Positions 1 to 64,000 of a DNA stretch of 64,000 nucleotides are shown in pieces; the stretch's first letter is position 1, and each line of letters starts with the position of its first letter. Location of the stretch: assembly GCF_001499675.1 (NCBI RefSeq), contig NZ_LN609302.1, forward strand, positions 2,389,896-2,453,895, written 5' to 3'. The stretch comes from Acetobacter ghanensis. GTDB lineage: Bacteria; Pseudomonadota; Alphaproteobacteria; Acetobacterales; Acetobacteraceae. Position numbers and translations under genes: made by a program. The notes below the pieces were generated by a model. That model did not search any database and was not told the origin of the DNA. It was given only the letters and a program-made list of their open reading frames with translations.

Positions 1-448
1 TGCAGCTTGAACTGCCGTCTCCTCCCTGACCACCAGCGCACTGCGGGGAGTTCCCGCCTTTGGCGGGCAGATACACGTTGGTTTCCAGCACTGCGGTGCG
101 TCCGTTCAGGCGGATTGTCCCTTCGACCCCCACCTTGTTACTGACCTCAATGGGTGCACCGGCTGGTGGCGGCGGGCCCTGCACCACCACATCGGAAAAA
201 TTGGCAGGGTTGACCGAACACACTTCGGACGAAGCCGTGCTGATTGTGCGTTCCACACCATTAATGGTGACCACCACATGCACATCAATAATATAAACCG
301 GGCCAGACACGCACAGCGTGCTCTCCCCATCGTTCGCAGAGTAGGGGGAACGGGTCTCGGGGGCGGCTTCGGCCCTATGGGCCGTTAGAGACAAGGCAAA
401 GGGGGCAAGAAAAAGACAGGATGCCATCACAAAAAGTCTTTGCTTCAT
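1..448 (-). CDS. Secreted protein of unknown function, C-terminus beyond window
   Basis: Reading leftwards from an ATG at 448, an open frame continues without a stop to the window edge (149 codons visible). It begins MKQRLFVMASCLFLAPF, a short basic start followed by a hydrophobic stretch and an Ala-rich cleavage region near residue 27-29, which is a typical Sec signal peptide. The mature part is beta-rich, has scattered cysteines and a proline run near residue 97, and reaches a Gly/Ser/Cys-rich section at the edge. I do not recognise a family. The protein is probably periplasmic or outer-membrane associated. The upstream gene is the tRNA, about 200 bp away. Confidence 0.6.
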   Translation of the reverse strand, partial: MKQRLFVMASCLFLAPFALSLTAHRAEAAPETRSPYSANDGESTLCVSGPVYIIDVHVVVTINGVERTISTASSEVCSVNPANFSDVVVQGPPPPAGAPIEVSNKVGVEGTIRLNGRTAVLETNVYLPAKGGNSPQCAGGQGGDGSSSC

Positions 449-480
449 CACCACTGCCAACACCCTTTATCCATCATTTG

Positions 481-504
481 TAAAAAAGCAGCCTTTATGC
501 TGCT
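481..504 (-). terminator. Rho-independent terminator downstream of tRNA-Arg
   Basis: On the minus strand AGCAGC-ATAAAG-GCTGCT forms a 6-bp stem with a 6-base loop, followed directly by a run of T residues. It lies about 150 bp downstream of the tRNA-Arg gene in the same orientation and just upstream of the secreted-protein gene. Confidence 0.55.
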
Positions 505-653
505 CCCAATCTGGCATGAATGGCCAAAAATAAACAGCCTGTCTCGGCCTCCAATACAAAGGAGCCTGTTGGGGCCAAAACAGACCAGCGCACCCTACCC
601 CAAAAACAGGGCATTGCCGCTTACACATTGAAATATAAGGGAATTTTTTAGGA

Positions 654-730
654 TGGTGGACCCGACGCGATTCGAACGCGTGACCTTTGCCTTCGGAGGG
701 CAACGCTCTATCCAGCTGAGCTACGGGTCC
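654..730 (-). tRNA. tRNA-Arg (anticodon CCG)
   Basis: The minus strand gives a full 77-nt cloverleaf. The acceptor stem GGACCCG pairs with CGGGTCC, the D-loop carries AGCTGGATAGAGC, the anticodon stem TTGCC/GGCAA encloses the loop CTCCGAA (anticodon CCG, reading CGG), and the T-arm contains GTTCGAATC. The discriminator A and the CCA end are encoded in the DNA (positions 657-654). Confidence 0.95.
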
Positions 731-847
731 CTTGGCCCTTCTCCTAGCCCAAAGCGGGGGGCGTTGCCAAGCCTTTATCTTTAACCTGCGACAACTTACC
801 CACTAGCAGCCAGACCACCCTGATCCGCAAGGTGTAACGTGGTCTAT

Positions 848-1990
848 TTATGGCGCGGCGGCACCGTCCAGCCGGGCGGGCAGAAACCATGCCGGGTCAC
901 CCGTTGCTGTGCCCCGCTCCCCTGCACCCTGCGCCATCCACGCAGCAGCCGCCAGATCGCCCCCCGATGGCAAAAACCGCTCCGGGTGGCTTATCCAGCT
1001 TGCAATATCGTTTAAGGCGGCCACCCCGTTCCGGTCACGCAGCAGCAGATGGTGCCCACCCGTTACAAGGTCCAACCGGACATGTGCAGGCAACACCCGC
1101 CACACCTGAGCCATGGCTTGCGGAGGCACAAGCTGGTCCTGATCTCCATAAAGGCAAAGAACAGGGCCATGCAGGTGTGGGGCCACGTGGGCTGCCCTAC
1201 GCATCAGCATGACCAGCCCGCGCAGGGCTTCCAGCCGCGTTTCACGCAGGGTTAGCGGGTCATAATACAGGCGGATAAGAGCTGCGCGGTTATCGCTCGC
1301 CACCACATGCACCGGCAATTCCCGCCCTGTCACAAGCCGTTTGGGAAAAACCTTTGCCAGCACATCCAGCGGAATATCCGCCCCCCATCCAAGGTCCCAC
1401 ACCGCAGGAGCGAGCAGTATGGTCCCCGCCACATGGGGCGCAAAAGGGTCTGCCATAAGCGCCATAAGAATAGCACCGCCCATGCTCTCCCCCATAAGGT
1501 AAAGCGGCACATCGGGGTGTTCATGCTCAATCTGAGCGGCTTCTTCCCGCACATCAGCCACCAGACGCGCGCTCCCGGCCCAGCCGCCACGCATGGGGGC
1601 GCCCCCAAACCCGCGCACATCAGGCGCAACCAATGTAACCCCCTGCCCGGCAAGGTTGGGGGCGGAAGATTCCCATGCGTCCCGGCTATCATTAAAACCA
1701 TGCAGAGCCAGCACCACAGCCCGTTCCGGGCCATGCGCCTGCCAGACACGAGCGGGAATAGCCGCGCCATCCCGCAAGGAAAACACAAGGTCGGGAGGAA
1801 CAAGGCGGCCTGCCGCAGCATACCGTGCAGGGGGAACTGGCACTGGCTGGGGAATGGCCGTACACCCCACAAGCAAAACCAGCAGGCATACCAGCGCCAT
1901 CCACCCCCGGCTTCTGCGGCGCAGGAGGGCGTTGCTCACGCGTATGGGAAAAGAGGCATACTGCACAACCACGGTTGGAATGCGTATCAT
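848..1990 (-). CDS. Alpha/beta hydrolase lipoprotein (monoacylglycerol lipase/lysophospholipase-like)
   Basis: Serine hydrolase of the alpha/beta fold, resembling the monoacylglycerol lipase/lysophospholipase group (Hydrolase_4). Visible motifs are the oxyanion-region HGFNDSRDAWE, the nucleophile elbow GESMGG, an aspartate in YGDQDQLVPP and a late histidine in GGHHLLLRD, which together complete a Ser-Asp-His triad. A lipobox (LLVGC) ends a hydrophobic segment, so the protein is probably membrane-anchored and faces the periplasm. The ATG at 1900 (MALVCLL) sits directly before the hydrophobic segment and may be the real start; the longer form adds 30 basic residues. Substrate unknown, probably a lipid ester. 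Confidence 0.8.
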   Translation of the reverse strand: MIRIPTVVVQYASFPIRVSNALLRRRSRGWMALVCLLVLLVGCTAIPQPVPVPPARYAAAGRLVPPDLVFSLRDGAAIPARVWQAHGPERAVVLALHGFNDSRDAWESSAPNLAGQGVTLVAPDVRGFGGAPMRGGWAGSARLVADVREEAAQIEHEHPDVPLYLMGESMGGAILMALMADPFAPHVAGTILLAPAVWDLGWGADIPLDVLAKVFPKRLVTGRELPVHVVASDNRAALIRLYYDPLTLRETRLEALRGLVMLMRRAAHVAPHLHGPVLCLYGDQDQLVPPQAMAQVWRVLPAHVRLDLVTGGHHLLLRDRNGVAALNDIASWISHPERFLPSGGDLAAAAWMAQGAGERGTATGDPAWFLPARLDGAAAP

Positions 1991-2044
1991 CCCACCTGAC
2001 TTTACGCCACACCTCTACGCGCCAATCTGGAAAGGCCCAGCTTC

Positions 2045-2260
2045 ATGCTCATCCAACCGGCAAACCCCATTCCACGCCCCCGTCTGGGCCATGTGGAGAC
2101 CATTCTGGTGGACCAACGCAAAATTGCCTGCGATGGCGGGTTAGGCCCGTTAGGTCACCCCCGCGTCTGGCTTAAAATTGGCGGTCACCAAACCGTCTGC
2201 CCCTACTGCTCGCGCCTGTTCGTGCTTCAGCCGGGTGCGGCAACCGACTCCGGGCACTGA
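2045..2260 (+). CDS. Zinc-finger domain protein (CHCC / NDUFS6-like)
   Basis: A 71-residue protein with the compact pattern CDGG-x4-GHPRVWL followed by CPYCSRLFVL. This is the CHCC zinc-finger seen in small alphaproteobacterial proteins and in the mitochondrial complex I subunit NDUFS6. Zinc binding through three Cys and one His is expected. It is divergently placed from the lipoprotein hydrolase. Its role in bacteria is not established; a link to respiratory complex I is inferred only from the homology. Confidence 0.8.
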   Translation: MLIQPANPIPRPRLGHVETILVDQRKIACDGGLGPLGHPRVWLKIGGHQTVCPYCSRLFVLQPGAATDSGH

Positions 2261-2350
2261 ATCCAGCATTGGGTGGACGATCCATTTCCCACAGGGGCAT
2301 GGTTTGCGTATGCTGCGGCTTTTAGCCTCTACCCGAGTTGAAAGCTGACG

Positions 2351-4608
2351 TTGATGCGCCGCCCTGCCCGCTCCGCCACACTGCCCTCCTGCCCCTCGGT
2401 CCATCAAGCTGCAAGGCGTGGTGCCTATGGGGCCTTGCGGCTTGGGCGCTTTGGGTTGGCCGGGTTACTGGCCTGCCTGTGGCAAACCACCGCGGGCCTT
2501 TCTCCCCACACGGTGCAGGCGGCGGAAAGTGCGCCAGTTGTCAGCCCCCGCAGCACCGCAACCCTGATTACGGAATCCGATACAGCACGTGCGGACCGCC
2601 CCCTGCATGTTGCACTGCGCCTGCGCCTTAAACCGGGCTGGCACACCTACTGGCTCAACCCCGGAGATGCGGGAGACCCTGTTACCCTCAACGTAACAGC
2701 AACCGGTGCACTGCTGGGGAATAGCCAGAACATTACGTGGCCGACCCCGGAACGCATAAGAGATGCGTCCTTGATGTCCTACGCCTATACGGGCGACGTT
2801 GTGCTGCCGGTTACTCTCCCCCTGCAAGCGAACACTACGGATAATAAAGAGGAACAGACCACCCTGCGCGCGCAAGCCAGTTGGCTGGTTTGCGAACAGG
2901 CCTGTATTCCCGAGGAAGGCACGTTCAGCCTAACGCTGCCAACCGGGGCACCTCATCCCTCTGCCCAAGCCCCTCTGTTTGCGCAGGCCGCACAGCACAC
3001 ACCCGTACCCTCCCCTTACCCGGTCACAATCAGCCCCGATGGAACCCTGCTTGTGCAGGGCGCGGAACTGACCCCGCAATCCGTCGCCAGCGCGTGGTTC
3101 ATGCCACAGGAACGGGGGCAGATCGCAGAGGCCGCACCACAAGCACTGGCCTTTACCCCCCAAGGGTTCACCCTACGCCTGAGCACTGCGGACAGCTTTG
3201 TCAAAGACAAGCCATTTGCCGGGATTCTGGTACTACGAGACCCCGCCGGGGCAGAACATGCACTGAGCGTACAGGCTACCCCCCAGCCCAACAGCCCAGC
3301 AAAAACGGCCACCAGTCAGCCCTCCGTCCCGGCATTGCAGCCTGATGTGCAGAACACCTCCGCCACCACTCATGATGCCAGTGGCCTGCTCCGCCTGATT
3401 GTGCTTGGGCTTCTTGGCGGACTGGTGCTGAACCTGATGCCATGTGTTTTTCCCATTCTGGCCATGAAGGCGCTTGCCGTGGCCCGCATGGGGCAAAGCG
3501 AACGCAAGCACCAAAAGCAAAGTGCCATAGCCTATGCCGGCGGCGTTATTGGAGGTTTTACTACGCTTGGGGCACTGGTTATGGGGCTGCGGCTTGGAGG
3601 GGCTGCAACGGGTTGGGGGTTCCAGTTCCAGTCCACCGTATTTGTGGGCATGATGACGTGGCTGCTGTTTGCCATGGCGCTTAACCTGCTGGGCGTGTTT
3701 GCGTTTTTACCTCCGTCCTTTGGTGCATCTCCCCCCCACAGGCACGGGCTTGCGCATGATGTGCTGACCGGCTTGCTGGCTGTGGTCGTGGCATCGCCTT
3801 GCACAGCGCCGTTTATGGGGGTTGCCATTGCTGGCGCATTGGCCGGACCACCGTTAAGCGGGCTGGTTATTTTTGCAGCCCTTGGCGCCGGGCTGGCCGC
3901 ACCCTACGTGCTGCTGGCCTTTAGCCCCGGCCTTGCTGGCCACCTGCCCCGCCCCGGTGCATGGATGGACTATTTGCGCCAGTTTCTGGCTTTTCCGCTG
4001 CTTGGCACCTGCGTGTGGCTCCTCTGGGTTGCCACGGTAGAAGGGGGTGCCACCACCATGTTGCTACTGTGCTCTGGCATGGTGTTTCTGGCTTTTGCCG
4101 CATGGATTTATGGCATTGCCCAAAAACGCCAGCTCCATGCAGGCCATAGCCGGGCCTGCACCGCGCTATACGGCGTTGCCCTGCTGGGGCTGCTGGGCGC
4201 CATGGCGCTGCTCCTACCCTGCAACAGCAAACAGGCCAACAGGCTGACGCCACCCCCATTCCACCTAAAGGCACCGAGGCTTTCTCGCCCGAGCGCCTGA
4301 ACGCCCTACACGCTGCGGGTAAGCCTGTATTTGTGGATATGACGGCAGCCTGGTGCATTACCTGCCTTGTGAACGAGCGCGTAGCCCTGAACACCGAGGC
4401 CACCCAAACCGCCATGGCCCGCTACGGCGTAACTGTTCTGCGGGGGGACTGGACGCGACGAGACCCCACCATAACCACCTTTTTGCACGCCCACGGGCGC
4501 GATGGTGTGCCTTTTTATCTGTTTGTTCCCGCACATGGGCCTGCGGTGGTGCTTCCGCAAATTCTTACACAGGGTCTGGTTATCAGCACCATAACACCCC
4601 AGCCCTGA
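2351..4608 (+). pseudogene. Thiol:disulfide interchange protein DsbD-type, frameshifted
   Basis: Membrane reductase that passes electrons from cytoplasmic thioredoxin to periplasmic proteins. Frame 1 of the gene (2351-4300) has a signal sequence, an N-terminal DsbD-alpha-like domain with the cysteine pair in LVCEQACIP, then eight or so membrane segments with the conserved NLMPCVFPIL and SPCTAPFMG motifs. The C-terminal thioredoxin domain (WCITC redox motif at about 4351) is intact but lies in the -1 frame, ending at 4608. One extra C in the CCC at 4217-4219 restores a continuous frame running from ALLLPLQQQTG into the thioredoxin domain. Either the gene is truncated or the sequence is missing one base. 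Confidence 0.8.
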
Positions 4609-4646
4609 CCACACGGGGCCTAGGGCACCTGCTTTTTCATCCGCCT

Positions 4647-4982
4647 TTAATGCGTAGTGGATGAAAACAGGTTGATGACCAGAACACCTGCAAGAATAAG
4701 CGCAATGCCTGCAATGGCCGGGGCATCAAGCGTCTGTTTTAAAAACACCGTCCCAATGAGGGATATGAGCACAATCCCCACGCCGGACCACAGGGCATAC
4801 ACAACCCCCGCAGGCATGGTTTTGAGCGGGATGGACAGGCAGTAAAAAGCACACCCATAAGCCAGCAGGCTCATAACAACAGGTAGCCACCGCGCAAACC
4901 CCTGCGAAGCTGCCAGACACGCCGTGCCAATAACCTCGGCAACTATGGCAATGCCCAGCAGCAAAAAGGGTTTGTGCATCAT
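4647..4982 (-). CDS. SMR-family multidrug efflux transporter (EmrE-like)
   Basis: A 111-residue protein with four hydrophobic segments, the size of the Small Multidrug Resistance family. The membrane-embedded glutamate that binds proton and cationic drug is visible in the first helix (GIAIVAEVIGTACLA). The motifs YALWSGVGIVLISLIG and LDAPAIAGIALILAGVLVIN in helices 3 and 4 are typical of the EmrE/QacE branch rather than the SugE branch. It probably acts as a dimer in the inner membrane exchanging protons for quaternary ammonium compounds. It converges on the dsbD-type gene and lies upstream of serS on the same strand. Confidence 0.88.
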   Translation of the reverse strand: MMHKPFLLLGIAIVAEVIGTACLAASQGFARWLPVVMSLLAYGCAFYCLSIPLKTMPAGVVYALWSGVGIVLISLIGTVFLKQTLDAPAIAGIALILAGVLVINLFSSTTH

Positions 4983-5015
4983 GCCCCTATACTCTGGGGC
5001 ATGGGGAGCGGACTG

Positions 5016-6284
5016 TTACGCAATGCGCGCAAGACCGCCCATATAAGGCCGCAGGACCTCCGGCACGGTAATGGAGCCGTCCTCATTCTGATAATTTTCC
5101 ATAACGGCAATCAGTGTGCGCCCTACAGCCAGACCGGAGCCATTAAGCGTATGGACAAAGGCAGGCACACCACCCGCTTGCGCCCGATACCGGGCATTCA
5201 TGCGGCGAGCCTGAAAATCACGCGTGTTGGAACAGGACGAAATTTCGCGCCATGCGTCCTGCCCCGGCAACCATGCTTCCAGATCAAAGGTCTTGGCGGC
5301 CCCAAAACCCGTATCCCCAGCGCAGAGCAGCATACGGCGGTAAGGAATGTTCAGTTTTTCCAAAACGGTTTCCGCGCAGCGGGTCATGCGTTCGTGTTCG
5401 GCATCACTTTCTTCCGGCGTGGAAATCGTCACCATTTCCACTTTTTCAAACTGATGCTGGCGCAGCATACCACGCACGTCCCGCCCGGATGCCCCGGCCT
5501 CGCTCCTAAAGCACTGGCTCAGCGCAGTCATCCGCAGGGGCAGAGCCGCTCGGTCCAGAATATCCCCCGCGACAGAGGCGGTCAGCGGCACTTCGGCCGT
5601 GGGAATAAGCCAGCGCCCATCCTCGGTTTTAAAGGACTGGTCGGCAAATTTGGGCAGCTTGTCCGTGCCGTACATGGCGTCATCATTCACCAGTACGGGC
5701 ACCTGCATTTCCATGTAGTCATGTTCGCCCACATGCAGGTCCAGCATAAACTGGCCCAATGCGCGCTCCAGCCGCGCCAGTGCACCACGCAGCACCACAA
5801 AACGGGAGCCGGAGAGCTTGGCCGCCGTGGCAAAATCCATCTGCCCCAGTGCTTCACCCAGCTCAAAATGCTGCTTGGGCGCAAAGGTGAAGTCAGGCTT
5901 GGTACCCCATGTGTGCTGCACCACGTTTGCGGTTTCGTCCGGGCCGTTGGGCACGCTTGCATCCAGCCGGTTCGGCAGCGTTGCCAGCAAAGCGGTGGTC
6001 TGGCCGCCCAGCACGTCCACCTTTTCCTTCAACCCGTCCATATCAGCACGTAGGGCGGCCCCTTCAGCCTCCAGTGCTGCGGTATCGCCTCCCGAACGTT
6101 TGAGGGTCCCGATCTCACGCGCGAGGGTTTTGCTCCGTGTCTGCTTGTCCTGCAGAAGGGTCTGGGCCTGCCGTTTTTCCTCATCCCACGCCAGAAGCTG
6201 CGCAGAGACCGGCTCCATGCCCCTGCGGGCCAGATCGGCATCAAACGCGGTGGGGTCGGCCCTTAGGGCACGGATGTCATGCAT
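5016..6284 (-). CDS. serS: Seryl-tRNA synthetase
   Basis: Charges tRNA-Ser (and the tRNA for selenocysteine where present) with serine. The 422-residue protein starts [22 protein letters not shown], continues through the long antiparallel coiled-coil arm (about residues 30-110) that recognises the tRNA, and contains the class II synthetase motifs 2 and 3 ([21 protein letters not shown]; a C-terminal [18 protein letters not shown]). Length is normal for bacterial SerS. It is the last gene of the minus-strand block, three bases downstream of tatC. Confidence 0.97.
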
Positions 6285-6287
6285 GGA

Positions 6288-7121
6288 TCAGGGAACCTCC
6301 TGTTCGGGGTTGGTCTTGGGGTCGGGCGTCTCCACAACCGGGCGTTTAGGCTCGATAACGCGGGCGCACAGAATGGAAATTTCGTAAAGCAGTATCAGCG
6401 GCACGGCCAGACCGAACTGGGTAATGGGGTCGGGCGGCATAAAGATGGCCCCCAGCACAAATGCCCCCACAATGGCGTAACGACGGAACTTGCGCAGCAT
6501 GGCGGAGGTGACAATACCCACACGTGCAAGCAGGCTGAGCACCACCGGCAGCTCAAACGCAATGCCAAACGCCATGATCATCTTCATGACCAGTGACAGA
6601 TATTCCGACACCTTGGCCTGAAGCTCGATCTGCACCTGCTCCCCCCCGGCCCCCGGCGTCTGAAAAGACACAAAGAACCGCCATGCCACGGGGAAGATGA
6701 AGTAGTAGGCCAGCGCCGCCCCAGCCACAAACAACACCGGCGTTGCCACAAGAAACGGTGCAAACACCCGCTTTTCGGACCGGTAAAGCCCCGGTGCAAT
6801 GAACATCCACGCCTGAATGGCCACAATGGGGAAGGACAGGAACGCCGCGCCAAACAACGCCACACGGATATAGGTAAAAAACGCCTCGTACAGCGCCGTA
6901 TAGATCAGATGGGGCTGCTCGCCCCGCTGGCGCATAATCTCACCCAGTGGGCGGGCCAGAAACAGGTAAATATCGCCCGCATAATGGTAGCACAGGGCAA
7001 AACACACAATAAACGCAGCCCCCGACCACAGCAGGCGGCGGCGGAGTTCAAGCAGATGCTCCAGCAGGGGCATCGGCTCATCGTGAATTGGGTCTTCCTG
7101 ATAAGGTCCGTTATCGCTCAT
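6288..7121 (-). CDS. tatC: Sec-independent protein translocase TatC
   Basis: Six-helix inner-membrane receptor for folded proteins carrying twin-arginine signals. The 277-residue protein shows the conserved start PLLEHLLELRRRLLWS (cytoplasmic signal-binding region), six hydrophobic segments, the motif FEAxF-like YEAFFTYIRVALFGAAFLSFP and the late FMPPDPITQFGLAVPLILLYE. It overlaps tatB by four bases, so the two are translationally coupled. No tatA lies next to it. One likely client nearby is the Tat-type esterase at 53,714. Confidence 0.96.
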   Translation of the reverse strand: MSDNGPYQEDPIHDEPMPLLEHLLELRRRLLWSGAAFIVCFALCYHYAGDIYLFLARPLGEIMRQRGEQPHLIYTALYEAFFTYIRVALFGAAFLSFPIVAIQAWMFIAPGLYRSEKRVFAPFLVATPVLFVAGAALAYYFIFPVAWRFFVSFQTPGAGGEQVQIELQAKVSEYLSLVMKMIMAFGIAFELPVVLSLLARVGIVTSAMLRKFRRYAIVGAFVLGAIFMPPDPITQFGLAVPLILLYEISILCARVIEPKRPVVETPDPKTNPEQEVP

Positions 7122-7837
7122 GCCTGCTGATCCGCCGTCGTACTACCTGTTCCATCCTGTTGCGCCTGCTCCGTAGCCCCGTCCCCTCCAACGGGTTCCG
7201 TAGAGGGAGCCGTGGCAGGTTGCGCCATACCGGGCGGGTCCACCCGAACGGAAATAAGGCTGGGAGCCACGCTATGGCCTGCATGAACAAGACGCACGGG
7301 GGGCAGAATGGCTGGGGGGTGCAGCCGGTCCTGCTCTCGCAGAATGCGGCGCACAATCATGGGGGGCAGTTCGGGCGGGGCACTCTCCACCTCCCGGTCA
7401 TAGGCTGTGTCCTGCCATACCGGAGCGGAGCCATACAGCCCGCTCCCCACAGCGTCGGGGGTATAATCGGTGGTGGAAGAGGCTGGGCTTGTGGAGCGCG
7501 GAACCGCATCCAGCGCTCTGGGTCCTGCGGGCACAAACTGGTCGGCAAGCGGTGGGGGCGTTACGGCTTTGCTCAGCGTTCCGTCACTGTCCAGCGCCTT
7601 CATAATCCGGCCGCGCACGTTCAGGTTCTTCAGGTCCCGCACATGGTCACGCACTTCCGACAGGTCCGCCTCACGCACGACCTCATCCAGATGGGACTGG
7701 AACTCACTGGCCAGTGCACGGGCTTTTTTTATACCTTTTGCAAGGCCGCGAATGGCAACTGGCAGATCCTTCGGGCCAATGACAATAAGCGCCACTGCGC
7801 CAATCAGGGCAAATTCCGACCATGCAAAATCAAACAT
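7118..7837 (-). CDS. tatB: Sec-independent protein translocase TatB
   Basis: TatB forms the substrate receptor with TatC. The first 40 residues show the single N-terminal membrane helix and hinge (MFDFAWSEFALIGAVALIVIGPKDLP), followed by an amphipathic helix (VAIRGLAKGIKKARALASEF) and a long charged helix. The last 130 residues are Pro/Ala/Thr-rich and poorly conserved, giving 239 residues, long for the family but common in this group of bacteria. The glutamate at position 8 and the GP hinge support TatB rather than TatA. Confidence 0.93.
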   Translation of the reverse strand: MFDFAWSEFALIGAVALIVIGPKDLPVAIRGLAKGIKKARALASEFQSHLDEVVREADLSEVRDHVRDLKNLNVRGRIMKALDSDGTLSKAVTPPPLADQFVPAGPRALDAVPRSTSPASSTTDYTPDAVGSGLYGSAPVWQDTAYDREVESAPPELPPMIVRRILREQDRLHPPAILPPVRLVHAGHSVAPSLISVRVDPPGMAQPATAPSTEPVGGDGATEQAQQDGTGSTTADQQA

Positions 7838-7912
7838 AAGCAGCCCCGTTCACGCCCACCCCGTGCGCCCCACAACGCATTCCTTGCAACTCAGATGGCG
7901 TGAGCATCTCTA

Positions 7913-8650
7913 TCACGGACCCTCCGGAGCGGAAACCGCAACCTGCGCAACCTCCCCATCCGCCGCAATGCTGGCACTGGGGGCCTCAGCCTCCACGGCA
8001 GCGTCCTGATTTTGCCCTTCATCAGCGTTAAAGGGAATTGCCGACTGCCCCGTACCCAGATCAGCCGGGTTCTGGGGAATATCGACCATAAGTTCTTCCC
8101 TGCGTGGCAGGTCGGAGAGCGCACGCAGGCCAAAATGGCGCAGGAAGTCCGGCGTGGTGCCCCACAGAACGGGCCGCCCCGGCACCTCCTTGCGCCCACG
8201 CGGGGCAATCAGTTCCGCCTCGATCAGGGTATCGAGCACGTTCTGCCCAAGGCTTACGCCTCGAATTTCCTCTATTTCCACGCGGGTACAGGGCTGGTGG
8301 TAGGCAATAATGGCCAGTGTTTCCATGACCGCGCGGGGCAGCCGCCTTGGCCGCTCCAGCACACGGGTCAGCAAAGGCGCCAGATCGGGTGCCGTGCGGA
8401 ACTGCCAGCCCCCTGCCACTTCCACTGGGAATACGCCCTTGCCCTCATAGCGCTGCACAAGAGCCGCCAGCACCGCTGCCACAAAAGCCCCCAGATCCTC
8501 TTCCCCCGCAGGCATGATCTGCCTGCCCTCCAGCAGGTCTGCAAGACGGCGGGCGCTTACCGGCTCGGTAGAGGCAAAAATAAGCGCTTCGGCCAGCCTT
8601 ACGGCCTCTTCCGGCACGGGCTGGGGTGTGGGTTCGGGGGTGCTGGTCAT
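7913..8650 (-). CDS. scpB: Segregation and condensation protein B (SMC-ScpAB complex)
   Basis: ScpB binds as a dimer to the middle of ScpA and helps the SMC complex compact and separate chromosomes. The 245-residue protein has the two winged-helix domains: AEALIFASTEPVSARRLADLL near the start and the conserved LPRAVMETLAIIAYHQPCTRVEIEEIRGV in the second domain. The last 60 residues are acidic and Ala/Pro-rich. The start codon overlaps the repaired stop of scpA as ATGA. About 75 bp separate it from tatB. Confidence 0.92.
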   Translation of the reverse strand: MTSTPEPTPQPVPEEAVRLAEALIFASTEPVSARRLADLLEGRQIMPAGEEDLGAFVAAVLAALVQRYEGKGVFPVEVAGGWQFRTAPDLAPLLTRVLERPRRLPRAVMETLAIIAYHQPCTRVEIEEIRGVSLGQNVLDTLIEAELIAPRGRKEVPGRPVLWGTTPDFLRHFGLRALSDLPRREELMVDIPQNPADLGTGQSAIPFNADEGQNQDAAVEAEAPSASIAADGEVAQVAVSAPEGP

Positions 8651-9607
8651 GCGTCCTGCCTCTCTTCTCCACCATGCTGAGGAGCACTTTCTGCCGCATC
8701 GGGCTGGAGTGCTTCATCCCCTGTCGGCTCAGTCTGTTCATGCGGGCGCAGCATGATCTGACCAAAGGTTTCATCCTGCCGCAGTTCCAGCCGCCCTGTT
8801 TTGGCCTAGTTCCAGCCCTGCTATCAGGGTTCCTGCCATGGCTGCGCGGCGCTGGCGCAGGGCATCCTCGCCCTCCATCTGTTCGGGCAGTGTCTCGGGC
8901 AGAAATGCATCCAGCGTGCTCCAGCCCGGTGGCGTTTCCCCCAACAGGCGTGTCAGCCTGCTCAACGCATCCTGCACGGTCCAGAACCGAATGGTGCGGG
9001 GTGCGTAAATACGCCTGCGTGCAGTCCGCCTGACAGCGGCAAGGTAGGCCCGCATGAGCTGCTGCATATCCAGCGCCAGCCCGGAGCGGTCCACCTCTAC
9101 CAGATCTTCAGGCAGGCCACGGGCAAACACATCCCGCCCAAGGCGCGGGCGGGCATCCAGCCAGCGGGCCAGTTCCCCCATGCAGGCGAGTTCAATAAGC
9201 CGCTCCTGCAACAGCTCAGCGGCTTCCTCCCCCTCTATCGCCAGTTCATCATCAGCGGGGAGCAGCAGACGGGATTTAAGCCATGCCAGCCATGCCGCCA
9301 TAACCAACCAGTCAGCCGCCAGTTCCAGCCTGACACGGCGGGCATTTTCCACCACCGCCAGATACTGCTCAACCAGTTGCAGGATGGAAATACGGGCAAG
9401 GTCCACCTTTTGCGCCCGCGCCAGATCAAGCAGAAGGTCCATTGGACCTTCAAACCCCTCCAGCCGCAAAAGCGGAACACGTGGCACCTGCCCGTCCGCC
9501 ACATCCTGCGGCGGGGGAGCGGGCTGGTCTGCTGGCGTGTGGGCGGGTGCGGGGTGTGTTACCTCCCCCGCCGGGTTGTGGGATACGGATTCCATCGGGC
9601 GTTCCAC
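8647..9607 (-). pseudogene. scpA: Segregation and condensation protein A, frameshifted near 3' end
   Basis: Kleisin of the SMC complex. The N-terminal domain is clear (LRLEGFEGPMDLLLDLARAQ), as are the central helices. As written the frame ends at 8771 after GLELGQNRAAG, which does not look like a kleisin end. Removing one base at about 8807 (the T of CCTAG on the plus strand) continues it as GLELAKTGRLELRQDETFGQ and on to a stop overlapping the scpB start as ATGA, the expected coupled arrangement. The lost segment is the C-terminal winged helix that touches the SMC head, so a real loss would probably be harmful. A sequence error is the likelier reading. Confidence 0.85.
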
Positions 9608-9615
9608 GGCGTGCG

Positions 9616-10605
9616 TCAGGGACGCACCACCATGCAGGCCATACCGCGCTCACGCACGGATGTGCAGAAGTCCCGCGCATCCGCCACAGCACCAAACCCC
9701 TGCACGCGCAGGCGGTAGAACGTTGCGTTGTTCTGCTCGGTCCGGACAAACGCCGGTGTAACATCTCCAAACAGGGTGGGGTAACGGGTCTTCAGCCGTG
9801 CCCATTCCTTCTGGGCTTCTGCCTCGGTCTGCAAGGCCGCCAACTGGACCTGATACTTGCCACCCGTGCTGTGGGCTGCCGTCGCCACTTTTTTGGCCGC
9901 AGGCTTGGCAACTGGGGTAGCTTCTTCCTCGCTGTCTGAAACATCATCCGTTGGAACGGGGGCTTCCTTGGGCTGCTCCGAAGCTGCGCCGGCATCCGCC
10001 GTCTCAGTGCCCTGCGCAGGCAGGTCGGAAGATGGCACGGGTTTGAGCGCCCCGCCCTCTGCCTCCGGTGCGGTCGCGGCTGGCGGTGCGCCCGGTACCG
10101 TTGCATCGGCCACAGGCGCACCAGCAGGCCCACCGGGGGCAGCGTGAGCGGCTGCGGCGTCCGGTGGGCCACCATACTGAGCGGCTAGCGCGGCGGGGTT
10201 GGGTTTTTCTGGCGCAGGAACAGGATGCCCCGGCTGGTTGGCATCTGCTTCGGGCAGAGCCAAGGTATCCAACTGCATCCCACCCGGATCAACCGGCTTG
10301 GTGCGCATGGCAACAGGCGGTGGCCCCATAACGGGAATGCCGCTCTGATGGTGGCCCAGCACTGCCCAGCCACCAATACCCAGAACCAGCAGACCGCCCA
10401 GCCCGGCCGCACCATAGGCCAGCCGCCGCGTACCGGACTCGCTCCCCAAAAAACCGGTGACCATGTCCAGCAGCTTATTCCCTGCCGCGGCACCACCTGC
10501 TGTGGGGCGGGGGGAAGGCTTGTCGTCATAATCCATGCTCATGCGCTCCCGCGCACGGCTGATGCGATCTTCTACCGTAGAGTTCTGACGGTCTTCATCA
10601 CTCAT
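9616..10605 (-). CDS. SPOR-domain membrane protein
   Basis: A 329-residue protein with a charged cytoplasmic N-terminus, one membrane helix at about residues 58-85 (AAGLGGLLVLGIGGWAVLG), a long Pro/Ala-rich periplasmic linker and a C-terminal SPOR domain (about residues 248-327, GKYQVQLAALQTEAEAQKEW). SPOR domains bind glycan strands stripped of stem peptides at division sites. The stop overlaps the neighbouring argS arrangement by one base (TGATG) and scpA follows after 8 bp, so the genes are probably cotranscribed. A role in septal peptidoglycan is inferred from the domain. Confidence 0.85.
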   Translation of the reverse strand: MSDEDRQNSTVEDRISRARERMSMDYDDKPSPRPTAGGAAAGNKLLDMVTGFLGSESGTRRLAYGAAGLGGLLVLGIGGWAVLGHHQSGIPVMGPPPVAMRTKPVDPGGMQLDTLALPEADANQPGHPVPAPEKPNPAALAAQYGGPPDAAAAHAAPGGPAGAPVADATVPGAPPAATAPEAEGGALKPVPSSDLPAQGTETADAGAASEQPKEAPVPTDDVSDSEEEATPVAKPAAKKVATAAHSTGGKYQVQLAALQTEAEAQKEWARLKTRYPTLFGDVTPAFVRTEQNNATFYRLRVQGFGAVADARDFCTSVRERGMACMVVRP

Positions 10606-12404
10606 CAGCGCATTTCCTCCACTGGGTCCACACCCATAACGGCCAGACCGGAGCGAATGACCACGGCCGTAGCCGCAACAAGGGCCAGACGCGCACGTGT
10701 GGCGTCCACAGCACCAGCCTGCAGGAACCTCAGGGACGCATCATCACGCCCACGGTTCCACAGCGCATGAAAATCGCCCGCCAGTTCGGCCAGATAGAAC
10801 GCAATACGGTGCGGCTCACGCGCAAGGGCAGCGGCTTCCACCATACGGGGCCACTCCGCCAGACGGCGCACCAGCGCCATTTCCGCATCAGATGTCAGGC
10901 TATCCAGCGCCGCACCAGCCAGAGCTGCGTTATCAACCGCGCCATACACCCCTTCCTCCGCAGCACTGCGCAGCACGGAGCGGCAGCGGGCATGGGCATA
11001 CTGCACGTAAAACACGGGGTTATCGCGCTGCTGGGCCACCACAAGGTCCAGATCAAACTCCATCTGGGCATCGCTCTTGCGGGTCAGCATGGTAAAGCGC
11101 ACCGCGTCCCGCCCGACCTCATCAATCAGGTCCCGCAGGGTGACAAACGTGCCAGCGCGCTTGGACATTTTGACCGGCTGGCCATCACGCAGAATATGCA
11201 CGATCTGGCACAGCAGCACTTCCAGCGGCACGGCGTCCCCCGTAAGGGCTTTGACTGCGGCCTTCATGCGTTTGACGTAGCCGCCATGGTCCGCGCCCCA
11301 CACGTCAATCATGACCTGTGCACCACGGGCCACCTTGTCCATGTGGTAGCCAATGTCGTTGGCAAAGTAGGTGTTTGTGCCGTCCGACTTACGCAGCGGG
11401 CGGTCCACATCATCCCCAAAGCTGGTGGAACGGAACAGAAGCTGTTCGCGTTCTTCCCAGTCTTCAGGCAGCTTGCCTTTGGGGGGCTCCAGCACGCCAT
11501 TGTACAGCAGGTCGGCTTTGGCCAGCTGGTCTATGGCCGCATCGGTCACGCCACGGGCCAGCACATCCGCTTCGGACGAAAACACATCATGGTGCACGCC
11601 AAGGGCTGCAAGGTCTTCCTTGATGGCGCTGAGCATATGGGTCACGGCAAAGCCGCGCACGGTTTCCAGCCATGTGGCGGCAGGGGCAGGCAGAGGCGCG
11701 CCATCCACATCCACTTCGGCCAGCTTGTTCCCAAACTCCGCCGCCAGTGCCTCACCTACCGGAATAAGATATTCGCCCTGATATTGCAGGCCACCCGGAG
11801 CAAGGGCCGAAAAATCGTCCTGCGTCATTTTGGTGCCCAGCACCTGCAGGTAACGCCAGTAGGCAGCCCATGCCAGCGCCTTGACCTGATTGCCTGCGTC
11901 GTTGATGTAAAATTCCTTGGTCACATCAAACCCGGCCTTGGCCATAAGGTTGGCCAGCGCATCGCCCACCACGGCACCGCGGCAATGGCCAACATGCATG
12001 GGGCCAGTGGGGTTGGCGGACACATATTCCACATTCACCCGCACGCCCTTGCCCGCCGTGGACTGGCCATAGGTCTCACCCACATTCAGCACCACAGGCA
12101 GCACAGCCCGCAGTACGGCAGGGTCCAGGGTAATATTGACAAAGCCCGGCCCGGCAGCGGCCACGGCAGCAATGCCTTCCACCTTCTGCAAGGCGGCTAC
12201 AAGGTCAGCCGCAATATCGGCTGGTTTGCGACGCGCGGCCTTGGCCAGCAGCAGAGCGGCGTTGGTGGCCATGTCCCCATGAGCGGGGTCACGCGTGGGG
12301 GTCAGCTCCACACGGGCCAGCGTTTCCTCAGGCACGTCGGGCAGCAGTTCCCGCACAATGGCCAGAACATGATGACGGTAACGCTGAAAAACACACTCGG
12401 ACAT
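10605..12404 (-). CDS. argS: Arginyl-tRNA synthetase
   Basis: Class I synthetase that attaches arginine to tRNA-Arg. The 599-residue protein shows the N-terminal additional domain, the HIGH-type signature as PMHVGHCRGAVVGDALANL, the KMSK-type signature as VKMSKRAGTFVTL, and the C-terminal anticodon-binding DALR domain ending PVEEMR. Length is normal. It heads a run argS, SPOR protein, scpA, scpB with one- to eight-base spacing. Confidence 0.97.
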   Translation of the reverse strand: MSECVFQRYRHHVLAIVRELLPDVPEETLARVELTPTRDPAHGDMATNAALLLAKAARRKPADIAADLVAALQKVEGIAAVAAAGPGFVNITLDPAVLRAVLPVVLNVGETYGQSTAGKGVRVNVEYVSANPTGPMHVGHCRGAVVGDALANLMAKAGFDVTKEFYINDAGNQVKALAWAAYWRYLQVLGTKMTQDDFSALAPGGLQYQGEYLIPVGEALAAEFGNKLAEVDVDGAPLPAPAATWLETVRGFAVTHMLSAIKEDLAALGVHHDVFSSEADVLARGVTDAAIDQLAKADLLYNGVLEPPKGKLPEDWEEREQLLFRSTSFGDDVDRPLRKSDGTNTYFANDIGYHMDKVARGAQVMIDVWGADHGGYVKRMKAAVKALTGDAVPLEVLLCQIVHILRDGQPVKMSKRAGTFVTLRDLIDEVGRDAVRFTMLTRKSDAQMEFDLDLVVAQQRDNPVFYVQYAHARCRSVLRSAAEEGVYGAVDNAALAGAALDSLTSDAEMALVRRLAEWPRMVEAAALAREPHRIAFYLAELAGDFHALWNRGRDDASLRFLQAGAVDATRARLALVAATAVVIRSGLAVMGVDPVEEMR

Positions 12405-12445
12405 AGACCACTTAACCCCGTAATAAAGTGCAGCAAACGCGTTTA

Positions 12446-13636
12446 TCAGCCTGCAACAGACAAGTCCGTCAACCGCCTATGTTCTTCCATGGCGTATCGA
12501 TCGGTCATGGAAGCCACGTAATCCGCCACGGTGCGGTGCACAGCCCCTTCATCTTTCTCCTTAACACGCTGCTGCCATTCGGCTGGCAACAGGTTGGGCG
12601 ACTCCGTAAGTGTGGTGAACAGCTCCCCCGTTACGTGCCGGGCCTTGTGGGTCATTCGGTTGACCCGCCAGTGCCGGTACAGCTTGGCGAACAGGAATTT
12701 GCGAATACCCTTGTTGGCCTCCTCCATAGCCATGCCAAAGGCTACAACAGGTGCATTGGCGGCGCGAATATCCTCCACGCTTTTTGGCGCAAGATCCGCC
12801 AGCCGCTCCCGCGTGCAGACCAACACATCCGTCACCAGAGCATGAATAACGCGGCGCACCATTTCGTGCCGGATGCGCTGGTGGGTGCGGGTATCGGACT
12901 TGGGCAGGTCTGCTGCCAGCGTTCGGGCTTCGGCCAGCGCCTGCCCCACCAGCGGTACGTCCACCAGATCATCCAGTGAGAGCAGGCCGGATTTAACGCC
13001 ATCGTCCAGATCATGCCCGTGGTAGGCAATATCATCCGCCAGAGCGGCCACCTGTGCCTCGGCCGAGGCATAACCGCCCAGATCCAGCGGAAACAGCGCA
13101 TCCACCTCCGCCAGACGGGGAGAAGGCCTGCGCACGGGGCCATTGTGCTTGGCCAGCCCTTCCAGCGTTTCCCATGTCAGGTTCAGGCCATCAAACGCCA
13201 GATAGCGCCGCTCCAGCAGCATGACCTGCCGTAATGCCTGCGCGTTGTGGTCAAACCCGCCGTGGCGTTGCATGTGCGCGGCAAGGGCATCCTCCCCCGC
13301 ATGGCCAAAAGGGGTGTGTCCAAGGTCATGCGCCAAGGCCACGGCCTCGGTCAGATCCTCATCCAGCCGCAGGTATCGGGCCATCGAGCGGGCCACCTGC
13401 GCCACTTCGAGCGAATGGGTCAGCCGGGTGCGAAAAAAATCGCCCTCGTGGTTGATGAACACCTGCGTCTTATATTGCAGGCGGCGGAAGCCGGAGGAAT
13501 GCACCACCCGGTCCCGGTCCCGCTGCCAAGGCGAACGGGTAAGAGATTCCGGCTCCGCGTGCAGCCTTCTGCCCCGTCCCTCGGCAGGTTGCACGGCATA
13601 GGGCATGAGCGCATCGCGTTGTGTGGCCTGTAGCAT
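12446..13636 (-). CDS. dgt: Deoxyguanosinetriphosphate triphosphohydrolase-like protein (dgt family)
   Basis: HD-domain hydrolase that cleaves dNTPs to nucleoside and triphosphate. Visible elements are RDRDRVVHSSGFRRLQYKTQV, the first metal ligand H in TRLTHSLEVAQVARS, the HD pair in VALAHDLGHTPFGHAGEDAL, and a later DDIAYHGHDLDDG. The 396-residue form starting at 13636 (MLQATQRDAL) is the usual length; an ATG-frame extension to 13681 adds a poorly conserved leader. It lies 41 bp upstream of argS on the same strand and is divergent from the ErpA-type gene. Confidence 0.9.
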   Translation of the reverse strand: MLQATQRDALMPYAVQPAEGRGRRLHAEPESLTRSPWQRDRDRVVHSSGFRRLQYKTQVFINHEGDFFRTRLTHSLEVAQVARSMARYLRLDEDLTEAVALAHDLGHTPFGHAGEDALAAHMQRHGGFDHNAQALRQVMLLERRYLAFDGLNLTWETLEGLAKHNGPVRRPSPRLAEVDALFPLDLGGYASAEAQVAALADDIAYHGHDLDDGVKSGLLSLDDLVDVPLVGQALAEARTLAADLPKSDTRTHQRIRHEMVRRVIHALVTDVLVCTRERLADLAPKSVEDIRAANAPVVAFGMAMEEANKGIRKFLFAKLYRHWRVNRMTHKARHVTGELFTTLTESPNLLPAEWQQRVKEKDEGAVHRTVADYVASMTDRYAMEEHRRLTDLSVAG

Positions 13637-13698
13637 TACGCACCTCCTGCTTGTCCGGGTGGCACAATGCCCACGGACCATGCCCTGCCGATCTTAGG

Positions 13699-13726
13699 CC
13701 ATTGGAGGAAAGTTGACCATTGGAGG
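13699..13726. repeat. Direct repeat of CCATTGGAGG in the divergent dgt/erpA promoter region
   Basis: The ten bases CCATTGGAGG occur at 13699-13708 and again at 13717-13726, so the copies start 18 bp apart (close to two helical turns). They sit between the two divergent start codons. This could be a regulator site for either gene, but no known factor was matched. Confidence 0.4.
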
Positions 13727-13772
13727 CGTCTTTCCCCTTCAAACCTGCACGCGGGCAGATTATCTATGAAGC

Positions 13773-14144
13773 ATGACACAGCCAGCCCCCACTTTTTCCG
13801 TCTCGGATTCCGCGGCCAGCCGCATTGCCAGCGTGGTTGCCAAAAAGCAGGCCACCGCCCCCACACCGCAGGCCGCACCTGTTGCGCTGCGCGTATCGGT
13901 TGAGGCGGGAGGCTGCAACGGGTTCCAATACCTATTTACGCTCACCGCGGCGGATGACATCAAAGGGGATGATGTGCGCATAGAAAAGAACGGCGCACTG
14001 GTGGTGGTGGACCCCACAAGTCTGGACCTGCTGGCAGGAGCAGAGCTGGAATTTGCGGACAAGCTGATGGGCGCGCATTTTTCCATCACCAACCCCAATG
14101 CAGCCTCCTCCTGCGGGTGCGGTACGAGCTTTTCGCTGGCATGA
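13773..14144 (+). CDS. Iron-sulfur cluster insertion protein, ErpA/HesB family
   Basis: A-type carrier that receives Fe-S clusters and hands them to apo-enzymes. The 123-residue protein has the three conserved cysteines: one in GGCNGFQY and the CGCG pair near the end (SSCGCGTSFSLA). The N-terminal 30 residues contain an Ala/Thr/Pro-rich insert. The stop overlaps the start of xth as ATGA. Possible local clients are PqqE, the ferredoxin and the Rieske protein, which is inference only. Confidence 0.9.
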   Translation: MTQPAPTFSVSDSAASRIASVVAKKQATAPTPQAAPVALRVSVEAGGCNGFQYLFTLTAADDIKGDDVRIEKNGALVVVDPTSLDLLAGAELEFADKLMGAHFSITNPNAASSCGCGTSFSLA

Positions 14145-14926
14145 AAATTGCAACATGGAACGTGAACTCGGTCCGCCAACGGCAGGATCTGGTTTTGGAC
14201 TGGCTGGCGCGCGAGCAGCCTGACGTGCTGATGATGCAGGAAATCAAGTGCGAAACGAACCTGTTTCCCACTGCGGTTTTTGAGCAGGCTGGGTATGGCT
14301 GCGCCGTGGTGGGGCAAAAGTCCTATAACGGGGTTGCCACGCTGGTACGCGGCACGTTTGACATCACCACCGACCATCTGCCCGGCTTTACCGACCCTGC
14401 CGCCCGCTATGTAGAAGTGCGCACAAAAGGGCTGGTGCTAGGCAACCTGTACCTGCCCAACGGCAATTCCGGCGGGGAGCAGGGCTATGCGACCAAACTG
14501 AACTTTCTGGACGCACTGGCAGCCCGCGCAGAGCACTTCATGCAGCAAGATACCGACTTTGTGCTGGCTGGGGATTACAACATCTGCCCCACACCAGAGG
14601 ACTGCGCGCCCGGTGCCCTTGGGCCGGAAGATGCGCTTGTGCGCCCCCAAAGCCGGGCTGCGTGGCGGCGCCTGCGCTGGCTGGGGCTGACGGATGCCCT
14701 ACGCGCCCTGCACCCCAATGGCGCGGCCTATACCTTCTGGGACTATCAGGCCGGAGCATGGCAGCGTGACTGCGGGTTGCGGATTGACCACATGCTCCTT
14801 TCCCCCCGCGTGGCCGAGCACCTGCAAACCGCTCGCCCGGACCGGGACGAACGCGGCATGGAGCGCCCGTCCGACCATGTGCCGCTTATTGTCACGCTGG
14901 ATGACGGGTTAACCCCCGCCCCATAA
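14141..14926 (+). CDS. xth: Exodeoxyribonuclease III
   Basis: AP endonuclease and 3'-5' exonuclease of base-excision repair (EEP superfamily). The start MKIATWNVNSVRQRQDLVLDWL is canonical and overlaps the upstream stop as ATGA, which is why 14141 is preferred over an in-frame ATG at 14117. Metal ligand E is in LMMQEIKCE, catalytic motifs include GDYNICPTPED and the C-terminal DHMLLSPRVAEHL and ERPSDHVPLIV. The length of 261 residues is normal. Confidence 0.95.
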   Translation: MKIATWNVNSVRQRQDLVLDWLAREQPDVLMMQEIKCETNLFPTAVFEQAGYGCAVVGQKSYNGVATLVRGTFDITTDHLPGFTDPAARYVEVRTKGLVLGNLYLPNGNSGGEQGYATKLNFLDALAARAEHFMQQDTDFVLAGDYNICPTPEDCAPGALGPEDALVRPQSRAAWRRLRWLGLTDALRALHPNGAAYTFWDYQAGAWQRDCGLRIDHMLLSPRVAEHLQTARPDRDERGMERPSDHVPLIVTLDDGLTPAP

Positions 14927-14970
14927 TTCCGACGGGGCGGCACCTGCCTGTTGCCGGATAAGGAATACCG

Positions 14971-15495
14971 TTGTCTTTTTTCATCCGTCTGGCGCGGTCC
15001 GAGGAGGCCTTGGCCCTCCCCGCGCTGGAACGCTCCGCTGCACAGGCTTTTTGCAGCGTGCCCGACTTAGCCCGACTGGGGGAGGGAGACGTCCTGCCCG
15101 TTGCCACCCACCTTGCCAGCATTGCGCAGGCAACCTGCTGGATTGCGGTTGACGGTCACGGACGGGCTGTAGGGTTCTTAACCGCACAGCGCTATGGCCG
15201 TGATCTGCATATTCAGGAAATGTCGGTTATGCTGGCGGCACAGGGGCAGGGTCTTGGCCGCCGTCTGCTTATGGTGGCCTGTGACCACGCACAGGCGACT
15301 GGGCTGTTACGTCTGACGTTAACAACCTTTGTGGCTGTTCCGTGGAACGCGCCTTTTTATGCCAGAGCTGGCTTTTGCATCATCCCTCCCCCCATGCTGG
15401 ACCAACGACTGGCAGCCCTGCTGCGGGAGGAAGAAAACAGCCTTGCTGGCGGCGCACGCTGCGCCATGCAGTACAATCTGGCGCAGCGCGGTTAA
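14971..15495 (+). CDS. GNAT-family N-acetyltransferase
   Basis: A 174-residue single-domain acetyltransferase. The acetyl-CoA binding loop is visible as AQGQGLGRRLLM (the Q/RxxGxG/A motif, about residues 88-99), with the preceding strand LHIQEMSVML and the C-terminal PFYARAGF typical of the family. The start is TTG (TTG TCT TTT TTC). Acceptor unknown. It lies 44 bp after xth and about 210 bp before pqqA. Confidence 0.85.
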   Translation: MSFFIRLARSEEALALPALERSAAQAFCSVPDLARLGEGDVLPVATHLASIAQATCWIAVDGHGRAVGFLTAQRYGRDLHIQEMSVMLAAQGQGLGRRLLMVACDHAQATGLLRLTLTTFVAVPWNAPFYARAGFCIIPPPMLDQRLAALLREEENSLAGGARCAMQYNLAQRG

Positions 15496-15706
15496 AACTG
15501 TTTCAAAATTATACACTTACAGAGGCCGGCCCTCCCTGCGCAATCACACTAGCGTGAGATATGGCCGCGCATCCCTCTTAACCGGTCGGATACCCTTGCA
15601 CGTTTGTTATTTTTCATCACACTGAAGGCGCTCTGACGCACCGCACGTACATGCGATGTGTGGCTGCGTTTTGTGCACCCCACACCCAATGCCAAGGAGA
15701 CACATC

Positions 15707-15787
15707 ATGGCCTGGAACGCACCAAAAGTGACGGAAATTCCGTTGGGCGCAGAAATCAACAGCTATGTCTGCGGTCAGAAGAAATAA
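15707..15787 (+). CDS. pqqA: Coenzyme PQQ precursor peptide PqqA
   Basis: A 26-residue peptide, MAWNAPKVTEIPLGAEINSY followed by VCGQKK. Glu16 and Tyr20, separated by three residues, are the pair that PqqE cross-links and from which the whole PQQ skeleton is made. A good ribosome binding site (AAGGAG) lies ten bases upstream. A hairpin with a T run follows directly, so pqqA is probably made in excess over the other pqq genes. PQQ is the cofactor of the membrane glucose and alcohol dehydrogenases on which acetic acid bacteria depend. Confidence 0.97.
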   Translation: MAWNAPKVTEIPLGAEINSYVCGQKK

Positions 15788-15807
15788 GAGAGGGCCATCC
15801 CTCTCTC

Positions 15808-15858
15808 AGCCGTCAGGCGGAGCTGGCCCCAACCGGCTTTCCCCCTGACGGCTTTTTT
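15808..15858 (+). terminator. Hairpin with T run between pqqA and pqqB
   Basis: AGCCGTCAGG (15808-15817) pairs with CCTGACGGCT (15844-15853), followed by TTTTTT. The long loop contains a second smaller pairing (CTGGCCC/ACCGG region). It is placed 20 bp after the pqqA stop, and most likely partially terminates transcription or protects the short pqqA message. Confidence 0.75.
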
Positions 15859-15874
15859 GTTTAGAAAGCGCCTT

Positions 15875-16786
15875 ATGCTTGATATTGTTGTCCTTGGCGC
15901 AGCCGCTGGTGGCGGTTTTCCGCAATGGAACTCCAACGCCCCCGCTTGCCGCCGCGCCCGCGCGGGTGACCCCGCAGCCCCTGCCCGTACACAGGCGTCC
16001 ATCGCCGTAAGTGGTGACGGGGTATCGTGGTATGTGCTTAACGCCTCCCCGGACCTGCGCACCCAGATCAACCAGACTCCAGACATGCACCCCCGCACGG
16101 GCCTGCGCTCCACCCCCATTGCAGGTGTGGTGCTGACCAGTGGGGAAATTGACGCCATTACGGGCCTGCTGACCCTGCGTGAGCGCCAGCCTTTCCAGCT
16201 TTATGCCACACAACCCGTGCTGGACCAGCTGGACGCCAACCCCATTTTTAATGCGCTTGACCGCACACTGGTGCCCCGCCTGCGCATGGTGCTGGACCAG
16301 CCCATTACGCTGGAACCGCCCAACTTCCGCATCACGCCGTTTTCCGTTCCCGGCAAAGTGCCGCTCTATGCCGAAAAAGCGGAAAACCCGGCCGAGATCA
16401 TGAATAATGGCGAGACCATCGGGCTGGAAATAACCGATGGCACATCCCGCGCCCTGTTCATTCCCGGTTGCGCGATGATGACGGATGACCTGCGCGCCCA
16501 CCTGCGGGGGGCCGATGCCGTATTTTTTGACGGCACACTCTGGACGGATGATGAAATGGTGCGTGCGGGACTTGGCAGCAAAACAGGCCACCGCATGGGC
16601 CATATGTCCCTCGCGGACCAGCCCGATGGCACCTTTGCCGCGTTTGCGGGGCTTGACGTCAAACGCAAGATCCTCATCCACATCAACAATTCCAACCCGG
16701 TTCTGCTGGCGGACAGCCCCGAGCGCAAACAGGCCGAAGCCGCAGGCTGGGACGTGGCCTTTGATGGCATGAAGGTAAGATTATGA
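15875..16786 (+). CDS. pqqB: PQQ biosynthesis protein PqqB
   Basis: Metallo-beta-lactamase-fold protein. It starts MLDIVVLGAAAGGGFPQWNS, the family signature; an in-frame TTG at 15857 lies inside the terminator T run and is unlikely. The protein has 303 residues, the normal size. In the family the usual zinc ligands are only partly kept and a structural CxCxxC-like site can occur; here the sequence shows GCAMMTDDLRAHLRGADAVFFDGT. It has been proposed to act in hydroxylation of the cross-linked Glu-Tyr intermediate. It overlaps pqqC by four bases. Confidence 0.96.
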   Translation: MLDIVVLGAAAGGGFPQWNSNAPACRRARAGDPAAPARTQASIAVSGDGVSWYVLNASPDLRTQINQTPDMHPRTGLRSTPIAGVVLTSGEIDAITGLLTLRERQPFQLYATQPVLDQLDANPIFNALDRTLVPRLRMVLDQPITLEPPNFRITPFSVPGKVPLYAEKAENPAEIMNNGETIGLEITDGTSRALFIPGCAMMTDDLRAHLRGADAVFFDGTLWTDDEMVRAGLGSKTGHRMGHMSLADQPDGTFAAFAGLDVKRKILIHINNSNPVLLADSPERKQAEAAGWDVAFDGMKVRL

Positions 16787-17523
16787 CCGACCGTATTCTC
16801 ACCCCCGATGAGCTGGAAGCCGCCCTACGGGCCATTGGCGCAGAGCGCTACCACAACCTGCACCCCTTCCACCGTGCCCTGCATGACGGAAAGCTGAACA
16901 AGGGGCAGGTTCAGGCTTGGGCGCTGAACCGCTATTATTATCAGGCCAGCATTCCCGCCAAGGATGCCTCCCTTCTGGCCCGCCTGCCCACCACGGAGCT
17001 GCGGCGTGAATGGCGGCGCAGGCTGGAAGACCATGACGGCACACAGCCCGGCACGGGCGGTGTTGCCCGCTGGCTCAAACTGACCGATGGCCTTGGGCTG
17101 GACCGTGCCTATGTGGAATCGCTCGACGGCCTGCTGCCGGGTACGCGCTTTGCGGTGGAAGCCTACGTGCAGTTTGTGCGCGAACGCTCCATTCTGGAAG
17201 CCATTGCCTCCTCCCTGACCGAGCTGTTCTCTCCCACCATTATCAGCGAACGTGTTGCGGGGATGCTCAGCAACTATGATTTTGTCACGGAAGAAACCCT
17301 CGCCTACTTCAAGCCGCGTTTAACGCAGGCCCCGCAGGATTCCGCCTTTGCGCTGGCTTACGTTAAGAAACACGCCCGTACGGCCGAACAGCAGAAGGCG
17401 GTGCTGGACGCCCTTAAGTTCAAATGCAATGTCCTGTGGTCCATGCTGGATGCGCTGGATTACGCCTACGTTGTACCCGCGCGCATTCCCCCCGGCGCAT
17501 TCCGCCCGGACCCGCAGGCATGA
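16783..17523 (+). CDS. pqqC: Pyrroloquinoline-quinone synthase PqqC
   Basis: Cofactor-free oxidase that performs the last step, ring closure and eight-electron oxidation of AHQQ to PQQ. The 246-residue helical protein contains YHNLHPFHRALHDGKLNKGQ, WALNRYYYQASIPAKDASLLAR and the late SNYDFVTEETLAYFKPRL. Residues of the active site reported for the family (several His, Tyr and Arg/Lys) are present in these segments. It overlaps pqqB and pqqD by ATGA junctions. Confidence 0.97.
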   Translation: MTDRILTPDELEAALRAIGAERYHNLHPFHRALHDGKLNKGQVQAWALNRYYYQASIPAKDASLLARLPTTELRREWRRRLEDHDGTQPGTGGVARWLKLTDGLGLDRAYVESLDGLLPGTRFAVEAYVQFVRERSILEAIASSLTELFSPTIISERVAGMLSNYDFVTEETLAYFKPRLTQAPQDSAFALAYVKKHARTAEQQKAVLDALKFKCNVLWSMLDALDYAYVVPARIPPGAFRPDPQA

Positions 17524-17816
17524 CAGGGGCCACAGGCCATACTGTGACAGAAAGCTGTGTGCCGCGTTTTGCGCGCGGCACACGCCTGCAATACGACCGC
17601 GTGCGCGAGGTCTGGTTCATTCAGGCCCCCGAACGCGCTTTTCATGCAGACCCCATTGCCGCGGAAGTGCTGCAACTGGTGGATGGGTCACGCACACTGG
17701 CCGCAATCATTGACCTGCTTGCCCAAAAGTTTGAGGCACCACGCACCGTTATTGCGCATGACGTGCTGGCTCTGGTAGCCGAACTGGCCGCCAAACAGAT
17801 TCTGCTGCACACATGA
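17520..17816 (+). CDS. pqqD: PQQ biosynthesis chaperone PqqD
   Basis: Small chaperone that binds PqqA and presents it to PqqE; a RiPP recognition element. The 98-residue protein has the three-strand, winged-helix pattern: VPRFARGTRLQYDRVREVWF, then PIAAEVLQLVDGSRTLAAII. The ATG at 17520 overlaps the pqqC stop, the usual coupling; the frame is open further upstream but that region is inside pqqC. Confidence 0.95.
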   Translation: MTGATGHTVTESCVPRFARGTRLQYDRVREVWFIQAPERAFHADPIAAEVLQLVDGSRTLAAIIDLLAQKFEAPRTVIAHDVLALVAELAAKQILLHT

Positions 17817-17832
17817 GCAGCCCTCCCCCCCC

Positions 17833-18900
17833 ATGAGCCTGCTGGCGGAGCTAACCCACCGCTGCCCGCTGCAATGCCCTTACTGTTCCAACCCCCTTAT
17901 GCTGGACCCCAGAACGCAGGAACTGGGCACGGCAGAATGGTGCCGTGTGCTGGACGAAGCCGCGCAGATGGGTGTGTTACAGGTGCATTTTTCGGGCGGG
18001 GAACCCATGGCCCGGCCCGACCTGCCAGACCTTGTACGCCACGCTGCCAAAGCTGGGCTGTATTCCAACCTGATAACCTCTGGTGTGCTCATCCGCCCGG
18101 ACACCCTGCAAGTGCTGGCGGATGCAGGGCTAGACCATATCCAGTTGTCGTTTCAGGACGTAGAGGCCGCCAGCGCGGACCGCATTGCCAACATGGCCGG
18201 TGCACACGCCAAAAAGCTGGAAGCGGCCCGTCTGATCAAGGCCGAGGGCCTGCCGCTTACGCTCAACTTTGTCATCCACCGCCAGAACGCCGAGCGCGTA
18301 CCCGCCATGCTGGAACTGGCAGAGCAGCTAGGCGCACGGCGCGTGGAAATTGCCCATACCCAATACTACGGCTGGGGTTTGCTCAACCGTGACGCCCTTC
18401 TGCCCGACCGGGCACAGATAGAGGCGACATCCGAGGCTGTTCAGGCTGCTCGCACCCGGTTGGCAGGGCGCATGAGCATAGACTTTGTAACGCCAGATTA
18501 TTACGAGGACCGGCCCAAACCCTGCATGGGCGGCTGGGGCCAGCGGTTTTTAAACGTTACCCCAACAGGCCGGGTTCTGCCCTGCCATGCGGCGGAAAGT
18601 ATTCCCAACGTCTCCTTCCCCTCCGTGCGGGACAGCTCCCTGACCGCCATATGGGAAGATGCCCCCATCTTTACCCTGTTCCGTGGCACGGAGTGGATGC
18701 CAGAACCATGCCAGTCCTGCGCCTTTAAGGAGGAAGACTGGGGTGGGTGCCGCTGTCAGGCTCTTGCACTGGCGGGCAAGGCCGATGCCGCAGACCCGGT
18801 CTGCCACATGGCCCCCGATCATGACCGGGTGGTGCAGGCCATAGCCCAGCGCCCTGCAACCCCGCCGCCATTCCGCTACCGACGGTTTGGAAACGCCTGA
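17833..18900 (+). CDS. pqqE: PqqA peptide cyclase PqqE (radical SAM)
   Basis: Radical SAM/SPASM enzyme that forms the carbon-carbon bond between Glu16 and Tyr20 of PqqA. The SAM cluster motif CPLQCPYC is near the start; auxiliary-cluster cysteines are in PCHAA, EPCQSC, CRCQ and DPVC. The ATG at 17833 has no visible ribosome binding site. An ATG at 17813 overlaps the pqqD stop (ATGA) and would read MSSPPPP in frame if the C8 run at 17825-17832 had nine C. So the real start is probably 17813 with one base missing here. Otherwise the gene is intact and of normal length. Confidence 0.95.
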   Translation: MSLLAELTHRCPLQCPYCSNPLMLDPRTQELGTAEWCRVLDEAAQMGVLQVHFSGGEPMARPDLPDLVRHAAKAGLYSNLITSGVLIRPDTLQVLADAGLDHIQLSFQDVEAASADRIANMAGAHAKKLEAARLIKAEGLPLTLNFVIHRQNAERVPAMLELAEQLGARRVEIAHTQYYGWGLLNRDALLPDRAQIEATSEAVQAARTRLAGRMSIDFVTPDYYEDRPKPCMGGWGQRFLNVTPTGRVLPCHAAESIPNVSFPSVRDSSLTAIWEDAPIFTLFRGTEWMPEPCQSCAFKEEDWGGCRCQALALAGKADAADPVCHMAPDHDRVVQAIAQRPATPPPFRYRRFGNA

Positions 18901-18957
18901 TCTCCACTCACTTTATAAAAAAACATCAGCCCCCATCCGACCAAGGCAGCCTACGCC

Positions 18958-19923
18958 ATGCACCACCCAGCCGAACACCATAACCTTGGCAAAGGTATTG
19001 CCTGCGGTATTGGCGCGGGAGCCTTGTGGGGGCTGGTTTTTCTGGCTCCCGAACTGATCAGGAATTTTACCCCGCTGGAAATGGCTGGGGGCCGCTACGT
19101 GCTGTATGGCCTGTTTGCCGCCGCCATGGTGGCGCCCCGCTGGCGGATTTTAAGCCACACCGTAACACTACGCACATGGTGGACGCTCAACTGGCTCTCG
19201 TTCGCAGGGAATACGGCCTATTACATTCTGCTCTCCAGCGCAGTCAAAAATGGGGGCATTACCAGCACAACGCTGGTCATTGGCTTTTTGCCCGTGCTGG
19301 TCACGCTAGTTGGCAGTCGGGACAAGGGCGCCCTGCCCTTCCGCCAGCTTCTTCCTTCCATTCTGCTGTGCCTGACTGGCGCAGGCTGCATTGGCTGGCA
19401 GGCCTTGCATACCCATGTGCAAACCGTGGCCCGCGCTCCACTTTTTGGCCTGCTCTGCGCTGTGGCGGCCCTTGGTTCATGGACGCTCTATGCTGTGGGA
19501 AACAGCCGCGCCCTTGTGCGCCAACGACACTTTTCCGCCCATGACTGGAACCTGCTGACCGGCCTTGCAACCGGTGCGCAAAACAGCGTGCTGCTACCCC
19601 TTGCCTTAATTCTGGACACCACACCGCACAGTATGGGCCAATGGCGCAATTTTGCACTGGTCAGTGCTGCCGTGGCGCTACTGGCCTCCCTTGGCGGCAA
19701 TGCGTTGTGGAACAGAATGAACCAACTCCTGCCGCTCACACTGGTGGGGCAGATGATCCTGTTCGAAACCCTGTTCTCACTCTGCTATGGGTTTTTGTGG
19801 GAACAACGCCTGCCAACCGGCGCCGAGGCTCTGGCCTTTGGCTGCGTTGTGCTGGGCGTGTTGCTGTGTGTACACGCCCACCGCAAGCCCACCACGCAGG
19901 CCGTCGGCCGCTCCATTGCCTAA
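18958..19923 (+). CDS. DMT-superfamily transporter (EamA family)
   Basis: A 321-residue inner-membrane protein with about ten hydrophobic segments arranged as two EamA-type halves (first half from GIGAGALWGLVFLAPELI, second from FGLLCAVAALGSWTLYAVGNS). The position in the first helices of GALWG and in the fourth helix of TSTTLVIGFLPVL are typical of the drug/metabolite transporter superfamily. Substrate unknown. It follows pqqE by 57 bp, but nothing indicates a role in PQQ export. Confidence 0.82.
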   Translation: MHHPAEHHNLGKGIACGIGAGALWGLVFLAPELIRNFTPLEMAGGRYVLYGLFAAAMVAPRWRILSHTVTLRTWWTLNWLSFAGNTAYYILLSSAVKNGGITSTTLVIGFLPVLVTLVGSRDKGALPFRQLLPSILLCLTGAGCIGWQALHTHVQTVARAPLFGLLCAVAALGSWTLYAVGNSRALVRQRHFSAHDWNLLTGLATGAQNSVLLPLALILDTTPHSMGQWRNFALVSAAVALLASLGGNALWNRMNQLLPLTLVGQMILFETLFSLCYGFLWEQRLPTGAEALAFGCVVLGVLLCVHAHRKPTTQAVGRSIA

Positions 19924-20005
19924 ACCGGCCAACACCAGTGGTTAAAGGGGCTGCTATTTCTATTACCCGAGGCATGTATTAGGTTGCCCCATTCTAACCA
20001 CGGGG

Positions 20006-20359
20006 ATGACCATGAGCGACGAACTTAAATGCCCACAATGCGGGTGTGAGCACATCTATCAGGACGGCGGGCTGTGGGTTTGCCCCGAATGTGCGCATGA
20101 ATGGAACGAGTTCTCCACCGGCAATCCTGAAGCCGAGACGAACGAAATCCGCGATGCCAACGGCAATGTGCTGGCTGATGGGGACACCATTACCGTCACC
20201 AAGGACCTGAAGGTCAAAGGCTCCTCTTTGGTGGTTAAAAGCGGCACCAAGGTCAAGAACATCAAACTGGTCGATGGCACGGACGGCCACAACATTGCCT
20301 GCAAAATTAGCGGCATCGGGGCCATGAACCTGAAGTCGGAATTTGTAAAAAAATCCTGA
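20006..20359 (+). CDS. yjdM: YjdM-family zinc-ribbon protein (PhnA homologue)
   Basis: A 117-residue protein. The N-terminal zinc ribbon has two CxxC pairs ([11 protein letters not shown] and VCPECAHEW), followed by the conserved beta domain with VRDANGN-type [18 protein letters not shown] and [20 protein letters not shown]. These proteins were named PhnA and thought to be phosphonate-related, but no phosphonate role is established. Two ATG codons (20006 and 20012) are possible; the second matches the usual family start. Confidence 0.88.
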
Positions 20360-20370
20360 TTATTCGTATG

Positions 20371-20398
20371 GGTCTGGTGTTTTCAACAACACCAGACC
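20371..20398. terminator. Inverted repeat between yjdM and yghU
   Basis: GGTCTGGTGTT (20371-20381) is complementary to AACACCAGACC (20388-20398) with a 6-base loop: an 11-bp perfect stem between two convergent genes. No strong T run follows on either side, so it is a likely but not certain bidirectional terminator. Confidence 0.6.
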
Positions 20399-20452
20399 TA
20401 TGGGTTACGTTTTAAGCCCCCACCCCAAATTCCATAATATCACAAGACATGT

Positions 20453-21322
20453 TCAGCCCTTGCGGGCGTTGATCTTGTCCTGCGTTCTGGTTGCAAAATC
20501 GCTGGCATCATGCCGCTCGTGCAACTGGCTGGCGGGGTCCCCGAATGTGCGGTTGACCATTCGCCCACGCTGCACCGCAGGGCGCTCCAGCAATGTTTTG
20601 GCCCAACGCTGGACATGCGGGTAATCCTGCACACTCAAAAATTCAGCCGCATTATACAGCCAGCCTTCCACCAGCCAGCCATACCACGGGAAAATAGCCA
20701 TATCCGCAATGGTGTAATCATTCCCGGCCACATAGGGGCTTTCAGCCAGCCTGCGGTTCAGCACATCCAGCTGGCGCTTGGTCTCCATCGCAAAACGGTC
20801 AATGGCATATTCTATTTTCTGTGGTGCATAGGCATAAAAATGCCCGAACCCACCCCCAACATATGGAGCGCTCCCCATCTGCCAGAACAGCCAGTTCAGG
20901 CATTCGGTCCGGCCTTTAATATCCTTGGGAATAAAAGCGCCAAATTTTTCGGCCAGATACAGCAAGATGGACCCGGATTCAAAAATACGGATCGGCTCTG
21001 GCCCACTATGGTCCACCATGGCCGGAATTTTTGAATTGGGGTTAACGTCCACAAACCCGCTACCGAACTGGTCCCCCTCGCCAATACGGATCAGCCACGC
21101 ATCGTAATCGGCCCCCTTGTGGCCCAGCGCCAGCAGTTCCTCCAGCATGGTCGTTACCTTGACGCCATTGGGCGTTGCCAGAGAGTAAAGCTGGAGCGGG
21201 TGCTTACCTACGGGCAGCACCTTGTTGTGCGTGGGGCCTGCAATAGGGCGGTTGGTACTGGCAAATGCACCCCCACCGCCCTTGTTCCATACCCATACCT
21301 TTGGGGGAGAATACTCCGTCAT
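20453..21322 (-). CDS. yghU: Glutathione-dependent disulfide-bond oxidoreductase YghU
   Basis: Nu-class glutathione transferase relative that reduces disulfides using two glutathione molecules. The 289-residue protein starts MTEYSPPKVWVWNKGGGGAF and has the thioredoxin-like N-terminal domain (YSLATPNGVKVTTMLEELL, VNPNSKIPAMVDH) and the helical C-terminal domain (YTIADMAIFPWYGW). The start at 21322 is chosen because the protein then matches E. coli YghU in length; upstream in-frame sequence to 21676 is unlike the family. Confidence 0.9.
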   Translation of the reverse strand: MTEYSPPKVWVWNKGGGGAFASTNRPIAGPTHNKVLPVGKHPLQLYSLATPNGVKVTTMLEELLALGHKGADYDAWLIRIGEGDQFGSGFVDVNPNSKIPAMVDHSGPEPIRIFESGSILLYLAEKFGAFIPKDIKGRTECLNWLFWQMGSAPYVGGGFGHFYAYAPQKIEYAIDRFAMETKRQLDVLNRRLAESPYVAGNDYTIADMAIFPWYGWLVEGWLYNAAEFLSVQDYPHVQRWAKTLLERPAVQRGRMVNRTFGDPASQLHERHDASDFATRTQDKINARKG

Positions 21323-21533
21323 TGCACGCGTGCTCCCTGCAATTCTATTCCGTGCCCGATTATGGGCAGCCCTACGGAGCTGTGGGCCTTCCAACACAAA
21401 GGTAGGGAGTGCCTCTGTTTTTGCCAGTCCTTTTTGCTGCGCTCCATAAAAGCTGATGCTGACAGGCCGAAAACAAAACAGCCTGCCCCCACAAAGGGGC
21501 AGGCTGCATGGCGGCGCACATAAGTAAAAAGGC

Positions 21534-22547
21534 TCAGGCAGCCTTTTTACGATTGGCCTTGAAAATACCGGATGTGAACTCCCACGCCCGGCCAACATCG
21601 CGGATAACCTTGGCAATGGCAGGGGTGGTGGTCGGACGCAGCAGACGTGAATCGTAACCAGCAAAACGCCGGTCATCTTCTTCCAGACACAGGTCCATAA
21701 AGTCAGGCAGGCTGATCTGGATGTTTGTCACTTCCTTGGTACCGGTAACGGTAAAGTTGTTGTCCTGCGTGTGGACCTGCCCGCTATCGTCCACCGTGCG
21801 GGCAAGGCTCATACGTTCGTAAGCCAGAAAGCCCCAGACAGCCCATACCTTTGCCTCAAAGAACGGGCGGCGCCACCACGGCATAACCGCGCGGTACCAA
21901 GCCAGCCAGTTGGCAAACAGCAGAATGTGGCGGCATTCTTCCTGCATGATCGGCTCAAACGTATCGGTCAGTTCTTCGGGGAAGAAGCCAGAACGCTTGG
22001 CCAGTTCAAACATGCCAAAAGCAAAAAAGCTGTCCACGCATTCCGAAAAGCCGGTGACCAGATACGCCCATTCCACGTCCTTCGGCTCCACATACGGGGG
22101 CTCGGGGGCCATGGGAATGTTGTAGGCCGCAACCATTTTGGACAGCACTTCCTTGTGCCGGTTTTCTTCCCACGCATTGCGCGAGATGGCGTCCTTAACA
22201 TCCGGGTCGGTTACAAGGCTGGCATAGGCCGCCATGCGCAGGCGCGCCTTGCCCTCGGTCTGCACGGCAATGTCCCAGATTGGCAGGGACGTGACACGGT
22301 GCAGCGTTTCCGGATCCAGCTTGGGCCAGTCAATGACCGATGGCTTGTAAGGGTTGAACGTATCGCGGAACATCTGCGCCAATGCGCGCTTGTGTTCATC
22401 CGACCCCGGTTTGAGCGGCCCGCGGACGGGGCTCAGCCAATGGCGCGCGCGGAAATCCGCTTCGGCCACAGCCTCGGCATTAGGCGGGGCCGGAAGGTCA
22501 TCCATACTTTCCGGCAGACGGGAGTAAATATCGCTCAGAGAACCCAT
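21534..22547 (-). CDS. Ferritin-like diiron-domain protein of unknown function
   Basis: A 337-residue protein starting MGSLSDIYSRLPESMDD. Two helical motifs fit a diiron carboxylate site: WEENRHKEVLSKM (about residue 134) and MQEECRHILLFANW (about residue 202), each with the ExxRH order used by ferritin-like oxidases and oxygenases. Conserved aromatic and basic residues follow (WWRRPFFEAKVWAVWGFLAYERM). No signal peptide or membrane helix. A redox or oxygenase role is inferred from the metal motif alone; I could not assign a pathway. It stands alone between yghU and the clpP-type gene. Confidence 0.7.
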   Translation of the reverse strand: MGSLSDIYSRLPESMDDLPAPPNAEAVAEADFRARHWLSPVRGPLKPGSDEHKRALAQMFRDTFNPYKPSVIDWPKLDPETLHRVTSLPIWDIAVQTEGKARLRMAAYASLVTDPDVKDAISRNAWEENRHKEVLSKMVAAYNIPMAPEPPYVEPKDVEWAYLVTGFSECVDSFFAFGMFELAKRSGFFPEELTDTFEPIMQEECRHILLFANWLAWYRAVMPWWRRPFFEAKVWAVWGFLAYERMSLARTVDDSGQVHTQDNNFTVTGTKEVTNIQISLPDFMDLCLEEDDRRFAGYDSRLLRPTTTPAIAKVIRDVGRAWEFTSGIFKANRKKAA

Positions 22548-22677
22548 GTGAGGAACCCGTTTTCTGGGGACCTCCCCTTTTTGCAACCGGCCCTGACTGG
22601 CTGGAACGTTGGAAGGTCCAATAAACCTAAAACATACCGCCACCCCCATACCGGAGAATGGCGGCCATGCCCCCCGT

Positions 22678-23361
22678 TTAGTGCAGATCAGTCAGCTTAG
22701 AAATGATCTTGGTCACTAAACCGTAATCTATCGCCTCTTTTGCAGACATCCAGTAATTACGGTCCGTGTCCTTGACGACCTTTTCGTAAGGCTGCCCGGT
22801 TTCACGTGCAAAAAGGTGATTCAAACGCTCCCGCATTTTGATGATTTCGCGGGCTTCAATATCAATATCCGTTGCCGGGCCACGCACACCGCCCATGGGC
22901 TGGTGGAGCAAAAAGCGCGTGTTGGGCAGGCAGAATCGGCGGTGCTTATGACCGGCGGCAAAAATAAGCGCACCAGCAGACGCCACCCAGCCTGTACCGA
23001 TCATGTTGACCGGGGCAATCGAATCGACAAAGCGGATCATGTCATGGATCGTGTCGCCACTTTCCACGTGCCCGCCGGGAGAGTTGACGTACACATCAAT
23101 CGGCTTGTCGGATTCACCAGCCAGCGCAAGCAGACGGCCGGTTACATCGCGGGCCACCTTGTCATTGATGCCACCAAAAATAAGCACCTTACGCTGCTTG
23201 AACAGCTTGTGCTCCAGCTCGCCCTGCGGCGCGCCAGAGGATTTGCTTTCCTCTTTTTCGGGAGTTTCCGGGGTTTCCGGCTCATCGTCCAGCCTGATGG
23301 CGTTACGGGAGAAAATGCCCGTCATTGCTGTCTCCGCACATTGTTCCGTATCAGTGTTCAT
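22678..23361 (-). CDS. ClpP-family serine protease, divergent paralogue
   Basis: Proteolytic-chamber subunit of the ClpP/crotonase-like fold. Core motifs: [42 protein letters not shown], the nucleophile region [16 protein letters not shown] (Ser in VASAG), the histidine in [13 protein letters not shown] and the acid in [19 protein letters not shown]. The usual QAASMGA is changed to WVASAGA and the N-terminus carries a Pro/Glu-rich extension of about 40 residues, so this is a second, divergent ClpP rather than the housekeeping one. Start at 23361 (MNTDTEQ) or 23325 (MTGIFSRN). Confidence 0.85.
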
Positions 23362-23456
23362 TCCCTTATCCTGCGCTGCCCGAACGTGCCTGCCAAGGGG
23401 CAATCATACGCTCTCTCGCCACGGTGGAGGGAAAAGGGTAAGGTGCGGCACAATTT

Positions 23457-24506
23457 ATGTCAGGTTTTTGGAGTATCCACCCCGCCATGCAGCAGCCCCC
23501 CCTGGAGCAGAAGCCGACCAGCCGGAAAACCGCCACCCGGCCTGCCCGCTTTGTACAGGCTGCCAGCATGGCCGCGCTTCTGGCCTCCGGTGGGCTGGTA
23601 GCGGGCTGCCAGCACCGCGATGCCGTGGACACCACTCTGGACTGGATGCGGAGCATGAAAGGTGGCGCCATTGCCGAGCAGCGCCCCCCGCCGCCGGGCC
23701 GTTATGACCCCTACCCCAGCGTAGGGCTGACCCCCACACAGGCACCAGAGGTCCCCTCCCCCGAGGCCCGTGCACTGCTGAGCGAACAGCTCACCCGCAA
23801 CCGCAACCTGACCTACCGGACCGTGGCCGCCAATGGCACGATGATCCCTGATATCCCCCCACCACCGGGATCATCCGGCAAGACCGCCACCACACAACAA
23901 GCGATACCCGATGGGGCCAATGGCGCAGTTATGGATGCGGCGGATACCGCGCCCCAACCCGTGCGCAACACCCTGCGCAGTGCAACACCACCCCTGTTCG
24001 CCGACCAGAATGGAGCCGTAGCCCCCACCCCGGCGGAAGAAGCCGAAGTGGCCATGCCCGAATTCCACGAAAAGGCAGCCATCCCCGAGACACCCCCGCA
24101 GGACATTCCTCAAATCCCGGAGGCTCCGCCAACAGCCCCCAGCTTTCCCGGTTTTGATGTCCCAACGGATGCGCACCTCGCGGATGCTCCCCGGCCCAAT
24201 TATGACCTGACGGACATCAAAGGCACGGCCTTCCACTTTGTGCCCCAGTCTGACCAGCTTTCCAGCGGGCAGGAACCCGCACTGGACAAGATCATACAAA
24301 AATGGCCGAAAGGCCCGCTGACCATACGCGGGTTTGGTGATGCCGCATCCCTAAGCGCGCAAGACCAGTCCTACGCCGTGCGTCTTGGCCTGTTGCGCGC
24401 CCAACGCCTTGCCACGGAACTGACAGCACGGGGCGTACCAGCCAGCGCCATTACCGTAAGGGGCGATGCGTTTGGAACAGGGGCCAAGGTGGTCACGCCG
24501 CCTTGA
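23457..24506 (+). CDS. Lipoprotein with C-terminal OmpA-like domain
   Basis: A 349-residue protein with a twin-basic hydrophobic start ending in a lipobox (GGLVAGC at about residue 51), a very Pro-rich central part (about residues 70-245), and a C-terminal OmpA-like domain with YAVRLGLLRAQRLATELTARGVPASAITVRGDA, the peptidoglycan-contacting motif in an abbreviated form. It probably tethers the outer membrane to the cell wall. A start at 23487 (MQQPPLEQ) is also possible. Confidence 0.75.
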   Translation: MSGFWSIHPAMQQPPLEQKPTSRKTATRPARFVQAASMAALLASGGLVAGCQHRDAVDTTLDWMRSMKGGAIAEQRPPPPGRYDPYPSVGLTPTQAPEVPSPEARALLSEQLTRNRNLTYRTVAANGTMIPDIPPPPGSSGKTATTQQAIPDGANGAVMDAADTAPQPVRNTLRSATPPLFADQNGAVAPTPAEEAEVAMPEFHEKAAIPETPPQDIPQIPEAPPTAPSFPGFDVPTDAHLADAPRPNYDLTDIKGTAFHFVPQSDQLSSGQEPALDKIIQKWPKGPLTIRGFGDAASLSAQDQSYAVRLGLLRAQRLATELTARGVPASAITVRGDAFGTGAKVVTPP

Positions 24507-24659
24507 GCAGGCAGGCAGCCTAATTGCCGGGGTAAAAATGAGCCTGCGTAACGGTTTTGCATCCAGAGGAGTTGCCTGTTCCGTTTTGGCGATTACTATG
24601 CTCACTCCTTTAATCCAACAGGGGCCATGCCCCTTTCCTTTTCAGAGCACCCAAAGTCC

Positions 24660-25895
24660 ATGACCGAAGAGTTCCATCGCATCCGCCGCCTGCCGCCATA
24701 CGTGTTTGCTTCTGTCAATCAGGCCAAGGCAGCAGCGCGCGCACGGGGCGAGGATATTATTGACCTCGGCATGGGCAACCCGGATACGCCCACCCCGCCC
24801 CATATTGTGAACAAGCTGATTGAAACGGTGAACGACCCGCGCTCGCACCGTTACTCCGTCAGCCGTGGCATTCCCGGCCTGCGCAAGGCCGTGGCGGGGT
24901 ATTATGACCGGCGCTTTAACGTCAAGCTCAACCCGGATAGCGAGGTCATTGTCACCCTTGGTTCCAAGGAAGGGCTGGCCAACCTTGCCTCCGCCATTAC
25001 CAGCCCGGGGGACACCATTCTGGTGCCCAACCCGTCCTACCCCATTCACCAGTTCGGGTTCATTATTGCGGGCGCGTCCGTGCGCTCCATTCCCGCCACC
25101 CCGAACGAGGACATGCTGCGTGCGCTGGAACGTGCGGTGCGCCACTCCGTGCCCAAACCCACGGCGCTGATTGTCAACTTCCCCTCCAACCCCACGGCGT
25201 ATCTGGCTGATCTGGATTTTTACAAGGAACTGGTCGCCTTTGCCCGGCGTGAGGAAATCTGGATTCTCTCCGACCTTGCCTATGCCGAAATCTATTTTGG
25301 CGATCTGGTGCCCCCGTCCATTCTGGCCGTGCCGGGAGCCAAGGACATCGCGGTGGAGTTTACCTCCCTGTCCAAAACCTATTCCATGGCGGGCTGGCGC
25401 GTGGGCTTTGCCGCGGGGAACGAACGGCTGATTGCCGCCTTGACGCGCATCAAATCCTACCTCGATTACGGGGCCTTCACCCCCATTCAGGTTGCGGCTG
25501 TTACCGCTCTGAACGGACCGCAGGACTGCGTGGCCGACCTGCGCAACCTGTACAAGGAACGGCGCGATGTGCTGATCAAGGGCCTACATTCCGCCGGGTG
25601 GGACGTCCCCTCCCCCGAAGGGTCCATGTTTGCATGGGCCCCTATTCCCGAACCTTTCCGCGAGATGGGGAGCGTTGCCTTTTCCAAACTTCTGCTGGAG
25701 GAAGCCGGCGTTGCCGTGGCCCCCGGCCTTGGCTTTGGCGAATACGGCGATGACCACGTCCGCATCGGGCTGGTTGAAAACACGCACCGCCTGCGGCAGG
25801 CGCTGCGCTCCATCAAAGGCTTTATGGCGGCGCATGGCGTCAAGGCCCCTCCCTCCTCCAACCCAGCCCAAAAACCGGAGTCTGTTGCACCGTGA
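24660..25895 (+). CDS. PLP-dependent aminotransferase, AlaC / LL-DAP aminotransferase-like
   Basis: Class I/II aminotransferase, fold type I. The start MTEEFHRIRRLPPYVF, the motif RGEDIIDLGMGNPDTPTPPH and the schiff-base lysine in FTSLSKTYSMAGWRVGFAAG place it with AlaC (glutamate-pyruvate transaminase) and the enzymes often annotated as LL-diaminopimelate aminotransferase. Length 411 residues. It overlaps hom by four bases, so the two are cotranscribed, fitting a role in aspartate-family or alanine metabolism. An in-frame start at 24627 is possible. Confidence 0.88.
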   Translation: MTEEFHRIRRLPPYVFASVNQAKAAARARGEDIIDLGMGNPDTPTPPHIVNKLIETVNDPRSHRYSVSRGIPGLRKAVAGYYDRRFNVKLNPDSEVIVTLGSKEGLANLASAITSPGDTILVPNPSYPIHQFGFIIAGASVRSIPATPNEDMLRALERAVRHSVPKPTALIVNFPSNPTAYLADLDFYKELVAFARREEIWILSDLAYAEIYFGDLVPPSILAVPGAKDIAVEFTSLSKTYSMAGWRVGFAAGNERLIAALTRIKSYLDYGAFTPIQVAAVTALNGPQDCVADLRNLYKERRDVLIKGLHSAGWDVPSPEGSMFAWAPIPEPFREMGSVAFSKLLLEEAGVAVAPGLGFGEYGDDHVRIGLVENTHRLRQALRSIKGFMAAHGVKAPPSSNPAQKPESVAP

Positions 25896-27205
25896 CATCC
25901 TGTTCCTCTTCTTCCCCTCTTCGTCTTGGCATTGCCGGGCTCGGCACGGTTGGCGCGGGCGTTATCAAACTGCTGCGGGCCAACGCGGACCTGCTGAGCG
26001 CACGGGCGGGCCGCCCGCTGGAGGTTGTGGCCGTAAGCGCGCGTGACCGCACGCGCGACCGCGGCGTGGATGTGTCCGGCCTGCGCTGGTATGACAACGC
26101 TGCCGATCTGGTAACCGACCCCGATGTAGACGTGGTGGTGGAACTGATTGGCGGGGCAGAAGGCACAGCCCGCACACTGGTGGAAGCCGCCCTTAAAGCT
26201 GGCAAACCAGTCGTAACCGCCAACAAGGCGCTGCTGGCCCTGCATGGCACCGACCTTGCCCGCCTGAGTGCAGACAACAACGCCCCGCTCCTGTTTGAGG
26301 CCGCTGTGGCTGGCGGTATTCCCGCCATTAAAACCGTGCGTGAAGGGCTGGCAGCGGACCGCCTGCTGCGCGTGGGCGGTATTCTTAACGGCACCTGCAA
26401 TTACATCCTCACTGTCATGCGCGAGACGGGCAAGGACTTTGCAACAGTGCTCAAGGATGCGCAGGACCTCGGCTACGCTGAAGCCGACCCCTCCACCGAT
26501 GTGGACGGGCTGGATGCAGCGCACAAGCTGACCATTCTGGCAGGGCTTGCCTTTGGCCAGCCGGTTGCATTTGACAGCGTGCATGTTGAAGGCATCCGCC
26601 GCATTGGCGCAGTGGACCAGACCTTTGCTCGTGCCCTTGGCTACCGGATCAAACTGCTGGGGCTTGCCAGCATGACCGACGCCGGGTTGCAGGCGCGCGT
26701 AACGCCCTGCCTTGTGCCCCAACACGCCCCCCTTGCGCAGGTGGATGGCGTGTTCAACGCCGTTGTGGCCGAAGGCGAGTTTGTTGGCCGAATCATGATC
26801 GAAGGGCGCGGGGCTGGTGCAGGCCCCACGGCCAGCGCTGTGACGGCCGATTTGGTGGATATTGCCCGTGGGCACACCATTGCCGTGTGGGGCGTACAGA
26901 CCAGCACCCTGCCCGCACTACGGGCCTGCCCCATATCCAGCGGGCAAGGCGCGTTTTATCTGCGCCTGATGGTGGAAGACCGCCCCGGCGTTATTGCCGA
27001 CATTACTGCCATACTGCGTGATTGCGGCGTATCCCTACGCAGCATGCTCCAGCATCCGGCAGAAAATGAGAGCACGCCTTATGTTCCCCTTGTTCTGGTC
27101 ACACATCAGACATCTGAGGCGGCTATGCAGGACGCTGTCACCCGGATTGACGCCCTGAATGTTGTGACAGACTCCACAGTCGTGATCCGGATTGAGGCTG
27201 CCTGA
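25892..27205 (+). CDS. hom: Homoserine dehydrogenase
   Basis: Reduces aspartate semialdehyde to homoserine on the way to threonine and methionine. The 437-residue protein has the NAD(P)-binding start LRLGIAGLGTVGAGVIKLL, the catalytic part with GGIPAIKTVREGL, NGTCNYIL and the EADPSTDVDGLDAAHKLTILA signature, and a C-terminal ACT domain (FYLRLMVEDRPGVIADITAIL) that would bind an amino-acid effector. It follows the aminotransferase with a four-base overlap. Confidence 0.97.
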   Translation: MTSCSSSSPLRLGIAGLGTVGAGVIKLLRANADLLSARAGRPLEVVAVSARDRTRDRGVDVSGLRWYDNAADLVTDPDVDVVVELIGGAEGTARTLVEAALKAGKPVVTANKALLALHGTDLARLSADNNAPLLFEAAVAGGIPAIKTVREGLAADRLLRVGGILNGTCNYILTVMRETGKDFATVLKDAQDLGYAEADPSTDVDGLDAAHKLTILAGLAFGQPVAFDSVHVEGIRRIGAVDQTFARALGYRIKLLGLASMTDAGLQARVTPCLVPQHAPLAQVDGVFNAVVAEGEFVGRIMIEGRGAGAGPTASAVTADLVDIARGHTIAVWGVQTSTLPALRACPISSGQGAFYLRLMVEDRPGVIADITAILRDCGVSLRSMLQHPAENESTPYVPLVLVTHQTSEAAMQDAVTRIDALNVVTDSTVVIRIEAA

Positions 27206-27264
27206 TTCAACCAGCCAGCCCCGCCCTGACCGACCGATTGTGTAATTAAGGATCCCGCTTTCTC

Positions 27265-28263
27265 ATGTCTGATTCCATTGGCCCTTCTCCTTTCGTTGTT
27301 TCTGACCGCAATCTGGCTCTCGAGCTGGTACGCGTAACCGAAGCAGCGGCCCTTGCCTCTGCCCGCTGGACGGGCCGTGGCCGCAAGAACGACGCAGATG
27401 GTGCTGCGGTGGAAGCCATGCGCATTGCCTTTGACACCGTGGCCATTGATGGCACCGTGGTTATTGGGGAGGGCGAAATGGACGAAGCGCCCATGCTCTA
27501 TATTGGCGAGAAAGTGGGCTCCGGCGGCCCGGCCATGGATATTGCCGTAGACCCGCTGGAAGGCACCAACCTGTGCGCCAAGGACATGCCAAACGCCATT
27601 ACGGTGGTCGCACTGGCCGAACGCGGCAACTTCCTGCACGCCCCCGACGTGTATATGGACAAGATTGTGGTTGGCCCCAACCTGCCCGAAGGCGTTGTGG
27701 ACCTTGAAAACACGATTGAAACCAACCTGAAGAACCTTGCCAAAGCCAAAGGCAAAAGCGTGCAGGACCTGCTGCTTTGCACGCTCGACCGTGAACGGCA
27801 TGAAGAAATGATTACCCGCGCCCGTGCTGCCGGTGCCCGTGTGCGCCTGCTGAGCGATGGCGACGTTGCCGGTGGCATTGCCGCCTGCCTGGAAAGCAGC
27901 CAAGTGGATATTTACGTAGGCTCCGGCGGTGCGCCAGAAGGCGTGCTGACGGCCGCCGCCGTACGCTGCGTGGAAGGGCAGATGCAGGGCCGCCTGCTGT
28001 TTGAGGATGACACCCAGCGCGCCCGTGCCCAAAAAATGAACCCCGGCAAAAACCCGGACCGCAAGCTGGACCTGCACGATATGGCGGCAGGTTCCGTGCT
28101 GTTCTCCGCCACGGGGGTCACGACTGGCGCATTGCTGCGTGGTGTGCGGCAGTATCCGCATCAGGCCGTCACCCACTCGCTAGTCATGCGCTCCAAGTCC
28201 GGTACGTCCCGCTTTATTGAGGGGCACCACAACTTCAAAACCAAAACATGGACGCCACAATAA
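27265..28263 (+). CDS. glpX: Fructose-1,6-bisphosphatase class II
   Basis: Gluconeogenic phosphatase. The 332-residue protein contains the GlpX signatures WTGRGRKNDADGAAVEAM, VVIGEGEMDEAPMLYIGE (metal-binding glutamates), VDPLEGTNLCA and the C-terminal FSATGVTTGALLRGVR. Metal-dependent and Li+-sensitive in the family. It lies 59 bp after hom and 18 bp before recJ. Because acetic acid bacteria often lack a full glycolysis, it probably serves gluconeogenesis and the pentose phosphate cycle. Confidence 0.96.
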   Translation: MSDSIGPSPFVVSDRNLALELVRVTEAAALASARWTGRGRKNDADGAAVEAMRIAFDTVAIDGTVVIGEGEMDEAPMLYIGEKVGSGGPAMDIAVDPLEGTNLCAKDMPNAITVVALAERGNFLHAPDVYMDKIVVGPNLPEGVVDLENTIETNLKNLAKAKGKSVQDLLLCTLDRERHEEMITRARAAGARVRLLSDGDVAGGIAACLESSQVDIYVGSGGAPEGVLTAAAVRCVEGQMQGRLLFEDDTQRARAQKMNPGKNPDRKLDLHDMAAGSVLFSATGVTTGALLRGVRQYPHQAVTHSLVMRSKSGTSRFIEGHHNFKTKTWTPQ

Positions 28264-28281
28264 CGGGCGTTCCTTAACCTC

Positions 28282-30117
28282 ATGCTCCCAACCACCACAC
28301 CAGATGGCGCGCCGGCGCCGGACCCAACTGCCACGCCCGCTGTGCTCAATGTGGAATGCAGCGTAAATGGTCGGCGCTGGTCATGGCGGGAGGGAGCAGA
28401 TAACCCCACCACCAACCGGCTTGGGGCCGCACTGGCCCAGCAGCTTGGCATCCCCGAAATTGTGGGGCGTCTGCTGGCCATGCGCGGTGTTGCGCCAGAA
28501 CATGCGCCCCATTTTCTGGCCCCTACCCTGCGCGCCCTTCTCCCCGACCCGTCCAGCCTGACAGATATGGACAAGGCCGCCGCGCGCATGGCCCAAGCCG
28601 TGCAGGCGGGTGAGACCATTGGCATTTTTGGCGACTACGATGTGGACGGAGCCTGTGCCAGCGCGGTTCTGGCGGCTTTTTTTGAACAGCTTGGCTGTTC
28701 CGTTCTCACCCACATTCCCGACCGGATGACCGAAGGGTATGGCCCCAATCTGCCCGCACTGGATAATCTGGTAGCGCAAGGGGCCACACTGCTGATCTGC
28801 GTGGATTGTGGCACGGCCTCCGCCGCCATTCTTAACCAGTTGGCAGGCAAGGCCGATGTGGTGGTGCTTGACCACCACAAGTCGGAAGATGTGCTGCCAG
28901 ACATTCTGGCCACGGTTAACCCCAACCGCCCGGACTGCTCCTCTGGCCTTGGTCATATCTGCGCGGCAGCTCTTAGCTTTCTGGCCACTGTCGCTACACG
29001 GCGCACCCTGCGCCAGAATGGTTTTTTCAACGGCAATCAGCCCGAACCCGACCTACGCCACCTGCTGGATCTGGTGGCCTTGGCCACTGTGTGTGACGTT
29101 ATGCCGCTACAGGGGGTTAACCGCCTGTTTGTTTCGGAAGGGCTTAAAATCATGGCGGGCCGCCAGCGGGTAGGTGTTGCCGCCCTGCTGGAAATTGCTG
29201 GCGTGACCAAAGCCCCCGATGCTTTTTCCTGCGGGTTTGCACTGGGGCCGCGCATTAATGCCGGGGGGCGCATTGCCGAGGCCGCTCTTGGCCTGCGCCT
29301 GCTGCGCTGCCCGGACCCGCACGAAGCGCGCCAGATGGCCGAACGGCTGGATGCGGTTAACCGCCGCAGGCAGGATGTGGAGTCCGATATTCTGGAACGC
29401 GCCATGGAGCAGGCAGCGGAGCAGAAAGCCGCAGGGCACGGCGTTATTCTGCTGGCAGGCAAGGACTGGCACCCCGGCGTTGTCGGTATTGTGGCGGGCC
29501 GCATAAAGGAGCGCTTTAACCGCCCCGCTCTTGTTGGCGCACAGCAGGAGGACGGCAGCATAAAAGGCTCTGGCCGCTCTGTTGTTGGGCTGGATCTTGG
29601 CACGGTCATTATTGCCGCCCGTCAGGCCAATATTCTCAAAACTGGTGGCGGGCACGCCATGGCGGCCGGGTTCTCGCTCGAAGCGGATAAACTGGCGGAT
29701 TTTCACGCCTTCCTCAACGCACGCCTGCCTCAGGCCGCCACCCTGCCAGATACTGTGGACCTGACGATAGATGCGGTTGTAGCTGTTACAGGTGCCACGG
29801 CCGAACTGGCGACCGACATGGCCGCCCTTGCCCCGTTTGGCGCAGGCAACCCCGAACCCCTTATTGCCCTGCCCAACGTCCATATTGTGCGCACGGACCG
29901 CATAGGGCGGGACAGCAATACCCTGCGGGTGCTGGTCAGAGCCAGCAATGGCACAAGACTAAAGGCGCTGCTGTTCAAGGCAGACGGCAACCCACTGGCT
30001 CAAATTCTGGAAGACACTACACGCCCCCCCGTCCATCTGGCAGGCTACCTGCGGGCAGAAAGCTGGAATGGACGCACGGACGCCACGTTTTTTGTGCAGG
30101 ATGTCGCCCACGCCTGA
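28282..30117 (+). CDS. recJ: Single-strand-specific 5'-3' exonuclease RecJ
   Basis: DHH-superfamily nuclease acting in recombination and mismatch repair. The 611-residue protein shows the phosphoesterase motifs GIFGDYDVDGACASAVL, VDCGT, the DHH-type LDHHKSED and the motif GPRINAGGRIAEA, then the DHHA1 domain with TGGGHAMAAGFSLEADK and a C-terminal OB-fold part. The frame is complete and of normal length. It converges on rpoH. Confidence 0.95.
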   Translation: MLPTTTPDGAPAPDPTATPAVLNVECSVNGRRWSWREGADNPTTNRLGAALAQQLGIPEIVGRLLAMRGVAPEHAPHFLAPTLRALLPDPSSLTDMDKAAARMAQAVQAGETIGIFGDYDVDGACASAVLAAFFEQLGCSVLTHIPDRMTEGYGPNLPALDNLVAQGATLLICVDCGTASAAILNQLAGKADVVVLDHHKSEDVLPDILATVNPNRPDCSSGLGHICAAALSFLATVATRRTLRQNGFFNGNQPEPDLRHLLDLVALATVCDVMPLQGVNRLFVSEGLKIMAGRQRVGVAALLEIAGVTKAPDAFSCGFALGPRINAGGRIAEAALGLRLLRCPDPHEARQMAERLDAVNRRRQDVESDILERAMEQAAEQKAAGHGVILLAGKDWHPGVVGIVAGRIKERFNRPALVGAQQEDGSIKGSGRSVVGLDLGTVIIAARQANILKTGGGHAMAAGFSLEADKLADFHAFLNARLPQAATLPDTVDLTIDAVVAVTGATAELATDMAALAPFGAGNPEPLIALPNVHIVRTDRIGRDSNTLRVLVRASNGTRLKALLFKADGNPLAQILEDTTRPPVHLAGYLRAESWNGRTDATFFVQDVAHA

Positions 30118-30157
30118 CGGTGTCCTCCGGCTTACGCCAGAGGCGGAACCTTGCAGA

Positions 30158-30180
30158 TTGGGGGAAGGTTATTCCCCCAA
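30158..30180. terminator. Hairpin at the recJ/rpoH convergence
   Basis: TTGGGGGAA (30158-30166) pairs with TTCCCCCAA (30172-30180) around a 5-base loop. The right arm contains the end of the rpoH coding frame (stop TAA). No T run is evident, so termination efficiency is uncertain. Confidence 0.45.
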
Positions 30181-31053
30181 AGTCGCATTGCGGCGGGCCG
30201 CGACTTCCTTCTTCATCGCTTCCTGCACTTTTTCAAACGCACGCACTTCAATCTGGCGCACCCGCTCGCGGGAGATGCCGTAGTCATGCGCCAGTTCTTC
30301 CAGCGTTGCAGGGTCGTCCTTCAGGCGGCGTTCGGTAAAAATGCGGCGTTCGCGGTCATTCAGGGCTTCCAGCGCGGTGGCCAGTAGCGCCTTGCGGCCC
30401 GACATTTCCTCATTTTCAGCGTAAACTTCTTCCTGATTAACGTGGTCATCCACCAGCCGGTCCTGCCACTCATTTTCCTGATCGGCCTTGAGGGGGGCGT
30501 TCAGGCTATGGTCTGGCGCGGCCATGCGGCGGTTCATATCCACCACATCCTGCTCGGACACGCCAAGGGTTGTGGCAATCTTGTTAACCTGTTCTGGCTT
30601 CAGGTCCCCGTCCTCAATGGCCTGCATCTGGCCTTTGAGGCGCCGCAGGTTGAAGAACAGTTTTTTCTGAGCAGCGGTTGTGCCCATTTTGACCAAGGAC
30701 CAGCTATGCAGAATGTATTCCTGAATAGCGGCCCGAATCCACCACATGGCGTATGTGGCCAGCCGGAAGCCTTTTTCGGGGTCAAAGCGGCGCACGGCCT
30801 GCATCATACCCACGTTGCCTTCGCTGATCAGTTCGTTAATTGGCAGGCCATAACCACGGTAGCCCATGGCAATTTTGGCCACCAGTCGCAGGTGCGACGT
30901 AACCAGCCTGTGGGCAGCCTTGACGTCGCCTTTTTCACGCCATTTGCGCGAGAGGGTCAGCTCTTCTTCTGGCGTCAGTAGAGGATATTTACGAATTTCC
31001 TGAAGGTACCTTGAAAGATTGCCTTCAGGCCCAACATCAATGACGGAGGCCAT
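30169..31053 (-). CDS. rpoH: RNA polymerase sigma factor RpoH (sigma-32)
   Basis: Heat-shock sigma factor. Region 2 is visible as HLRLVAKIAMGYRGYGLPINELISEGNVGMMQAVRRFDPEKG and YAMWWIRAAIQEYILHSWSLVK; region 4.2 as LEELAHDYGISRERVRQIEVRAFEKVQEAM. The Q residue pair in MWWIRAAIQEYI is the -10 recognition part. Starting at 31053 (MASVIDVGPEGN) gives 294 residues, the usual size; the frame is open to a 31125 ATG, adding a Ser-rich leader. No obvious sigma-32 promoter was found upstream. Confidence 0.93.
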   Translation of the reverse strand: MASVIDVGPEGNLSRYLQEIRKYPLLTPEEELTLSRKWREKGDVKAAHRLVTSHLRLVAKIAMGYRGYGLPINELISEGNVGMMQAVRRFDPEKGFRLATYAMWWIRAAIQEYILHSWSLVKMGTTAAQKKLFFNLRRLKGQMQAIEDGDLKPEQVNKIATTLGVSEQDVVDMNRRMAAPDHSLNAPLKADQENEWQDRLVDDHVNQEEVYAENEEMSGRKALLATALEALNDRERRIFTERRLKDDPATLEELAHDYGISRERVRQIEVRAFEKVQEAMKKEVAARRNATLGE

Positions 31054-31377
31054 GACTTGAGTACTCCTTCCTGAGCTGGAAACTCCCACGGATGCGTTTG
31101 GTTCCTGTTCCGTCAACAGGCGCATCCACTAGTGCAGCGGCGAGTTCCAGTACCCGATGGAAAAATATGACGGCCTTTTGCCTCTGCCCTCGGCATGAGC
31201 AACAGATGCCAAAAGCCCCTTCCCGCTTTACGGAAAATTGAGCGGTATGGAAGCAAGAGGGTGCGCCCGAAAAATGCACCCTGTCAAGAAAACAGGTGCG
31301 CATGGTAGCCAAACTGCCACAGTTTGGGGACTGGAGCGGTCCTCTTTCCAGCAGACTCGGAGCCCGCACCCTACGCG
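31054..31377 (-). promoter_or_regulatory. Intergenic region upstream of rpoH
   Basis: About 320 bp between the downstream end of the pseudouridine synthase and rpoH, both on the minus strand. On the minus strand a TTGACA lies near 31283 but without a clear -10 at normal spacing. A perfect hairpin is at 31309-31327 and a smaller stem (CCTGT/ACAGG) near 31280-31296. No coding frame was convincing apart from the open extension of rpoH to 31125. Confidence 0.35.
31309..31327. terminator. Perfect hairpin downstream of the pseudouridine synthase gene
   Basis: CCAAACTG-CCA-CAGTTTGG: an 8-bp perfect stem with a 3-base loop, 51 bp past the stop of the RluA-family gene. No T run. It may be a terminator for that gene or a site in the rpoH leader. 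Confidence 0.4.
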
Positions 31378-32397
31378 TTACGATTCGCTCAGAGCCTGTT
31401 CCAGTTCCTGCATATCCGAGGGCATGGGGGTTTCGAACAGCAGTTTTTCCCCCGTTCTGGGGTGCGTAAAGCCAAGTCGGGCCGCATGGAGCGCCTGCCG
31501 GGGGAAGTCCAGCCCGCTGGCTTTGGCAGCCGGAGGCAGGCCGCGCGCGGCGGCTGGCACACGGCGGAGGTAGAGCGGGTCCCCCATAAGCGGGTGGCCA
31601 TTGGCCGAAAAATGGACCCGAATCTGGTGTGTGCGCCCCGTTGCCAGTTTACATGCCACCAGCGCAGCAGAGGCGCTAAAGACCTTGAGTGTGCGGTAAT
31701 GGGTTAAGGCCCATTTGCCGCCGTGGGTTGTTAACGCCATGCGCTTACGGTCGCGCTTGTCGCGGCCAATAGCGCCTTCGTAATCCCCTTCCGCCGGGGT
31801 TGGCACGCCCCAGCAGAACGCCAGATAGGCGCGGTCTATCCGTCGGGCGGCAAAATCTTCCGACAGGGCCAGATGCGCTGGCTCCGTCTTGGCCACCACC
31901 ATAACGCCGGATGTATCCTTATCCAGCCTGTGCACAATACCCGGCCTACGTTCCCCCCCAATGCCTTGCAGGCTGCTGCCACAATGGGCGATCAGGCCGT
32001 TAACCAGCGTGCCTGTCTCGTTCCCCGGAGCGGGGTGCACAACCAGCCCGGCAGGCTTGTCCAGCACAATCAGGTCATCATCCTCGTAGAGGATGTTAAA
32101 ATCCATGGCTTCGCCCTGTGGTGTGGCAGGGGCCGCAGCGGGCAGGTCCAGAACCAGCACCATACCGGGTTTGACCGGCATGGCGGGCTCACGCATGACC
32201 GCACCATTGCACAGCAGGTTGCCGCCTTCGATCAGACCTTTGATGCGTGAGCGCGAGGGCGCGCCGGGGCAAAGTGACAAAAACCTGTCCACCCGCTCCC
32301 CCGCCTGAGCCGCATCCACCGTAAAGGCAAGGGTTGTCCCGTGCGAGGGGGCAAAACCGGGCTGTAAACCGCCCTGTGCTGGAACTGTCTGTGCCAA
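31378..32397 (-). CDS. RluA-family 23S rRNA pseudouridine synthase (RluD-like)
   Basis: The 339-residue protein has an N-terminal S4 RNA-binding domain (GERVDRFLSLCPGAPSRSRIKGLIEGGNLLCNGAV) and the RluA catalytic core: HPAPGNETGTLVNGL, HRLDKDTSGVMVVAKT with the catalytic Asp in HRLDKDTSG, and RTHQIRVHFSANGHPLMGDPLY. The order and S4 domain fit RluD, which modifies helix 69 of 23S rRNA. RluC is the alternative. Confidence 0.9.
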   Translation of the reverse strand: MAQTVPAQGGLQPGFAPSHGTTLAFTVDAAQAGERVDRFLSLCPGAPSRSRIKGLIEGGNLLCNGAVMREPAMPVKPGMVLVLDLPAAAPATPQGEAMDFNILYEDDDLIVLDKPAGLVVHPAPGNETGTLVNGLIAHCGSSLQGIGGERRPGIVHRLDKDTSGVMVVAKTEPAHLALSEDFAARRIDRAYLAFCWGVPTPAEGDYEGAIGRDKRDRKRMALTTHGGKWALTHYRTLKVFSASAALVACKLATGRTHQIRVHFSANGHPLMGDPLYLRRVPAAARGLPPAAKASGLDFPRQALHAARLGFTHPRTGEKLLFETPMPSDMQELEQALSES

Positions 32398-32581
32398 AAC
32401 CCGTCTGTCTCACTCAACACTGCTGGAGAATTGCGCGTACAAAGCCTGCTCATGCGGCGGGCGTCAAGCCAGAGCCGTTGCACCTAGCTTACGCGACCTG
32501 CCCACGTTAAGTGCCTTTTCCCACACATCGACTGCCAAGCCCCCTTGCCCTGCGCCATATACGGCGGGATAGTGCGCGAAC

Positions 32582-33641
32582 ATGACGCGCCACCACCTTA
32601 CAACCATTACGCAGGCTTATCAGACCGCCATGCGCCGCCATACTGTTGTACTGGCCGTGCTGGGCGTGGTTCTTGCCCTCTCCATTCTGGCTGACTGCGC
32701 CATAGGGCCTGCGGCCTTTTCCCCCACCACCTTGCTCCGCGCCATCGTAACGCCTTCCGGCGTGGATGAGCAGACAAGCCTGATTGTATGGCAGATCCGC
32801 CTACCCTACGCCCTTATGGCCACCTGCGTGGGTGGCGCACTTGGGCTAGCGGGGGCAGAAATGCAGACTATTCTGGCCAACCCGCTGGCTAGCCCGTTTA
32901 CTCTTGGCCTGTCTGCCGCAGGCGCATTTGGAGCGTCACTCGCCATTGTACTGGGCTGGCACGTGCAGCCTGTGCCCGATATGTGGCTCATTGCGGGGTG
33001 CGCCTTTGTGTGTTCCGCCCTGTCCGTCTGGCTTCTTAATCTGCTTATCCGGCTGCGTCAGGCCAGTACGGGCACGGTTATTCTATGCGGTGTTGCGCTT
33101 GTTTTTTCCTTTCAGGCGCTGGTTTCCCTCATGCAGTTTGTGGCGACAGAAGACGCGTTGCAAAACCTTGTCTTCTGGACGCTTGGCAGCCTGACCCGCG
33201 CATCCTGGCAGACACTCGGCCTGCTGGCCGGGGCGTTTGGCGTGTATTTTTTCCCCCTCTACCTTCCGGGGCTGCGTGGCCGCTGACCACACTCCGCATG
33301 GGGGAGACCGGGCCGCAAGCCTTGGCGTGGATGTGCCCCGCCTACGCCGGGCCTCCCTGCTGCGCATTAGTCTTTTGTGCGCGCTGGCCGTGGCCTTTGT
33401 GGGCGTTATTGGCTTTATCGGGCTGGTGGCCCCGCATATTGCCCGCCGCCTTGTGGGGGAAGACCACCGCTTTTACCTGCCTGCCAGTATGCTGGGCGGC
33501 GCGCTCATTCTCTCCGTTGCGGCCCTCGTGGCACGTATACTGGTGCCGGGCGTGGTAGTGCCCACCGGCATTGTGACCGCGCTGGTGGGCATACCGTTTT
33601 TTCTGGTCATTGTGCTGCGCCGTGAGGGAAATGGAGCATGA
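32582..33641 (+). pseudogene. FecCD-family ABC transporter permease, frameshifted twice
   Basis: Inner-membrane permease of the iron-siderophore/heme/cobalamin type. The first frame (32582-33286) shows RLPYALMATCVGGALGLAGAEMQTILANPLASPFTLGLSAAGAFGA, the FecCD signature, and several helices, then stops at GLRGR. A short bridge, LTTLRMG, is in the next frame, and the rest (GDRAASLGVDVPRLRRASLL onward to 33641) is in a third. One extra base in the GGCCGCTG at about 33278-33285 and one extra G in the G run at 33300-33304 restore a single permease. The last codons overlap the ATPase gene as ATGA. Either decay or two sequence errors. Confidence 0.82.
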
Positions 33642-34432
33642 CCCACACTCCAGCCGAAGGTCTGCATGTCCATAAGCTGAGCGTGCATTACGGCCGCAAA
33701 CCTGTGTTGAACAATGTGAGTGCTGGCCCTTTTCCACATGGCAAGGTCTGTGCGGTCCTTGGCCCTAATGGAAGTGGCAAATCCACTCTGCTGCGCGCTA
33801 TGGGCGGACTGTTGCGCGCAACGGGCAGCGTAACGCTGGATGGAACAGACCTAAGCAGCTTGCCGCTGGCCCAACGGGCACAACATTGCCTGTATCTGCC
33901 CCAAGCCCTGCCCGAACCCGTACGCCTGAGTGTGCTGGACGCCATGCTGGCTGCCCGCCACGCTACTGGCAAACAGGGGCGCACAAGCACGATCGAAGAC
34001 ATAGATGCAGCCATGGCCTGCCTGCACGATGTCGGCATAGCCCACCTTGCCACACAAAGCCTGCACGAACTCTCTGGCGGACAACGCCAGTTAGCCGGGC
34101 TGGCGCAGGCCCTTGGCCGCAAACCCCGCGCCCTGCTGCTGGATGAACCACTAAGCGCGCTTGACCCCTATTACCAGCAGACCGTCATGGCGCTTCTCCA
34201 GCGCGAGACAGCGCAGCGTAATTTGGTGACTATTCTTGTGCTGCATGACCTGAATATTGCACTCAACCAATGTGATCTGGCCTGCCTTTTGCACAATGGG
34301 CAGATTCTGGCCTACGGCAAACCTGCGGATGTTCTGACATCAGACCACCTGCGCACGGTTTACCGCATTCATGCGCAGGTAGATGAGGGGCAGAATGGTC
34401 AACGCTTTATTAGCACCACGGGCGTCGGCTAA
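33638..34432 (+). CDS. ABC transporter ATP-binding protein, FecE-like
   Basis: ATPase partner of the preceding permease. Walker A is GPNGSGKST (about residue 43-51), Q-loop LYLPQALPEP, the ABC signature LSGGQRQL, Walker B RALLLDEPLSALDP and the switch histidine in LVLHDLNIAL. Domain length and the final stretch DVLTSDHLRTVYRI fit the iron-siderophore/cobalamin importer group. No substrate-binding protein gene is adjacent, so the transported compound cannot be named. Confidence 0.92.
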   Translation: MTHTPAEGLHVHKLSVHYGRKPVLNNVSAGPFPHGKVCAVLGPNGSGKSTLLRAMGGLLRATGSVTLDGTDLSSLPLAQRAQHCLYLPQALPEPVRLSVLDAMLAARHATGKQGRTSTIEDIDAAMACLHDVGIAHLATQSLHELSGGQRQLAGLAQALGRKPRALLLDEPLSALDPYYQQTVMALLQRETAQRNLVTILVLHDLNIALNQCDLACLLHNGQILAYGKPADVLTSDHLRTVYRIHAQVDEGQNGQRFISTTGVG

Positions 34433-34445
34433 ACTTGGCCTGCGT

Positions 34446-34847
34446 TCAGGCCTCACACCCCAAGGCGGCGGCGCCAGCCAGAGCACAGGCTTCGTCCATG
34501 TCGGCACTAGCTCCCCCTACACCAACGGCGCCCAGCAAGGTGCCGTCCCGCAGCAATGGCACAGCACCTTTTGCATAAATCATGTTCTGGCCTTCAAGCT
34601 CTGCAATCCTGTTCATCACAACTGAGGTTGGAGGAATAGCGCCACTCTGGCAGCGTGTAGCGGCCGCCGTAAGCGCCTTGCCCTGACACCCGTAAATACT
34701 GGCCCAGTTTGACTGGTCCATACGCGCAAAAGCCACCAGCCTGCCCCCTGCATCGCAAACAGCAACACACACAGCAATTTCCAGTTCGGTGGCTTTGGAT
34801 AATGCAGCCTGCAAAGCACACTGTGCCTGCTCGTAGGTCAACGTCAT
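34446..34847 (-). CDS. GlcG/HbpS-like (heme-degrading domain family) protein
   Basis: A 133-residue protein of the GlcG/HbpS (DUF336) family: MTLTYEQAQCALQAALSKATELEI, GGRLVAFARMDQSNWASI, AKGAVPLLRDGTLLGAVGVGGASADMDEACALAGAAALG. Members are small oligomers found as extra genes in many catabolic operons, and some bind heme; here the role is unknown. It is the last gene of the carbamate kinase operon, 16 bp after the DUF2877 gene, with a usable ribosome binding site (AAGGAAT). It converges on the ABC ATPase gene. Confidence 0.82.
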   Translation of the reverse strand: MTLTYEQAQCALQAALSKATELEIAVCVAVCDAGGRLVAFARMDQSNWASIYGCQGKALTAAATRCQSGAIPPTSVVMNRIAELEGQNMIYAKGAVPLLRDGTLLGAVGVGGASADMDEACALAGAAALGCEA

Positions 34848-34863
34848 TCTTTATTCCTTACTG

Positions 34864-35729
34864 TCAAATAGCATCGGCCCCGTGCCCCAGCACATGCAAG
34901 GCCCATACAAACCCGGCCAGACTATCGGCCCCGGAGCTGTAACCGTGCTGGATAACCGCACCTAACAACCTCAGACGCACATCCTGCTTTTGGTCTGGCA
35001 TGTCATTCAGCAACAGGCTTCGCCAGTCCTCGCTGACATGACCCTGCGCCGCTGAGACGAGAAAAGCATAGGAAAGCGTTGTTGTTTTCCCCTTTGCCGA
35101 ATCCACAATGCTTTCACACACAGTATCGGGCATAGGCAAGACCTGATGTGCGGCAAGCATGACCCCGCATAAAAAGTCATCCCCCGCGGGGGTCAGGCCG
35201 CGCCCCAAACCAACACATGCGCTGGCTCCTGCAAAAATCCTGTCCCTGTCTTGCCTTATCAAACCCATAGCCAGTTGCGTGCCATCCCAACCCGGCATAT
35301 CCAGCCTTGTGGGGTTATCCGCAACAGCCGCCAGATAGTCTGACTGATGCGTCAGTTTTTTTACATCCTGCAAAAGGAGCGCATATGTTTGGATATTTTG
35401 CCATGACACGTGCGCCTTCCCCACAAAGGAAGGCCATGTGGTGGCACCCTGCAACCGTATACTCCACTCCCCCAGTTGCAGCGTCTGGCCATCGCACCAC
35501 ATGGGGCCATGTTCCTCCATGACCGGCGGCCATGAAGCCAACATGAGCGTATAGGGCGTCATACACTCAGATGGGGGGGAAAGGATAAGCATGGTGCCTA
35601 CATCCCCCTCCCCACCAGCAGATAAACATGACGTGCAAACGTGGCCAGCAGGCGGACTGGCTGCTTATGGCGCCCGGCCAGAGCTTGTGTAGCAAATGCT
35701 GCAATACGTTGAGGCCGGACCTCCATCAT
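34864..35729 (-). pseudogene. DUF2877 protein (AllH/YlbF-like), one-base frameshift near the start
   Basis: Relative of E. coli YlbF/AllH, a subunit of oxamate carbamoyltransferase. The main frame (from 35592) has the family motif GLGRGLTPAGDDFLCGVML and the late GHGADAI. The usual N-terminal part, MMEVRPQRIAAFATQAL and onward to HVYLLVG, lies upstream in another frame starting at 35729, where its ATG overlaps the carbamate kinase stop (ATGA). One extra G in the GGGG run (35610-35613) would join them as LLVGEGDVGTMLIL. So the gene most likely starts at 35729 and is intact, with one base missing in this sequence. Confidence 0.75.
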
Positions 35730-36679
35730 GCCGCAGGATTTGCCCCTACAGAAGCCGGGGTGGGAGTGGCCTGGTCTGGCACAATCCACGTTCCCGCTTT
35801 GCCTTCCACAATCTGGCTGATTTCGGTCAAGGAGCCAATGGCGGCACATTTGCCCGTCTTGCGGACAAAATTCACGGCGGCTTCTATCTTGGGTCCCATG
35901 GATCCCTTGGAGAAAGCTTCCGTCATCAGGTCCTGTGGCGTGACCTTTTGCAAAAGGCGCTGGTCTGGCGTGTCATACGCCTCGTAAACGCCGGACACGT
36001 CGGTCGCGATAATAAACAGGTCAGCCGGAATATGGGTGGCCAGCAAGCTGGATGCGCGGTCCTTGTCTATAACGGCTTCCACCCCTTCCATCCTGTTGTC
36101 TCCGGTATCCACTACGGGAATACCGCCACCACCGGCGCAGATAACAACGGCCCCGTTTTCCAGCAGCCAGCGAATGGGCCTGTGCCAGAGAATCCGCTTG
36201 GGCTGGGGGGATGGCATAACACGCCGCCACTTGCGCCCGTCCTGCCGAAACAGCCAGCCGTTCTGGGCCGTCAGCCCCTCAACCTGCTCCTGCTCAAACG
36301 TGGGACCTATGAATTTGCTTGGGTCCGAAAATTCAGGGTCATCCCGATCAACTTCCACGCGGGTCAGGATGGTTGCAATGGGCACATCATAACCGAGAAT
36401 ATTGCCCAGTTCCTGCTCCAGCATGTAGCCGATCATGCCCTCGGTCGCAGCACCCATAATATCGAAAGGATAACCTTTCGCTCCTTTAAATGCTTCTGAC
36501 TGCATGGCCAGCAGGCCAACCTGCGGGCCATTGCCGTGGGTCAGAATAACCTGATGCTCCCGCGCAACAGGGGCAAGGGACTGCGCGGCGGCGCGGGCAT
36601 TGCGCCATTGCGTATCCATGCTCAGCGGTTCACCGCGTTGCATCAGGGCATTTCCCCCCAGTGCTATCACCAGTTTCAT
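35726..36679 (-). CDS. Carbamate kinase
   Basis: Makes ATP and carbamate from carbamoyl phosphate and ADP. The 317-residue protein has the amino-acid kinase fold: MKLVIALGGNALMQRG, LTHGNGPQVGLLAMQSEA, VICAGGGGIPVV, VIDKDRASSLLATHIPADLFIIATDVSGVY and GSMGPKIEAAVNF, all standard for ArcC/AllK. The C-terminal 15 residues are extra. It heads an operon with the DUF2877 gene (four-base overlap) and the GlcG-like gene. No arginine deiminase or ornithine carbamoyltransferase is near, so carbamoyl phosphate should come from the FdrA/DUF1116/DUF2877 carbamoyltransferase encoded alongside. Confidence 0.95.
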   Translation of the reverse strand: MKLVIALGGNALMQRGEPLSMDTQWRNARAAAQSLAPVAREHQVILTHGNGPQVGLLAMQSEAFKGAKGYPFDIMGAATEGMIGYMLEQELGNILGYDVPIATILTRVEVDRDDPEFSDPSKFIGPTFEQEQVEGLTAQNGWLFRQDGRKWRRVMPSPQPKRILWHRPIRWLLENGAVVICAGGGGIPVVDTGDNRMEGVEAVIDKDRASSLLATHIPADLFIIATDVSGVYEAYDTPDQRLLQKVTPQDLMTEAFSKGSMGPKIEAAVNFVRKTGKCAAIGSLTEISQIVEGKAGTWIVPDQATPTPASVGANPAA

Positions 36680-36699
36680 GACTGTACCTTACTTTCGCG

Positions 36700-36728
36700 A
36701 TGTTCCGATATGAACCAAGAGTTCACAT
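36700..36728 (+). promoter_or_regulatory. Candidate shared operator, copy 1 (carbamate kinase promoter)
   Basis: ATGTTC at 36700, 15 bases, then GTTCACAT from 36721. The inner part also makes a GTTC-N6-GAAC palindrome (36702-36715). The same ATGTTY-N15-GTTC layout occurs before the FdrA operon and the Rieske operon. Inferred target of the IclR regulator. Confidence 0.55.
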
Positions 36729-36910
36729 AATGCACAATAGTTTTTATATAACAACAAAATTTGGCGCGACATGCCTTTTCGCTTTGAAATTAAGCCTCTG
36801 GAACAACCGCCCCAGAGCATAAAATGATCACTCCGCACACTTTTGTTTTTTCTGCCAGAAGCTTAGTTTTCTTCCGCAGAGAAACCGCTATAACCCCCCA
36901 CAGAAACCAA

Positions 36911-36936
36911 CATACCTGCACCGCAGAACAGGTATG
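36911..36936. promoter_or_regulatory. Inverted repeat upstream of iclR, possible autoregulatory site
   Basis: CATACCTG (36911-36918) and CAGGTATG (36929-36936) are perfectly complementary, separated by 10 bases, 69 bp before the iclR start. Spacing fits a dimer bound to two successive turns. It differs in sequence from the ATGTTY-N15-GTTC element. Confidence 0.45.
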
Positions 36937-37004
36937 GAAACCCACGTCGCGCAGAGATATACAAAACCTTTCTGTAACGATATTTTAAGAATCAGGATGC
37001 GTTT

Positions 37005-37787
37005 GTGAGCAATTCCAGTTTGGAAACAGCCGAAAAACCTAAAGGTCTTGTTGGCTCCCTGGCTTATGGTCTGAACATCATCATGGCGTTTGACAGAGCC
37101 AACCCACGTATGACCCTGTCTCAGGTTTCGGAAAAAACCGGCATGGATCGCGCCGGGGCACGCCGCTACCTGCTTACATTGGTTCATCTTGGTTTTGTGG
37201 TGCAGGATGGCCGCCTTTTTCAGCTCACCCCCAAGGTTATGGAACTAGGATACGCCTATCTATCCTCCGTTCCTCTGGCGGATAAGGCGCAGTATTATCT
37301 GGACCGCATACGCGACCAGACCGGATTCCCTGTTGCACTGGGCATTCGCGATGGGTTGGATGTTGTGCATATCGCCTCCGCCAACAGTGATGAGTTCAGC
37401 TCCCCCGCATTAACAATCGGGCGTCGCTTCCCCATAGCCTATGCCTCCGCCGGGCGCTGTATTCTGGCTATGATGGACAAAGCGGACCGGGACACCCTGC
37501 TCAAGGAAATCAAACTTGAGCCGATGTCTGAAAAGAGCATCAACACCATGGCGGCCCTACGCAAGCAGCTCCAGCTTGTTCGTAAACAGGGCTACGCGGT
37601 GGTTGATCAGGAAATGCAGATTGGCGTGCGGTCTCTGGCTGTACCCATCCTCAATGCACGGGGCCAGATTACGGCCAGTTTCAACACCTTTACATTTAGC
37701 GGTATTGTTCCAACGGAAAAACTGATTTCCGATGCGCTGCCAGCCATACAGGCCGCAGCAGAAGAACTGCGCGCAACACTTATTTAA
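37005..37787 (+). CDS. IclR-family transcriptional regulator
   Basis: A 260-residue regulator starting with GTG. The N-terminal winged helix is visible (about residues 15-75: SLAYGLNIIMAFDRANPRMT, LSQVSEKTGMDRAGARRYLLTLVHLGFV), followed by the IclR effector domain (IRDQTGFPVALGIRDGLDVVHIA, GRRFPIAYASAGRCILAMM, QGYAVVDQEMQIGVRSLAVPIL, ASFNTFTFSGIVPTEKL). The pattern resembles the PcaU/PobR group that responds to aromatic or small organic acids. It lies between the carbamate kinase and FdrA operons and is the likely regulator of the whole island. Confidence 0.93.
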   Translation: MSNSSLETAEKPKGLVGSLAYGLNIIMAFDRANPRMTLSQVSEKTGMDRAGARRYLLTLVHLGFVVQDGRLFQLTPKVMELGYAYLSSVPLADKAQYYLDRIRDQTGFPVALGIRDGLDVVHIASANSDEFSSPALTIGRRFPIAYASAGRCILAMMDKADRDTLLKEIKLEPMSEKSINTMAALRKQLQLVRKQGYAVVDQEMQIGVRSLAVPILNARGQITASFNTFTFSGIVPTEKLISDALPAIQAAAEELRATLI

Positions 37788-37795
37788 GTCTAGTT

Positions 37796-37821
37796 CCCTG
37801 ACCGGGTACATCTGGTCAGGG
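37796..37821 (+). terminator. Terminator-like hairpin after iclR
   Basis: CCCTGACC (37796-37803) pairs with GGTCAGGG (37814-37821) around a 10-base loop, starting 9 bp after the iclR stop. A second hairpin, GCCCCC-AAA-GGGGGC, follows near 37857-37871. No long T run. Confidence 0.5.
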
Positions 37822-37998
37822 CCATATAGCGTTCCTTCCCGACAGGCATAAGGCCAGCCCCCAAAGGGGGCTCCGTGCATGAACAGCGCCGCCTTGCCGT
37901 AGTTGGTGTGTTTAACGCTTCCCCCCATATTCCCTTGTTTTCAGGCGTCTTAAGTCTGGCGTTACAGCACCGCTAGACGCCTGCGCATCCAAAAAGTT

Positions 37999-38027
37999 TT
38001 GACTCCGATACAATTCCCCCTTGCAAT
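37999..38027 (+). promoter_or_regulatory. Possible sigma-70 promoter of the FdrA operon
   Basis: TTGACT (37999-38004) and TGCAAT (38022-38027) with a 17-bp spacer. The predicted start of transcription, near 38034, lies just upstream of the shared operator, a layout that also occurs for carbamate kinase. Confidence 0.4.
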
Positions 38028-38038
38028 CATACGGCCAA

Positions 38039-38067
38039 ATGTTTCAAATTCGCACATATGTTCACAT
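38039..38067 (+). promoter_or_regulatory. Candidate shared operator, copy 2 (FdrA operon promoter)
   Basis: ATGTTT at 38039, 15 bases, then GTTCACAT at 38060. GTTC (38060-38063) also forms a palindrome with GAAC (38071-38074). The element overlaps an upstream ATG at 38058, which argues that translation starts at 38085. Confidence 0.55.
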
Positions 38068-38084
38068 TAAGAACTTTAGTGAGA

Positions 38085-39617
38085 ATGAAACCATTGAAAC
38101 AGCTTCGCATAGGGGTGCATTACGAACCCTCCAACATCGACCCACATCTGGGGGCTGCGGAGCTGGCCTTGCAGATGACAAATGGTGTTTTTGATACACT
38201 GGTCCACAAGACAGCCGAGGGAGACTACCTGCCCGGTCTGGCTGAGAGCTTTTGTATTTCGGACGACCAGTGTTGCTACACGTTCCATCTTCGTCGTGAT
38301 GTGCTGTTCCATGATGGCACTCCGTTCAATGCGCAGGCTGTTATGGCCTCGCTGGAACGAGCACGTGACCCGGCCAACAAATCTCAACTCGCAGGCAGCC
38401 TGTTAGGCAGCTACCAAACATGCCGCATTGTGCATGACCACTGCATCGAAATAACTCTGGAACAGCCTTATGCGCTGTTCCTCGATGCCCTTAGTCAGGC
38501 GTGGCTGGCGCCAATGTCCGTTAAAGCCATGCAGGAGAATGGTCCGGGTTTTATCCGTCATCCTGTTGGCACAGGCCCATTCTGTTTTGACCGCTGGGTG
38601 GCTGGGGACTGTCTGGTTATCCGGCGCAACCCGGCTTACGCATGGGCTCCCTCCCTTGTTGCGAACAAGGGCGCTCCTGTGGTGGACGAAATTGTTTTTA
38701 AATTTATTCCAGATGATAAAAAACGCAGTGAAGCGTTTATAAATAACGAAGTTGATCTTATTTTCTTCGCCAATCCAGAAGATGCTGCCACCTTGCGCGG
38801 GCAGGACAATACGACTGTTACCGTCTGGCCCATTCGCGGTATTCCCGTCAGCTTAATGCTGAACATCCAACGTGCGCCAACCAACAACCTGGCTGTACGG
38901 CAGGCCCTAAGCTACGCCATAGACCGCGATGCTCTGGTGGCAGAAGTGTTGAAAGGGGAATTCAGCCGCGCCTATGGTCCGGTCTCCCAAGCGACACTTG
39001 GTTATAACCCGGAAGTCCAGACTTTTTACCCTTACAACCCCGATCTGGCCGCCGAACTTCTGGAACAACAGGGATGGAAACTTGCAGATGACGGAAAGCG
39101 CTATTGCAATGGCATCCCCCTGCATGTTGTTTTTTACGCGCTCCCCGTCAACTTCTATCCAGAATTCGGGGCGTTCATAAAGCGGCAGCTTGCGCCTCTG
39201 GGCATTACGGTTGACGTTGAACTCTGCTCCCCTCCCGCATGGATTCAGGCCGGGATGCAAGGTCTGCACAACATGATTCCGCAGGGCAAATACGCAAGCT
39301 CTTCGCAGCTTCTGGGGTTTGTCTATCATTCACGCCATAGCGGTATGGGCGGCTACGGGTGGAGCAAACGCGGCCCAGATGATTACCCGGAGATTGATAG
39401 CCTGATTGACCGCGCGGAAACCTGCCTGAACAAGGCAGAATATATTCCGCTCTTCAATCAGGTTCAGCAGATTGTCATGCAGGAGGCATTGGCCATTCCC
39501 CTGCACTGCAACGCCAATATTGTTGCCGCGCGCAACACGGTTAGCGGCATCCAGTTTGACGCCATTGGGGCTTACCCCCTGTTCCATGACACCGATATCC
39601 AGAAAAGTGAGACCTGA
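38085..39617 (+). CDS. ABC-type peptide/nickel solute-binding protein (family 5) without signal peptide
   Basis: The 510-residue protein has the SBP family 5 architecture: YEPSNIDPHLGAAELALQMTNGVFDTLVHK, FHLRRDVLFHDGTPFNAQAVMASLERARDP, VRQALSYAIDRDALV and the closing LHCNANIVAAR. The striking point is the start: MKPLKQLRIGVHYEPSNI goes straight into the mature domain with no hydrophobic segment, and no alternative leader is open upstream (38058 adds only nine residues). So it should be cytoplasmic unless exported by another route. No permease or ATPase gene is adjacent. The stop touches the start of fdrA, so the two are cotranscribed. Possible role: binding or sensing an oligopeptide-like or ureido ligand. 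Confidence 0.85.
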   Translation: MKPLKQLRIGVHYEPSNIDPHLGAAELALQMTNGVFDTLVHKTAEGDYLPGLAESFCISDDQCCYTFHLRRDVLFHDGTPFNAQAVMASLERARDPANKSQLAGSLLGSYQTCRIVHDHCIEITLEQPYALFLDALSQAWLAPMSVKAMQENGPGFIRHPVGTGPFCFDRWVAGDCLVIRRNPAYAWAPSLVANKGAPVVDEIVFKFIPDDKKRSEAFINNEVDLIFFANPEDAATLRGQDNTTVTVWPIRGIPVSLMLNIQRAPTNNLAVRQALSYAIDRDALVAEVLKGEFSRAYGPVSQATLGYNPEVQTFYPYNPDLAAELLEQQGWKLADDGKRYCNGIPLHVVFYALPVNFYPEFGAFIKRQLAPLGITVDVELCSPPAWIQAGMQGLHNMIPQGKYASSSQLLGFVYHSRHSGMGGYGWSKRGPDDYPEIDSLIDRAETCLNKAEYIPLFNQVQQIVMQEALAIPLHCNANIVAARNTVSGIQFDAIGAYPLFHDTDIQKSET

Positions 39618-39620
39618 TTG

Positions 39621-41162
39621 ATGGCATCCAGAATTGTCATCCGCCCGCGCGAATATCATGACTCTGTACGTCTGATGCGCGCATCCGAGGCCATTCGGCA
39701 GGAAGCCGGCGTGAGAGAGGCCATGGCCATGATGGCCACCGCCAACAACAAGAAAATTCTTGATACCTCCGGCCTGCTGACGGACGAAGTCAAAGCCGCC
39801 AACCCGGATGATCTGATTATTGCTGTGGTAGCGGAGAGCGAAGCCGAGGCAGAAAATGCCATTTCTGCGGCTCAGGATTTTTTGAACCAGAAGGTACAGA
39901 GCGGGCAACAAACTCTCATCCCCCGCTCTATTGATGCCGCATGTGCCACACAGCCCGCCATTAATCTGGCCTGTATTTCTGTCCCCGGAATTTATGCGTA
40001 TCGGGAGGTCAAGCGCGCGCTGGAGCTTAATCTGAACGTCTTTTTGTTCAGCGATAATGTAAGCCGCGCGGATGAACGCAAGCTCAAGGAACTGGCAAAA
40101 GAAAAAAACCGCCTGTTGATGGGGCCAGATTGCGGCACGGCCTTAATCAACGGTATCGGACTGGGCTTTGCCAATGCTGTCCGCCGCGGGCGCGTTGGTC
40201 TTGTTGCGGCATCTGGCACCGGCACGCAGGAAATTTCCTCCCTGCTGGACTGGCTGGGCTGCGGCGTCAGTCAGGCCATTGGCACCGGCGGGCGCGACCT
40301 CCAGCAGGACATCGGCGGCCTGACCATGTTGCAGGGGCTGGCCATGCTGGCCGAGGATGCGGAAACAGACGTTATTGTTGTCACATCCAAACCGCCCAGC
40401 CCGGACATTGCAGATACCATTGTCAACTTTTGCGCCAAATTGGACAAACCTGTTGTCATCAACTTTGTCGGGCAGAACAGCACGGGGCAGAACGGTAACA
40501 TCACGTTCACCAGCACACTGGCCCAGACAGCCCTGACCGCAGGCCGCCTGATTGACCCGACCTGCGAACTGCCGCAACTGGCGAACGCTACAAAAGACCA
40601 GTTTGTGCAAAATGCCAAGGCAGCCCGCGGCCCCTCCCAGCGTTACCTGCGGGGTTTGTATGCTGGCGGCACGCTCTGTTACGAGGCCCTGTTCCTGCTG
40701 CGCGAACAACTGGGGGGCATTTACTCCAACCTCGAACACGGCGCTTTTGAGCTGAAAGACCTGTTCAGCAGCAAGGAACATACAATTATCGATCTGGGGG
40801 ATGACGCCTATACCGAAGGGCGCGCGCACCCCATGATAGACCCAACACTCAGAAACCAGCGGATTTTACAAGAAGCACAGGACCCCGAGGTCGCCGTGCT
40901 GCTGCTGGACCTTGTTATTGGGTACGGTGCGCACGAAAACCCCGCCGCACAACTGGCGCAGACTCTTGTGCAGGCCCGCGAGATTGCACGGGCCGATGGG
41001 CGCGAGTTGCCCGTCATCGTAACCATCTGCGGCACCAAAAATGATGTGCAGAATTACGACCAGCAGGCCGCACAACTCCGGGACGCAGATATTCTGGTTG
41101 CTGGCAACAATGCAGAGGCCGTGCTGCTGGCAGGCCGTTACATGGAGACAATCAATGTCTGA
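39621..41162 (+). CDS. fdrA: FdrA-family protein (carbamoyltransferase subunit AllF-like)
   Basis: Homologue of E. coli FdrA/AllF, which resembles the CoA-ligase SucD and is one of the subunits assigned to oxamate carbamoyltransferase. Visible: an N-terminal CoA-binding-like Rossmann part (LIPRSIDAACATQPAINLACISVPGIYAYREV), LMGPDCGTALINGIGLGFANAVRRGRVGLVAASGTGTQEISSLLD, a ligase-like second part with IDLGDDAYTEGRAHPMIDPTLRNQRI and LLLDLVIGYGAHENPA. At 513 residues it is shorter than many relatives. Start ATG at 39621 or TTG at 39618. It is coupled to the small downstream gene by an overlap. Confidence 0.9.
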   Translation: MASRIVIRPREYHDSVRLMRASEAIRQEAGVREAMAMMATANNKKILDTSGLLTDEVKAANPDDLIIAVVAESEAEAENAISAAQDFLNQKVQSGQQTLIPRSIDAACATQPAINLACISVPGIYAYREVKRALELNLNVFLFSDNVSRADERKLKELAKEKNRLLMGPDCGTALINGIGLGFANAVRRGRVGLVAASGTGTQEISSLLDWLGCGVSQAIGTGGRDLQQDIGGLTMLQGLAMLAEDAETDVIVVTSKPPSPDIADTIVNFCAKLDKPVVINFVGQNSTGQNGNITFTSTLAQTALTAGRLIDPTCELPQLANATKDQFVQNAKAARGPSQRYLRGLYAGGTLCYEALFLLREQLGGIYSNLEHGAFELKDLFSSKEHTIIDLGDDAYTEGRAHPMIDPTLRNQRILQEAQDPEVAVLLLDLVIGYGAHENPAAQLAQTLVQAREIARADGRELPVIVTICGTKNDVQNYDQQAAQLRDADILVAGNNAEAVLLAGRYMETINV

Positions 41163-41331
41163 CCCTCAGAACCCCCTGCTGTCCGGGCAGCCCCTATGCG
41201 TGGTGAACGTGGGCATCGACCTGTTTGCCGAAACTCTCAGGCAGCAGTCCGTCGAGGTTGTTCAGGTATTGTGGACACCACCAGCCACGCAGGATGAAGA
41301 CCTGATGAACCTGCTTGACGACCTGATCTGA
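41155..41331 (+). CDS. 58-residue protein between fdrA and DUF1116 genes
   Basis: Starts at an ATG (41155) overlapping the fdrA stop by eight bases, and ends 26 bp before the first DUF1116 gene. The sequence, containing LCVVNVGIDLFAETLRQQSV and VVQVLWTPPATQDEDLMNLL, resembles a segment that I recall at the end of longer FdrA proteins or beginning of DUF1116 proteins (pattern NxGLxxFAxxLxxQGxxVVxVDWxPP). Here it is separate. Both codon use and position support a real gene; it may act as a small subunit. Confidence 0.7.
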   Translation: MSDPQNPLLSGQPLCVVNVGIDLFAETLRQQSVEVVQVLWTPPATQDEDLMNLLDDLI

Positions 41332-41357
41332 CACCCCTGACCCTGCGGAAGAAAACC

Positions 41358-42623
41358 ATGTCCAGCCTAAAAACACTGATTGAAGACGCCAATGCAAAAA
41401 CGCTGGATATTATCCTGCGTGGCAAACCCCAGCTTGTTGACGTAGCTCCCGCGCTGGAGGTTGTGCCGGGTATGCTGCCCAACCTGATCATGCATTCCGG
41501 CCCTGCCATTGCATGGGATGATATGTGCGGCCCCCACAAACAGGGCATTATTGGCGCAGCCCTGTGGGAAGGGCTGGCCAGCACGCCGGAAGAGGCCGAA
41601 CGCCGTATCCGTGCAGGAGAAATCCTGACCGCACCTTGCCACAACCATGTTTCGGTCGGAGCTGGTGCAGGCATTACCTCGGCCTCCACGCCGATGCTGA
41701 TTGTGGAAAACACCACTTTTGGCAACCGCGCCTATAGCTGTATTTCCGAAGGTGGTGGGCTGCGCCTGCTGAAATGGGGCGCTTATGATGATACGGTTTT
41801 CCAAAACCTGACGTGGCAGGCCAAGGTTTTTGCGCCTGTTCTGAGCAAGGCTTTGCAGGCATCTGGCCCCATTGATATCCGCAACATCATCTCTCGCGCA
41901 GTGGAAATGGGGGATGAATGCCATAACCGCTCCATTGCCGCGACATCCCAGTTCCTTAAGGAAATGTACGGCCATCTGGTGGCACTGGACATGCCAGCGG
42001 AAGATGTGCGCAGCTCCATAAAATTCCTTGTAGATTCTGAGCATTTTCTTCTCCATGCCATTATGGCGGCAGCCAAGGCCATGCTGGTGCCAGCCGAAGG
42101 TATTGAATACAGCACCATTGTTACCGCAATGGCGCGAAATGGCGTGGAATTTGGCATCCGCGTAAGCGGACTGGGGGACCAGTGGTTTACCGCCCCAGCC
42201 AACCCGGTAACGGGCCTGTTTTTCCGCGCGGAATGGAATGATTCCAACGCTGCCCCCGACCTGGGCGACAGCGCCATTACCGAGACCGTTGGCCTTGGCG
42301 GCTTTATCCAACCCACGGCCCCTACCGTTACGCAGTATGTGCAAGGCTCCGTGCAGCAGGCCATTGCCAATACGCTGGAAATGCAGGAAATCTGCGCCAC
42401 AACCAACCCGGATGTGCGTATTCCCGCCATGGACTTTGCCCCCGGCCCCATTGGCATAGACATTCGCAAAGTTATCCAGACCGGCATTCTCCCTTTGCTG
42501 GACACAGCCATAACCCACAAGGATGGTGGGCTGATTGGCGCGGGGGAAGTACGGGCTCCCATAGGATGTTTTGAAAAAGCTCTCAAAGCATTTGGGCAAA
42601 AACTGGGAGGGCAGACAGCATGA
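41358..42623 (+). CDS. DUF1116 protein, first of two paralogues (AllG/YlbE-like)
   Basis: Relative of E. coli YlbE/AllG and YahG. The 421-residue protein contains the family signatures LHSGPAIAWDDMCGPHKQGI-type MHSGPAIAWDDMCGP, ILTAPCHNHVSVGAGAGITSAS, VEMGDECHNRSIAATSQFL and MARNGVEFGIRVSGLGDQWFTAP, then IGIDIRKVIQTGILPLLDTAI. Cysteine and histidine in APCHNH and GDECHNR are good candidates for a catalytic or metal site. AllG with AllF and AllH converts oxalurate and phosphate to oxamate and carbamoyl phosphate in E. coli. It overlaps the next gene by four bases. Confidence 0.9.
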   Translation: MSSLKTLIEDANAKTLDIILRGKPQLVDVAPALEVVPGMLPNLIMHSGPAIAWDDMCGPHKQGIIGAALWEGLASTPEEAERRIRAGEILTAPCHNHVSVGAGAGITSASTPMLIVENTTFGNRAYSCISEGGGLRLLKWGAYDDTVFQNLTWQAKVFAPVLSKALQASGPIDIRNIISRAVEMGDECHNRSIAATSQFLKEMYGHLVALDMPAEDVRSSIKFLVDSEHFLLHAIMAAAKAMLVPAEGIEYSTIVTAMARNGVEFGIRVSGLGDQWFTAPANPVTGLFFRAEWNDSNAAPDLGDSAITETVGLGGFIQPTAPTVTQYVQGSVQQAIANTLEMQEICATTNPDVRIPAMDFAPGPIGIDIRKVIQTGILPLLDTAITHKDGGLIGAGEVRAPIGCFEKALKAFGQKLGGQTA

Positions 42624-43885
42624 CATCTCTGATCGAACGCATTGACGCCGCTAATCAGGAGGCATTCTCCCGTCTGGTTGCGGCCAAGCCGGTCTGGGTG
42701 GACGTGCGCCCGGCACTGGAAGTTCTGCCGGGCATGACCCGCCAGACCATCCTGCACGCCGGTCCGCCCATTGCATGGCAGGATATGTGCGGCCCGCAAA
42801 AAATGGGCGTCGTGCAGGCAGCCCTGCACGAAGGGCTGGCCGCCACAGAGGCCGAGGCCGAAGAGTTGATTATGGCTGGCAAGATCCTTGTCGCGCCGTG
42901 CCATGAACACGGAGCCGTTGGGGGCATGGCGGGCATTACCAGTGCCTCCAGCCCCATGGCCGTGGTGTATGACAGCGTGCATGAGCGGTATGGGTATTCA
43001 CAACTTTTCCAAGGCCCTGCCGCCGGTCTGCTCAACCGGGATGATTATAACCGGGAAGCCCGCAAACGCTGGACATGGCTTGAGACCGTGCTGGGGCCGG
43101 TTCTGGGCAAAGCCATCCGCAGCACCAGCGGTATTCCCGTTAAACCCATGATCGCCCGCGCGCTAGAAATGGGGGACGAATGCCATAACCGCAACAGCGC
43201 GGGCAGCACCGTTATTTTAAACGCCCTGATCCTACCGCTTTATGAGACCTGCACGGACCCCGCACTTTTGCAGGAGGTTCTGGACTACCTCAAGGTCAAC
43301 GAGCAGTTCTCGCTCTGCCTGTCCATGGCTGCGGGCAAGGCTATGGCGGATGCAACAAAAGGGATCCCATACAGCACCATGGTCTCCGCCATGTGCCGCA
43401 ATGGTGTTAACTTTGGCATCAAGGTCAGCGGGCTGGGAGAACACTGGTTTACGGCCCCCGCCAACCGGATTGAAGGACTGTTCTTTTCTTCCGAATGGAG
43501 CGATGCTGATGCCGTGCCCGATATTGGCGATAGCAGTATTATGGAAACCATAGGTCTGGGCGGCCATGTTCAGGCCGCCGCGCCTGCGTTGCAGCAGTTT
43601 GTTAACGGTTCCTTTGCGCGTGCCACATCGGTTGTGGAGAGTATGCAGCTGATTACGCTTGGGCAGGTGGCGGAATTTAAAATCCCCAACATGAACTTTA
43701 TCGGGGCTCCTACGGGCATAGATATCCGCAAGGTTGTGCAAACCAGCATTACACCCGTTATTGATACAGCCATTGCCCACAAAAAGGGCGGGGTCATTGG
43801 CGCCGGGCAAACCCGCGCACCGTTTGACTGCTTTGCACAGGCGCTACGCGCATTTGGCGCACAGTATAAACCGGCAACAGCCTAA
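42620..43885 (+). CDS. DUF1116 protein, second paralogue (AllG/YlbE-like)
   Basis: Also 421 residues, and clearly a tandem paralogue of the preceding gene: the same blocks recur (LHAGPPIAWQDMCGPQKMG, ILVAPCHEHGAVGGMAGITSAS, LEMGDECHNRNSAGSTVIL, MCRNGVNFGIKVSGLGEHWFTAP, TGIDIRKVVQTSITPVIDTAI). Identity looks like roughly half by eye. The APCHEH and GDECHNR motifs are retained, so both copies may be active. Two copies could make a heteromeric enzyme or two substrate specificities. Confidence 0.9.
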   Translation: MTSLIERIDAANQEAFSRLVAAKPVWVDVRPALEVLPGMTRQTILHAGPPIAWQDMCGPQKMGVVQAALHEGLAATEAEAEELIMAGKILVAPCHEHGAVGGMAGITSASSPMAVVYDSVHERYGYSQLFQGPAAGLLNRDDYNREARKRWTWLETVLGPVLGKAIRSTSGIPVKPMIARALEMGDECHNRNSAGSTVILNALILPLYETCTDPALLQEVLDYLKVNEQFSLCLSMAAGKAMADATKGIPYSTMVSAMCRNGVNFGIKVSGLGEHWFTAPANRIEGLFFSSEWSDADAVPDIGDSSIMETIGLGGHVQAAAPALQQFVNGSFARATSVVESMQLITLGQVAEFKIPNMNFIGAPTGIDIRKVVQTSITPVIDTAIAHKKGGVIGAGQTRAPFDCFAQALRAFGAQYKPATA

Positions 43886-43898
43886 TACCATCTGGCAT

Positions 43899-43937
43899 AT
43901 TGCCTCCCTCCCCACCCGGGGGCGCAAGGGAGGCAAT
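43899..43937. terminator. Bidirectional terminator between DUF1116 and gamma-glutamyltransferase genes
   Basis: ATTGCCTCCCT (43899-43909) pairs with AGGGAGGCAAT (43927-43937), an 11-bp stem with a GC-rich 17-base loop, between two convergent operons. Confidence 0.65.
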
Positions 43938-43942
43938 ACAGA

Positions 43943-45433
43943 TTAAACAACACCAGCCCAGCTATTGCGCCGCCAGTCGCTTACGGCAAAGGGCTCCCCT
44001 CCCGCATTCATTCCCGCACACGCAACAGCCCCAAAGCAGAGCGCACCGGGGGCGCGTTCCTCTATGGCGTGCCCCAAGGCGCGCAGTCCGGCCGCGGACG
44101 GGTGGTCACGCTCCATCAACAATTTGCCACCCTCGCTCCGCCAGCGGGGTGCGGCAATGGCGGTGGCAATATCTTCCCCCCGCCGCATAATCCGATCAAT
44201 GACCTGCAACAGGGTTTGCACTTGTCCATCCGCACCAGGCGTTGCCAGCGCCATAACGCCACCAGCGGACCTGAGCAACGCCGGGGCCAACGTATGTACC
44301 GGCCTGCTGCCCGCAGCCCACGCATTGGGGCCGCTGGTAAAACCCCCTGCCCTATTGTTGAGCGTAATGCCCAGATCTGGAATCAGAAGGCCAGAGCCAA
44401 AGTCATCGAACACACTAACAAGGGAGGAAACAACCATGCCCTGACGGTCAGAAACCGAAACACCCGCAGTATGCAGGTAACCACGTGGCCCCCCACGTCT
44501 GGCGGCGTGGTCCGGATCGACCGGCAAGTGCACATCCAGCAACGCGGCTCCTTCCGCCGCGCGGTCCCGATAGCCAAAGGAGGCTTCCGTCAGCTCAACA
44601 GCAAGGTGGTCCGCCTGCACATCGCTCTGGGGGACCCAGTGCCCGAAGTTTTTGAGCGCCATACCCAGCAGCACACCCTGTGTGGGAGGAGGCTGTACAA
44701 ACACCGTTGCCGCCCCCAAGCTGACGGACAAAGGAGCTGTTACATCCGTCTGGTGTGTAGCCAGGTCCTGCTCATCCAGCGTGCCGCCATACTCGGCCAC
44801 ACGGCGGGCCAGACTGGCGGCAATCTCTCCGGTATAAAAACAGTCCGGGCCATCCGTTACAAAGCGGCGCAGAAGGGCTGCCAGTTCCGGTTGCACAAAC
44901 AGTTGCCCTGCCCGTAACCCCATTAACGACCATTCCCCCGCTCCATTGCGGAGCAGCCGGGGCGTATGCGCATGCACCACCTGCTCCAGCGCGGAGGACA
45001 GGTGAACGCCCTCCTCCGCCAGACGGATTGCCTTGTCCATAAGAGCAGAAAAAGGGAGCTTCCCCCAACGGCTATGCATACGCGCCCATGCACCGGCCAA
45101 ACCGGGCACTGTAACGCTTTTAGCCCCTTCATCCGCACAATCCGTGGCTTTGTGGGGTAAGGCGCCTGCGCCACTTATGGCGTGTGTCTGAGCGCCATCC
45201 GCCACCAGCGCGAACAGGTCCCCCCCTATGCCACAGGCATCTGGCGCCACAACGCACAGAACAGCCTGCGCGGCGATGGCAGCATCCACAGCGCTGCCTC
45301 CACGCGCCAGCACATCCTGCCCTGCGGATACAGCCAGAGGATGTGCAGCGGAAACCGCTCCCCACGGGCCGGAAATAACCGGTCTGACGGGAGATGAAAA
45401 ACCATCGGCAATATGCCAGTGCCCGTATGCCAT
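43943..45433 (-). CDS. Gamma-glutamyltransferase family protein, cytoplasmic
   Basis: N-terminal-nucleophile hydrolase. It lacks a signal peptide, unlike the periplasmic enzymes. Motifs: AAHPLAVSAGQDVLARGGSAVDAAIAA near the start, GIGGDLFAL, the maturation/nucleophile site HTAGVSVSD (Thr322), VVSSLVSVFDDFGSG and LNNRAGGFT. Thr322 should become the N-terminus of a small subunit of about 175 residues. A glutamine-synthetase-like ligase lies in the same island, so this enzyme probably removes (or transfers) a gamma-glutamyl group put on an amine substrate, as in isopropylamine or putrescine pathways. It is the last gene of the long operon, 4 bp after the SDR gene. Confidence 0.85.
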   Translation of the reverse strand: MAYGHWHIADGFSSPVRPVISGPWGAVSAAHPLAVSAGQDVLARGGSAVDAAIAAQAVLCVVAPDACGIGGDLFALVADGAQTHAISGAGALPHKATDCADEGAKSVTVPGLAGAWARMHSRWGKLPFSALMDKAIRLAEEGVHLSSALEQVVHAHTPRLLRNGAGEWSLMGLRAGQLFVQPELAALLRRFVTDGPDCFYTGEIAASLARRVAEYGGTLDEQDLATHQTDVTAPLSVSLGAATVFVQPPPTQGVLLGMALKNFGHWVPQSDVQADHLAVELTEASFGYRDRAAEGAALLDVHLPVDPDHAARRGGPRGYLHTAGVSVSDRQGMVVSSLVSVFDDFGSGLLIPDLGITLNNRAGGFTSGPNAWAAGSRPVHTLAPALLRSAGGVMALATPGADGQVQTLLQVIDRIMRRGEDIATAIAAPRWRSEGGKLLMERDHPSAAGLRALGHAIEERAPGALCFGAVACAGMNAGGEPFAVSDWRRNSWAGVV

Positions 45434-45436
45434 GCC

Positions 45437-46177
45437 CTAGACCGCCGTATAACCGCCATCAACCACAAACGATGTGCCCGCCATGTAACGCCCGCCCGAG
45501 GACGCCAGCAGCAGAATAAGGGCTGCAACCTCATCTGGCGTACCATGGCGGCCCAAGGGAATCTGCCGGTCTATGACCTGACGTTTTTCCTCCGGATCAC
45601 GCTGATAAGACCAGAAAGGGTCGTTAAACGGTGTTTCAATCCATCCGGGCAGAACACAGTTGATGCGAATACCCAAAGGCCCCAGTTCCGCGGTAAGGCT
45701 GCGCGCCAGCCCCGGCAGGGCGGCCTTTGTTGCCTGATAGGCCGACATCCCCGCGTGCCCCTTGATTGCCCCGGTCGAAGACGTAAAAATGACGCTGGGG
45801 TTATCAGATTTTGCCAAATATGGGGCCGCTGCCTGCGTAAAGAAAAACGGCATTTTAAGATTAAGGGCCACGGTTCGGTCCCACATCTCGTCCGTCCAGT
45901 CCTCCAGTGCGGCGGACATCATAACCGCAGCCGTCACCAGCAGCGTGTCCACACCACCAAAGTTTGCGACAGCCAGATTAACCGCCTCCTGCGGCACCCC
46001 CGGCTCCGCAAGGTCCCGCAAAAGGAACAGGCAAGCCCCCTTGGCGTCCTCTTCCACAACTGAGCGTGCTTCTTCCCGGTGGTCGATCAGGATGACATTG
46101 TCCCCCTGCGCCCGAAATTTTCTGACACAGGCACGACCAATACCCGTCGCCCCGCCTGCCACAATGACCGTTGCCAT
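45437..46177 (-). CDS. Short-chain dehydrogenase/reductase
   Basis: Classical SDR of 246 residues. NAD(P) motif VAGGATGIGRACV near the start, acidic residue in LIDHREEA at the end of strand 2 (suggests NAD rather than NADP), active-site Ser in SSTGAIKG, and the YxxxK pair in SAYQATKAALPGL. Typical C-terminal IDRQIPLGRHGTPDEVA and FVVDGGYTAV. It probably oxidises an alcohol produced by the neighbouring P450 or Rieske oxygenase. Confidence 0.93.
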   Translation of the reverse strand: MATVIVAGGATGIGRACVRKFRAQGDNVILIDHREEARSVVEEDAKGACLFLLRDLAEPGVPQEAVNLAVANFGGVDTLLVTAAVMMSAALEDWTDEMWDRTVALNLKMPFFFTQAAAPYLAKSDNPSVIFTSSTGAIKGHAGMSAYQATKAALPGLARSLTAELGPLGIRINCVLPGWIETPFNDPFWSYQRDPEEKRQVIDRQIPLGRHGTPDEVAALILLLASSGGRYMAGTSFVVDGGYTAV

Positions 46178-46190
46178 AATACGTATTTCC

Positions 46191-47393
46191 TTAGTGTTTG
46201 CCGTCTAGCGCAATGGGGAGAGATGTCAGCCCCCGCAGGCCGGGGTGCAGCCGGAGTGTGGATGGACCATCGGTTTCCAACCGGTTGACCTTTTCGGCCA
46301 GAGCACGGAAGAACACTTCGCCCTCCAGCCGCGCCATCATCTGGGCAACACAGGCATGGATGCCCGCACCATACCCGATCTGCTGGGTTATCCTGCGGGT
46401 AATATCAAACTTGTCCGGCTCATCCCACGCCAGAGGGTCGCGCCCGGCGGAGCCGATAAGCACCAGAATTTTCTGATGTTTGTCCAGCTTCTGGCCTTCA
46501 AACTCGAACGCCTCCGTAGTTGTGCGGAACAGGCTCTGCGAAGAGCTGTCATAGCGTGTGGCTTCCTCAAACGCCGCCCGCGCCAGAGATGGGTCTGCGC
46601 GCAGCAGGGCCCACTGCTCGGGATGTTCGGCCAGAGCACGCAGGCAAAGACCGATGGAATCAATGGTCGTATCCACCCCTGCGGACAAAAAGGAGCGCAC
46701 CAGCAGTTTGGCCTCTGCGTGTGTAATTTCACCCGTATCGGCCGCAGCATAAATGGCCGCACCCAGCCCGTCTGGCGTCAGGGCTGTGCGCTCACAATGG
46801 GCATCAATCCACGCGCCGACCTCATCCGCGCGGGAGAGGAGCTGGTCATACCAAGGGGTGCGTGGCCCAAAAGCGCCAAACACCATGCCACCGTAAACCA
46901 GCATCATATCCCGATCGAGCGGGGGCATACCCACCGCATCGGGGAAAACCTTCATGGGGAAAGGAGAAACCAGTTCGGAAACGGCTTCTATACGCCCCCG
47001 TTCAATGGCGTTGTCGACCAGATTTTGCGCAACCCCTGTAAACTCGGTACGCATCTTCTGGAGAGCGCCGGGGGTGAAAAGCCGCATCAGCACCTTGCGC
47101 GTGCGGTCATGCGCAGGGGGGTCCACCTCCAGAATAATACTCGGCTGCCGCCAGTTCTTGTCCGTAAAGTAGTTGGTCAGGCCACCCCCGCCTGCATTGC
47201 TGAAGCGCTTCCAGTCCGTTAACACCGCCCGGACCTGCGCATAGTGCTGAACAACCCAGATGTTGTATTTTTCCAGCCAGACAATCGGCCCTAGGGCACG
47301 GAGTTGGGCATAATACCGAAACGGATCCGCACGAAACTCTTCGCTAAACGGGTCGATGTCAGAAACAATCCGTTTGTCAGTTATCGTGTTCAT
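46191..47393 (-). CDS. Cytochrome P450 (CYP199-like)
   Basis: Class I bacterial P450 of 400 residues. The heme ligand is in GYGAGIHACVAQMMARLEGE (Cys in HAC; note Ala after where Gly is usual), the I-helix is FLSAGVDTTIDSIG, and the K-helix ExxR occurs in FEEATRYDSSSQSLFR. The N-terminal part (FRYYAQLRALGPIVWLEKYN, WKRFSNAGGGGLTNYF, DPPAHDRTRKVLMRLFTPGALQ) resembles CYP199A enzymes, which attack para-substituted benzoates. Electrons may come from the ferredoxin pair encoded at 57.9-59.5 kb. It overlaps hyuB by four bases. Confidence 0.9.
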   Translation of the reverse strand: MNTITDKRIVSDIDPFSEEFRADPFRYYAQLRALGPIVWLEKYNIWVVQHYAQVRAVLTDWKRFSNAGGGGLTNYFTDKNWRQPSIILEVDPPAHDRTRKVLMRLFTPGALQKMRTEFTGVAQNLVDNAIERGRIEAVSELVSPFPMKVFPDAVGMPPLDRDMMLVYGGMVFGAFGPRTPWYDQLLSRADEVGAWIDAHCERTALTPDGLGAAIYAAADTGEITHAEAKLLVRSFLSAGVDTTIDSIGLCLRALAEHPEQWALLRADPSLARAAFEEATRYDSSSQSLFRTTTEAFEFEGQKLDKHQKILVLIGSAGRDPLAWDEPDKFDITRRITQQIGYGAGIHACVAQMMARLEGEVFFRALAEKVNRLETDGPSTLRLHPGLRGLTSLPIALDGKH

Positions 47394-49123
47394 GAGCCTT
47401 GTCCCTTCATCATGGTTCTGTGTGCACGGGTGGCGTTTTCATCAATTTTCAGATCATTGGTCAGAGCAACGCCGTAATCAGACAGGGCGGCAGCCTGCGT
47501 AACCAAGCCGTCCAGAACGTCCTGCAACACAAGGTCCGGGTTGCGGTCGTACGGAGCGCCGTAGCCCCCTCCACCCGCCATGACGTGGCGGTAAACATCC
47601 CCGTCATTCAGGGTTAGCGGGGTAAGCGGCATGGCGGGCAAGGTCTGTTCCTGCCCCCCCACCACCAGCACATTGGAGGCTGCTGTGCCGGGCTGCCCGC
47701 CAAACAGGCCATGCGGCGGATATTTGACCTTGTCCGAGCGCACGCCAAAATAAATATTGTCCTGCAAAATCCGGTATTCCCGCACGATCCCCAGACCGCC
47801 GCGGTAACGCCCGGCCCCGGCCGTATCTGGCACAACGCCGTAGCGCTCGATGCGAATGGGGTAATCCGCCTCTATAATCTCGATAGGGACATTGGCCTGG
47901 TTAGAGGCCATGTGCGGCACACCGTCCTGCCCATCATGCTGGCTGGTGCCACCCCATACCCCCATCACACATTCGGAAAACACAAATGTGCGGCCATTAT
48001 GTTGGCCACTAAAGCTGGGCAGAGTTGACCCACCGGCGCCATCGGCCGCCACACGGTCTGGCAGGCATGGGGCCAGTGCGCCAAACACGCAGTCCACAAT
48101 GCGGTAACCCGTAATGCCACGACCGCCACATGCTGCGGGATAGGTGCAGTTCAGCACGGTGCCTTCCGGCGCAATAACCTTAATCGGGCGCGTATAACCG
48201 TGACAATTGGGAACATCCGCCCCCATAACCGACCGCAAGGCAGCATAAACATTGGATTTGCAAAAAGAAATTGGGGCGTTAATTCCCCCAGCTACCTGCG
48301 CGGACGTTCCGGTCCAGTCCGCCGTCACCTCATCGCCCTGCACATGCAGGGCTAGGCGGAAGACAATAGGCTCCCCGTTTTCACCCAGCCCATCAATGTG
48401 GTCTTCAAACTGGTAGGTTCCATCTGCAATACCGCGAATGGCGTCCCGCGCCAGTCGTTCTGCATAGTCATGCAGGGCAATGGTGTAGCGGCTCAGTTGC
48501 GCCCAGCCGTAACGGTGCAGCATATCCGCAAAGGCGCGGTCCCCCGCCTGCACTGCCGCACATTGTGCCGCAATGTCCCCCAAAACCAGATCCGGCGTAC
48601 GCACGTTAGCGGCAATAATGGCATGGATGGCCTCATCCGCCACACCTTTGCGAAACAGCTTTAAAAATGGAAGGCGCAACCCTTCCTGATGAATACTGGT
48701 GGAACTAAGCGAATTACTCCCCGGCACAAGGCCGCCCACATCCACATGGTGGGCAATGGTCGCCGCCCACCCGCACAGTGCACCATCATGGAAAAGAGGT
48801 TTAACAACGTAAATATCGGGCAAATGCTGGCCGGATGCCAGATAGGGGTCATTGCCGACAAATACATCCCCTTCATCAATATTCCCCGCATACTGCGTGG
48901 TCAGATGCTGCATAGCGTCGTAAAAACTGCCCAAATGCATGGGGGTTGTCAGCCCCTGCGCAATATTCTGCCCCTGCGGGTCACACAGTGCCGTGGAAAA
49001 GTCCATGGCGTCCCGCACGATGGGAGAATGGGCCGTGCGCATGAGAATAATGGCCATCTCATCGGCTATGGCCTCAAAACCGTTTTTAATAATTTCCAGA
49101 AGCGCCAGATCACACTCAGCCAT
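47390..49123 (-). CDS. hyuB: Hydantoinase B/oxoprolinase family protein
   Basis: Beta subunit of an ATP-dependent N-methylhydantoinase/5-oxoprolinase-type enzyme. It starts MAECDLALLEIIKNGFEAIADEM, with RTAHSPIVRDAMDFSTALCDPQG, NDPYLASGQHLPDIYVVKPLF, HHVDVGGLVPGS, LPSFSGQHNGRTFVF and GAGRYRGGLGIVREYRI, all family signatures. The start at 49123 overlaps the hyuA stop by one base (TGATG). The length of 577 residues is normal. Related acetone- and acetophenone-carboxylase subunits are an alternative reading. Confidence 0.93.
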   Translation of the reverse strand: MAECDLALLEIIKNGFEAIADEMAIILMRTAHSPIVRDAMDFSTALCDPQGQNIAQGLTTPMHLGSFYDAMQHLTTQYAGNIDEGDVFVGNDPYLASGQHLPDIYVVKPLFHDGALCGWAATIAHHVDVGGLVPGSNSLSSTSIHQEGLRLPFLKLFRKGVADEAIHAIIAANVRTPDLVLGDIAAQCAAVQAGDRAFADMLHRYGWAQLSRYTIALHDYAERLARDAIRGIADGTYQFEDHIDGLGENGEPIVFRLALHVQGDEVTADWTGTSAQVAGGINAPISFCKSNVYAALRSVMGADVPNCHGYTRPIKVIAPEGTVLNCTYPAACGGRGITGYRIVDCVFGALAPCLPDRVAADGAGGSTLPSFSGQHNGRTFVFSECVMGVWGGTSQHDGQDGVPHMASNQANVPIEIIEADYPIRIERYGVVPDTAGAGRYRGGLGIVREYRILQDNIYFGVRSDKVKYPPHGLFGGQPGTAASNVLVVGGQEQTLPAMPLTPLTLNDGDVYRHVMAGGGGYGAPYDRNPDLVLQDVLDGLVTQAAALSDYGVALTNDLKIDENATRAHRTMMKGQGS

Positions 49124-51225
49124 CACGCCTCTCCCTGCGTTATCTGGTCGATCACCACATTGTTGTAAACATCCCGCCATGCCTGCCAGTCTGGCGGCAC
49201 AATGGTTGTTCCTTCATATTCCTCGATAATCAGCGGGCCTTTACGCGGCTGGTCGTCCAGCAGGTAACGGTGCAGCACCGGCGTAAGCAAAAGACCATAC
49301 TCCGCACCAAAATAGGCCATGCGTGAGGTCTCCTCATACAAACTGCCCCCTGCGATGACCTTGCTGATTTTGGGCGCACGAGCGGGCGGGCGTGATGCAA
49401 CAACGCGGATACTAACCAGCTCCATCTGCCCATTTTCATGCACATAGCCGTAGCTGCGTTTGTGTTCGGCCATAAAATCCTGCGCAGCCCCTGCCATGAC
49501 AGAAGCTGAAATGGGGCCCGCTGGCAGCGCCACGCTGAGCTCATATCCCTGCCCGTGGTAACGAATCTGGGCAAAGCGGGTAATGGTCAGGCCGGTCTGA
49601 TCTCCCATTTCGGACCGAATAGCCGTCTCCAGCGCAGTGTAGGCATGGTCCAGTTCCGCCATGCTGGCGGCGTCTTCTGGCAACGGAGCCGAAAAGGATA
49701 TGGTCCGCCCCATTTCATAATCAGCAAAAAGCAGCCCGACTGCGCTGAAAACCCCAGCACCCGGCGGCACAATCACACGCCCGATGTTGAGTTCGCGCGC
49801 CAGTGGGGCGGCGTGCATGCCACCATTGCCGCCAAACGCCAGCAATGTGAAATCTCGCGGGTTGCGCCCCCGATAGGTGGAGACCGCCTTAACAGCCCGC
49901 ATCATGGTTGCATTGGCAACACAATGCACCCCGTAGGCAGCATCCAGCAGACTCATATCGGCATGGTCGCAAACTGCGGCCTGCAACGCCTCCTTTGCCT
50001 TTTGCGCGTTAACCGGCACGGTGCCCGAGGCCAGAGCAACCGGGTTAAGGTAGCCCAGAACCAGGTTGGCGTCAGTCACGGTCGCCTGCGTGCCACCCCG
50101 ATCATAACAGGCAGGGCCGGGCATGGCCCCCATGCTTTGCGGGCCAATTTTGAGCACACCGCCTGCATCCACCCGCACAACGCTGCCGCCCCCAGCGCCC
50201 ACTTCGGACACATCAATAATGGGAAGCTTGAGGGCATAGCCGCCCCCTTTGGCCAAGGCGCTGGACATGGAAATACCCCCGCCCACCTCGTAATCATCCG
50301 TGGCGGTCAGTCGGCCATCCTGAATAAGGGACGCCTTGGCGGTTGTTCCGCCCATGTCAAAGGTAATAATATCGGCGTAGCCCGCAGCACACCCAAGGCG
50401 GGCCGCCCCCACAACGCCTGCGGCCGGGCCACTTTCCACCACCGTTGCAGGGCGCGCAATAACCTGAGAGACATCCAAAAGACCGCCGCTGGACTGCATC
50501 ATCAACAGCCGACCATCAAAACCCGCATCCTGCAATGTCTGCACCAGACCTGTGAGGTACCGGCTTACAACCGGCCCCACATAGGCGTTGACGACCGTTG
50601 TGCTGGTCCGCTCGTATTCGCGCACTTCTGGCAGCACATCATGACTGATAGAAATAAAGCAGCCTTCGGGCAGTTCTTCACGCAGGATACGCTCAACCTG
50701 CTTTTCATGCGCGGGGTTAACGTAGCTGTGCAAAAAACACACGGCAACGGCCTCTACCCCAGTGGCCGCCAGCGCTCTGGCCGCATCACGCGCGCCCTGC
50801 TCATCCAGCGCCTGCACAACGCCACCGCGCGCATCCAGCCTTTCCCGCACTTCCAGCCGCAAACGCCTTGGCACCAAAGGGGCTGGCTTTTGGTAAAGTG
50901 GTTCATACAACCGTGGCACACGGATGCGCCGCAGTACCAGCACATCCCTGAATCCCTCTGTTGTTATCAGGGCCGTGCGCGCACCCTTTGCTTCCAAAAT
51001 AGCATTGGTTGCAATAGTGGACGCATGGAGCAACTGCCCAAAACTGGATGCAGGCAGGTTAAGCTGGTCTGCAATCTGGCGCACCCCAGCCAGAATACCC
51101 TGAGCATAGTCCTGCGGGGTGGACGGCACCTTGGCCGTAACCAAAACCCCATCGGTGGACAGGCACGCCACATCGGTAAAAGTTCCGCCAATATCGGCAG
51201 CTATGCGATATTCTGTCTCCATCAT
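49123..51225 (-). CDS. hyuA: Hydantoinase A/oxoprolinase family protein
   Basis: ATP-binding alpha subunit. About 700 residues. The Hydantoinase/oxoprolinase N domain has IAADIGGTFTDVACLSTDG and HASTIATNAILEAKGARTALITTEGFRDVL; the nucleotide-binding core includes VESGPAAGVVGAARL and ITFDMGGTTAKASLIQDG; the final part has LIIEEYEGTTIVPPDW. With HyuB it would open a cyclic amide using ATP, giving an N-carbamoyl or ureido acid. The ATG at 51225 overlaps the enolase-superfamily stop (ATGA), so this is preferred over the GTG at 51234. Confidence 0.93.
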   Translation of the reverse strand: MMETEYRIAADIGGTFTDVACLSTDGVLVTAKVPSTPQDYAQGILAGVRQIADQLNLPASSFGQLLHASTIATNAILEAKGARTALITTEGFRDVLVLRRIRVPRLYEPLYQKPAPLVPRRLRLEVRERLDARGGVVQALDEQGARDAARALAATGVEAVAVCFLHSYVNPAHEKQVERILREELPEGCFISISHDVLPEVREYERTSTTVVNAYVGPVVSRYLTGLVQTLQDAGFDGRLLMMQSSGGLLDVSQVIARPATVVESGPAAGVVGAARLGCAAGYADIITFDMGGTTAKASLIQDGRLTATDDYEVGGGISMSSALAKGGGYALKLPIIDVSEVGAGGGSVVRVDAGGVLKIGPQSMGAMPGPACYDRGGTQATVTDANLVLGYLNPVALASGTVPVNAQKAKEALQAAVCDHADMSLLDAAYGVHCVANATMMRAVKAVSTYRGRNPRDFTLLAFGGNGGMHAAPLARELNIGRVIVPPGAGVFSAVGLLFADYEMGRTISFSAPLPEDAASMAELDHAYTALETAIRSEMGDQTGLTITRFAQIRYHGQGYELSVALPAGPISASVMAGAAQDFMAEHKRSYGYVHENGQMELVSIRVVASRPPARAPKISKVIAGGSLYEETSRMAYFGAEYGLLLTPVLHRYLLDDQPRKGPLIIEEYEGTTIVPPDWQAWRDVYNNVVIDQITQGEA

Positions 51226-52379
51226 TTGTCGCACCGGAAAGCTGAGAGCTTGTCTTCATCAATGGTAATGCCAAGGCCCGGAGCATCCAGCGGCAGAATG
51301 GCACCGTTGCTGACCTGCATGGGTTCGGCCAGAATATCGTCATCATAATAATGGCCAGCCACACGGTAGGGGTGCTGGCCTTTGGGCGCGCTAATTGCAA
51401 TAACCGCACCAAGGGACACGGCGGGACGAGCCAGCGCAAAATGCACATTGGCGGCAGTGCCAATGGCGGATTCAATGGAGCCGTTCACATCGCACTGCAT
51501 CAGCGATGCCGCAGCCAGATCCGCCACTTTGCAGGCTCCGGCAATGCCCCCAGCCTTAGCCAGATAGACCGAAATACAATCCGCCGCCCGTGCGGACAGC
51601 ACATCCAATGCGTCGTTCACATCCCAGCAGCTTTCATCCGCTATGATCGGCACGGGGGATGCGGCAGTTACTTCCGCCATGTAGCGCAGACCTTCGGTCG
51701 GCTGTTCCACAAGGCTGACGCCTGCATCCACAAGGCGGCGCACCGTGGCGGTGGCTGTTTTGGCATGACCATAACCCTGGTTGGCATCCAGACGGAGCGT
51801 TACGCCATCTCCCAACCGTGCCCTTAATGCACCAATCAGGCGAATATCACGCTCGGCATCTGTTCCCCCTTTGATCTGGAGGCAGGAAACACCGTCCTCC
51901 ACCGCCATAACGGCTTCTTCCAATGCGTCCGCCTCGGGCATAAGGCCGACCATGTGCGCAACTGGCACACTGTCCCTCACCTTGCCGCCCAACAGTTTAT
52001 AAACTGGCAGCCCCACGCATTTGCCCCATGCGTCATACAGCGCGATGCTGACGGCACATTTGGCATAAACATTACCCACCGCCACGCGGTCCATAATCTG
52101 TGCAGCGCTGGTAACGGCCGTTACGTCCTGCCCCACCAGTGCTGGCGCAATAACCGTGCGAATAATGTTGATGACCGTGCCCAGCGTTTCGCCTCCGTGG
52201 CGCGCAAAGTCACCGCCCCAATCGGGCAGAGGTGTTGCTTCGCCATACCCGACAACGCCGTTTTCAGTTTCGATCCGAACCGCAACAAAATTTCCAAGTT
52301 CACCGAGCATCCCCGCCCAGCGGAAATCACGCCGAGTTGGCAGGGAAAAAGGGAAAGCCTCAACAGAAATAATCTTCAA
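51222..52379 (-). CDS. Mandelate racemase/muconate lactonizing enzyme family protein
   Basis: Enolase-superfamily enzyme of 385 residues. N-terminal capping domain first, then the barrel with catalytic lysine in LQIKGGTDAERD, metal ligands D in RLDANQGYGHAKT, E in LVEQPTEG and D in IADESCWDV, and the second lysine in YLAKAGGIAG. Two opposing lysines mark the MLE subgroup (racemases, epimerases, cycloisomerases). Coupled to hyuA by a four-base overlap, it may racemise the hydantoin or ureido intermediate. The start is a TTG at 52379 with GGAG about 10 bases upstream. Confidence 0.88.
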   Translation of the reverse strand: MKIISVEAFPFSLPTRRDFRWAGMLGELGNFVAVRIETENGVVGYGEATPLPDWGGDFARHGGETLGTVINIIRTVIAPALVGQDVTAVTSAAQIMDRVAVGNVYAKCAVSIALYDAWGKCVGLPVYKLLGGKVRDSVPVAHMVGLMPEADALEEAVMAVEDGVSCLQIKGGTDAERDIRLIGALRARLGDGVTLRLDANQGYGHAKTATATVRRLVDAGVSLVEQPTEGLRYMAEVTAASPVPIIADESCWDVNDALDVLSARAADCISVYLAKAGGIAGACKVADLAAASLMQCDVNGSIESAIGTAANVHFALARPAVSLGAVIAISAPKGQHPYRVAGHYYDDDILAEPMQVSNGAILPLDAPGLGITIDEDKLSAFRCDK

Positions 52380-52518
52380 CGTACCATCTCCATAGTTGCA
52401 GACATAACTCAGGCAGAAACTGCCGCAGGAATTGCCATTATTTATTAATAATTTAGGTATTTTTTACTTTAATACCCACAAACACTCATGAACGAATATT
52501 TTTCGTGCAAAATATCAG
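52380..52518 (-). promoter_or_regulatory. AT-rich gap between MFS and enolase-superfamily genes
   Basis: A 139-bp gap in an otherwise tightly packed operon. It has a weak inverted repeat (GGTATT/AATACC near 52456-52476) and AT-rich sequence, so an internal promoter or partial terminator is possible. The ATGTTY-N15-GTTC element was not found here. Confidence 0.35.
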
Positions 52519-53712
52519 TCATGGGGCAACCAATACTTTTCGGTAGGGGACAAGGGATGCCGCAACCACCATGACCGCACAGGAAAGCCCCCAGTAGGCA
52601 GACCAGTGTGTTAACGCCAGATAGATGGGCGGGGCCGTCAGACAGATAAGGGACGTCAACTGCCCCACAAGGCCGGACACAAACCCAATATCTTCCTGTT
52701 TGCTTACAAATGTTGGAAGCTGGGCCATAGTGCCCCCCGCCATGCCTCCAAAGGCCAGAAGCCAGCAGATAAGCGCCACAAGGGCCAGACCAAATGTGCC
52801 ATTGGGAAAAAACAGGACAAAAAGAGACGCCAGACCAAAACAGACCAGTGTACGATACATAACTCTGTAATGGACCTTTTTGGTCAGGATGTGCCCGGTC
52901 ACCACGCCACCGAGGATCATGGCAAAAATTTTGGCTCCTGCTATGCCACTATTGGACATGCCCAGTTCCACCCCATACACCCGCGCAAGGTAGGAAGGCG
53001 TAACAACACTCACGCCATAGGCAACCGCATTAGGCAAAGCCAGTGCAAAGGCCAGCCGGATAATGGCACTCTCTTTAAACAGAAGGCGCAGGCCGCCGGC
53101 ACCCGCATTAACCTTGATCTGCGCTTTGCGGCGTGGAAGCAGAAACGCCAGGCAGGTTAGAGCCGCAAAAATGATGGCGTGCCACACAAAAGCATGTTGC
53201 CACACGTCGCCTGTTGTAAAAGGCACTGCCAGCAACAGCCCAAAAGCATACCCAACCGGCCCGTAAGTTGACCAGAACGACAAGGCGCGAGTCCGGGCAT
53301 CCCCCTCCAGCCACGAGACGAGGGCAGAAGGACACGTGACCGTCAGCGCCCCAAAGGACGCCCCGGCCAGACACATGCCAGCATAAACCCAGACCCACCC
53401 CGTGGCCCAGCTCAGGCATACATCGCCCGCAATGGCCAGAATACCGGCCAACATCATACCAGCACGAATACCAATCCGGTCCACAAGGCGGCCTATGGGC
53501 ACGCAGGCCAGCGCCGAAGGAACAGAAAACAGCGATATTGCAAACCCCGCTTTAGGGGCCGTCATGGACAGGTCATGCGTGACATGTGGCAGGAACGATA
53601 CAAACACGCCAATACTGGCCATGGACGCCACAATCATGGCGTAACAGAACAGGACCAGCCAAACAGACGGTGCGTTATCGAGGAAAGGGCTGACATTCAC
53701 AGGCTCTTTCAT
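52519..53712 (-). CDS. MFS transporter
   Basis: A 397-residue inner-membrane protein with 12 hydrophobic segments. The loop 2-3 motif is PIGRLVDRIGIRAGMMLAG, and a second-half partner is CFGLASLFVLFFPNG. The overall pattern resembles the OxlT/monocarboxylate-like branch (uptake of organic acids) more than drug exporters. It lies 1 bp from the esterase gene, so it probably imports the product released outside the cytoplasm. Substrate unknown. Confidence 0.85.
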   Translation of the reverse strand: MKEPVNVSPFLDNAPSVWLVLFCYAMIVASMASIGVFVSFLPHVTHDLSMTAPKAGFAISLFSVPSALACVPIGRLVDRIGIRAGMMLAGILAIAGDVCLSWATGWVWVYAGMCLAGASFGALTVTCPSALVSWLEGDARTRALSFWSTYGPVGYAFGLLLAVPFTTGDVWQHAFVWHAIIFAALTCLAFLLPRRKAQIKVNAGAGGLRLLFKESAIIRLAFALALPNAVAYGVSVVTPSYLARVYGVELGMSNSGIAGAKIFAMILGGVVTGHILTKKVHYRVMYRTLVCFGLASLFVLFFPNGTFGLALVALICWLLAFGGMAGGTMAQLPTFVSKQEDIGFVSGLVGQLTSLICLTAPPIYLALTHWSAYWGLSCAVMVVAASLVPYRKVLVAP

Positions 53713-53713
53713 C

Positions 53714-55300
53714 TTAACCTTCCTCCAGCAAGCGGTTGTTCATAGAGCGCCCCAGCAGCACAAGGCGGTCGTAGTGCTCAATATCGACTTCCCCTTGTGT
53801 CCGACTGTCTAACTGGAACAGTTTGCGACTATGGGGGCGATACTGTGGCCAGTGTGGCAAATTTTCCCCATTGGGATCACCTGTTTTTGCAAAGTTCAGC
53901 CAGTATCCAGACACAAGATTCATAAGGTGTTCCTGCTCCGCACGCCGTTCTGGTTCCAAAAACGTATGGGTTTTCAAGGCAAAGCCTATTTCCGCACCAT
54001 GGAAGGCTCCCAAAGCCTCTTTTCCCGCCTGCAGGTTTGCGGGGCGCGTGTACCGATAATCAAACCGGTAGGCAAAGCTTGGGACAAATCTGGACGCCAC
54101 CATGGACAGGGCAATGCTGTTCCAGTTGAACACCACATCGCCAAAAATCTGATGCCCCATTGCTGCGGGTGTCTGGTAACCTTCGCTTTGCAGCACACGC
54201 ATGACATCCGTGGCCTGCGTACCGTAAAAGCTGGACAGGGCAGCCTGTAGCCCATCCTGCCTGCCCTCACCCATTGGCGGGAAGACACTCCCTTCATCAT
54301 GGTTATGCCCCGCCATAACTGGCACACGCGCACACTCGCCAGCCGCCATCATGGTGTATGGGTGCCGTGGCACCAGCCAACCATCCACCACAGGATAAAA
54401 CTGCCAGCTAAACCCATAGGTTTCTATCAACTTATGGGCTGGCACCTGCCGCAGGTCCGCCAGTGTTGGCGCGCTGATCTTGCGGGCAAAAGCAGATCCG
54501 GCCTGTGCCATTTCCGCCATGGCGCCCAGAAGAATATAGGAGGAGGGTTTGCCCAAAGGTGCGCCACTTTGCGCAATAGCCCTATGGAACAACCCGCGGG
54601 ACTGCGGCATGACCAGATGGTAGGCCACACTAAAAGCCCCGGCAGACTGCCCAAAAATGGTGACATTGCCCGGATCACCACCAAATCCGGCAATGTTGTC
54701 ACGGACCCATTGCAAAGCCGCAATCTGGTCCATCAGCCCGTAATTGCCACACACACCATGCGGAGATTCCCGCGCAAGATCAGGGTGGGCAAAGCTCCCC
54801 AAAATACCGACGCGATAGTTGATGGAAACAAAAACAACATCTTCCGCCGCCAGACGGGCTCCATCGTACCGGGGATCTTCCGTTGCCCCCATAATAAACG
54901 CCCCACCGTATATCCACACCATAACAGGCCGCAGGCGCCCATCAGCAGGAGGAGCCCAAACATTCAGTGTCAGGCAGTCCTCGCTCATCTGGTCTGGCGT
55001 AAAATCCCCGGCAGACACAATGGGCGTGGAAGGCGCCCACGGGCTGGCGCCAAACTTGACCGCCTGCCGCACACCATGCCACGGGGTTACGGGCTGCGGT
55101 GGCTTCCACCGCAAGGCCCCCACCGGAGGCGCGGCATAGGGAATACCAAGCCAGGCCGTTACACCGGGCTGGGCCGTAGCGCGCCCGGCAACTGGCCCCG
55201 CAGTCGTCTGCCTGATGGGTTGGGCAGATGCACCCAACCCCACCAGAGCCGCTCCACCAGCCGCCATGAACGCCCTGCGTCTGATATGGCATTCCGTCAT
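53714..55300 (-). CDS. Type-B carboxylesterase with Tat signal
   Basis: The 528-residue protein begins MTECHIRRRAFMAAGGAALV: RRAFM followed by a moderately hydrophobic stretch, a twin-arginine signal, then a carboxylesterase type-B domain. Nucleophile motif FGQSAGAFSVAYHL, early signature ISEDCLTLNVWAP-like MSEDCLTLNVWAP, and late acid/base residues in HNHDEGSVF and ALGAFHGAEIGF. Expected to be periplasmic, hydrolysing an ester before uptake. It follows the TonB-dependent receptor by 21 bp, so receptor and esterase are coexpressed. Confidence 0.9.
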   Translation of the reverse strand: MTECHIRRRAFMAAGGAALVGLGASAQPIRQTTAGPVAGRATAQPGVTAWLGIPYAAPPVGALRWKPPQPVTPWHGVRQAVKFGASPWAPSTPIVSAGDFTPDQMSEDCLTLNVWAPPADGRLRPVMVWIYGGAFIMGATEDPRYDGARLAAEDVVFVSINYRVGILGSFAHPDLARESPHGVCGNYGLMDQIAALQWVRDNIAGFGGDPGNVTIFGQSAGAFSVAYHLVMPQSRGLFHRAIAQSGAPLGKPSSYILLGAMAEMAQAGSAFARKISAPTLADLRQVPAHKLIETYGFSWQFYPVVDGWLVPRHPYTMMAAGECARVPVMAGHNHDEGSVFPPMGEGRQDGLQAALSSFYGTQATDVMRVLQSEGYQTPAAMGHQIFGDVVFNWNSIALSMVASRFVPSFAYRFDYRYTRPANLQAGKEALGAFHGAEIGFALKTHTFLEPERRAEQEHLMNLVSGYWLNFAKTGDPNGENLPHWPQYRPHSRKLFQLDSRTQGEVDIEHYDRLVLLGRSMNNRLLEEG

Positions 55301-55321
55301 GAAAGCCTCCTGATAAGAAGA

Positions 55322-57694
55322 TCAGAACCCGGCAGACACCGTTCCCATGGCCATGAATGGTGTTGAAACATAGTAGCTGGGTGCCCCACCGGCAGCGATT
55401 GTGCTCCCCCGCACGCCTGTTGTGGCATATGCGTTGGACTTGGCGCTGTAGGTTCCGGAAAGATAATGGTTATTAGCAAGGTTGATGATGTTCAAACGAA
55501 TTTCCGGGTTTTTAAGCGGCCCAATATTGCGCAGACGATAACCAGCAGTCAGGTCGGCCTGCACGTAGGGGTCGATGGATGCATCGTTCATGAACGTGGA
55601 ATACTGCCTGCCCACCCATTTGATCCCGACATTGCCGAACAGCTTGCCATCATCATAATCCAGACCAAAACCGAGCTGGTATTTGGGGGCGCCAATGGCC
55701 GTTTTTCCTTTAGTTGGCAGGTAGTCCTGACCAACCATAAGGTTGTTGTCCTGCTTGGCGTTCAGATATTCAGCCGACATATAGGGCCGGAAATGATGGA
55801 TGGGTGCTGTCCCAATTTCGAAGTCAACACCACGGGCATGTTGGCCACCACCATTAAGCTGAGATGGTATCTGCTGGGTGCCGTTGTAAATGACCGTGCT
55901 GACAAGGCGGTTTGTAAAGTTGTAGTTAAAGAACGTCAGCCGCGCCATAACCTTGTCTGACGTATAACGATAGCCCAGTTCTTCCGAAATCGAGTATTCC
56001 GGCTTCAGCCCAGTGTTGGCCGCTTTGGTAATGGCGCCATTATACGTGCTGGGATAGAGGGCATTTGTTGTGGGCATTCTGAATGCCGTACTGCCGTTCA
56101 TGAAAAACTGATGATGGGAATTGATAGCATACGTAATCCCCACATTTGGCAGAGGCTCAGCTGTATTGGTTTCCATGCGGCGTGGCGTGCCCGGCAGGGA
56201 GTCAACAGCAAGCCGGTTGACCATCGCCTCGCGGAAACCCGCGCTGATTTTCAGCCTGTCGTGCAAAAGAGATACCGTATCACCAAGGTACAGAACGTTG
56301 GTGGTCACGTAAGAATGGGACGCCATAAGATAGATGGGCTGACCATCGGACAGGGTGTAATAATGGCTGTCTCCCCACGCATTGAGCGGAGACCCGCTGG
56401 AGTCAAGCTTGCCATACTGCGAAAACAGGTTGTCGTTTTCGTATTGGAACCAGTACCCGAATGTCAGCGTATTATGCCGCGTGGCATAAACCAGGTTGGT
56501 ATTGAAGCCCGAGCGGGATGTTTCCTCAATATAGGGTTCGTACACCATGGAGGAGCCGCCAATCTGGCCGTTTCCATTCAGGTCCACCTGATAGCTGGTC
56601 AGGCCGCTATACACCGCGTTTTCCGAGACCACACCACCAAAGCCCGTCGTGCCATAGTTGTAGTACGTATAGGGCGTGAAGTTGAAGGTTAGGAACTTGT
56701 TCAGCTTCAGCTTTGTCGGCAACGAAACCAGCAGGGCCTCATAGGGGTTCTGATGCAGTTTGTAGTATTTGGTGTTTGTGCCATTGCCGTAGTTCTTGCC
56801 ATAGTTGTAGCTGGACCCGGCATCAAACTGCGCCTGCGTAGGGTACGCATAGTTGGAAATATTGAAGTTTCCGTAAGAGATTGTCAGCTTGGAGCGGCTT
56901 TCTGCCCCCCATTCCTTCAACAACCCAAGGTCAAAATGGGTTTTGGAATCATGCCCTGCGCCACGGGTGTGGTCGGCCTCTGTCTGGGAAACGGACATGA
57001 ACATCCGCACGCCTGTGTGCCCGATATCGCCGGTATCCACCCGCACAAAGCCACGGGCCATGCTGTAGGAACCACCCGTTGCATCGGCCGTTACATGGAA
57101 ATGGTGCGAAGGGTCACGCGTGAACATGGTGACAACACCACCAGAGGCGTTGACCGTTGGCGTTGTAATATCGGGAGCGCCCTGCTCAATCCGAACGCGT
57201 TCCTGGTTTTCGGTATCAGCCCATTCGGATGGGTTGACCTGACTGTTGTAGGAACTGGTGACGGGAATACCTTCGTAAACAAAGCCCATCTGGGAGGAAT
57301 CAAGCCCACGCACGGAAAAGCCTGCCCCACCAAACTGCATACCAAACGGGTCGCCCGATGCCGCGTTTGCCCCCGGTGTCAGCTTCAGCAGCTGAAACGC
57401 TGATTGTGTGGGGGACTGCTTGGCAATAAAATCGCGCGAAACCGTACTGGCCGATTTCTCGCCGGTTTCCTTGGTAATCAGACCGCCGCCGAACTGCCGC
57501 CCGGTGACCCCCATGGCAGAAATTTCGCCCGAGCCATGAACTTCCAGATATTCGTTATTTTTACTTTGAGCCGCTGACTTTTTATGTGTGTTGGCGCTCT
57601 TGGTGGTTTCTGCTGCATTCGCCTGAATTAGGGGCATATGCGTTACCAGAGAGACACAGCCTGCCAACAAAAAGAACTTTCTACTGCAACGCAT
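55322..57694 (-). CDS. TonB-dependent outer-membrane receptor
   Basis: A 790-residue protein with a signal peptide (MRCSRKFFLLAGCVSLVTHM), a plug domain (about residues 70-205, with QSAFQLLKLTPGANAASGDPFGMQFGGAGFSVRGLDSSQMGFVYEGIPV and ASGGVVTMFTR) and a 22-strand barrel ending in the terminal aromatic F of VSAGF. It has no siderophore gene nearby. As first gene of an operon with an esterase, MFS, hydantoinase and P450, it probably takes up the catabolic substrate rather than iron. Confidence 0.93.
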   Translation of the reverse strand: MRCSRKFFLLAGCVSLVTHMPLIQANAAETTKSANTHKKSAAQSKNNEYLEVHGSGEISAMGVTGRQFGGGLITKETGEKSASTVSRDFIAKQSPTQSAFQLLKLTPGANAASGDPFGMQFGGAGFSVRGLDSSQMGFVYEGIPVTSSYNSQVNPSEWADTENQERVRIEQGAPDITTPTVNASGGVVTMFTRDPSHHFHVTADATGGSYSMARGFVRVDTGDIGHTGVRMFMSVSQTEADHTRGAGHDSKTHFDLGLLKEWGAESRSKLTISYGNFNISNYAYPTQAQFDAGSSYNYGKNYGNGTNTKYYKLHQNPYEALLVSLPTKLKLNKFLTFNFTPYTYYNYGTTGFGGVVSENAVYSGLTSYQVDLNGNGQIGGSSMVYEPYIEETSRSGFNTNLVYATRHNTLTFGYWFQYENDNLFSQYGKLDSSGSPLNAWGDSHYYTLSDGQPIYLMASHSYVTTNVLYLGDTVSLLHDRLKISAGFREAMVNRLAVDSLPGTPRRMETNTAEPLPNVGITYAINSHHQFFMNGSTAFRMPTTNALYPSTYNGAITKAANTGLKPEYSISEELGYRYTSDKVMARLTFFNYNFTNRLVSTVIYNGTQQIPSQLNGGGQHARGVDFEIGTAPIHHFRPYMSAEYLNAKQDNNLMVGQDYLPTKGKTAIGAPKYQLGFGLDYDDGKLFGNVGIKWVGRQYSTFMNDASIDPYVQADLTAGYRLRNIGPLKNPEIRLNIINLANNHYLSGTYSAKSNAYATTGVRGSTIAAGGAPSYYVSTPFMAMGTVSAGF

Positions 57695-57940
57695 TTCCGA
57701 TCCTCCGCCTTCCCATTAGGTGAAAACTATAGCCTGTCAGACACATGGGATTCGTACACTTAATTTCGAATCCGAAACATTATGAAACGTAACAAACTAA
57801 ATATAGAAAAGGAAAATAATTTTGATATTATTAATTTAAATACACAATATGCTTTATTAGTAGCAAAAATAACACACAACAATTGTTAATTTTATTTATA
57901 CTTTGCGGAATTCCATCGGTTTTCTCCGACTATTCCCAGT
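57695..57940 (-). promoter_or_regulatory. Promoter region of the receptor operon
   Basis: A 246-bp AT-rich gap between the reductase stop and the receptor start. It carries the inverted repeat and weaker shared operator described at 57752-57780. Further upstream the sequence is dominated by A/T (57781-57905), typical of a promoter region; no unambiguous -35/-10 pair could be chosen. Confidence 0.45.
57748..57780 (-). promoter_or_regulatory. Inverted repeat and weaker shared operator before the receptor operon
   Basis: GGATTCG (57748-57754) and CGAATCC (57767-57773) form a perfect 7-bp inverted repeat with a 12-base spacer. On the minus strand the region reads ATGTTT (57780-57775), 15 bases, then GTGTACGA, so it matches the left half of the shared element and its spacing but only part of the right half. 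It lies about 55-85 bp before the receptor start. Confidence 0.45.
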
Positions 57941-59173
57941 TTAAACCGACCTTAAAAGGCTCTTTAGGTCAAACTGAGTATCCTGAACCTGCTGGGCCGT
58001 TGGGTTAGCCCCTGCCGCCAAAAGCCTGCGGGCCAGCATATGCTGTGCTGGGGCATTCACCGTTTCAACCGCGCCCAGTCTTCCATCAGCATGAAAATGA
58101 AAGAAGGCCCCCTTCCCACCTTTGGGCGTATCGCGCGTGATGCACGCCATACCCGGTTGTATCATACCCGCAGTCTGGAATTTGCTTCCCAGCTGATCGG
58201 ACCAGAACCATGGAATAGGTGCGTAGGTCTGAGGTTTTCCCATGATAACAGATGCCACAATACGCGCCTGATCCATGGCATTTTGCACACATTCCAACCG
58301 CATGGTCTGCCCTGCTGGACCCACGGGGAATCTGCTGCAATCTCCAATAGCAAAAACAGACGGGTCTGATGTTCTGAGGGCATGGTCAACCACAATCCCA
58401 TCATCACACATCAGGCCAGCGGCTTTTGCCAGTTCCTGATTAGGCACAATACCAATGCCCAGAATGACCATGCCTACGGGGATAACCGTACCATTGGCCA
58501 GAACAACACCGGAGACAACGCCATTATGGTCCTCAATGGCGCTCACCCCACAACCAAGATGCAGGGTTGTGCCCGCCGCCACATGCATATCCGCGACAAG
58601 GCCGGAGAGTGCGGCAGACGCAGCACGCATCAGCAATCTGGGGCCCGCCTCCACAACATGGACTTCTTTTTTAAAATACACGCGTAATGTTGCAGCCAGT
58701 TCCAGCCCCACGTAACCGCCGCCAACCACCACGACCGCGCCGGACGTTGTCGCCGCGACCTTTGCAATCCTATCCGCATCCTGCACTGTGCGTAGAGAAT
58801 ACACATGCTCGGGCAGTTTTGCGCCAGACCACGGGCGGGGGCGGCTCCCCGTAGCAATAACCAGATGCTCATACGCCACAACACCACCATCGGCGAGCAG
58901 CACGGTTTTTGCCGCGGGATCTACAGCCTTTGCACCAACACCCCGCAACAGGGAAACATCTTCCTCTTTGTAAAAAGACTCGCCCTTTAAACAAAGATTC
59001 TCATAGTCCACGGTAGCGGTCATATACCCCTTGGACAAAGGCGGCCGGTGGTAGGGCAGCACATCCTCGTCGCTAATCAGCGTTACCTTCTTGCCGTACC
59101 CAGCTTCCCGCAGGGCTGCAGCGCAGGTAACACCTGCATGGGATGCGCCAATAATAACCGTGCCCGCGCCCAT
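57941..59173 (-). CDS. FAD-dependent ferredoxin reductase
   Basis: A 410-residue NADH:ferredoxin oxidoreductase of the putidaredoxin/palustrisredoxin reductase kind. FAD motif VIIGASHAGVTCAAALREAG, ENLCL-type LPYHRPPLSKGYM, NAD motif VVVVGGGYVGLELAATL, and the second FAD motif VFAIGDCSRFP. It overlaps the ferredoxin gene by one base (TGATG) and should pass electrons to it for the P450, the Rieske oxygenase or both. Confidence 0.93.
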   Translation of the reverse strand: MGAGTVIIGASHAGVTCAAALREAGYGKKVTLISDEDVLPYHRPPLSKGYMTATVDYENLCLKGESFYKEEDVSLLRGVGAKAVDPAAKTVLLADGGVVAYEHLVIATGSRPRPWSGAKLPEHVYSLRTVQDADRIAKVAATTSGAVVVVGGGYVGLELAATLRVYFKKEVHVVEAGPRLLMRAASAALSGLVADMHVAAGTTLHLGCGVSAIEDHNGVVSGVVLANGTVIPVGMVILGIGIVPNQELAKAAGLMCDDGIVVDHALRTSDPSVFAIGDCSRFPVGPAGQTMRLECVQNAMDQARIVASVIMGKPQTYAPIPWFWSDQLGSKFQTAGMIQPGMACITRDTPKGGKGAFFHFHADGRLGAVETVNAPAQHMLARRLLAAGANPTAQQVQDTQFDLKSLLRSV

Positions 59174-59496
59174 CAGAACTGCCGATCCGGGACTTCAACC
59201 ACCATCCCGTCCAGACTGTCCTCAAATATAACCTGACAGGCCAGGCGGCTATTGGGGCGGCGTTCTGCTGCAACCCCTTCTAGCATATCGGCCTCTTCCG
59301 CCGTTGGTTCGGGTAGGGCTTGTGCGTGTTTTTCATCAATATAAACATGGCAGGTGGCGCACGCACAGGCCCCGCCACACTCCGCGTCAATCCCACGAAT
59401 ATTGGCTTGGATGGCAAGCTGCATGACACTGACACCACTTTTGGCATCCACTTTGCGAATGCCGCCATCACGCTGGTGAAAAATCAGTTCTGGCAT
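59173..59496 (-). CDS. [2Fe-2S] ferredoxin, putidaredoxin/adrenodoxin type
   Basis: A 107-residue ferredoxin starting MPELIFHQRDGGIRKVDAKS. The cluster ligands have the vertebrate-type spacing: C in DAECGGACACATCHVYID (C-x5-C-x2-C) and a fourth in NSRLACQV. The start at 59496 gives the usual length; in-frame sequence upstream to 59721 runs into the divergent Rieske gene. Similar ferredoxins serve CYP199A and CYP101 enzymes. Confidence 0.93.
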   Translation of the reverse strand: MPELIFHQRDGGIRKVDAKSGVSVMQLAIQANIRGIDAECGGACACATCHVYIDEKHAQALPEPTAEEADMLEGVAAERRPNSRLACQVIFEDSLDGMVVEVPDRQF

Positions 59497-59608
59497 ACTC
59501 GGACGTTCCATAGCTTGAAAACCACATTGAAGCGACGGGTGGGCCGGAGCCCTTTTTGTCGCGATGTCAAAACGAACTTGCATACTTTCATCATTTCTTG
59601 CAAGCATA

Positions 59609-59637
59609 ATGTTCGGATAAAGAAAATATGTTCGCAA
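59609..59637 (+). promoter_or_regulatory. Candidate shared operator, copy 3 (ferredoxin/Rieske divergent promoter)
   Basis: ATGTTC at 59609, 15 bases, then GTTCGCAA at 59630, the same layout as upstream of carbamate kinase and the FdrA operon. It lies between the divergent ferredoxin and Rieske start codons, 46 bp before the latter, so one bound regulator could control both directions. Confidence 0.55.
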
Positions 59638-59683
59638 AGAAAACAAATTCTCTGATCGCACACGCCACAGGAGACCCCAACCC

Positions 59684-61006
59684 ATGATGAGCGCCGAACA
59701 AAATGCCCTGATAACCCGCATTACGCAGGATCAACCCGCGGGTAAGCTGCTACGCCATTACTGGCAGCCCGCGGCCCTTGCTGTGGAGCTGGAAGGCCAG
59801 CGCCCCATCCGCCCTGTAGAGCTTTTGGGCCAACACTTTGTGCTGTTCCGGGATGAGGACGGCAATCTGGGGATGCTCGACCGAGACTGCCCCCACCGCA
59901 ATGCGGACCTAGCCTTTGGCCGTCTGGAAGATGGCGGGCTACGGTGCCCTTTTCATGGCTGGTTGTTTGACGTTAAAGGCCGATGCCTGCAAACCCCAGC
60001 CGAGCCCAAAGGCAGCACCCTTTGCAAGCGTATTCAGCAGAAATCCTACCCGGTTATTGAAAAAAGCGGCATTATCTTTGCCTATCTGGGCGAAGGTGAG
60101 CCGCCTGCATTCCCCGATCTGGACTGTTTTGTGGCTCCGGATGACTATGTGTTTGCCTTTAAAGGGTTAATTGACTGCAACTGGTTGCAGGCCCTTGAGG
60201 TTGGCATTGACCCCGCCCATGCCAGTTTCCTCCATCGTTTTTTTGAAGATGACGAACCCGAATCTGCCTATGGGCGGCAGTTCCGCGCCACATCGGCCGA
60301 CAGCAATATTCCCATGACCCGCGTGCTGCGCGAGTTTGACTGCCCCGACATTGCCGTGGAAACAACGGATTATGGCCTACGCCTGATTACCACCCGCACC
60401 ATGAACGAGGAAAATACCCATGTGCGGGTCACCAATGTTCTGTTCCCACAGGCTTTTGTTATTCCACTTTCCAGCGAAATGACCATTACCCAGTGGCACG
60501 TGCCGATTAACGATACGAGCTGCTACTGGTACGCCATCTTCACCAGCTTTTCCGGTCCGGTCAACAAGAAGCAGATGCGCGAACAACGCCTGAAGCTTTA
60601 CACCCTGCCCGACTACCGCCCCCGTGTTGGCCGCGCCAATGACTATGGATTCGACCCCTACGAACAGGCCAGCAAAACCTACACCGGCATGGGGGATGAC
60701 ATTAACGTCCACGACCAATGGGCCATCGAATCGCAAGGGCATATACAGGACCGCACGCGCGAACATCTAGGCCAGACGGATAAGGGCATTATTGCCTACC
60801 GCCGCATGTTGATGAACGCCATCGACCGGGCACAGCGGGGGGAAACACCGCTTATGGTGCTCAACACCTCGCAAGCCACCCAGATTCAAGGCCCGGCCAC
60901 CATGGACGGAGTCGGTCCGACCAACGGAACAGAGAACTACTGGAAAGACGTAGATGCCCGCCGCCGCAACGCCGCCCCATGGCGACAGGACGCGGCACAG
61001 GCGTAA
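59684..61006 (+). CDS. Rieske non-heme iron oxygenase, alpha subunit
   Basis: A 440-residue oxygenase component of the phthalate-dioxygenase type. The Rieske cluster motif is CPHRNADLAFGRLEDGGLRCPFHGW (C-x-H ... C-x2-H), near residues 68-92. The mononuclear iron ligands are in IDPAHASFLHRF (His and His), with a later Asp. Start is ATG at 59684 or the next ATG at 59687, preceded by AGGAG. No separate beta subunit is present, consistent with the homotrimeric group. It would need a reductase; the divergent ferredoxin/reductase pair is the obvious partner. Confidence 0.92.
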   Translation: MMSAEQNALITRITQDQPAGKLLRHYWQPAALAVELEGQRPIRPVELLGQHFVLFRDEDGNLGMLDRDCPHRNADLAFGRLEDGGLRCPFHGWLFDVKGRCLQTPAEPKGSTLCKRIQQKSYPVIEKSGIIFAYLGEGEPPAFPDLDCFVAPDDYVFAFKGLIDCNWLQALEVGIDPAHASFLHRFFEDDEPESAYGRQFRATSADSNIPMTRVLREFDCPDIAVETTDYGLRLITTRTMNEENTHVRVTNVLFPQAFVIPLSSEMTITQWHVPINDTSCYWYAIFTSFSGPVNKKQMREQRLKLYTLPDYRPRVGRANDYGFDPYEQASKTYTGMGDDINVHDQWAIESQGHIQDRTREHLGQTDKGIIAYRRMLMNAIDRAQRGETPLMVLNTSQATQIQGPATMDGVGPTNGTENYWKDVDARRRNAAPWRQDAAQA

Positions 61007-61017
61007 GGAGCGCAACG

Positions 61018-62451
61018 ATGGGCTTTGTTCAAAAACACGGGTTATGGACGCAAGAACAGCAACAGGCCGCTCTAGCAGTCAAACGCCAGATCCATGCGGA
61101 CAATGTTGAGGTTATTCGCTTTTCCTTTCCCGATCAGCATGGAATCCTGCGTGGCAAAACACTGGTTGCCGATACGCTGGACAGCACATTTGCAAACGGT
61201 ATTTCTCTGGCGTCTTCCCTGCTGCTCAAGGACACGGCCCACCGTACCGTCATTTCCATTTTCTCGGCTCAGAATGCGATCGGGGATACGGAAGTCCGTG
61301 GCTCGGCCGATATGTGCATGGTGCCAGACCCAACAACATTCAAAGTGCTGCCATGGGCCCCGCATACAGGCTGGATGCTGTGCGACCTGTATTACAGGGA
61401 TGGTCGCAAGGTGCCCTATGCCACACGCCATATTTACAAAGATGCCCTAAGCCGTCTGGCTGAAACAGGCTATGAGCTGATGGCCGGGCTGGAGGTGGAA
61501 TTCCACCTGACACGTATTGAAAACCCACGCCTCCAGCCAGACGACGCCGGGCAACCCGCCACCCCTCCGGACGTATCGCTAACACATAGGGGGTACAATT
61601 ACCTGACGGAACTGAACTACGACCAGATAGACCCGATGATGGAGGTCATGCGCAAGGCGGTTCAGGGTCTTGGCCTTGGTCTGCACTCCCTTGAGGTCGA
61701 GTTTGGCCCCAGTCAGGTAGAAATGGTGTTCAAGGCGGATAAGGGCCTCAAACCTGCTGACGACATGATTTTGTTCCGCTCGGCTGTTAAACAGGTTTGC
61801 AGGCGGCATGGTTTTCATGCCAGTTTTATGTGTCGCCCACGCCTGCCCTCAGTTATGTCCAGCGGATGGCACCTGCACCAGTCCTTGTGCAATACGCAGG
61901 GGCAGAATGTTTTTATTCCCGCCAATGCGGATGAACCACTGTCTGCCACTGGCATGGAATGGCTGGGAGGACTTTTGAACAATGCCGGTGCCAGCACGGT
62001 TTTTTCAACCCCCACCATTAATGGATACAAGCGTTACCGTCCGTTTTCCCTAGCGCCAGACCGGGCCGCATGGGGTATAGACAACCGCGGTGTCATGCTG
62101 CGTGTGCTGGCAGGCCAAGGCGACAAAGCCTCTCGGATTGAAAACCGGGTGGGAGAACCCGCAGCCAATCCGTATCTTTACATGGCATCTCAGGTTATTT
62201 CCGGCATGGATGGCCTGCGCACCAAAGCACAGCCCGGACTGCCGGTGGACGCCCCATACGAGACACAGGCCCCCTTCCTCCCCACCACACTGGCACAGGC
62301 GGTCAATGCGCTGGACAAAAGTTCTGTCTTTCGGGCCGCCATGGGTGATACGTTCATCAACTATATCGTTGAAATCAAGCGTTCCGAAATAAAGCGCTAT
62401 GAGCTGGAAGTCTCGGAATGGGAGCAACGAGAATATTTTGACATGTTCTGA
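61018..62451 (+). CDS. Glutamine synthetase-like ligase (gamma-glutamylamide synthetase family)
   Basis: A 477-residue glutamine-synthetase-fold protein starting MGFVQKHGLWTQEQ; the AAGGAG just before 61018, overlapping the Rieske stop, decides the start. Core motifs: LEVEFHLTR and VEFGPSQVEMVF (metal ligands), SGWHLHQSL (the family's GxHxHxS loop), NGYKRYRPFSLAPDRAAWGIDNRG and RIENRVGEPAANPYLYMA. It is not the housekeeping GlnA, because the Tyr adenylylation loop and ammonia-site motifs are altered. Relatives ligate glutamate to amines such as putrescine, isopropylamine or aniline. The gamma-glutamyltransferase at 43.9 kb would reverse it. Confidence 0.88.
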   Translation: MGFVQKHGLWTQEQQQAALAVKRQIHADNVEVIRFSFPDQHGILRGKTLVADTLDSTFANGISLASSLLLKDTAHRTVISIFSAQNAIGDTEVRGSADMCMVPDPTTFKVLPWAPHTGWMLCDLYYRDGRKVPYATRHIYKDALSRLAETGYELMAGLEVEFHLTRIENPRLQPDDAGQPATPPDVSLTHRGYNYLTELNYDQIDPMMEVMRKAVQGLGLGLHSLEVEFGPSQVEMVFKADKGLKPADDMILFRSAVKQVCRRHGFHASFMCRPRLPSVMSSGWHLHQSLCNTQGQNVFIPANADEPLSATGMEWLGGLLNNAGASTVFSTPTINGYKRYRPFSLAPDRAAWGIDNRGVMLRVLAGQGDKASRIENRVGEPAANPYLYMASQVISGMDGLRTKAQPGLPVDAPYETQAPFLPTTLAQAVNALDKSSVFRAAMGDTFINYIVEIKRSEIKRYELEVSEWEQREYFDMF

Positions 62452-62515
62452 CCTCCCTCGCCCTCAATAACAACCGACCATCCCTTAGCAAGGCCCCCAA
62501 CACACAGGAACCGGC

Positions 62516-63766
62516 ATGAAAATTCTTCCTCTGGCCTCTTCCCTTCTGGCTGTTGCCACGGTTCTTTTGCCTGCACCAACCAGAGCCGCAGCGCCCGCCG
62601 CCTTTTATGACTGGACGGCACCCGTAACCGCTGCTCCCGGCACATTGCTCCGCAGCGAACCGCTTAAGGCTGACTGGCTTCCAAAAGATACGGGAAATGC
62701 CTACAAAATTCTGTACAGTTCGCGCAATGGCATGGCGGCGGATGGCAACGTGCCGGTTTCGGGCTATGTGCTTTTTCCTTCTGGCCCGGCACCCAAAGGG
62801 GGCTGGCCGCTGGTGATCTGGGCGCATGGCACAACAGGTGTGGCGGATGTGTGCGCCCCATCGTGGATGGGTCCCCGCCCCAGAGACCAGCTTTACCTGA
62901 ATACGTGGCTCAAGCGCGGTTTTGCCATTGTTGCATCCGATTATCAGGGCTTAGGCACACCGGGAACACACCCTTACCTGCTGTACAGGCCCGAAGCCTA
63001 CAGCCTGCTGGATGCGGCCCGTACGGTACTGGCCCAGCACAACTTTGCCCTACAAAACAAAATTATGATTGTTGGACAGTCACAAGGTGGGGGGGCCGCG
63101 CTCGCGGCAACATGGGCGTTTCCACAATATGCACCGGAACTGAAGGTTAAAGGCGCCGTGCTAACAGGGTTGGTAACGGCCATCCATCAGGATACCCCCG
63201 AACAGAACGAAAAGCGCTACACAACCGTGGATGCCATGGACCCGGCGTTTGCCACCCTACGGCTGGCAGGCACAGATCAGGCCATTCATCCCGAAACGGA
63301 CCCAACGTCTCTTTTTTCCGAAAATGGAAAAAAAATGCTCGAAGTCGCTCGAACGGGCTGCCTGCATGACCTGTTTGATGAAGCCAAAAAACTGGGCATT
63401 AAAACGGGCAAGGAGCTTTTGGCTGCCGATATTACCGCATACGACCGTGACATGAGCCACTATTTTGAACTCCCCGATGGCCATGTGAGTGTTCCCGTGT
63501 TTTTGGGCACCGGTCTGGCCGATGGCATGGCGGGCACAACGGGGCAGTATGGTGCAGCACTCGCCCTGTGCCGGGCTGGCAGCACCGTGCAATGGCACAC
63601 ATATCCGGGTGTTACGCATAATGGAGCCGTCAATTACTCGCTGCCAGATTCAGCGCAGTTCACGCACGATGTCATGGCCGGGCGGCCCGTTGCCTCATCG
63701 TGCAACAACCTGACACCTCCAGGCCCCGTACAAAAACCTGCCCCCTACATTCCTTTCAACCAGTAA
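62516..63766 (+). CDS. Secreted lipase-family alpha/beta hydrolase
   Basis: A 416-residue protein with a signal peptide (MKILPLASSLLAVATVLLPA ending in TRAAA). The secretory-lipase type fold shows VSGYVLFPSGPAPKGGWPLVIWAHGTTGV, SDYQGLGTPG, the nucleophile elbow VGQSQGGGAALA, an aspartate in FLGTGLADGMAG and a late HNGAVNY. Export to the periplasm or medium is expected. The gene follows the glutamine-synthetase-like gene by 64 bp, so it may provide substrate from an ester. Confidence 0.85.
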   Translation: MKILPLASSLLAVATVLLPAPTRAAAPAAFYDWTAPVTAAPGTLLRSEPLKADWLPKDTGNAYKILYSSRNGMAADGNVPVSGYVLFPSGPAPKGGWPLVIWAHGTTGVADVCAPSWMGPRPRDQLYLNTWLKRGFAIVASDYQGLGTPGTHPYLLYRPEAYSLLDAARTVLAQHNFALQNKIMIVGQSQGGGAALAATWAFPQYAPELKVKGAVLTGLVTAIHQDTPEQNEKRYTTVDAMDPAFATLRLAGTDQAIHPETDPTSLFSENGKKMLEVARTGCLHDLFDEAKKLGIKTGKELLAADITAYDRDMSHYFELPDGHVSVPVFLGTGLADGMAGTTGQYGAALALCRAGSTVQWHTYPGVTHNGAVNYSLPDSAQFTHDVMAGRPVASSCNNLTPPGPVQKPAPYIPFNQ

Positions 63767-63794
63767 TGGCGCATCATCAAAGGACAAGCAGCGC

Positions 63795-64000
63795 ATGAAC
63801 ATCCCCCACTCAGCCCACACCGCAACGGAGCCTGATGGGTGGGCTGTGGACATTCTGCTCGCCCGCCCCGGCCATGACCAACCTTTGCTTAACCAGCGCA
63901 TAACCACCCACAACGGGTTATTGTGCGCCCCGCAAGCCGAAGCACCCAACCCCTTGGGGGCCGGGCGGGTGGCTCTGCCAGCCTTTGCCAATGCTCATGA
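63795..64000 (+). CDS. Amidohydrolase-family protein, N-terminal part only
   Basis: The frame is open from ATG at 63795 to the window edge (68 codons). It begins MNIPHSAHTATEPDGWAVDI and reaches GRVALPAFANAHE/D at the edge: a beta strand followed by the FANAHD-type metal-binding motif that opens the barrel of cytosine/adenosine deaminase-like amidohydrolases. The class cannot be decided from the visible part. Being in this island, it might be a deaminase or ring-opening hydrolase. Confidence 0.6.
   Translation, partial: MNIPHSAHTATEPDGWAVDILLARPGHDQPLLNQRITTHNGLLCAPQAEAPNPLGAGRVALPAFANAH

What the first reader, a model, noticed from the sequence alone, without database searches (positions are those of the whole stretch)
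34446..64000. Possible new ureide/hydantoin catabolic system coupling an ATP-dependent hydantoinase to an FdrA/DUF1116/DUF2877 carbamoyltransferase and carbamate kinase
Seen: an FdrA homologue, two DUF1116 proteins, a DUF2877 protein and carbamate kinase in two operons flanking an IclR regulator, with HyuA/HyuB, an enolase-superfamily enzyme, a P450, a Rieske oxygenase and a gamma-glutamylation pair nearby. Known: in E. coli the FdrA (AllF), DUF1116 (AllG) and DUF2877 (AllH) proteins are the subunits assigned to oxamate carbamoyltransferase, and carbamate kinase then makes ATP. Inference: here there are no allantoin genes; a ureido acid made by HyuAB would be split by phosphate instead of by water, so ATP spent on ring opening is recovered. 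The rest of the pathway suggests an aromatic or heterocyclic substrate taken up through a TonB receptor after ester cleavage.
Basis: partly seen in the sequence, partly recalled or inferred. Interest (0 to 1): 0.9.

Follow-up and report, generated by a model that had tools for sequence, protein, structure and literature searches.

The report
Ureide-splitting catabolic island, two-AllG transcarbamylase
Some acetic acid bacteria and marine relatives share a gene island that probably opens a nitrogen ring compound and recovers energy from it, using an unusual carbamoyl-transferring enzyme accompanied by a transporter-type binding protein that seems to stay inside the cell.

Summary
In detail: every gene named is present, and the island runs past the window end. 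Directly before fdrA lies a family-5 solute-binding protein (SBP5) without signal peptide. None of the 68 listed clade members has a hydrophobic leader; 49 of the next 52 homologues do. AllG1 and AllG2 are an old paralogous pair, two sister clades. Fourteen core genes, HyuAB included, recur in 8 of 8 genomes found with the system, in two families. So HyuAB and the transcarbamylase do belong together, but only in this rare variant: none of 18 other AllG loci looked at has HyuAB nearby, and 9 loci with HyuAB relatives lack the transcarbamylase. The proposed chemistry (HyuAB opens a ring, AllF/G1/G2/H phosphorolyse the ureido acid, carbamate kinase makes ATP) is plausible but inferred; HyuAB may be a lactamase, and 7 of 8 genomes also hold a HyuC-family carbamoylase elsewhere. 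Substrate unknown. Verdict: new variant of the FdrA-type transcarbamylase in a conserved catabolic island.

The parts
34446..34847 (-). HbpS-like protein
   Evidence: PF03928, 2.4e-27; present in the 8 genomes compared
34864..35592 (-). AllH (DUF2877) subunit
   Evidence: PF11392, 8.7e-22
35726..36679 (-). carbamate kinase
   Evidence: NF009008 441 bits over cut-off 361; TIGR00746 372.5 over 358
37005..37787 (+). IclR-type regulator
   Evidence: PF01614, PF09339
38058..39617 (+). family-5 solute-binding protein without signal peptide (predicted cytosolic)
   Evidence: PF00496 2e-78; no leader in the window or in L003-L008; 0 of 68 listed clade members with a hydrophobic leader
39621..41162 (+). 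FdrA/AllF subunit; ORF listed from TTG 39618, likely start ATG 39621, 3 nt after the SBP5 stop
   Evidence: NF004760 504 bits; PDB 3dmy 289 bits; spacing
41358..42623 (+). AllG1 (DUF1116)
   Evidence: PF06545 3.9e-78; residues conserved among AllG proteins kept except one L-to-M
42620..43885 (+). AllG2 (DUF1116), overlaps AllG1 by 4 nt
   Evidence: PF06545 5.5e-71; sister clade of AllG1
43943..45433 (-). gamma-glutamyltranspeptidase family
   Evidence: PF01019 8.8e-87; below the NCBIfam equivalog cut-off
45437..46177 (-). SDR dehydrogenase
   Evidence: PF13561
46191..47393 (-). cytochrome P450
   Evidence: PF00067; a pattern for the usual haem loop found nothing, but a cysteine in a matching loop, IGYGAGIHACVA, was read by eye in the sequence that call printed
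47390..49123 (-). HyuB subunit; ORF listed to 49180, start near 49123 is my inference
   Evidence: PF02538 1.4e-168; HLPD and HHVD segments read by eye
49123..51234 (-). HyuA subunit with both phosphate-binding motifs
   Evidence: PF01968/PF05378; DIGGTFTD and DMGGT; best PDB N-methylhydantoinase 7hk5, 452 bits
51222..52379 (-). enolase-superfamily protein (muconate cycloisomerase / dipeptide epimerase relatives), KxK replaced by QIK
   Evidence: PF13378; TIGR02534 246 bits, below cut-off 335; motif in the 7 loci read
52519..53712 (-). MFS transporter
   Evidence: PF07690
53714..55300 (-). carboxylesterase
   Evidence: PF00135
55322..57694 (-). TonB-dependent receptor
   Evidence: PF00593, PF07715
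57941..59173 (-). ferredoxin reductase
   Evidence: PF07992, PF14759
59173..59721 (-). 2Fe-2S ferredoxin (true start probably internal)
   Evidence: PF00111 over residues 88-165
59684..61006 (+). Rieske oxygenase
   Evidence: PF00355, PF19301; best PDB 9ina, 216 bits, then 7fhr, a putative phthalate 4,5-dioxygenase, 200 bits
60979..62451 (+). GS-like, gamma-glutamyl organic amide synthetase type
   Evidence: PF00120; best PDB 8wwu = NpaA1, 474 bits
62516..63766 (+). secreted-lipase family (LIP)
   Evidence: PF03583

Best explanation
A conserved catabolic island. Shown by sequence: gene content, co-conservation, catalytic motifs, the missing signal peptide. Inferred: the chemistry. HyuAB uses ATP to open a cyclic ureide or amide made by the P450/SDR/GGT/enolase-superfamily enzymes of the same operon. 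A variant FdrA-type transcarbamylase, made of AllF, two different AllG paralogues and AllH, then moves the carbamoyl group of the ureido acid to phosphate. Carbamate kinase turns the carbamoyl phosphate into ATP, ammonia and CO2. The signal-less SBP5 protein, encoded 3-13 nt before AllF, most likely acts in the cytosol as a substrate-binding partner of the transcarbamylase, handing it the ureido acid or setting its specificity.
For: All parts present. Core of 14 genes (SBP5, AllF, AllG1, AllG2, AllH, CK, IclR, HbpS, HyuA, HyuB, enolase-type, P450, SDR, GGT) in 8 of 8 genomes of two families. E. coli AllFGH is a transcarbamylase in print (PMC11326118; abstract and discussion read). Carbamate kinase over the curated cut-off. 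HyuA phosphate motifs and HyuB segments kept. No hydrophobic leader in the 68 listed SBP5-clade members; SBP5 stop 3-13 nt before allF in 7 of 8 loci. 20 of 67 SBP5-clade contig lengths recur in the AllG list, against 3 in the HyuA list used as a control. Both AllG copies keep the AllG-wide residues except one L-to-M in AllG1 (16 of the 40 rows are the pair itself) and form sister clades.
Against: No activity, expression or complex is shown. HyuAB lies below every equivalog cut-off and is not closer to hydantoinases than to caprolactamase in a decisive way. The published AllFGH substrate is oxalurate, an acyl urea, whereas opening of a hydantoin would give an alkyl urea (recalled chemistry). 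7 of 8 genomes hold a HyuC-family carbamoylase elsewhere. AllH and CK sit in a separate divergent unit in the window. HyuAB linkage could not be tested in most of the SBP5 clade: the HyuA list ends at 858 bits, above the marine members' HyuA.
Confidence: 0.5

Rival explanations
1. HyuAB is an ATP-dependent lactamase acting on an (aryl) lactam or another cyclic amide and does not make the ureido acid. The transcarbamylase substrate arises by another route, for example from the amidohydrolase.
For: HyuA scores 500 bits against the caprolactamase model and HyuB 279. The caprolactamase paper describes lactam and oxindole-type substrates in the family (PMC8453981, passages). A GoaS-type amine ligase and a Rieske oxygenase lie beside it in the window. 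HyuAB relatives of 50-55% occur in 9 loci of 6 genomes without FdrA-type neighbours.
Against: Caprolactamase equivalog cut-off of 1000 bits not reached; best PDB relative is N-methylhydantoinase; co-conservation with the transcarbamylase in 8 of 8 genomes.
Confidence: 0.25
2. Two independent pathways travel together on one horizontally moved island, a ring/aromatic pathway with HyuAB and a separate carbamoyl pathway, without metabolic coupling.
For: Patchy distribution: AllG pairs in 3 of 48 same-genus relatives; SBP5 in 2 of 19 in the genus of K. intermedius and 1 of 22 in the genus of Oceanicola S124. Separate transcription units.
Against: 14 genes stay together in 8 of 8 genomes of two families although orientation and transporters differ.
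Confidence: 0.13
3. The SBP5 protein is an ordinary importer component, exported in a non-classical way or with a misread start.
For: The fold family is that of periplasmic peptide-binding proteins.
Against: No hydrophobic leader in 68 of 68 listed clade members, one of them a short gene model that says nothing, against 49 of the next 52 homologues (a plain hydropathy threshold, no dedicated signal-peptide predictor). No leader upstream in the window and in L003-L008. Both marine loci carry a Dpp/Opp importer with its own second SBP5 that does have a leader.
Confidence: 0.06
4. The FdrA/AllG complex here is not a transcarbamylase but an acyl-CoA or acyl-phosphate ligase-type enzyme that happens to neighbour a carbamate kinase.
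For: FdrA carries CoA-ligase and CoA-binding domains.
Against: AllFGH of E. coli is a transcarbamylase in print; AllG, AllH and carbamate kinase all accompany it here.
Confidence: 0.06

Closest known systems
E. coli oxamic transcarbamylase AllFGH with carbamate kinase AllK (PMC11326118, abstract and discussion read)
   Same: AllF, AllG, AllH homologues plus carbamate kinase
   Different: Two paralogous AllG instead of one; an SBP5 without signal peptide encoded just before AllF; AllH and CK in a divergent unit; no allantoin-pathway genes seen in the annotated stretch; HyuAB attached
allFGHK next to biuret/triuret genes in nitrifiers (PMC12625717, passages read)
   Same: The FdrA-type set outside an allantoin locus, beside other ureide-type genes, without known upstream purine genes
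   Different: biuH/trtA instead of HyuAB; the authors propose oxalurate as substrate; neither a second AllG nor an SBP5 is mentioned in the passages seen
E. coli yahEFGIJ-type cluster (DUF2877, FdrA, DUF1116, carbamate kinase, amidohydrolase; L088)
   Same: An FdrA-type set with carbamate kinase next to an amidohydrolase, reaction unassigned as far as I know
   Different: One DUF1116, no HyuAB and no SBP5 among the 15 listed features (that gene table is incomplete)
Ureidoglycine transcarbamylase of Rubrobacter (UGTCase, PMC4016543, passages read)
   Same: Phosphorolytic removal of a carbamoyl group from a ureide, with a carbamate kinase gene next to it
   Different: ATCase-type enzyme, not FdrA/AllG, in a purine pathway
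ATP-dependent lactamase/hydantoinase family (CapAB, HyuAB, N-methylhydantoinase)
   Same: HyuA with two phosphate motifs and HyuB with HLPD and HHVD segments
   Different: Below the equivalog cut-offs; substrate unknown
Glutamyl organic amide synthetases (NpaA1, PMC11335346, passages read)
   Same: GS-like ligase next to a Rieske oxygenase
   Different: NpaA1 works with the NpaA3A4A5 dioxygenase and the GAT-like NpaA2; here a Rieske protein nearest to phthalate-dioxygenase-type entries, and a GGT

Membership tests
Oxamic transcarbamylase (AllFGH) | AllF/FdrA subunit | tested here: met
   NF004760 504 bits over 433; PDB 3dmy
Oxamic transcarbamylase (AllFGH) | AllG and AllH subunits | tested here: met
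   PF06545 twice, PF11392 once, all over cut-off
Oxamic transcarbamylase (AllFGH) | carbamate kinase gene linked | tested here: met
   35726-36679
Oxamic transcarbamylase (AllFGH) | one AllG, one allFGHK operon, beside allECD | tested here: not met
   Two AllG; AllH and CK divergent; no allantoin-pathway gene among the ORFs annotated at 24627-63766 and to ~67 kb. Window 1-24600 and the rest of the genome were not searched for allantoin genes
Oxamic transcarbamylase (AllFGH) | oxamate + carbamoyl phosphate <-> oxalurate activity | not testable with these tools
   needs purified protein
ATP-dependent lactamase/hydantoinase (HyuAB) | HyuA and HyuB domains with phosphate motifs and HyuB metal-site segments | tested here: met
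   residue roles from PMC8453981 (passages); the HyuB segments were matched by eye, not by alignment to CapB
ATP-dependent lactamase/hydantoinase (HyuAB) | substrate class: hydantoin, lactam or oxoproline | tested here: inconclusive
   Caprolactamase model 500 of 1000 bits required; PDB N-methylhydantoinase 452 and 5-oxoprolinase 352 bits
ABC importer solute-binding protein family 5 | SBP_bac_5 domain | tested here: met
   PF00496 2e-78; PDB matches
ABC importer solute-binding protein family 5 | signal peptide or lipobox | tested here: not met
   0 of 68 listed clade members with a hydrophobic leader or lipobox
ABC importer solute-binding protein family 5 | own permease/ATPase genes | tested here: not met
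   None among the cluster genes in the window; the marine loci have an importer that carries its own SBP5
Glutamyl organic amide synthetase (GoaS) | closest to NpaA1 among solved GS-like proteins | tested here: met
   8wwu 474 bits against 179 for the next; identity of 8wwu from PMC11335346
Glutamyl organic amide synthetase (GoaS) | ligation of glutamate to an organic amine | not testable with these tools
   needs purified protein

The most novel reading that the evidence does not exclude
A transporter-type solute-binding protein has been recruited into the cytosol as a subunit or substrate-delivery partner of an enzyme: a five-component transcarbamylase (SBP5, AllF, AllG1, AllG2, AllH). The AllG pair duplicated and specialised together with it, so that the complex can phosphorolyse ureido acids other than oxalurate.
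Probability: 0.35. Interest if true: 0.8.

Novelty: new variant of a known kind. Interest (0 to 1): 0.6.

Why it matters
FdrA/DUF1116/DUF2877 proteins are widespread, and in the papers I saw here the only measured reaction is that of the E. coli allantoin enzyme. This variant gives a defined test case in acetic acid bacteria outside allantoin metabolism. It also raises the possibility that a periplasmic-type binding protein serves as an enzyme partner inside the cell. If the coupling is right, it shows how ATP spent on opening a ring by HyuAB can be regained.

Tried and rejected
Chance grouping of genes: rejected by synteny in 8 genomes. AllG2 as a decayed copy: rejected, since both copies keep the AllG-wide conserved residues apart from one L-to-M in AllG1 (16 of the 40 rows are the pair itself and two rows are the same protein, so the test is partly circular). 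AllG1/AllG2 as a recent local duplication: rejected by the tree (the AllG1 group was chosen by similarity, so its unity is partly by construction; the unity of the second copies and the sister relation are not). Linkage of HyuAB to FdrA systems in general: rejected. Dropped row: L009 (Planctomycetaceae MAG, AllG 41%), because its 11.7 kb contig shows neither a second AllG nor SBP5 nor HyuAB. Plasmid collection: no SBP5 clade member at 1e-110; HyuA relatives all under 60%, top row 52.7%, and the two neighbourhoods read show no FdrA; AllG1 all under 60%; for AllG2 two records at 60-80% identity were counted but not listed, and I did not follow them. Substrate: quinazolinediones, biotin, caffeine ureides and creatinine-like compounds were only thought about, with no evidence for any. 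Structure prediction of SBP5 was interrupted and then switched off, so no fold comparison was made. Papers: 10 searches; 'hydantoinase' with 'FdrA' gave 0 papers; the one paper with hydantoinase, transcarbamylase and carbamate kinase is PMC4016543; the signal-peptide search listed 12 of 131 papers and a phrase search for cytosolic or cytoplasmic solute-binding proteins 4 papers, all seen as listings only. The library is the open-licence PMC set only.

Full report
What is there. The cluster starts at the HbpS-like gene (34446) and runs past the window end: an amidohydrolase (about 63795-65309) and a metallo-beta-lactamase-fold protein (about 65306-66079) follow the lipase, and SelO comes after them. 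ORFs at 1-24600 were listed but not annotated, and the rest of the genome was not searched for allantoin genes.

The gene directly before fdrA (38058-39617) is a family-5 solute-binding protein (PF00496, 2e-78). Only 15 or so residues precede the start of the SBP5 fold, and no signal peptide can be read upstream in the window or in L003-L008. Among the 120 homologues listed there is a sharp break: 68 entries at 49% identity or more (518 bits or more), then 390 bits and below. In these 68 none has a hydrophobic N-terminal stretch (highest 11-residue mean 1.57, threshold 1.8) or a lipobox; in the next 52, 49 have the stretch and 35 a lipobox. One of the 68 (P0027) is a short gene model that says nothing. 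Of the three exceptions among the 52, P0072 and P0082 are fragments 56% identical to the query, which by identity belong to the leaderless clade, and P0119 is a 676-residue protein. AllF starts 3 nt (5 loci) or 13 nt (2 loci) after the SBP5 stop in 7 of 8 loci; the eighth, A. papayae, has broken frames. This points to a cytosolic protein made together with AllF. Both marine relatives also carry a Dpp/Opp importer with a separate SBP5 that has a leader, so the operon SBP5 is not simply that importer's binding protein.

Two AllG paralogues. AllG1 and AllG2 both keep the residues conserved in 40 aligned AllG proteins, except one L-to-M in AllG1; 16 of these 40 are the pair itself. In a 122-row tree (IQ-TREE, quick search, SH-aLRT support) the AllG1-type rows are one clade (100), the AllG2-type rows, including 12 copies picked because their contigs also carry an AllG1 or an SBP5, form one clade with 3 further rows (99), and the two are sisters (99) apart from the other AllG rows. 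Matching of contig lengths gives 20 of 67 SBP5-clade contigs that also carry a listed AllG, 7 of them with two AllG. The same matching with the HyuA list gives 3: two Gluconobacter species named in both lists, and one probably by chance. So SBP5 + AllG1 + AllG2 is an old unit found beyond acetic acid bacteria (names in the lists include Hyphococcus, Sphingomonadales, Oceanicola, Mesobacterium).

Is HyuAB linked? One search gave 7 loci; one (L009, AllG 41%) is not of this variant and was dropped. With the window's own genome and A. vaccinii (G018) there are 8 genomes: own, A. vaccinii, A. thailandicus, A. papayae, Komagataeibacter intermedius, K. oboediens, Oceanicola S124, Mesobacterium pallidum. 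In 8 of 8 a HyuA at least 59% identical lies on the same contig, in a span of about 6.5 to 27 kb with SBP5. Synteny comparison gives 14 genes in all 8: SBP5, AllF, AllG1, AllG2, AllH, carbamate kinase, IclR, HbpS, HyuA, HyuB, the enolase-type protein, P450, SDR, GGT. The Rieske, GS-like and lipase genes were found in 4 of 6 acetic acid bacteria; the fetched sequence of the other two does not reach that far. They were not found in the stretches fetched from the two marine genomes, which have an amidohydrolase, an M20 peptidase and a Dpp importer; Oceanicola also has an amidase there. In contrast, of 18 other alphaproteobacterial AllG loci (L022-L039, 12-20 kb each, from 15 genomes; 18 of the 48 non-own match rows, picked by me and not at random) none showed HyuA, HyuB or an SBP5 of this clade, and 11 showed AllF. 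Nine loci with HyuA 50-55% identical, from 6 further genomes, show none of the transcarbamylase genes beside them in the 8-20 kb fetched. The coupling is therefore specific to this variant.

Distribution. AllG occurs in 9 of 100 relatives, and the AllG pair in 3 of 48 same-genus ones. SBP5 of the clade occurs in 1 of 299 family genomes (the window's own), 1 of 394 of the Mesobacterium family (Mesobacterium itself), 1 of 385 class genomes (own), 2 of 19 in the genus of K. intermedius and 1 of 22 in the genus of Oceanicola S124. The positives were already known. It is rare and patchy, as expected of a mobile accessory island.

How it probably works. E. coli AllFGH converts oxalurate and phosphate to oxamate and carbamoyl phosphate (PMC11326118, abstract and discussion read). 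By homology the variant here should be a transcarbamylase too, and the carbamate kinase (over the NCBIfam cut-off) would make ATP. HyuA keeps DIGGTFTD and DMGGT, and HyuB the HLPD and HHVD segments (HyuB read by eye) that fit the sites described for caprolactamase (PMC8453981, passages), so HyuAB is very likely an active ATP-dependent ring opener. The GS-like protein is closest to NpaA1, a gamma-glutamyl ligase of aromatic amines (8wwu, 474 bits), which fits an amine substrate in the acetic acid bacteria but not necessarily in the marine ones. The enolase-type protein has QIK in place of KxK and keeps YLAKAGG in the 7 loci where it was read, so its reaction cannot be named. The role proposed for SBP5 (substrate delivery or specificity subunit) is inference from gene spacing, co-conservation and predicted location.

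Against the reading. Seven of the 8 genomes have a HyuC-family match over the cut-off elsewhere; A. vaccinii has none over it. The family also rings in 11 of 14 control genomes, 6 of them over the cut-off, so its presence is not remarkable. In the window's genome one such gene lies about 19 kb beyond the window end (near window position 83057). Hydrolytic removal of the carbamoyl group is therefore possible in most hosts. Regulation, complex formation and activity are untested. HyuA relatives of 64-65% in Novosphingobium, closer than the marine ones, could not be placed in context.

Known or new. An FdrA-type transcarbamylase with carbamate kinase is known (AllFGHK). Sets of the same kind outside allantoin loci are known too: beside biuret genes in nitrifiers, where oxalurate is the proposed substrate (PMC12625717, passages), in the yahEFGIJ cluster and in an E. 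coli plasmid cluster. Phosphorolysis of a ureide by a transcarbamylase is known from the UGTCase (PMC4016543, passages). I found no description of the AllG pair, the signal-less SBP5 or the HyuAB/P450 island in the 10 paper searches, most hits of which were seen as listings only. I call it a new variant of a known kind.

Noticed in passing
L033, L035, L036, L037, L083 (about +-10 kb around AllG in unnamed Alphaproteobacteria): A diverged DUF1116/AllG group (L033, L035-L038 form one clade; L083 was not in the tree) sits next to a GS-like gene, in some cases also a Rieske gene, with no FdrA found nearby: DUF1116 without FdrA may do something else.
   Followed up: partly
window 32582-33286: FecCD permease ORF matches only profile positions 2-189 of 311, so it looks truncated or frameshifted near the island's left end.
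   Followed up: no
window 51222-52379: Enolase-superfamily protein with the catalytic KxK replaced by QIK in the 7 loci read, while YLAKAGG on the other side is kept.
   Followed up: partly
L056:5389-6789: Oceanicola S124 has an amidase gene between SDR and ferredoxin inside the otherwise conserved P450/Hyu operon.
   Followed up: no
own genome C1:2472952-2474109 (about window 83057-84214): A HyuC-family carbamoylase gene lies about 19 kb beyond the window end.
   Followed up: no
L004 (A. papayae JCM 25143): Several cluster genes are split in this draft genome, either sequencing errors or decay.
   Followed up: no
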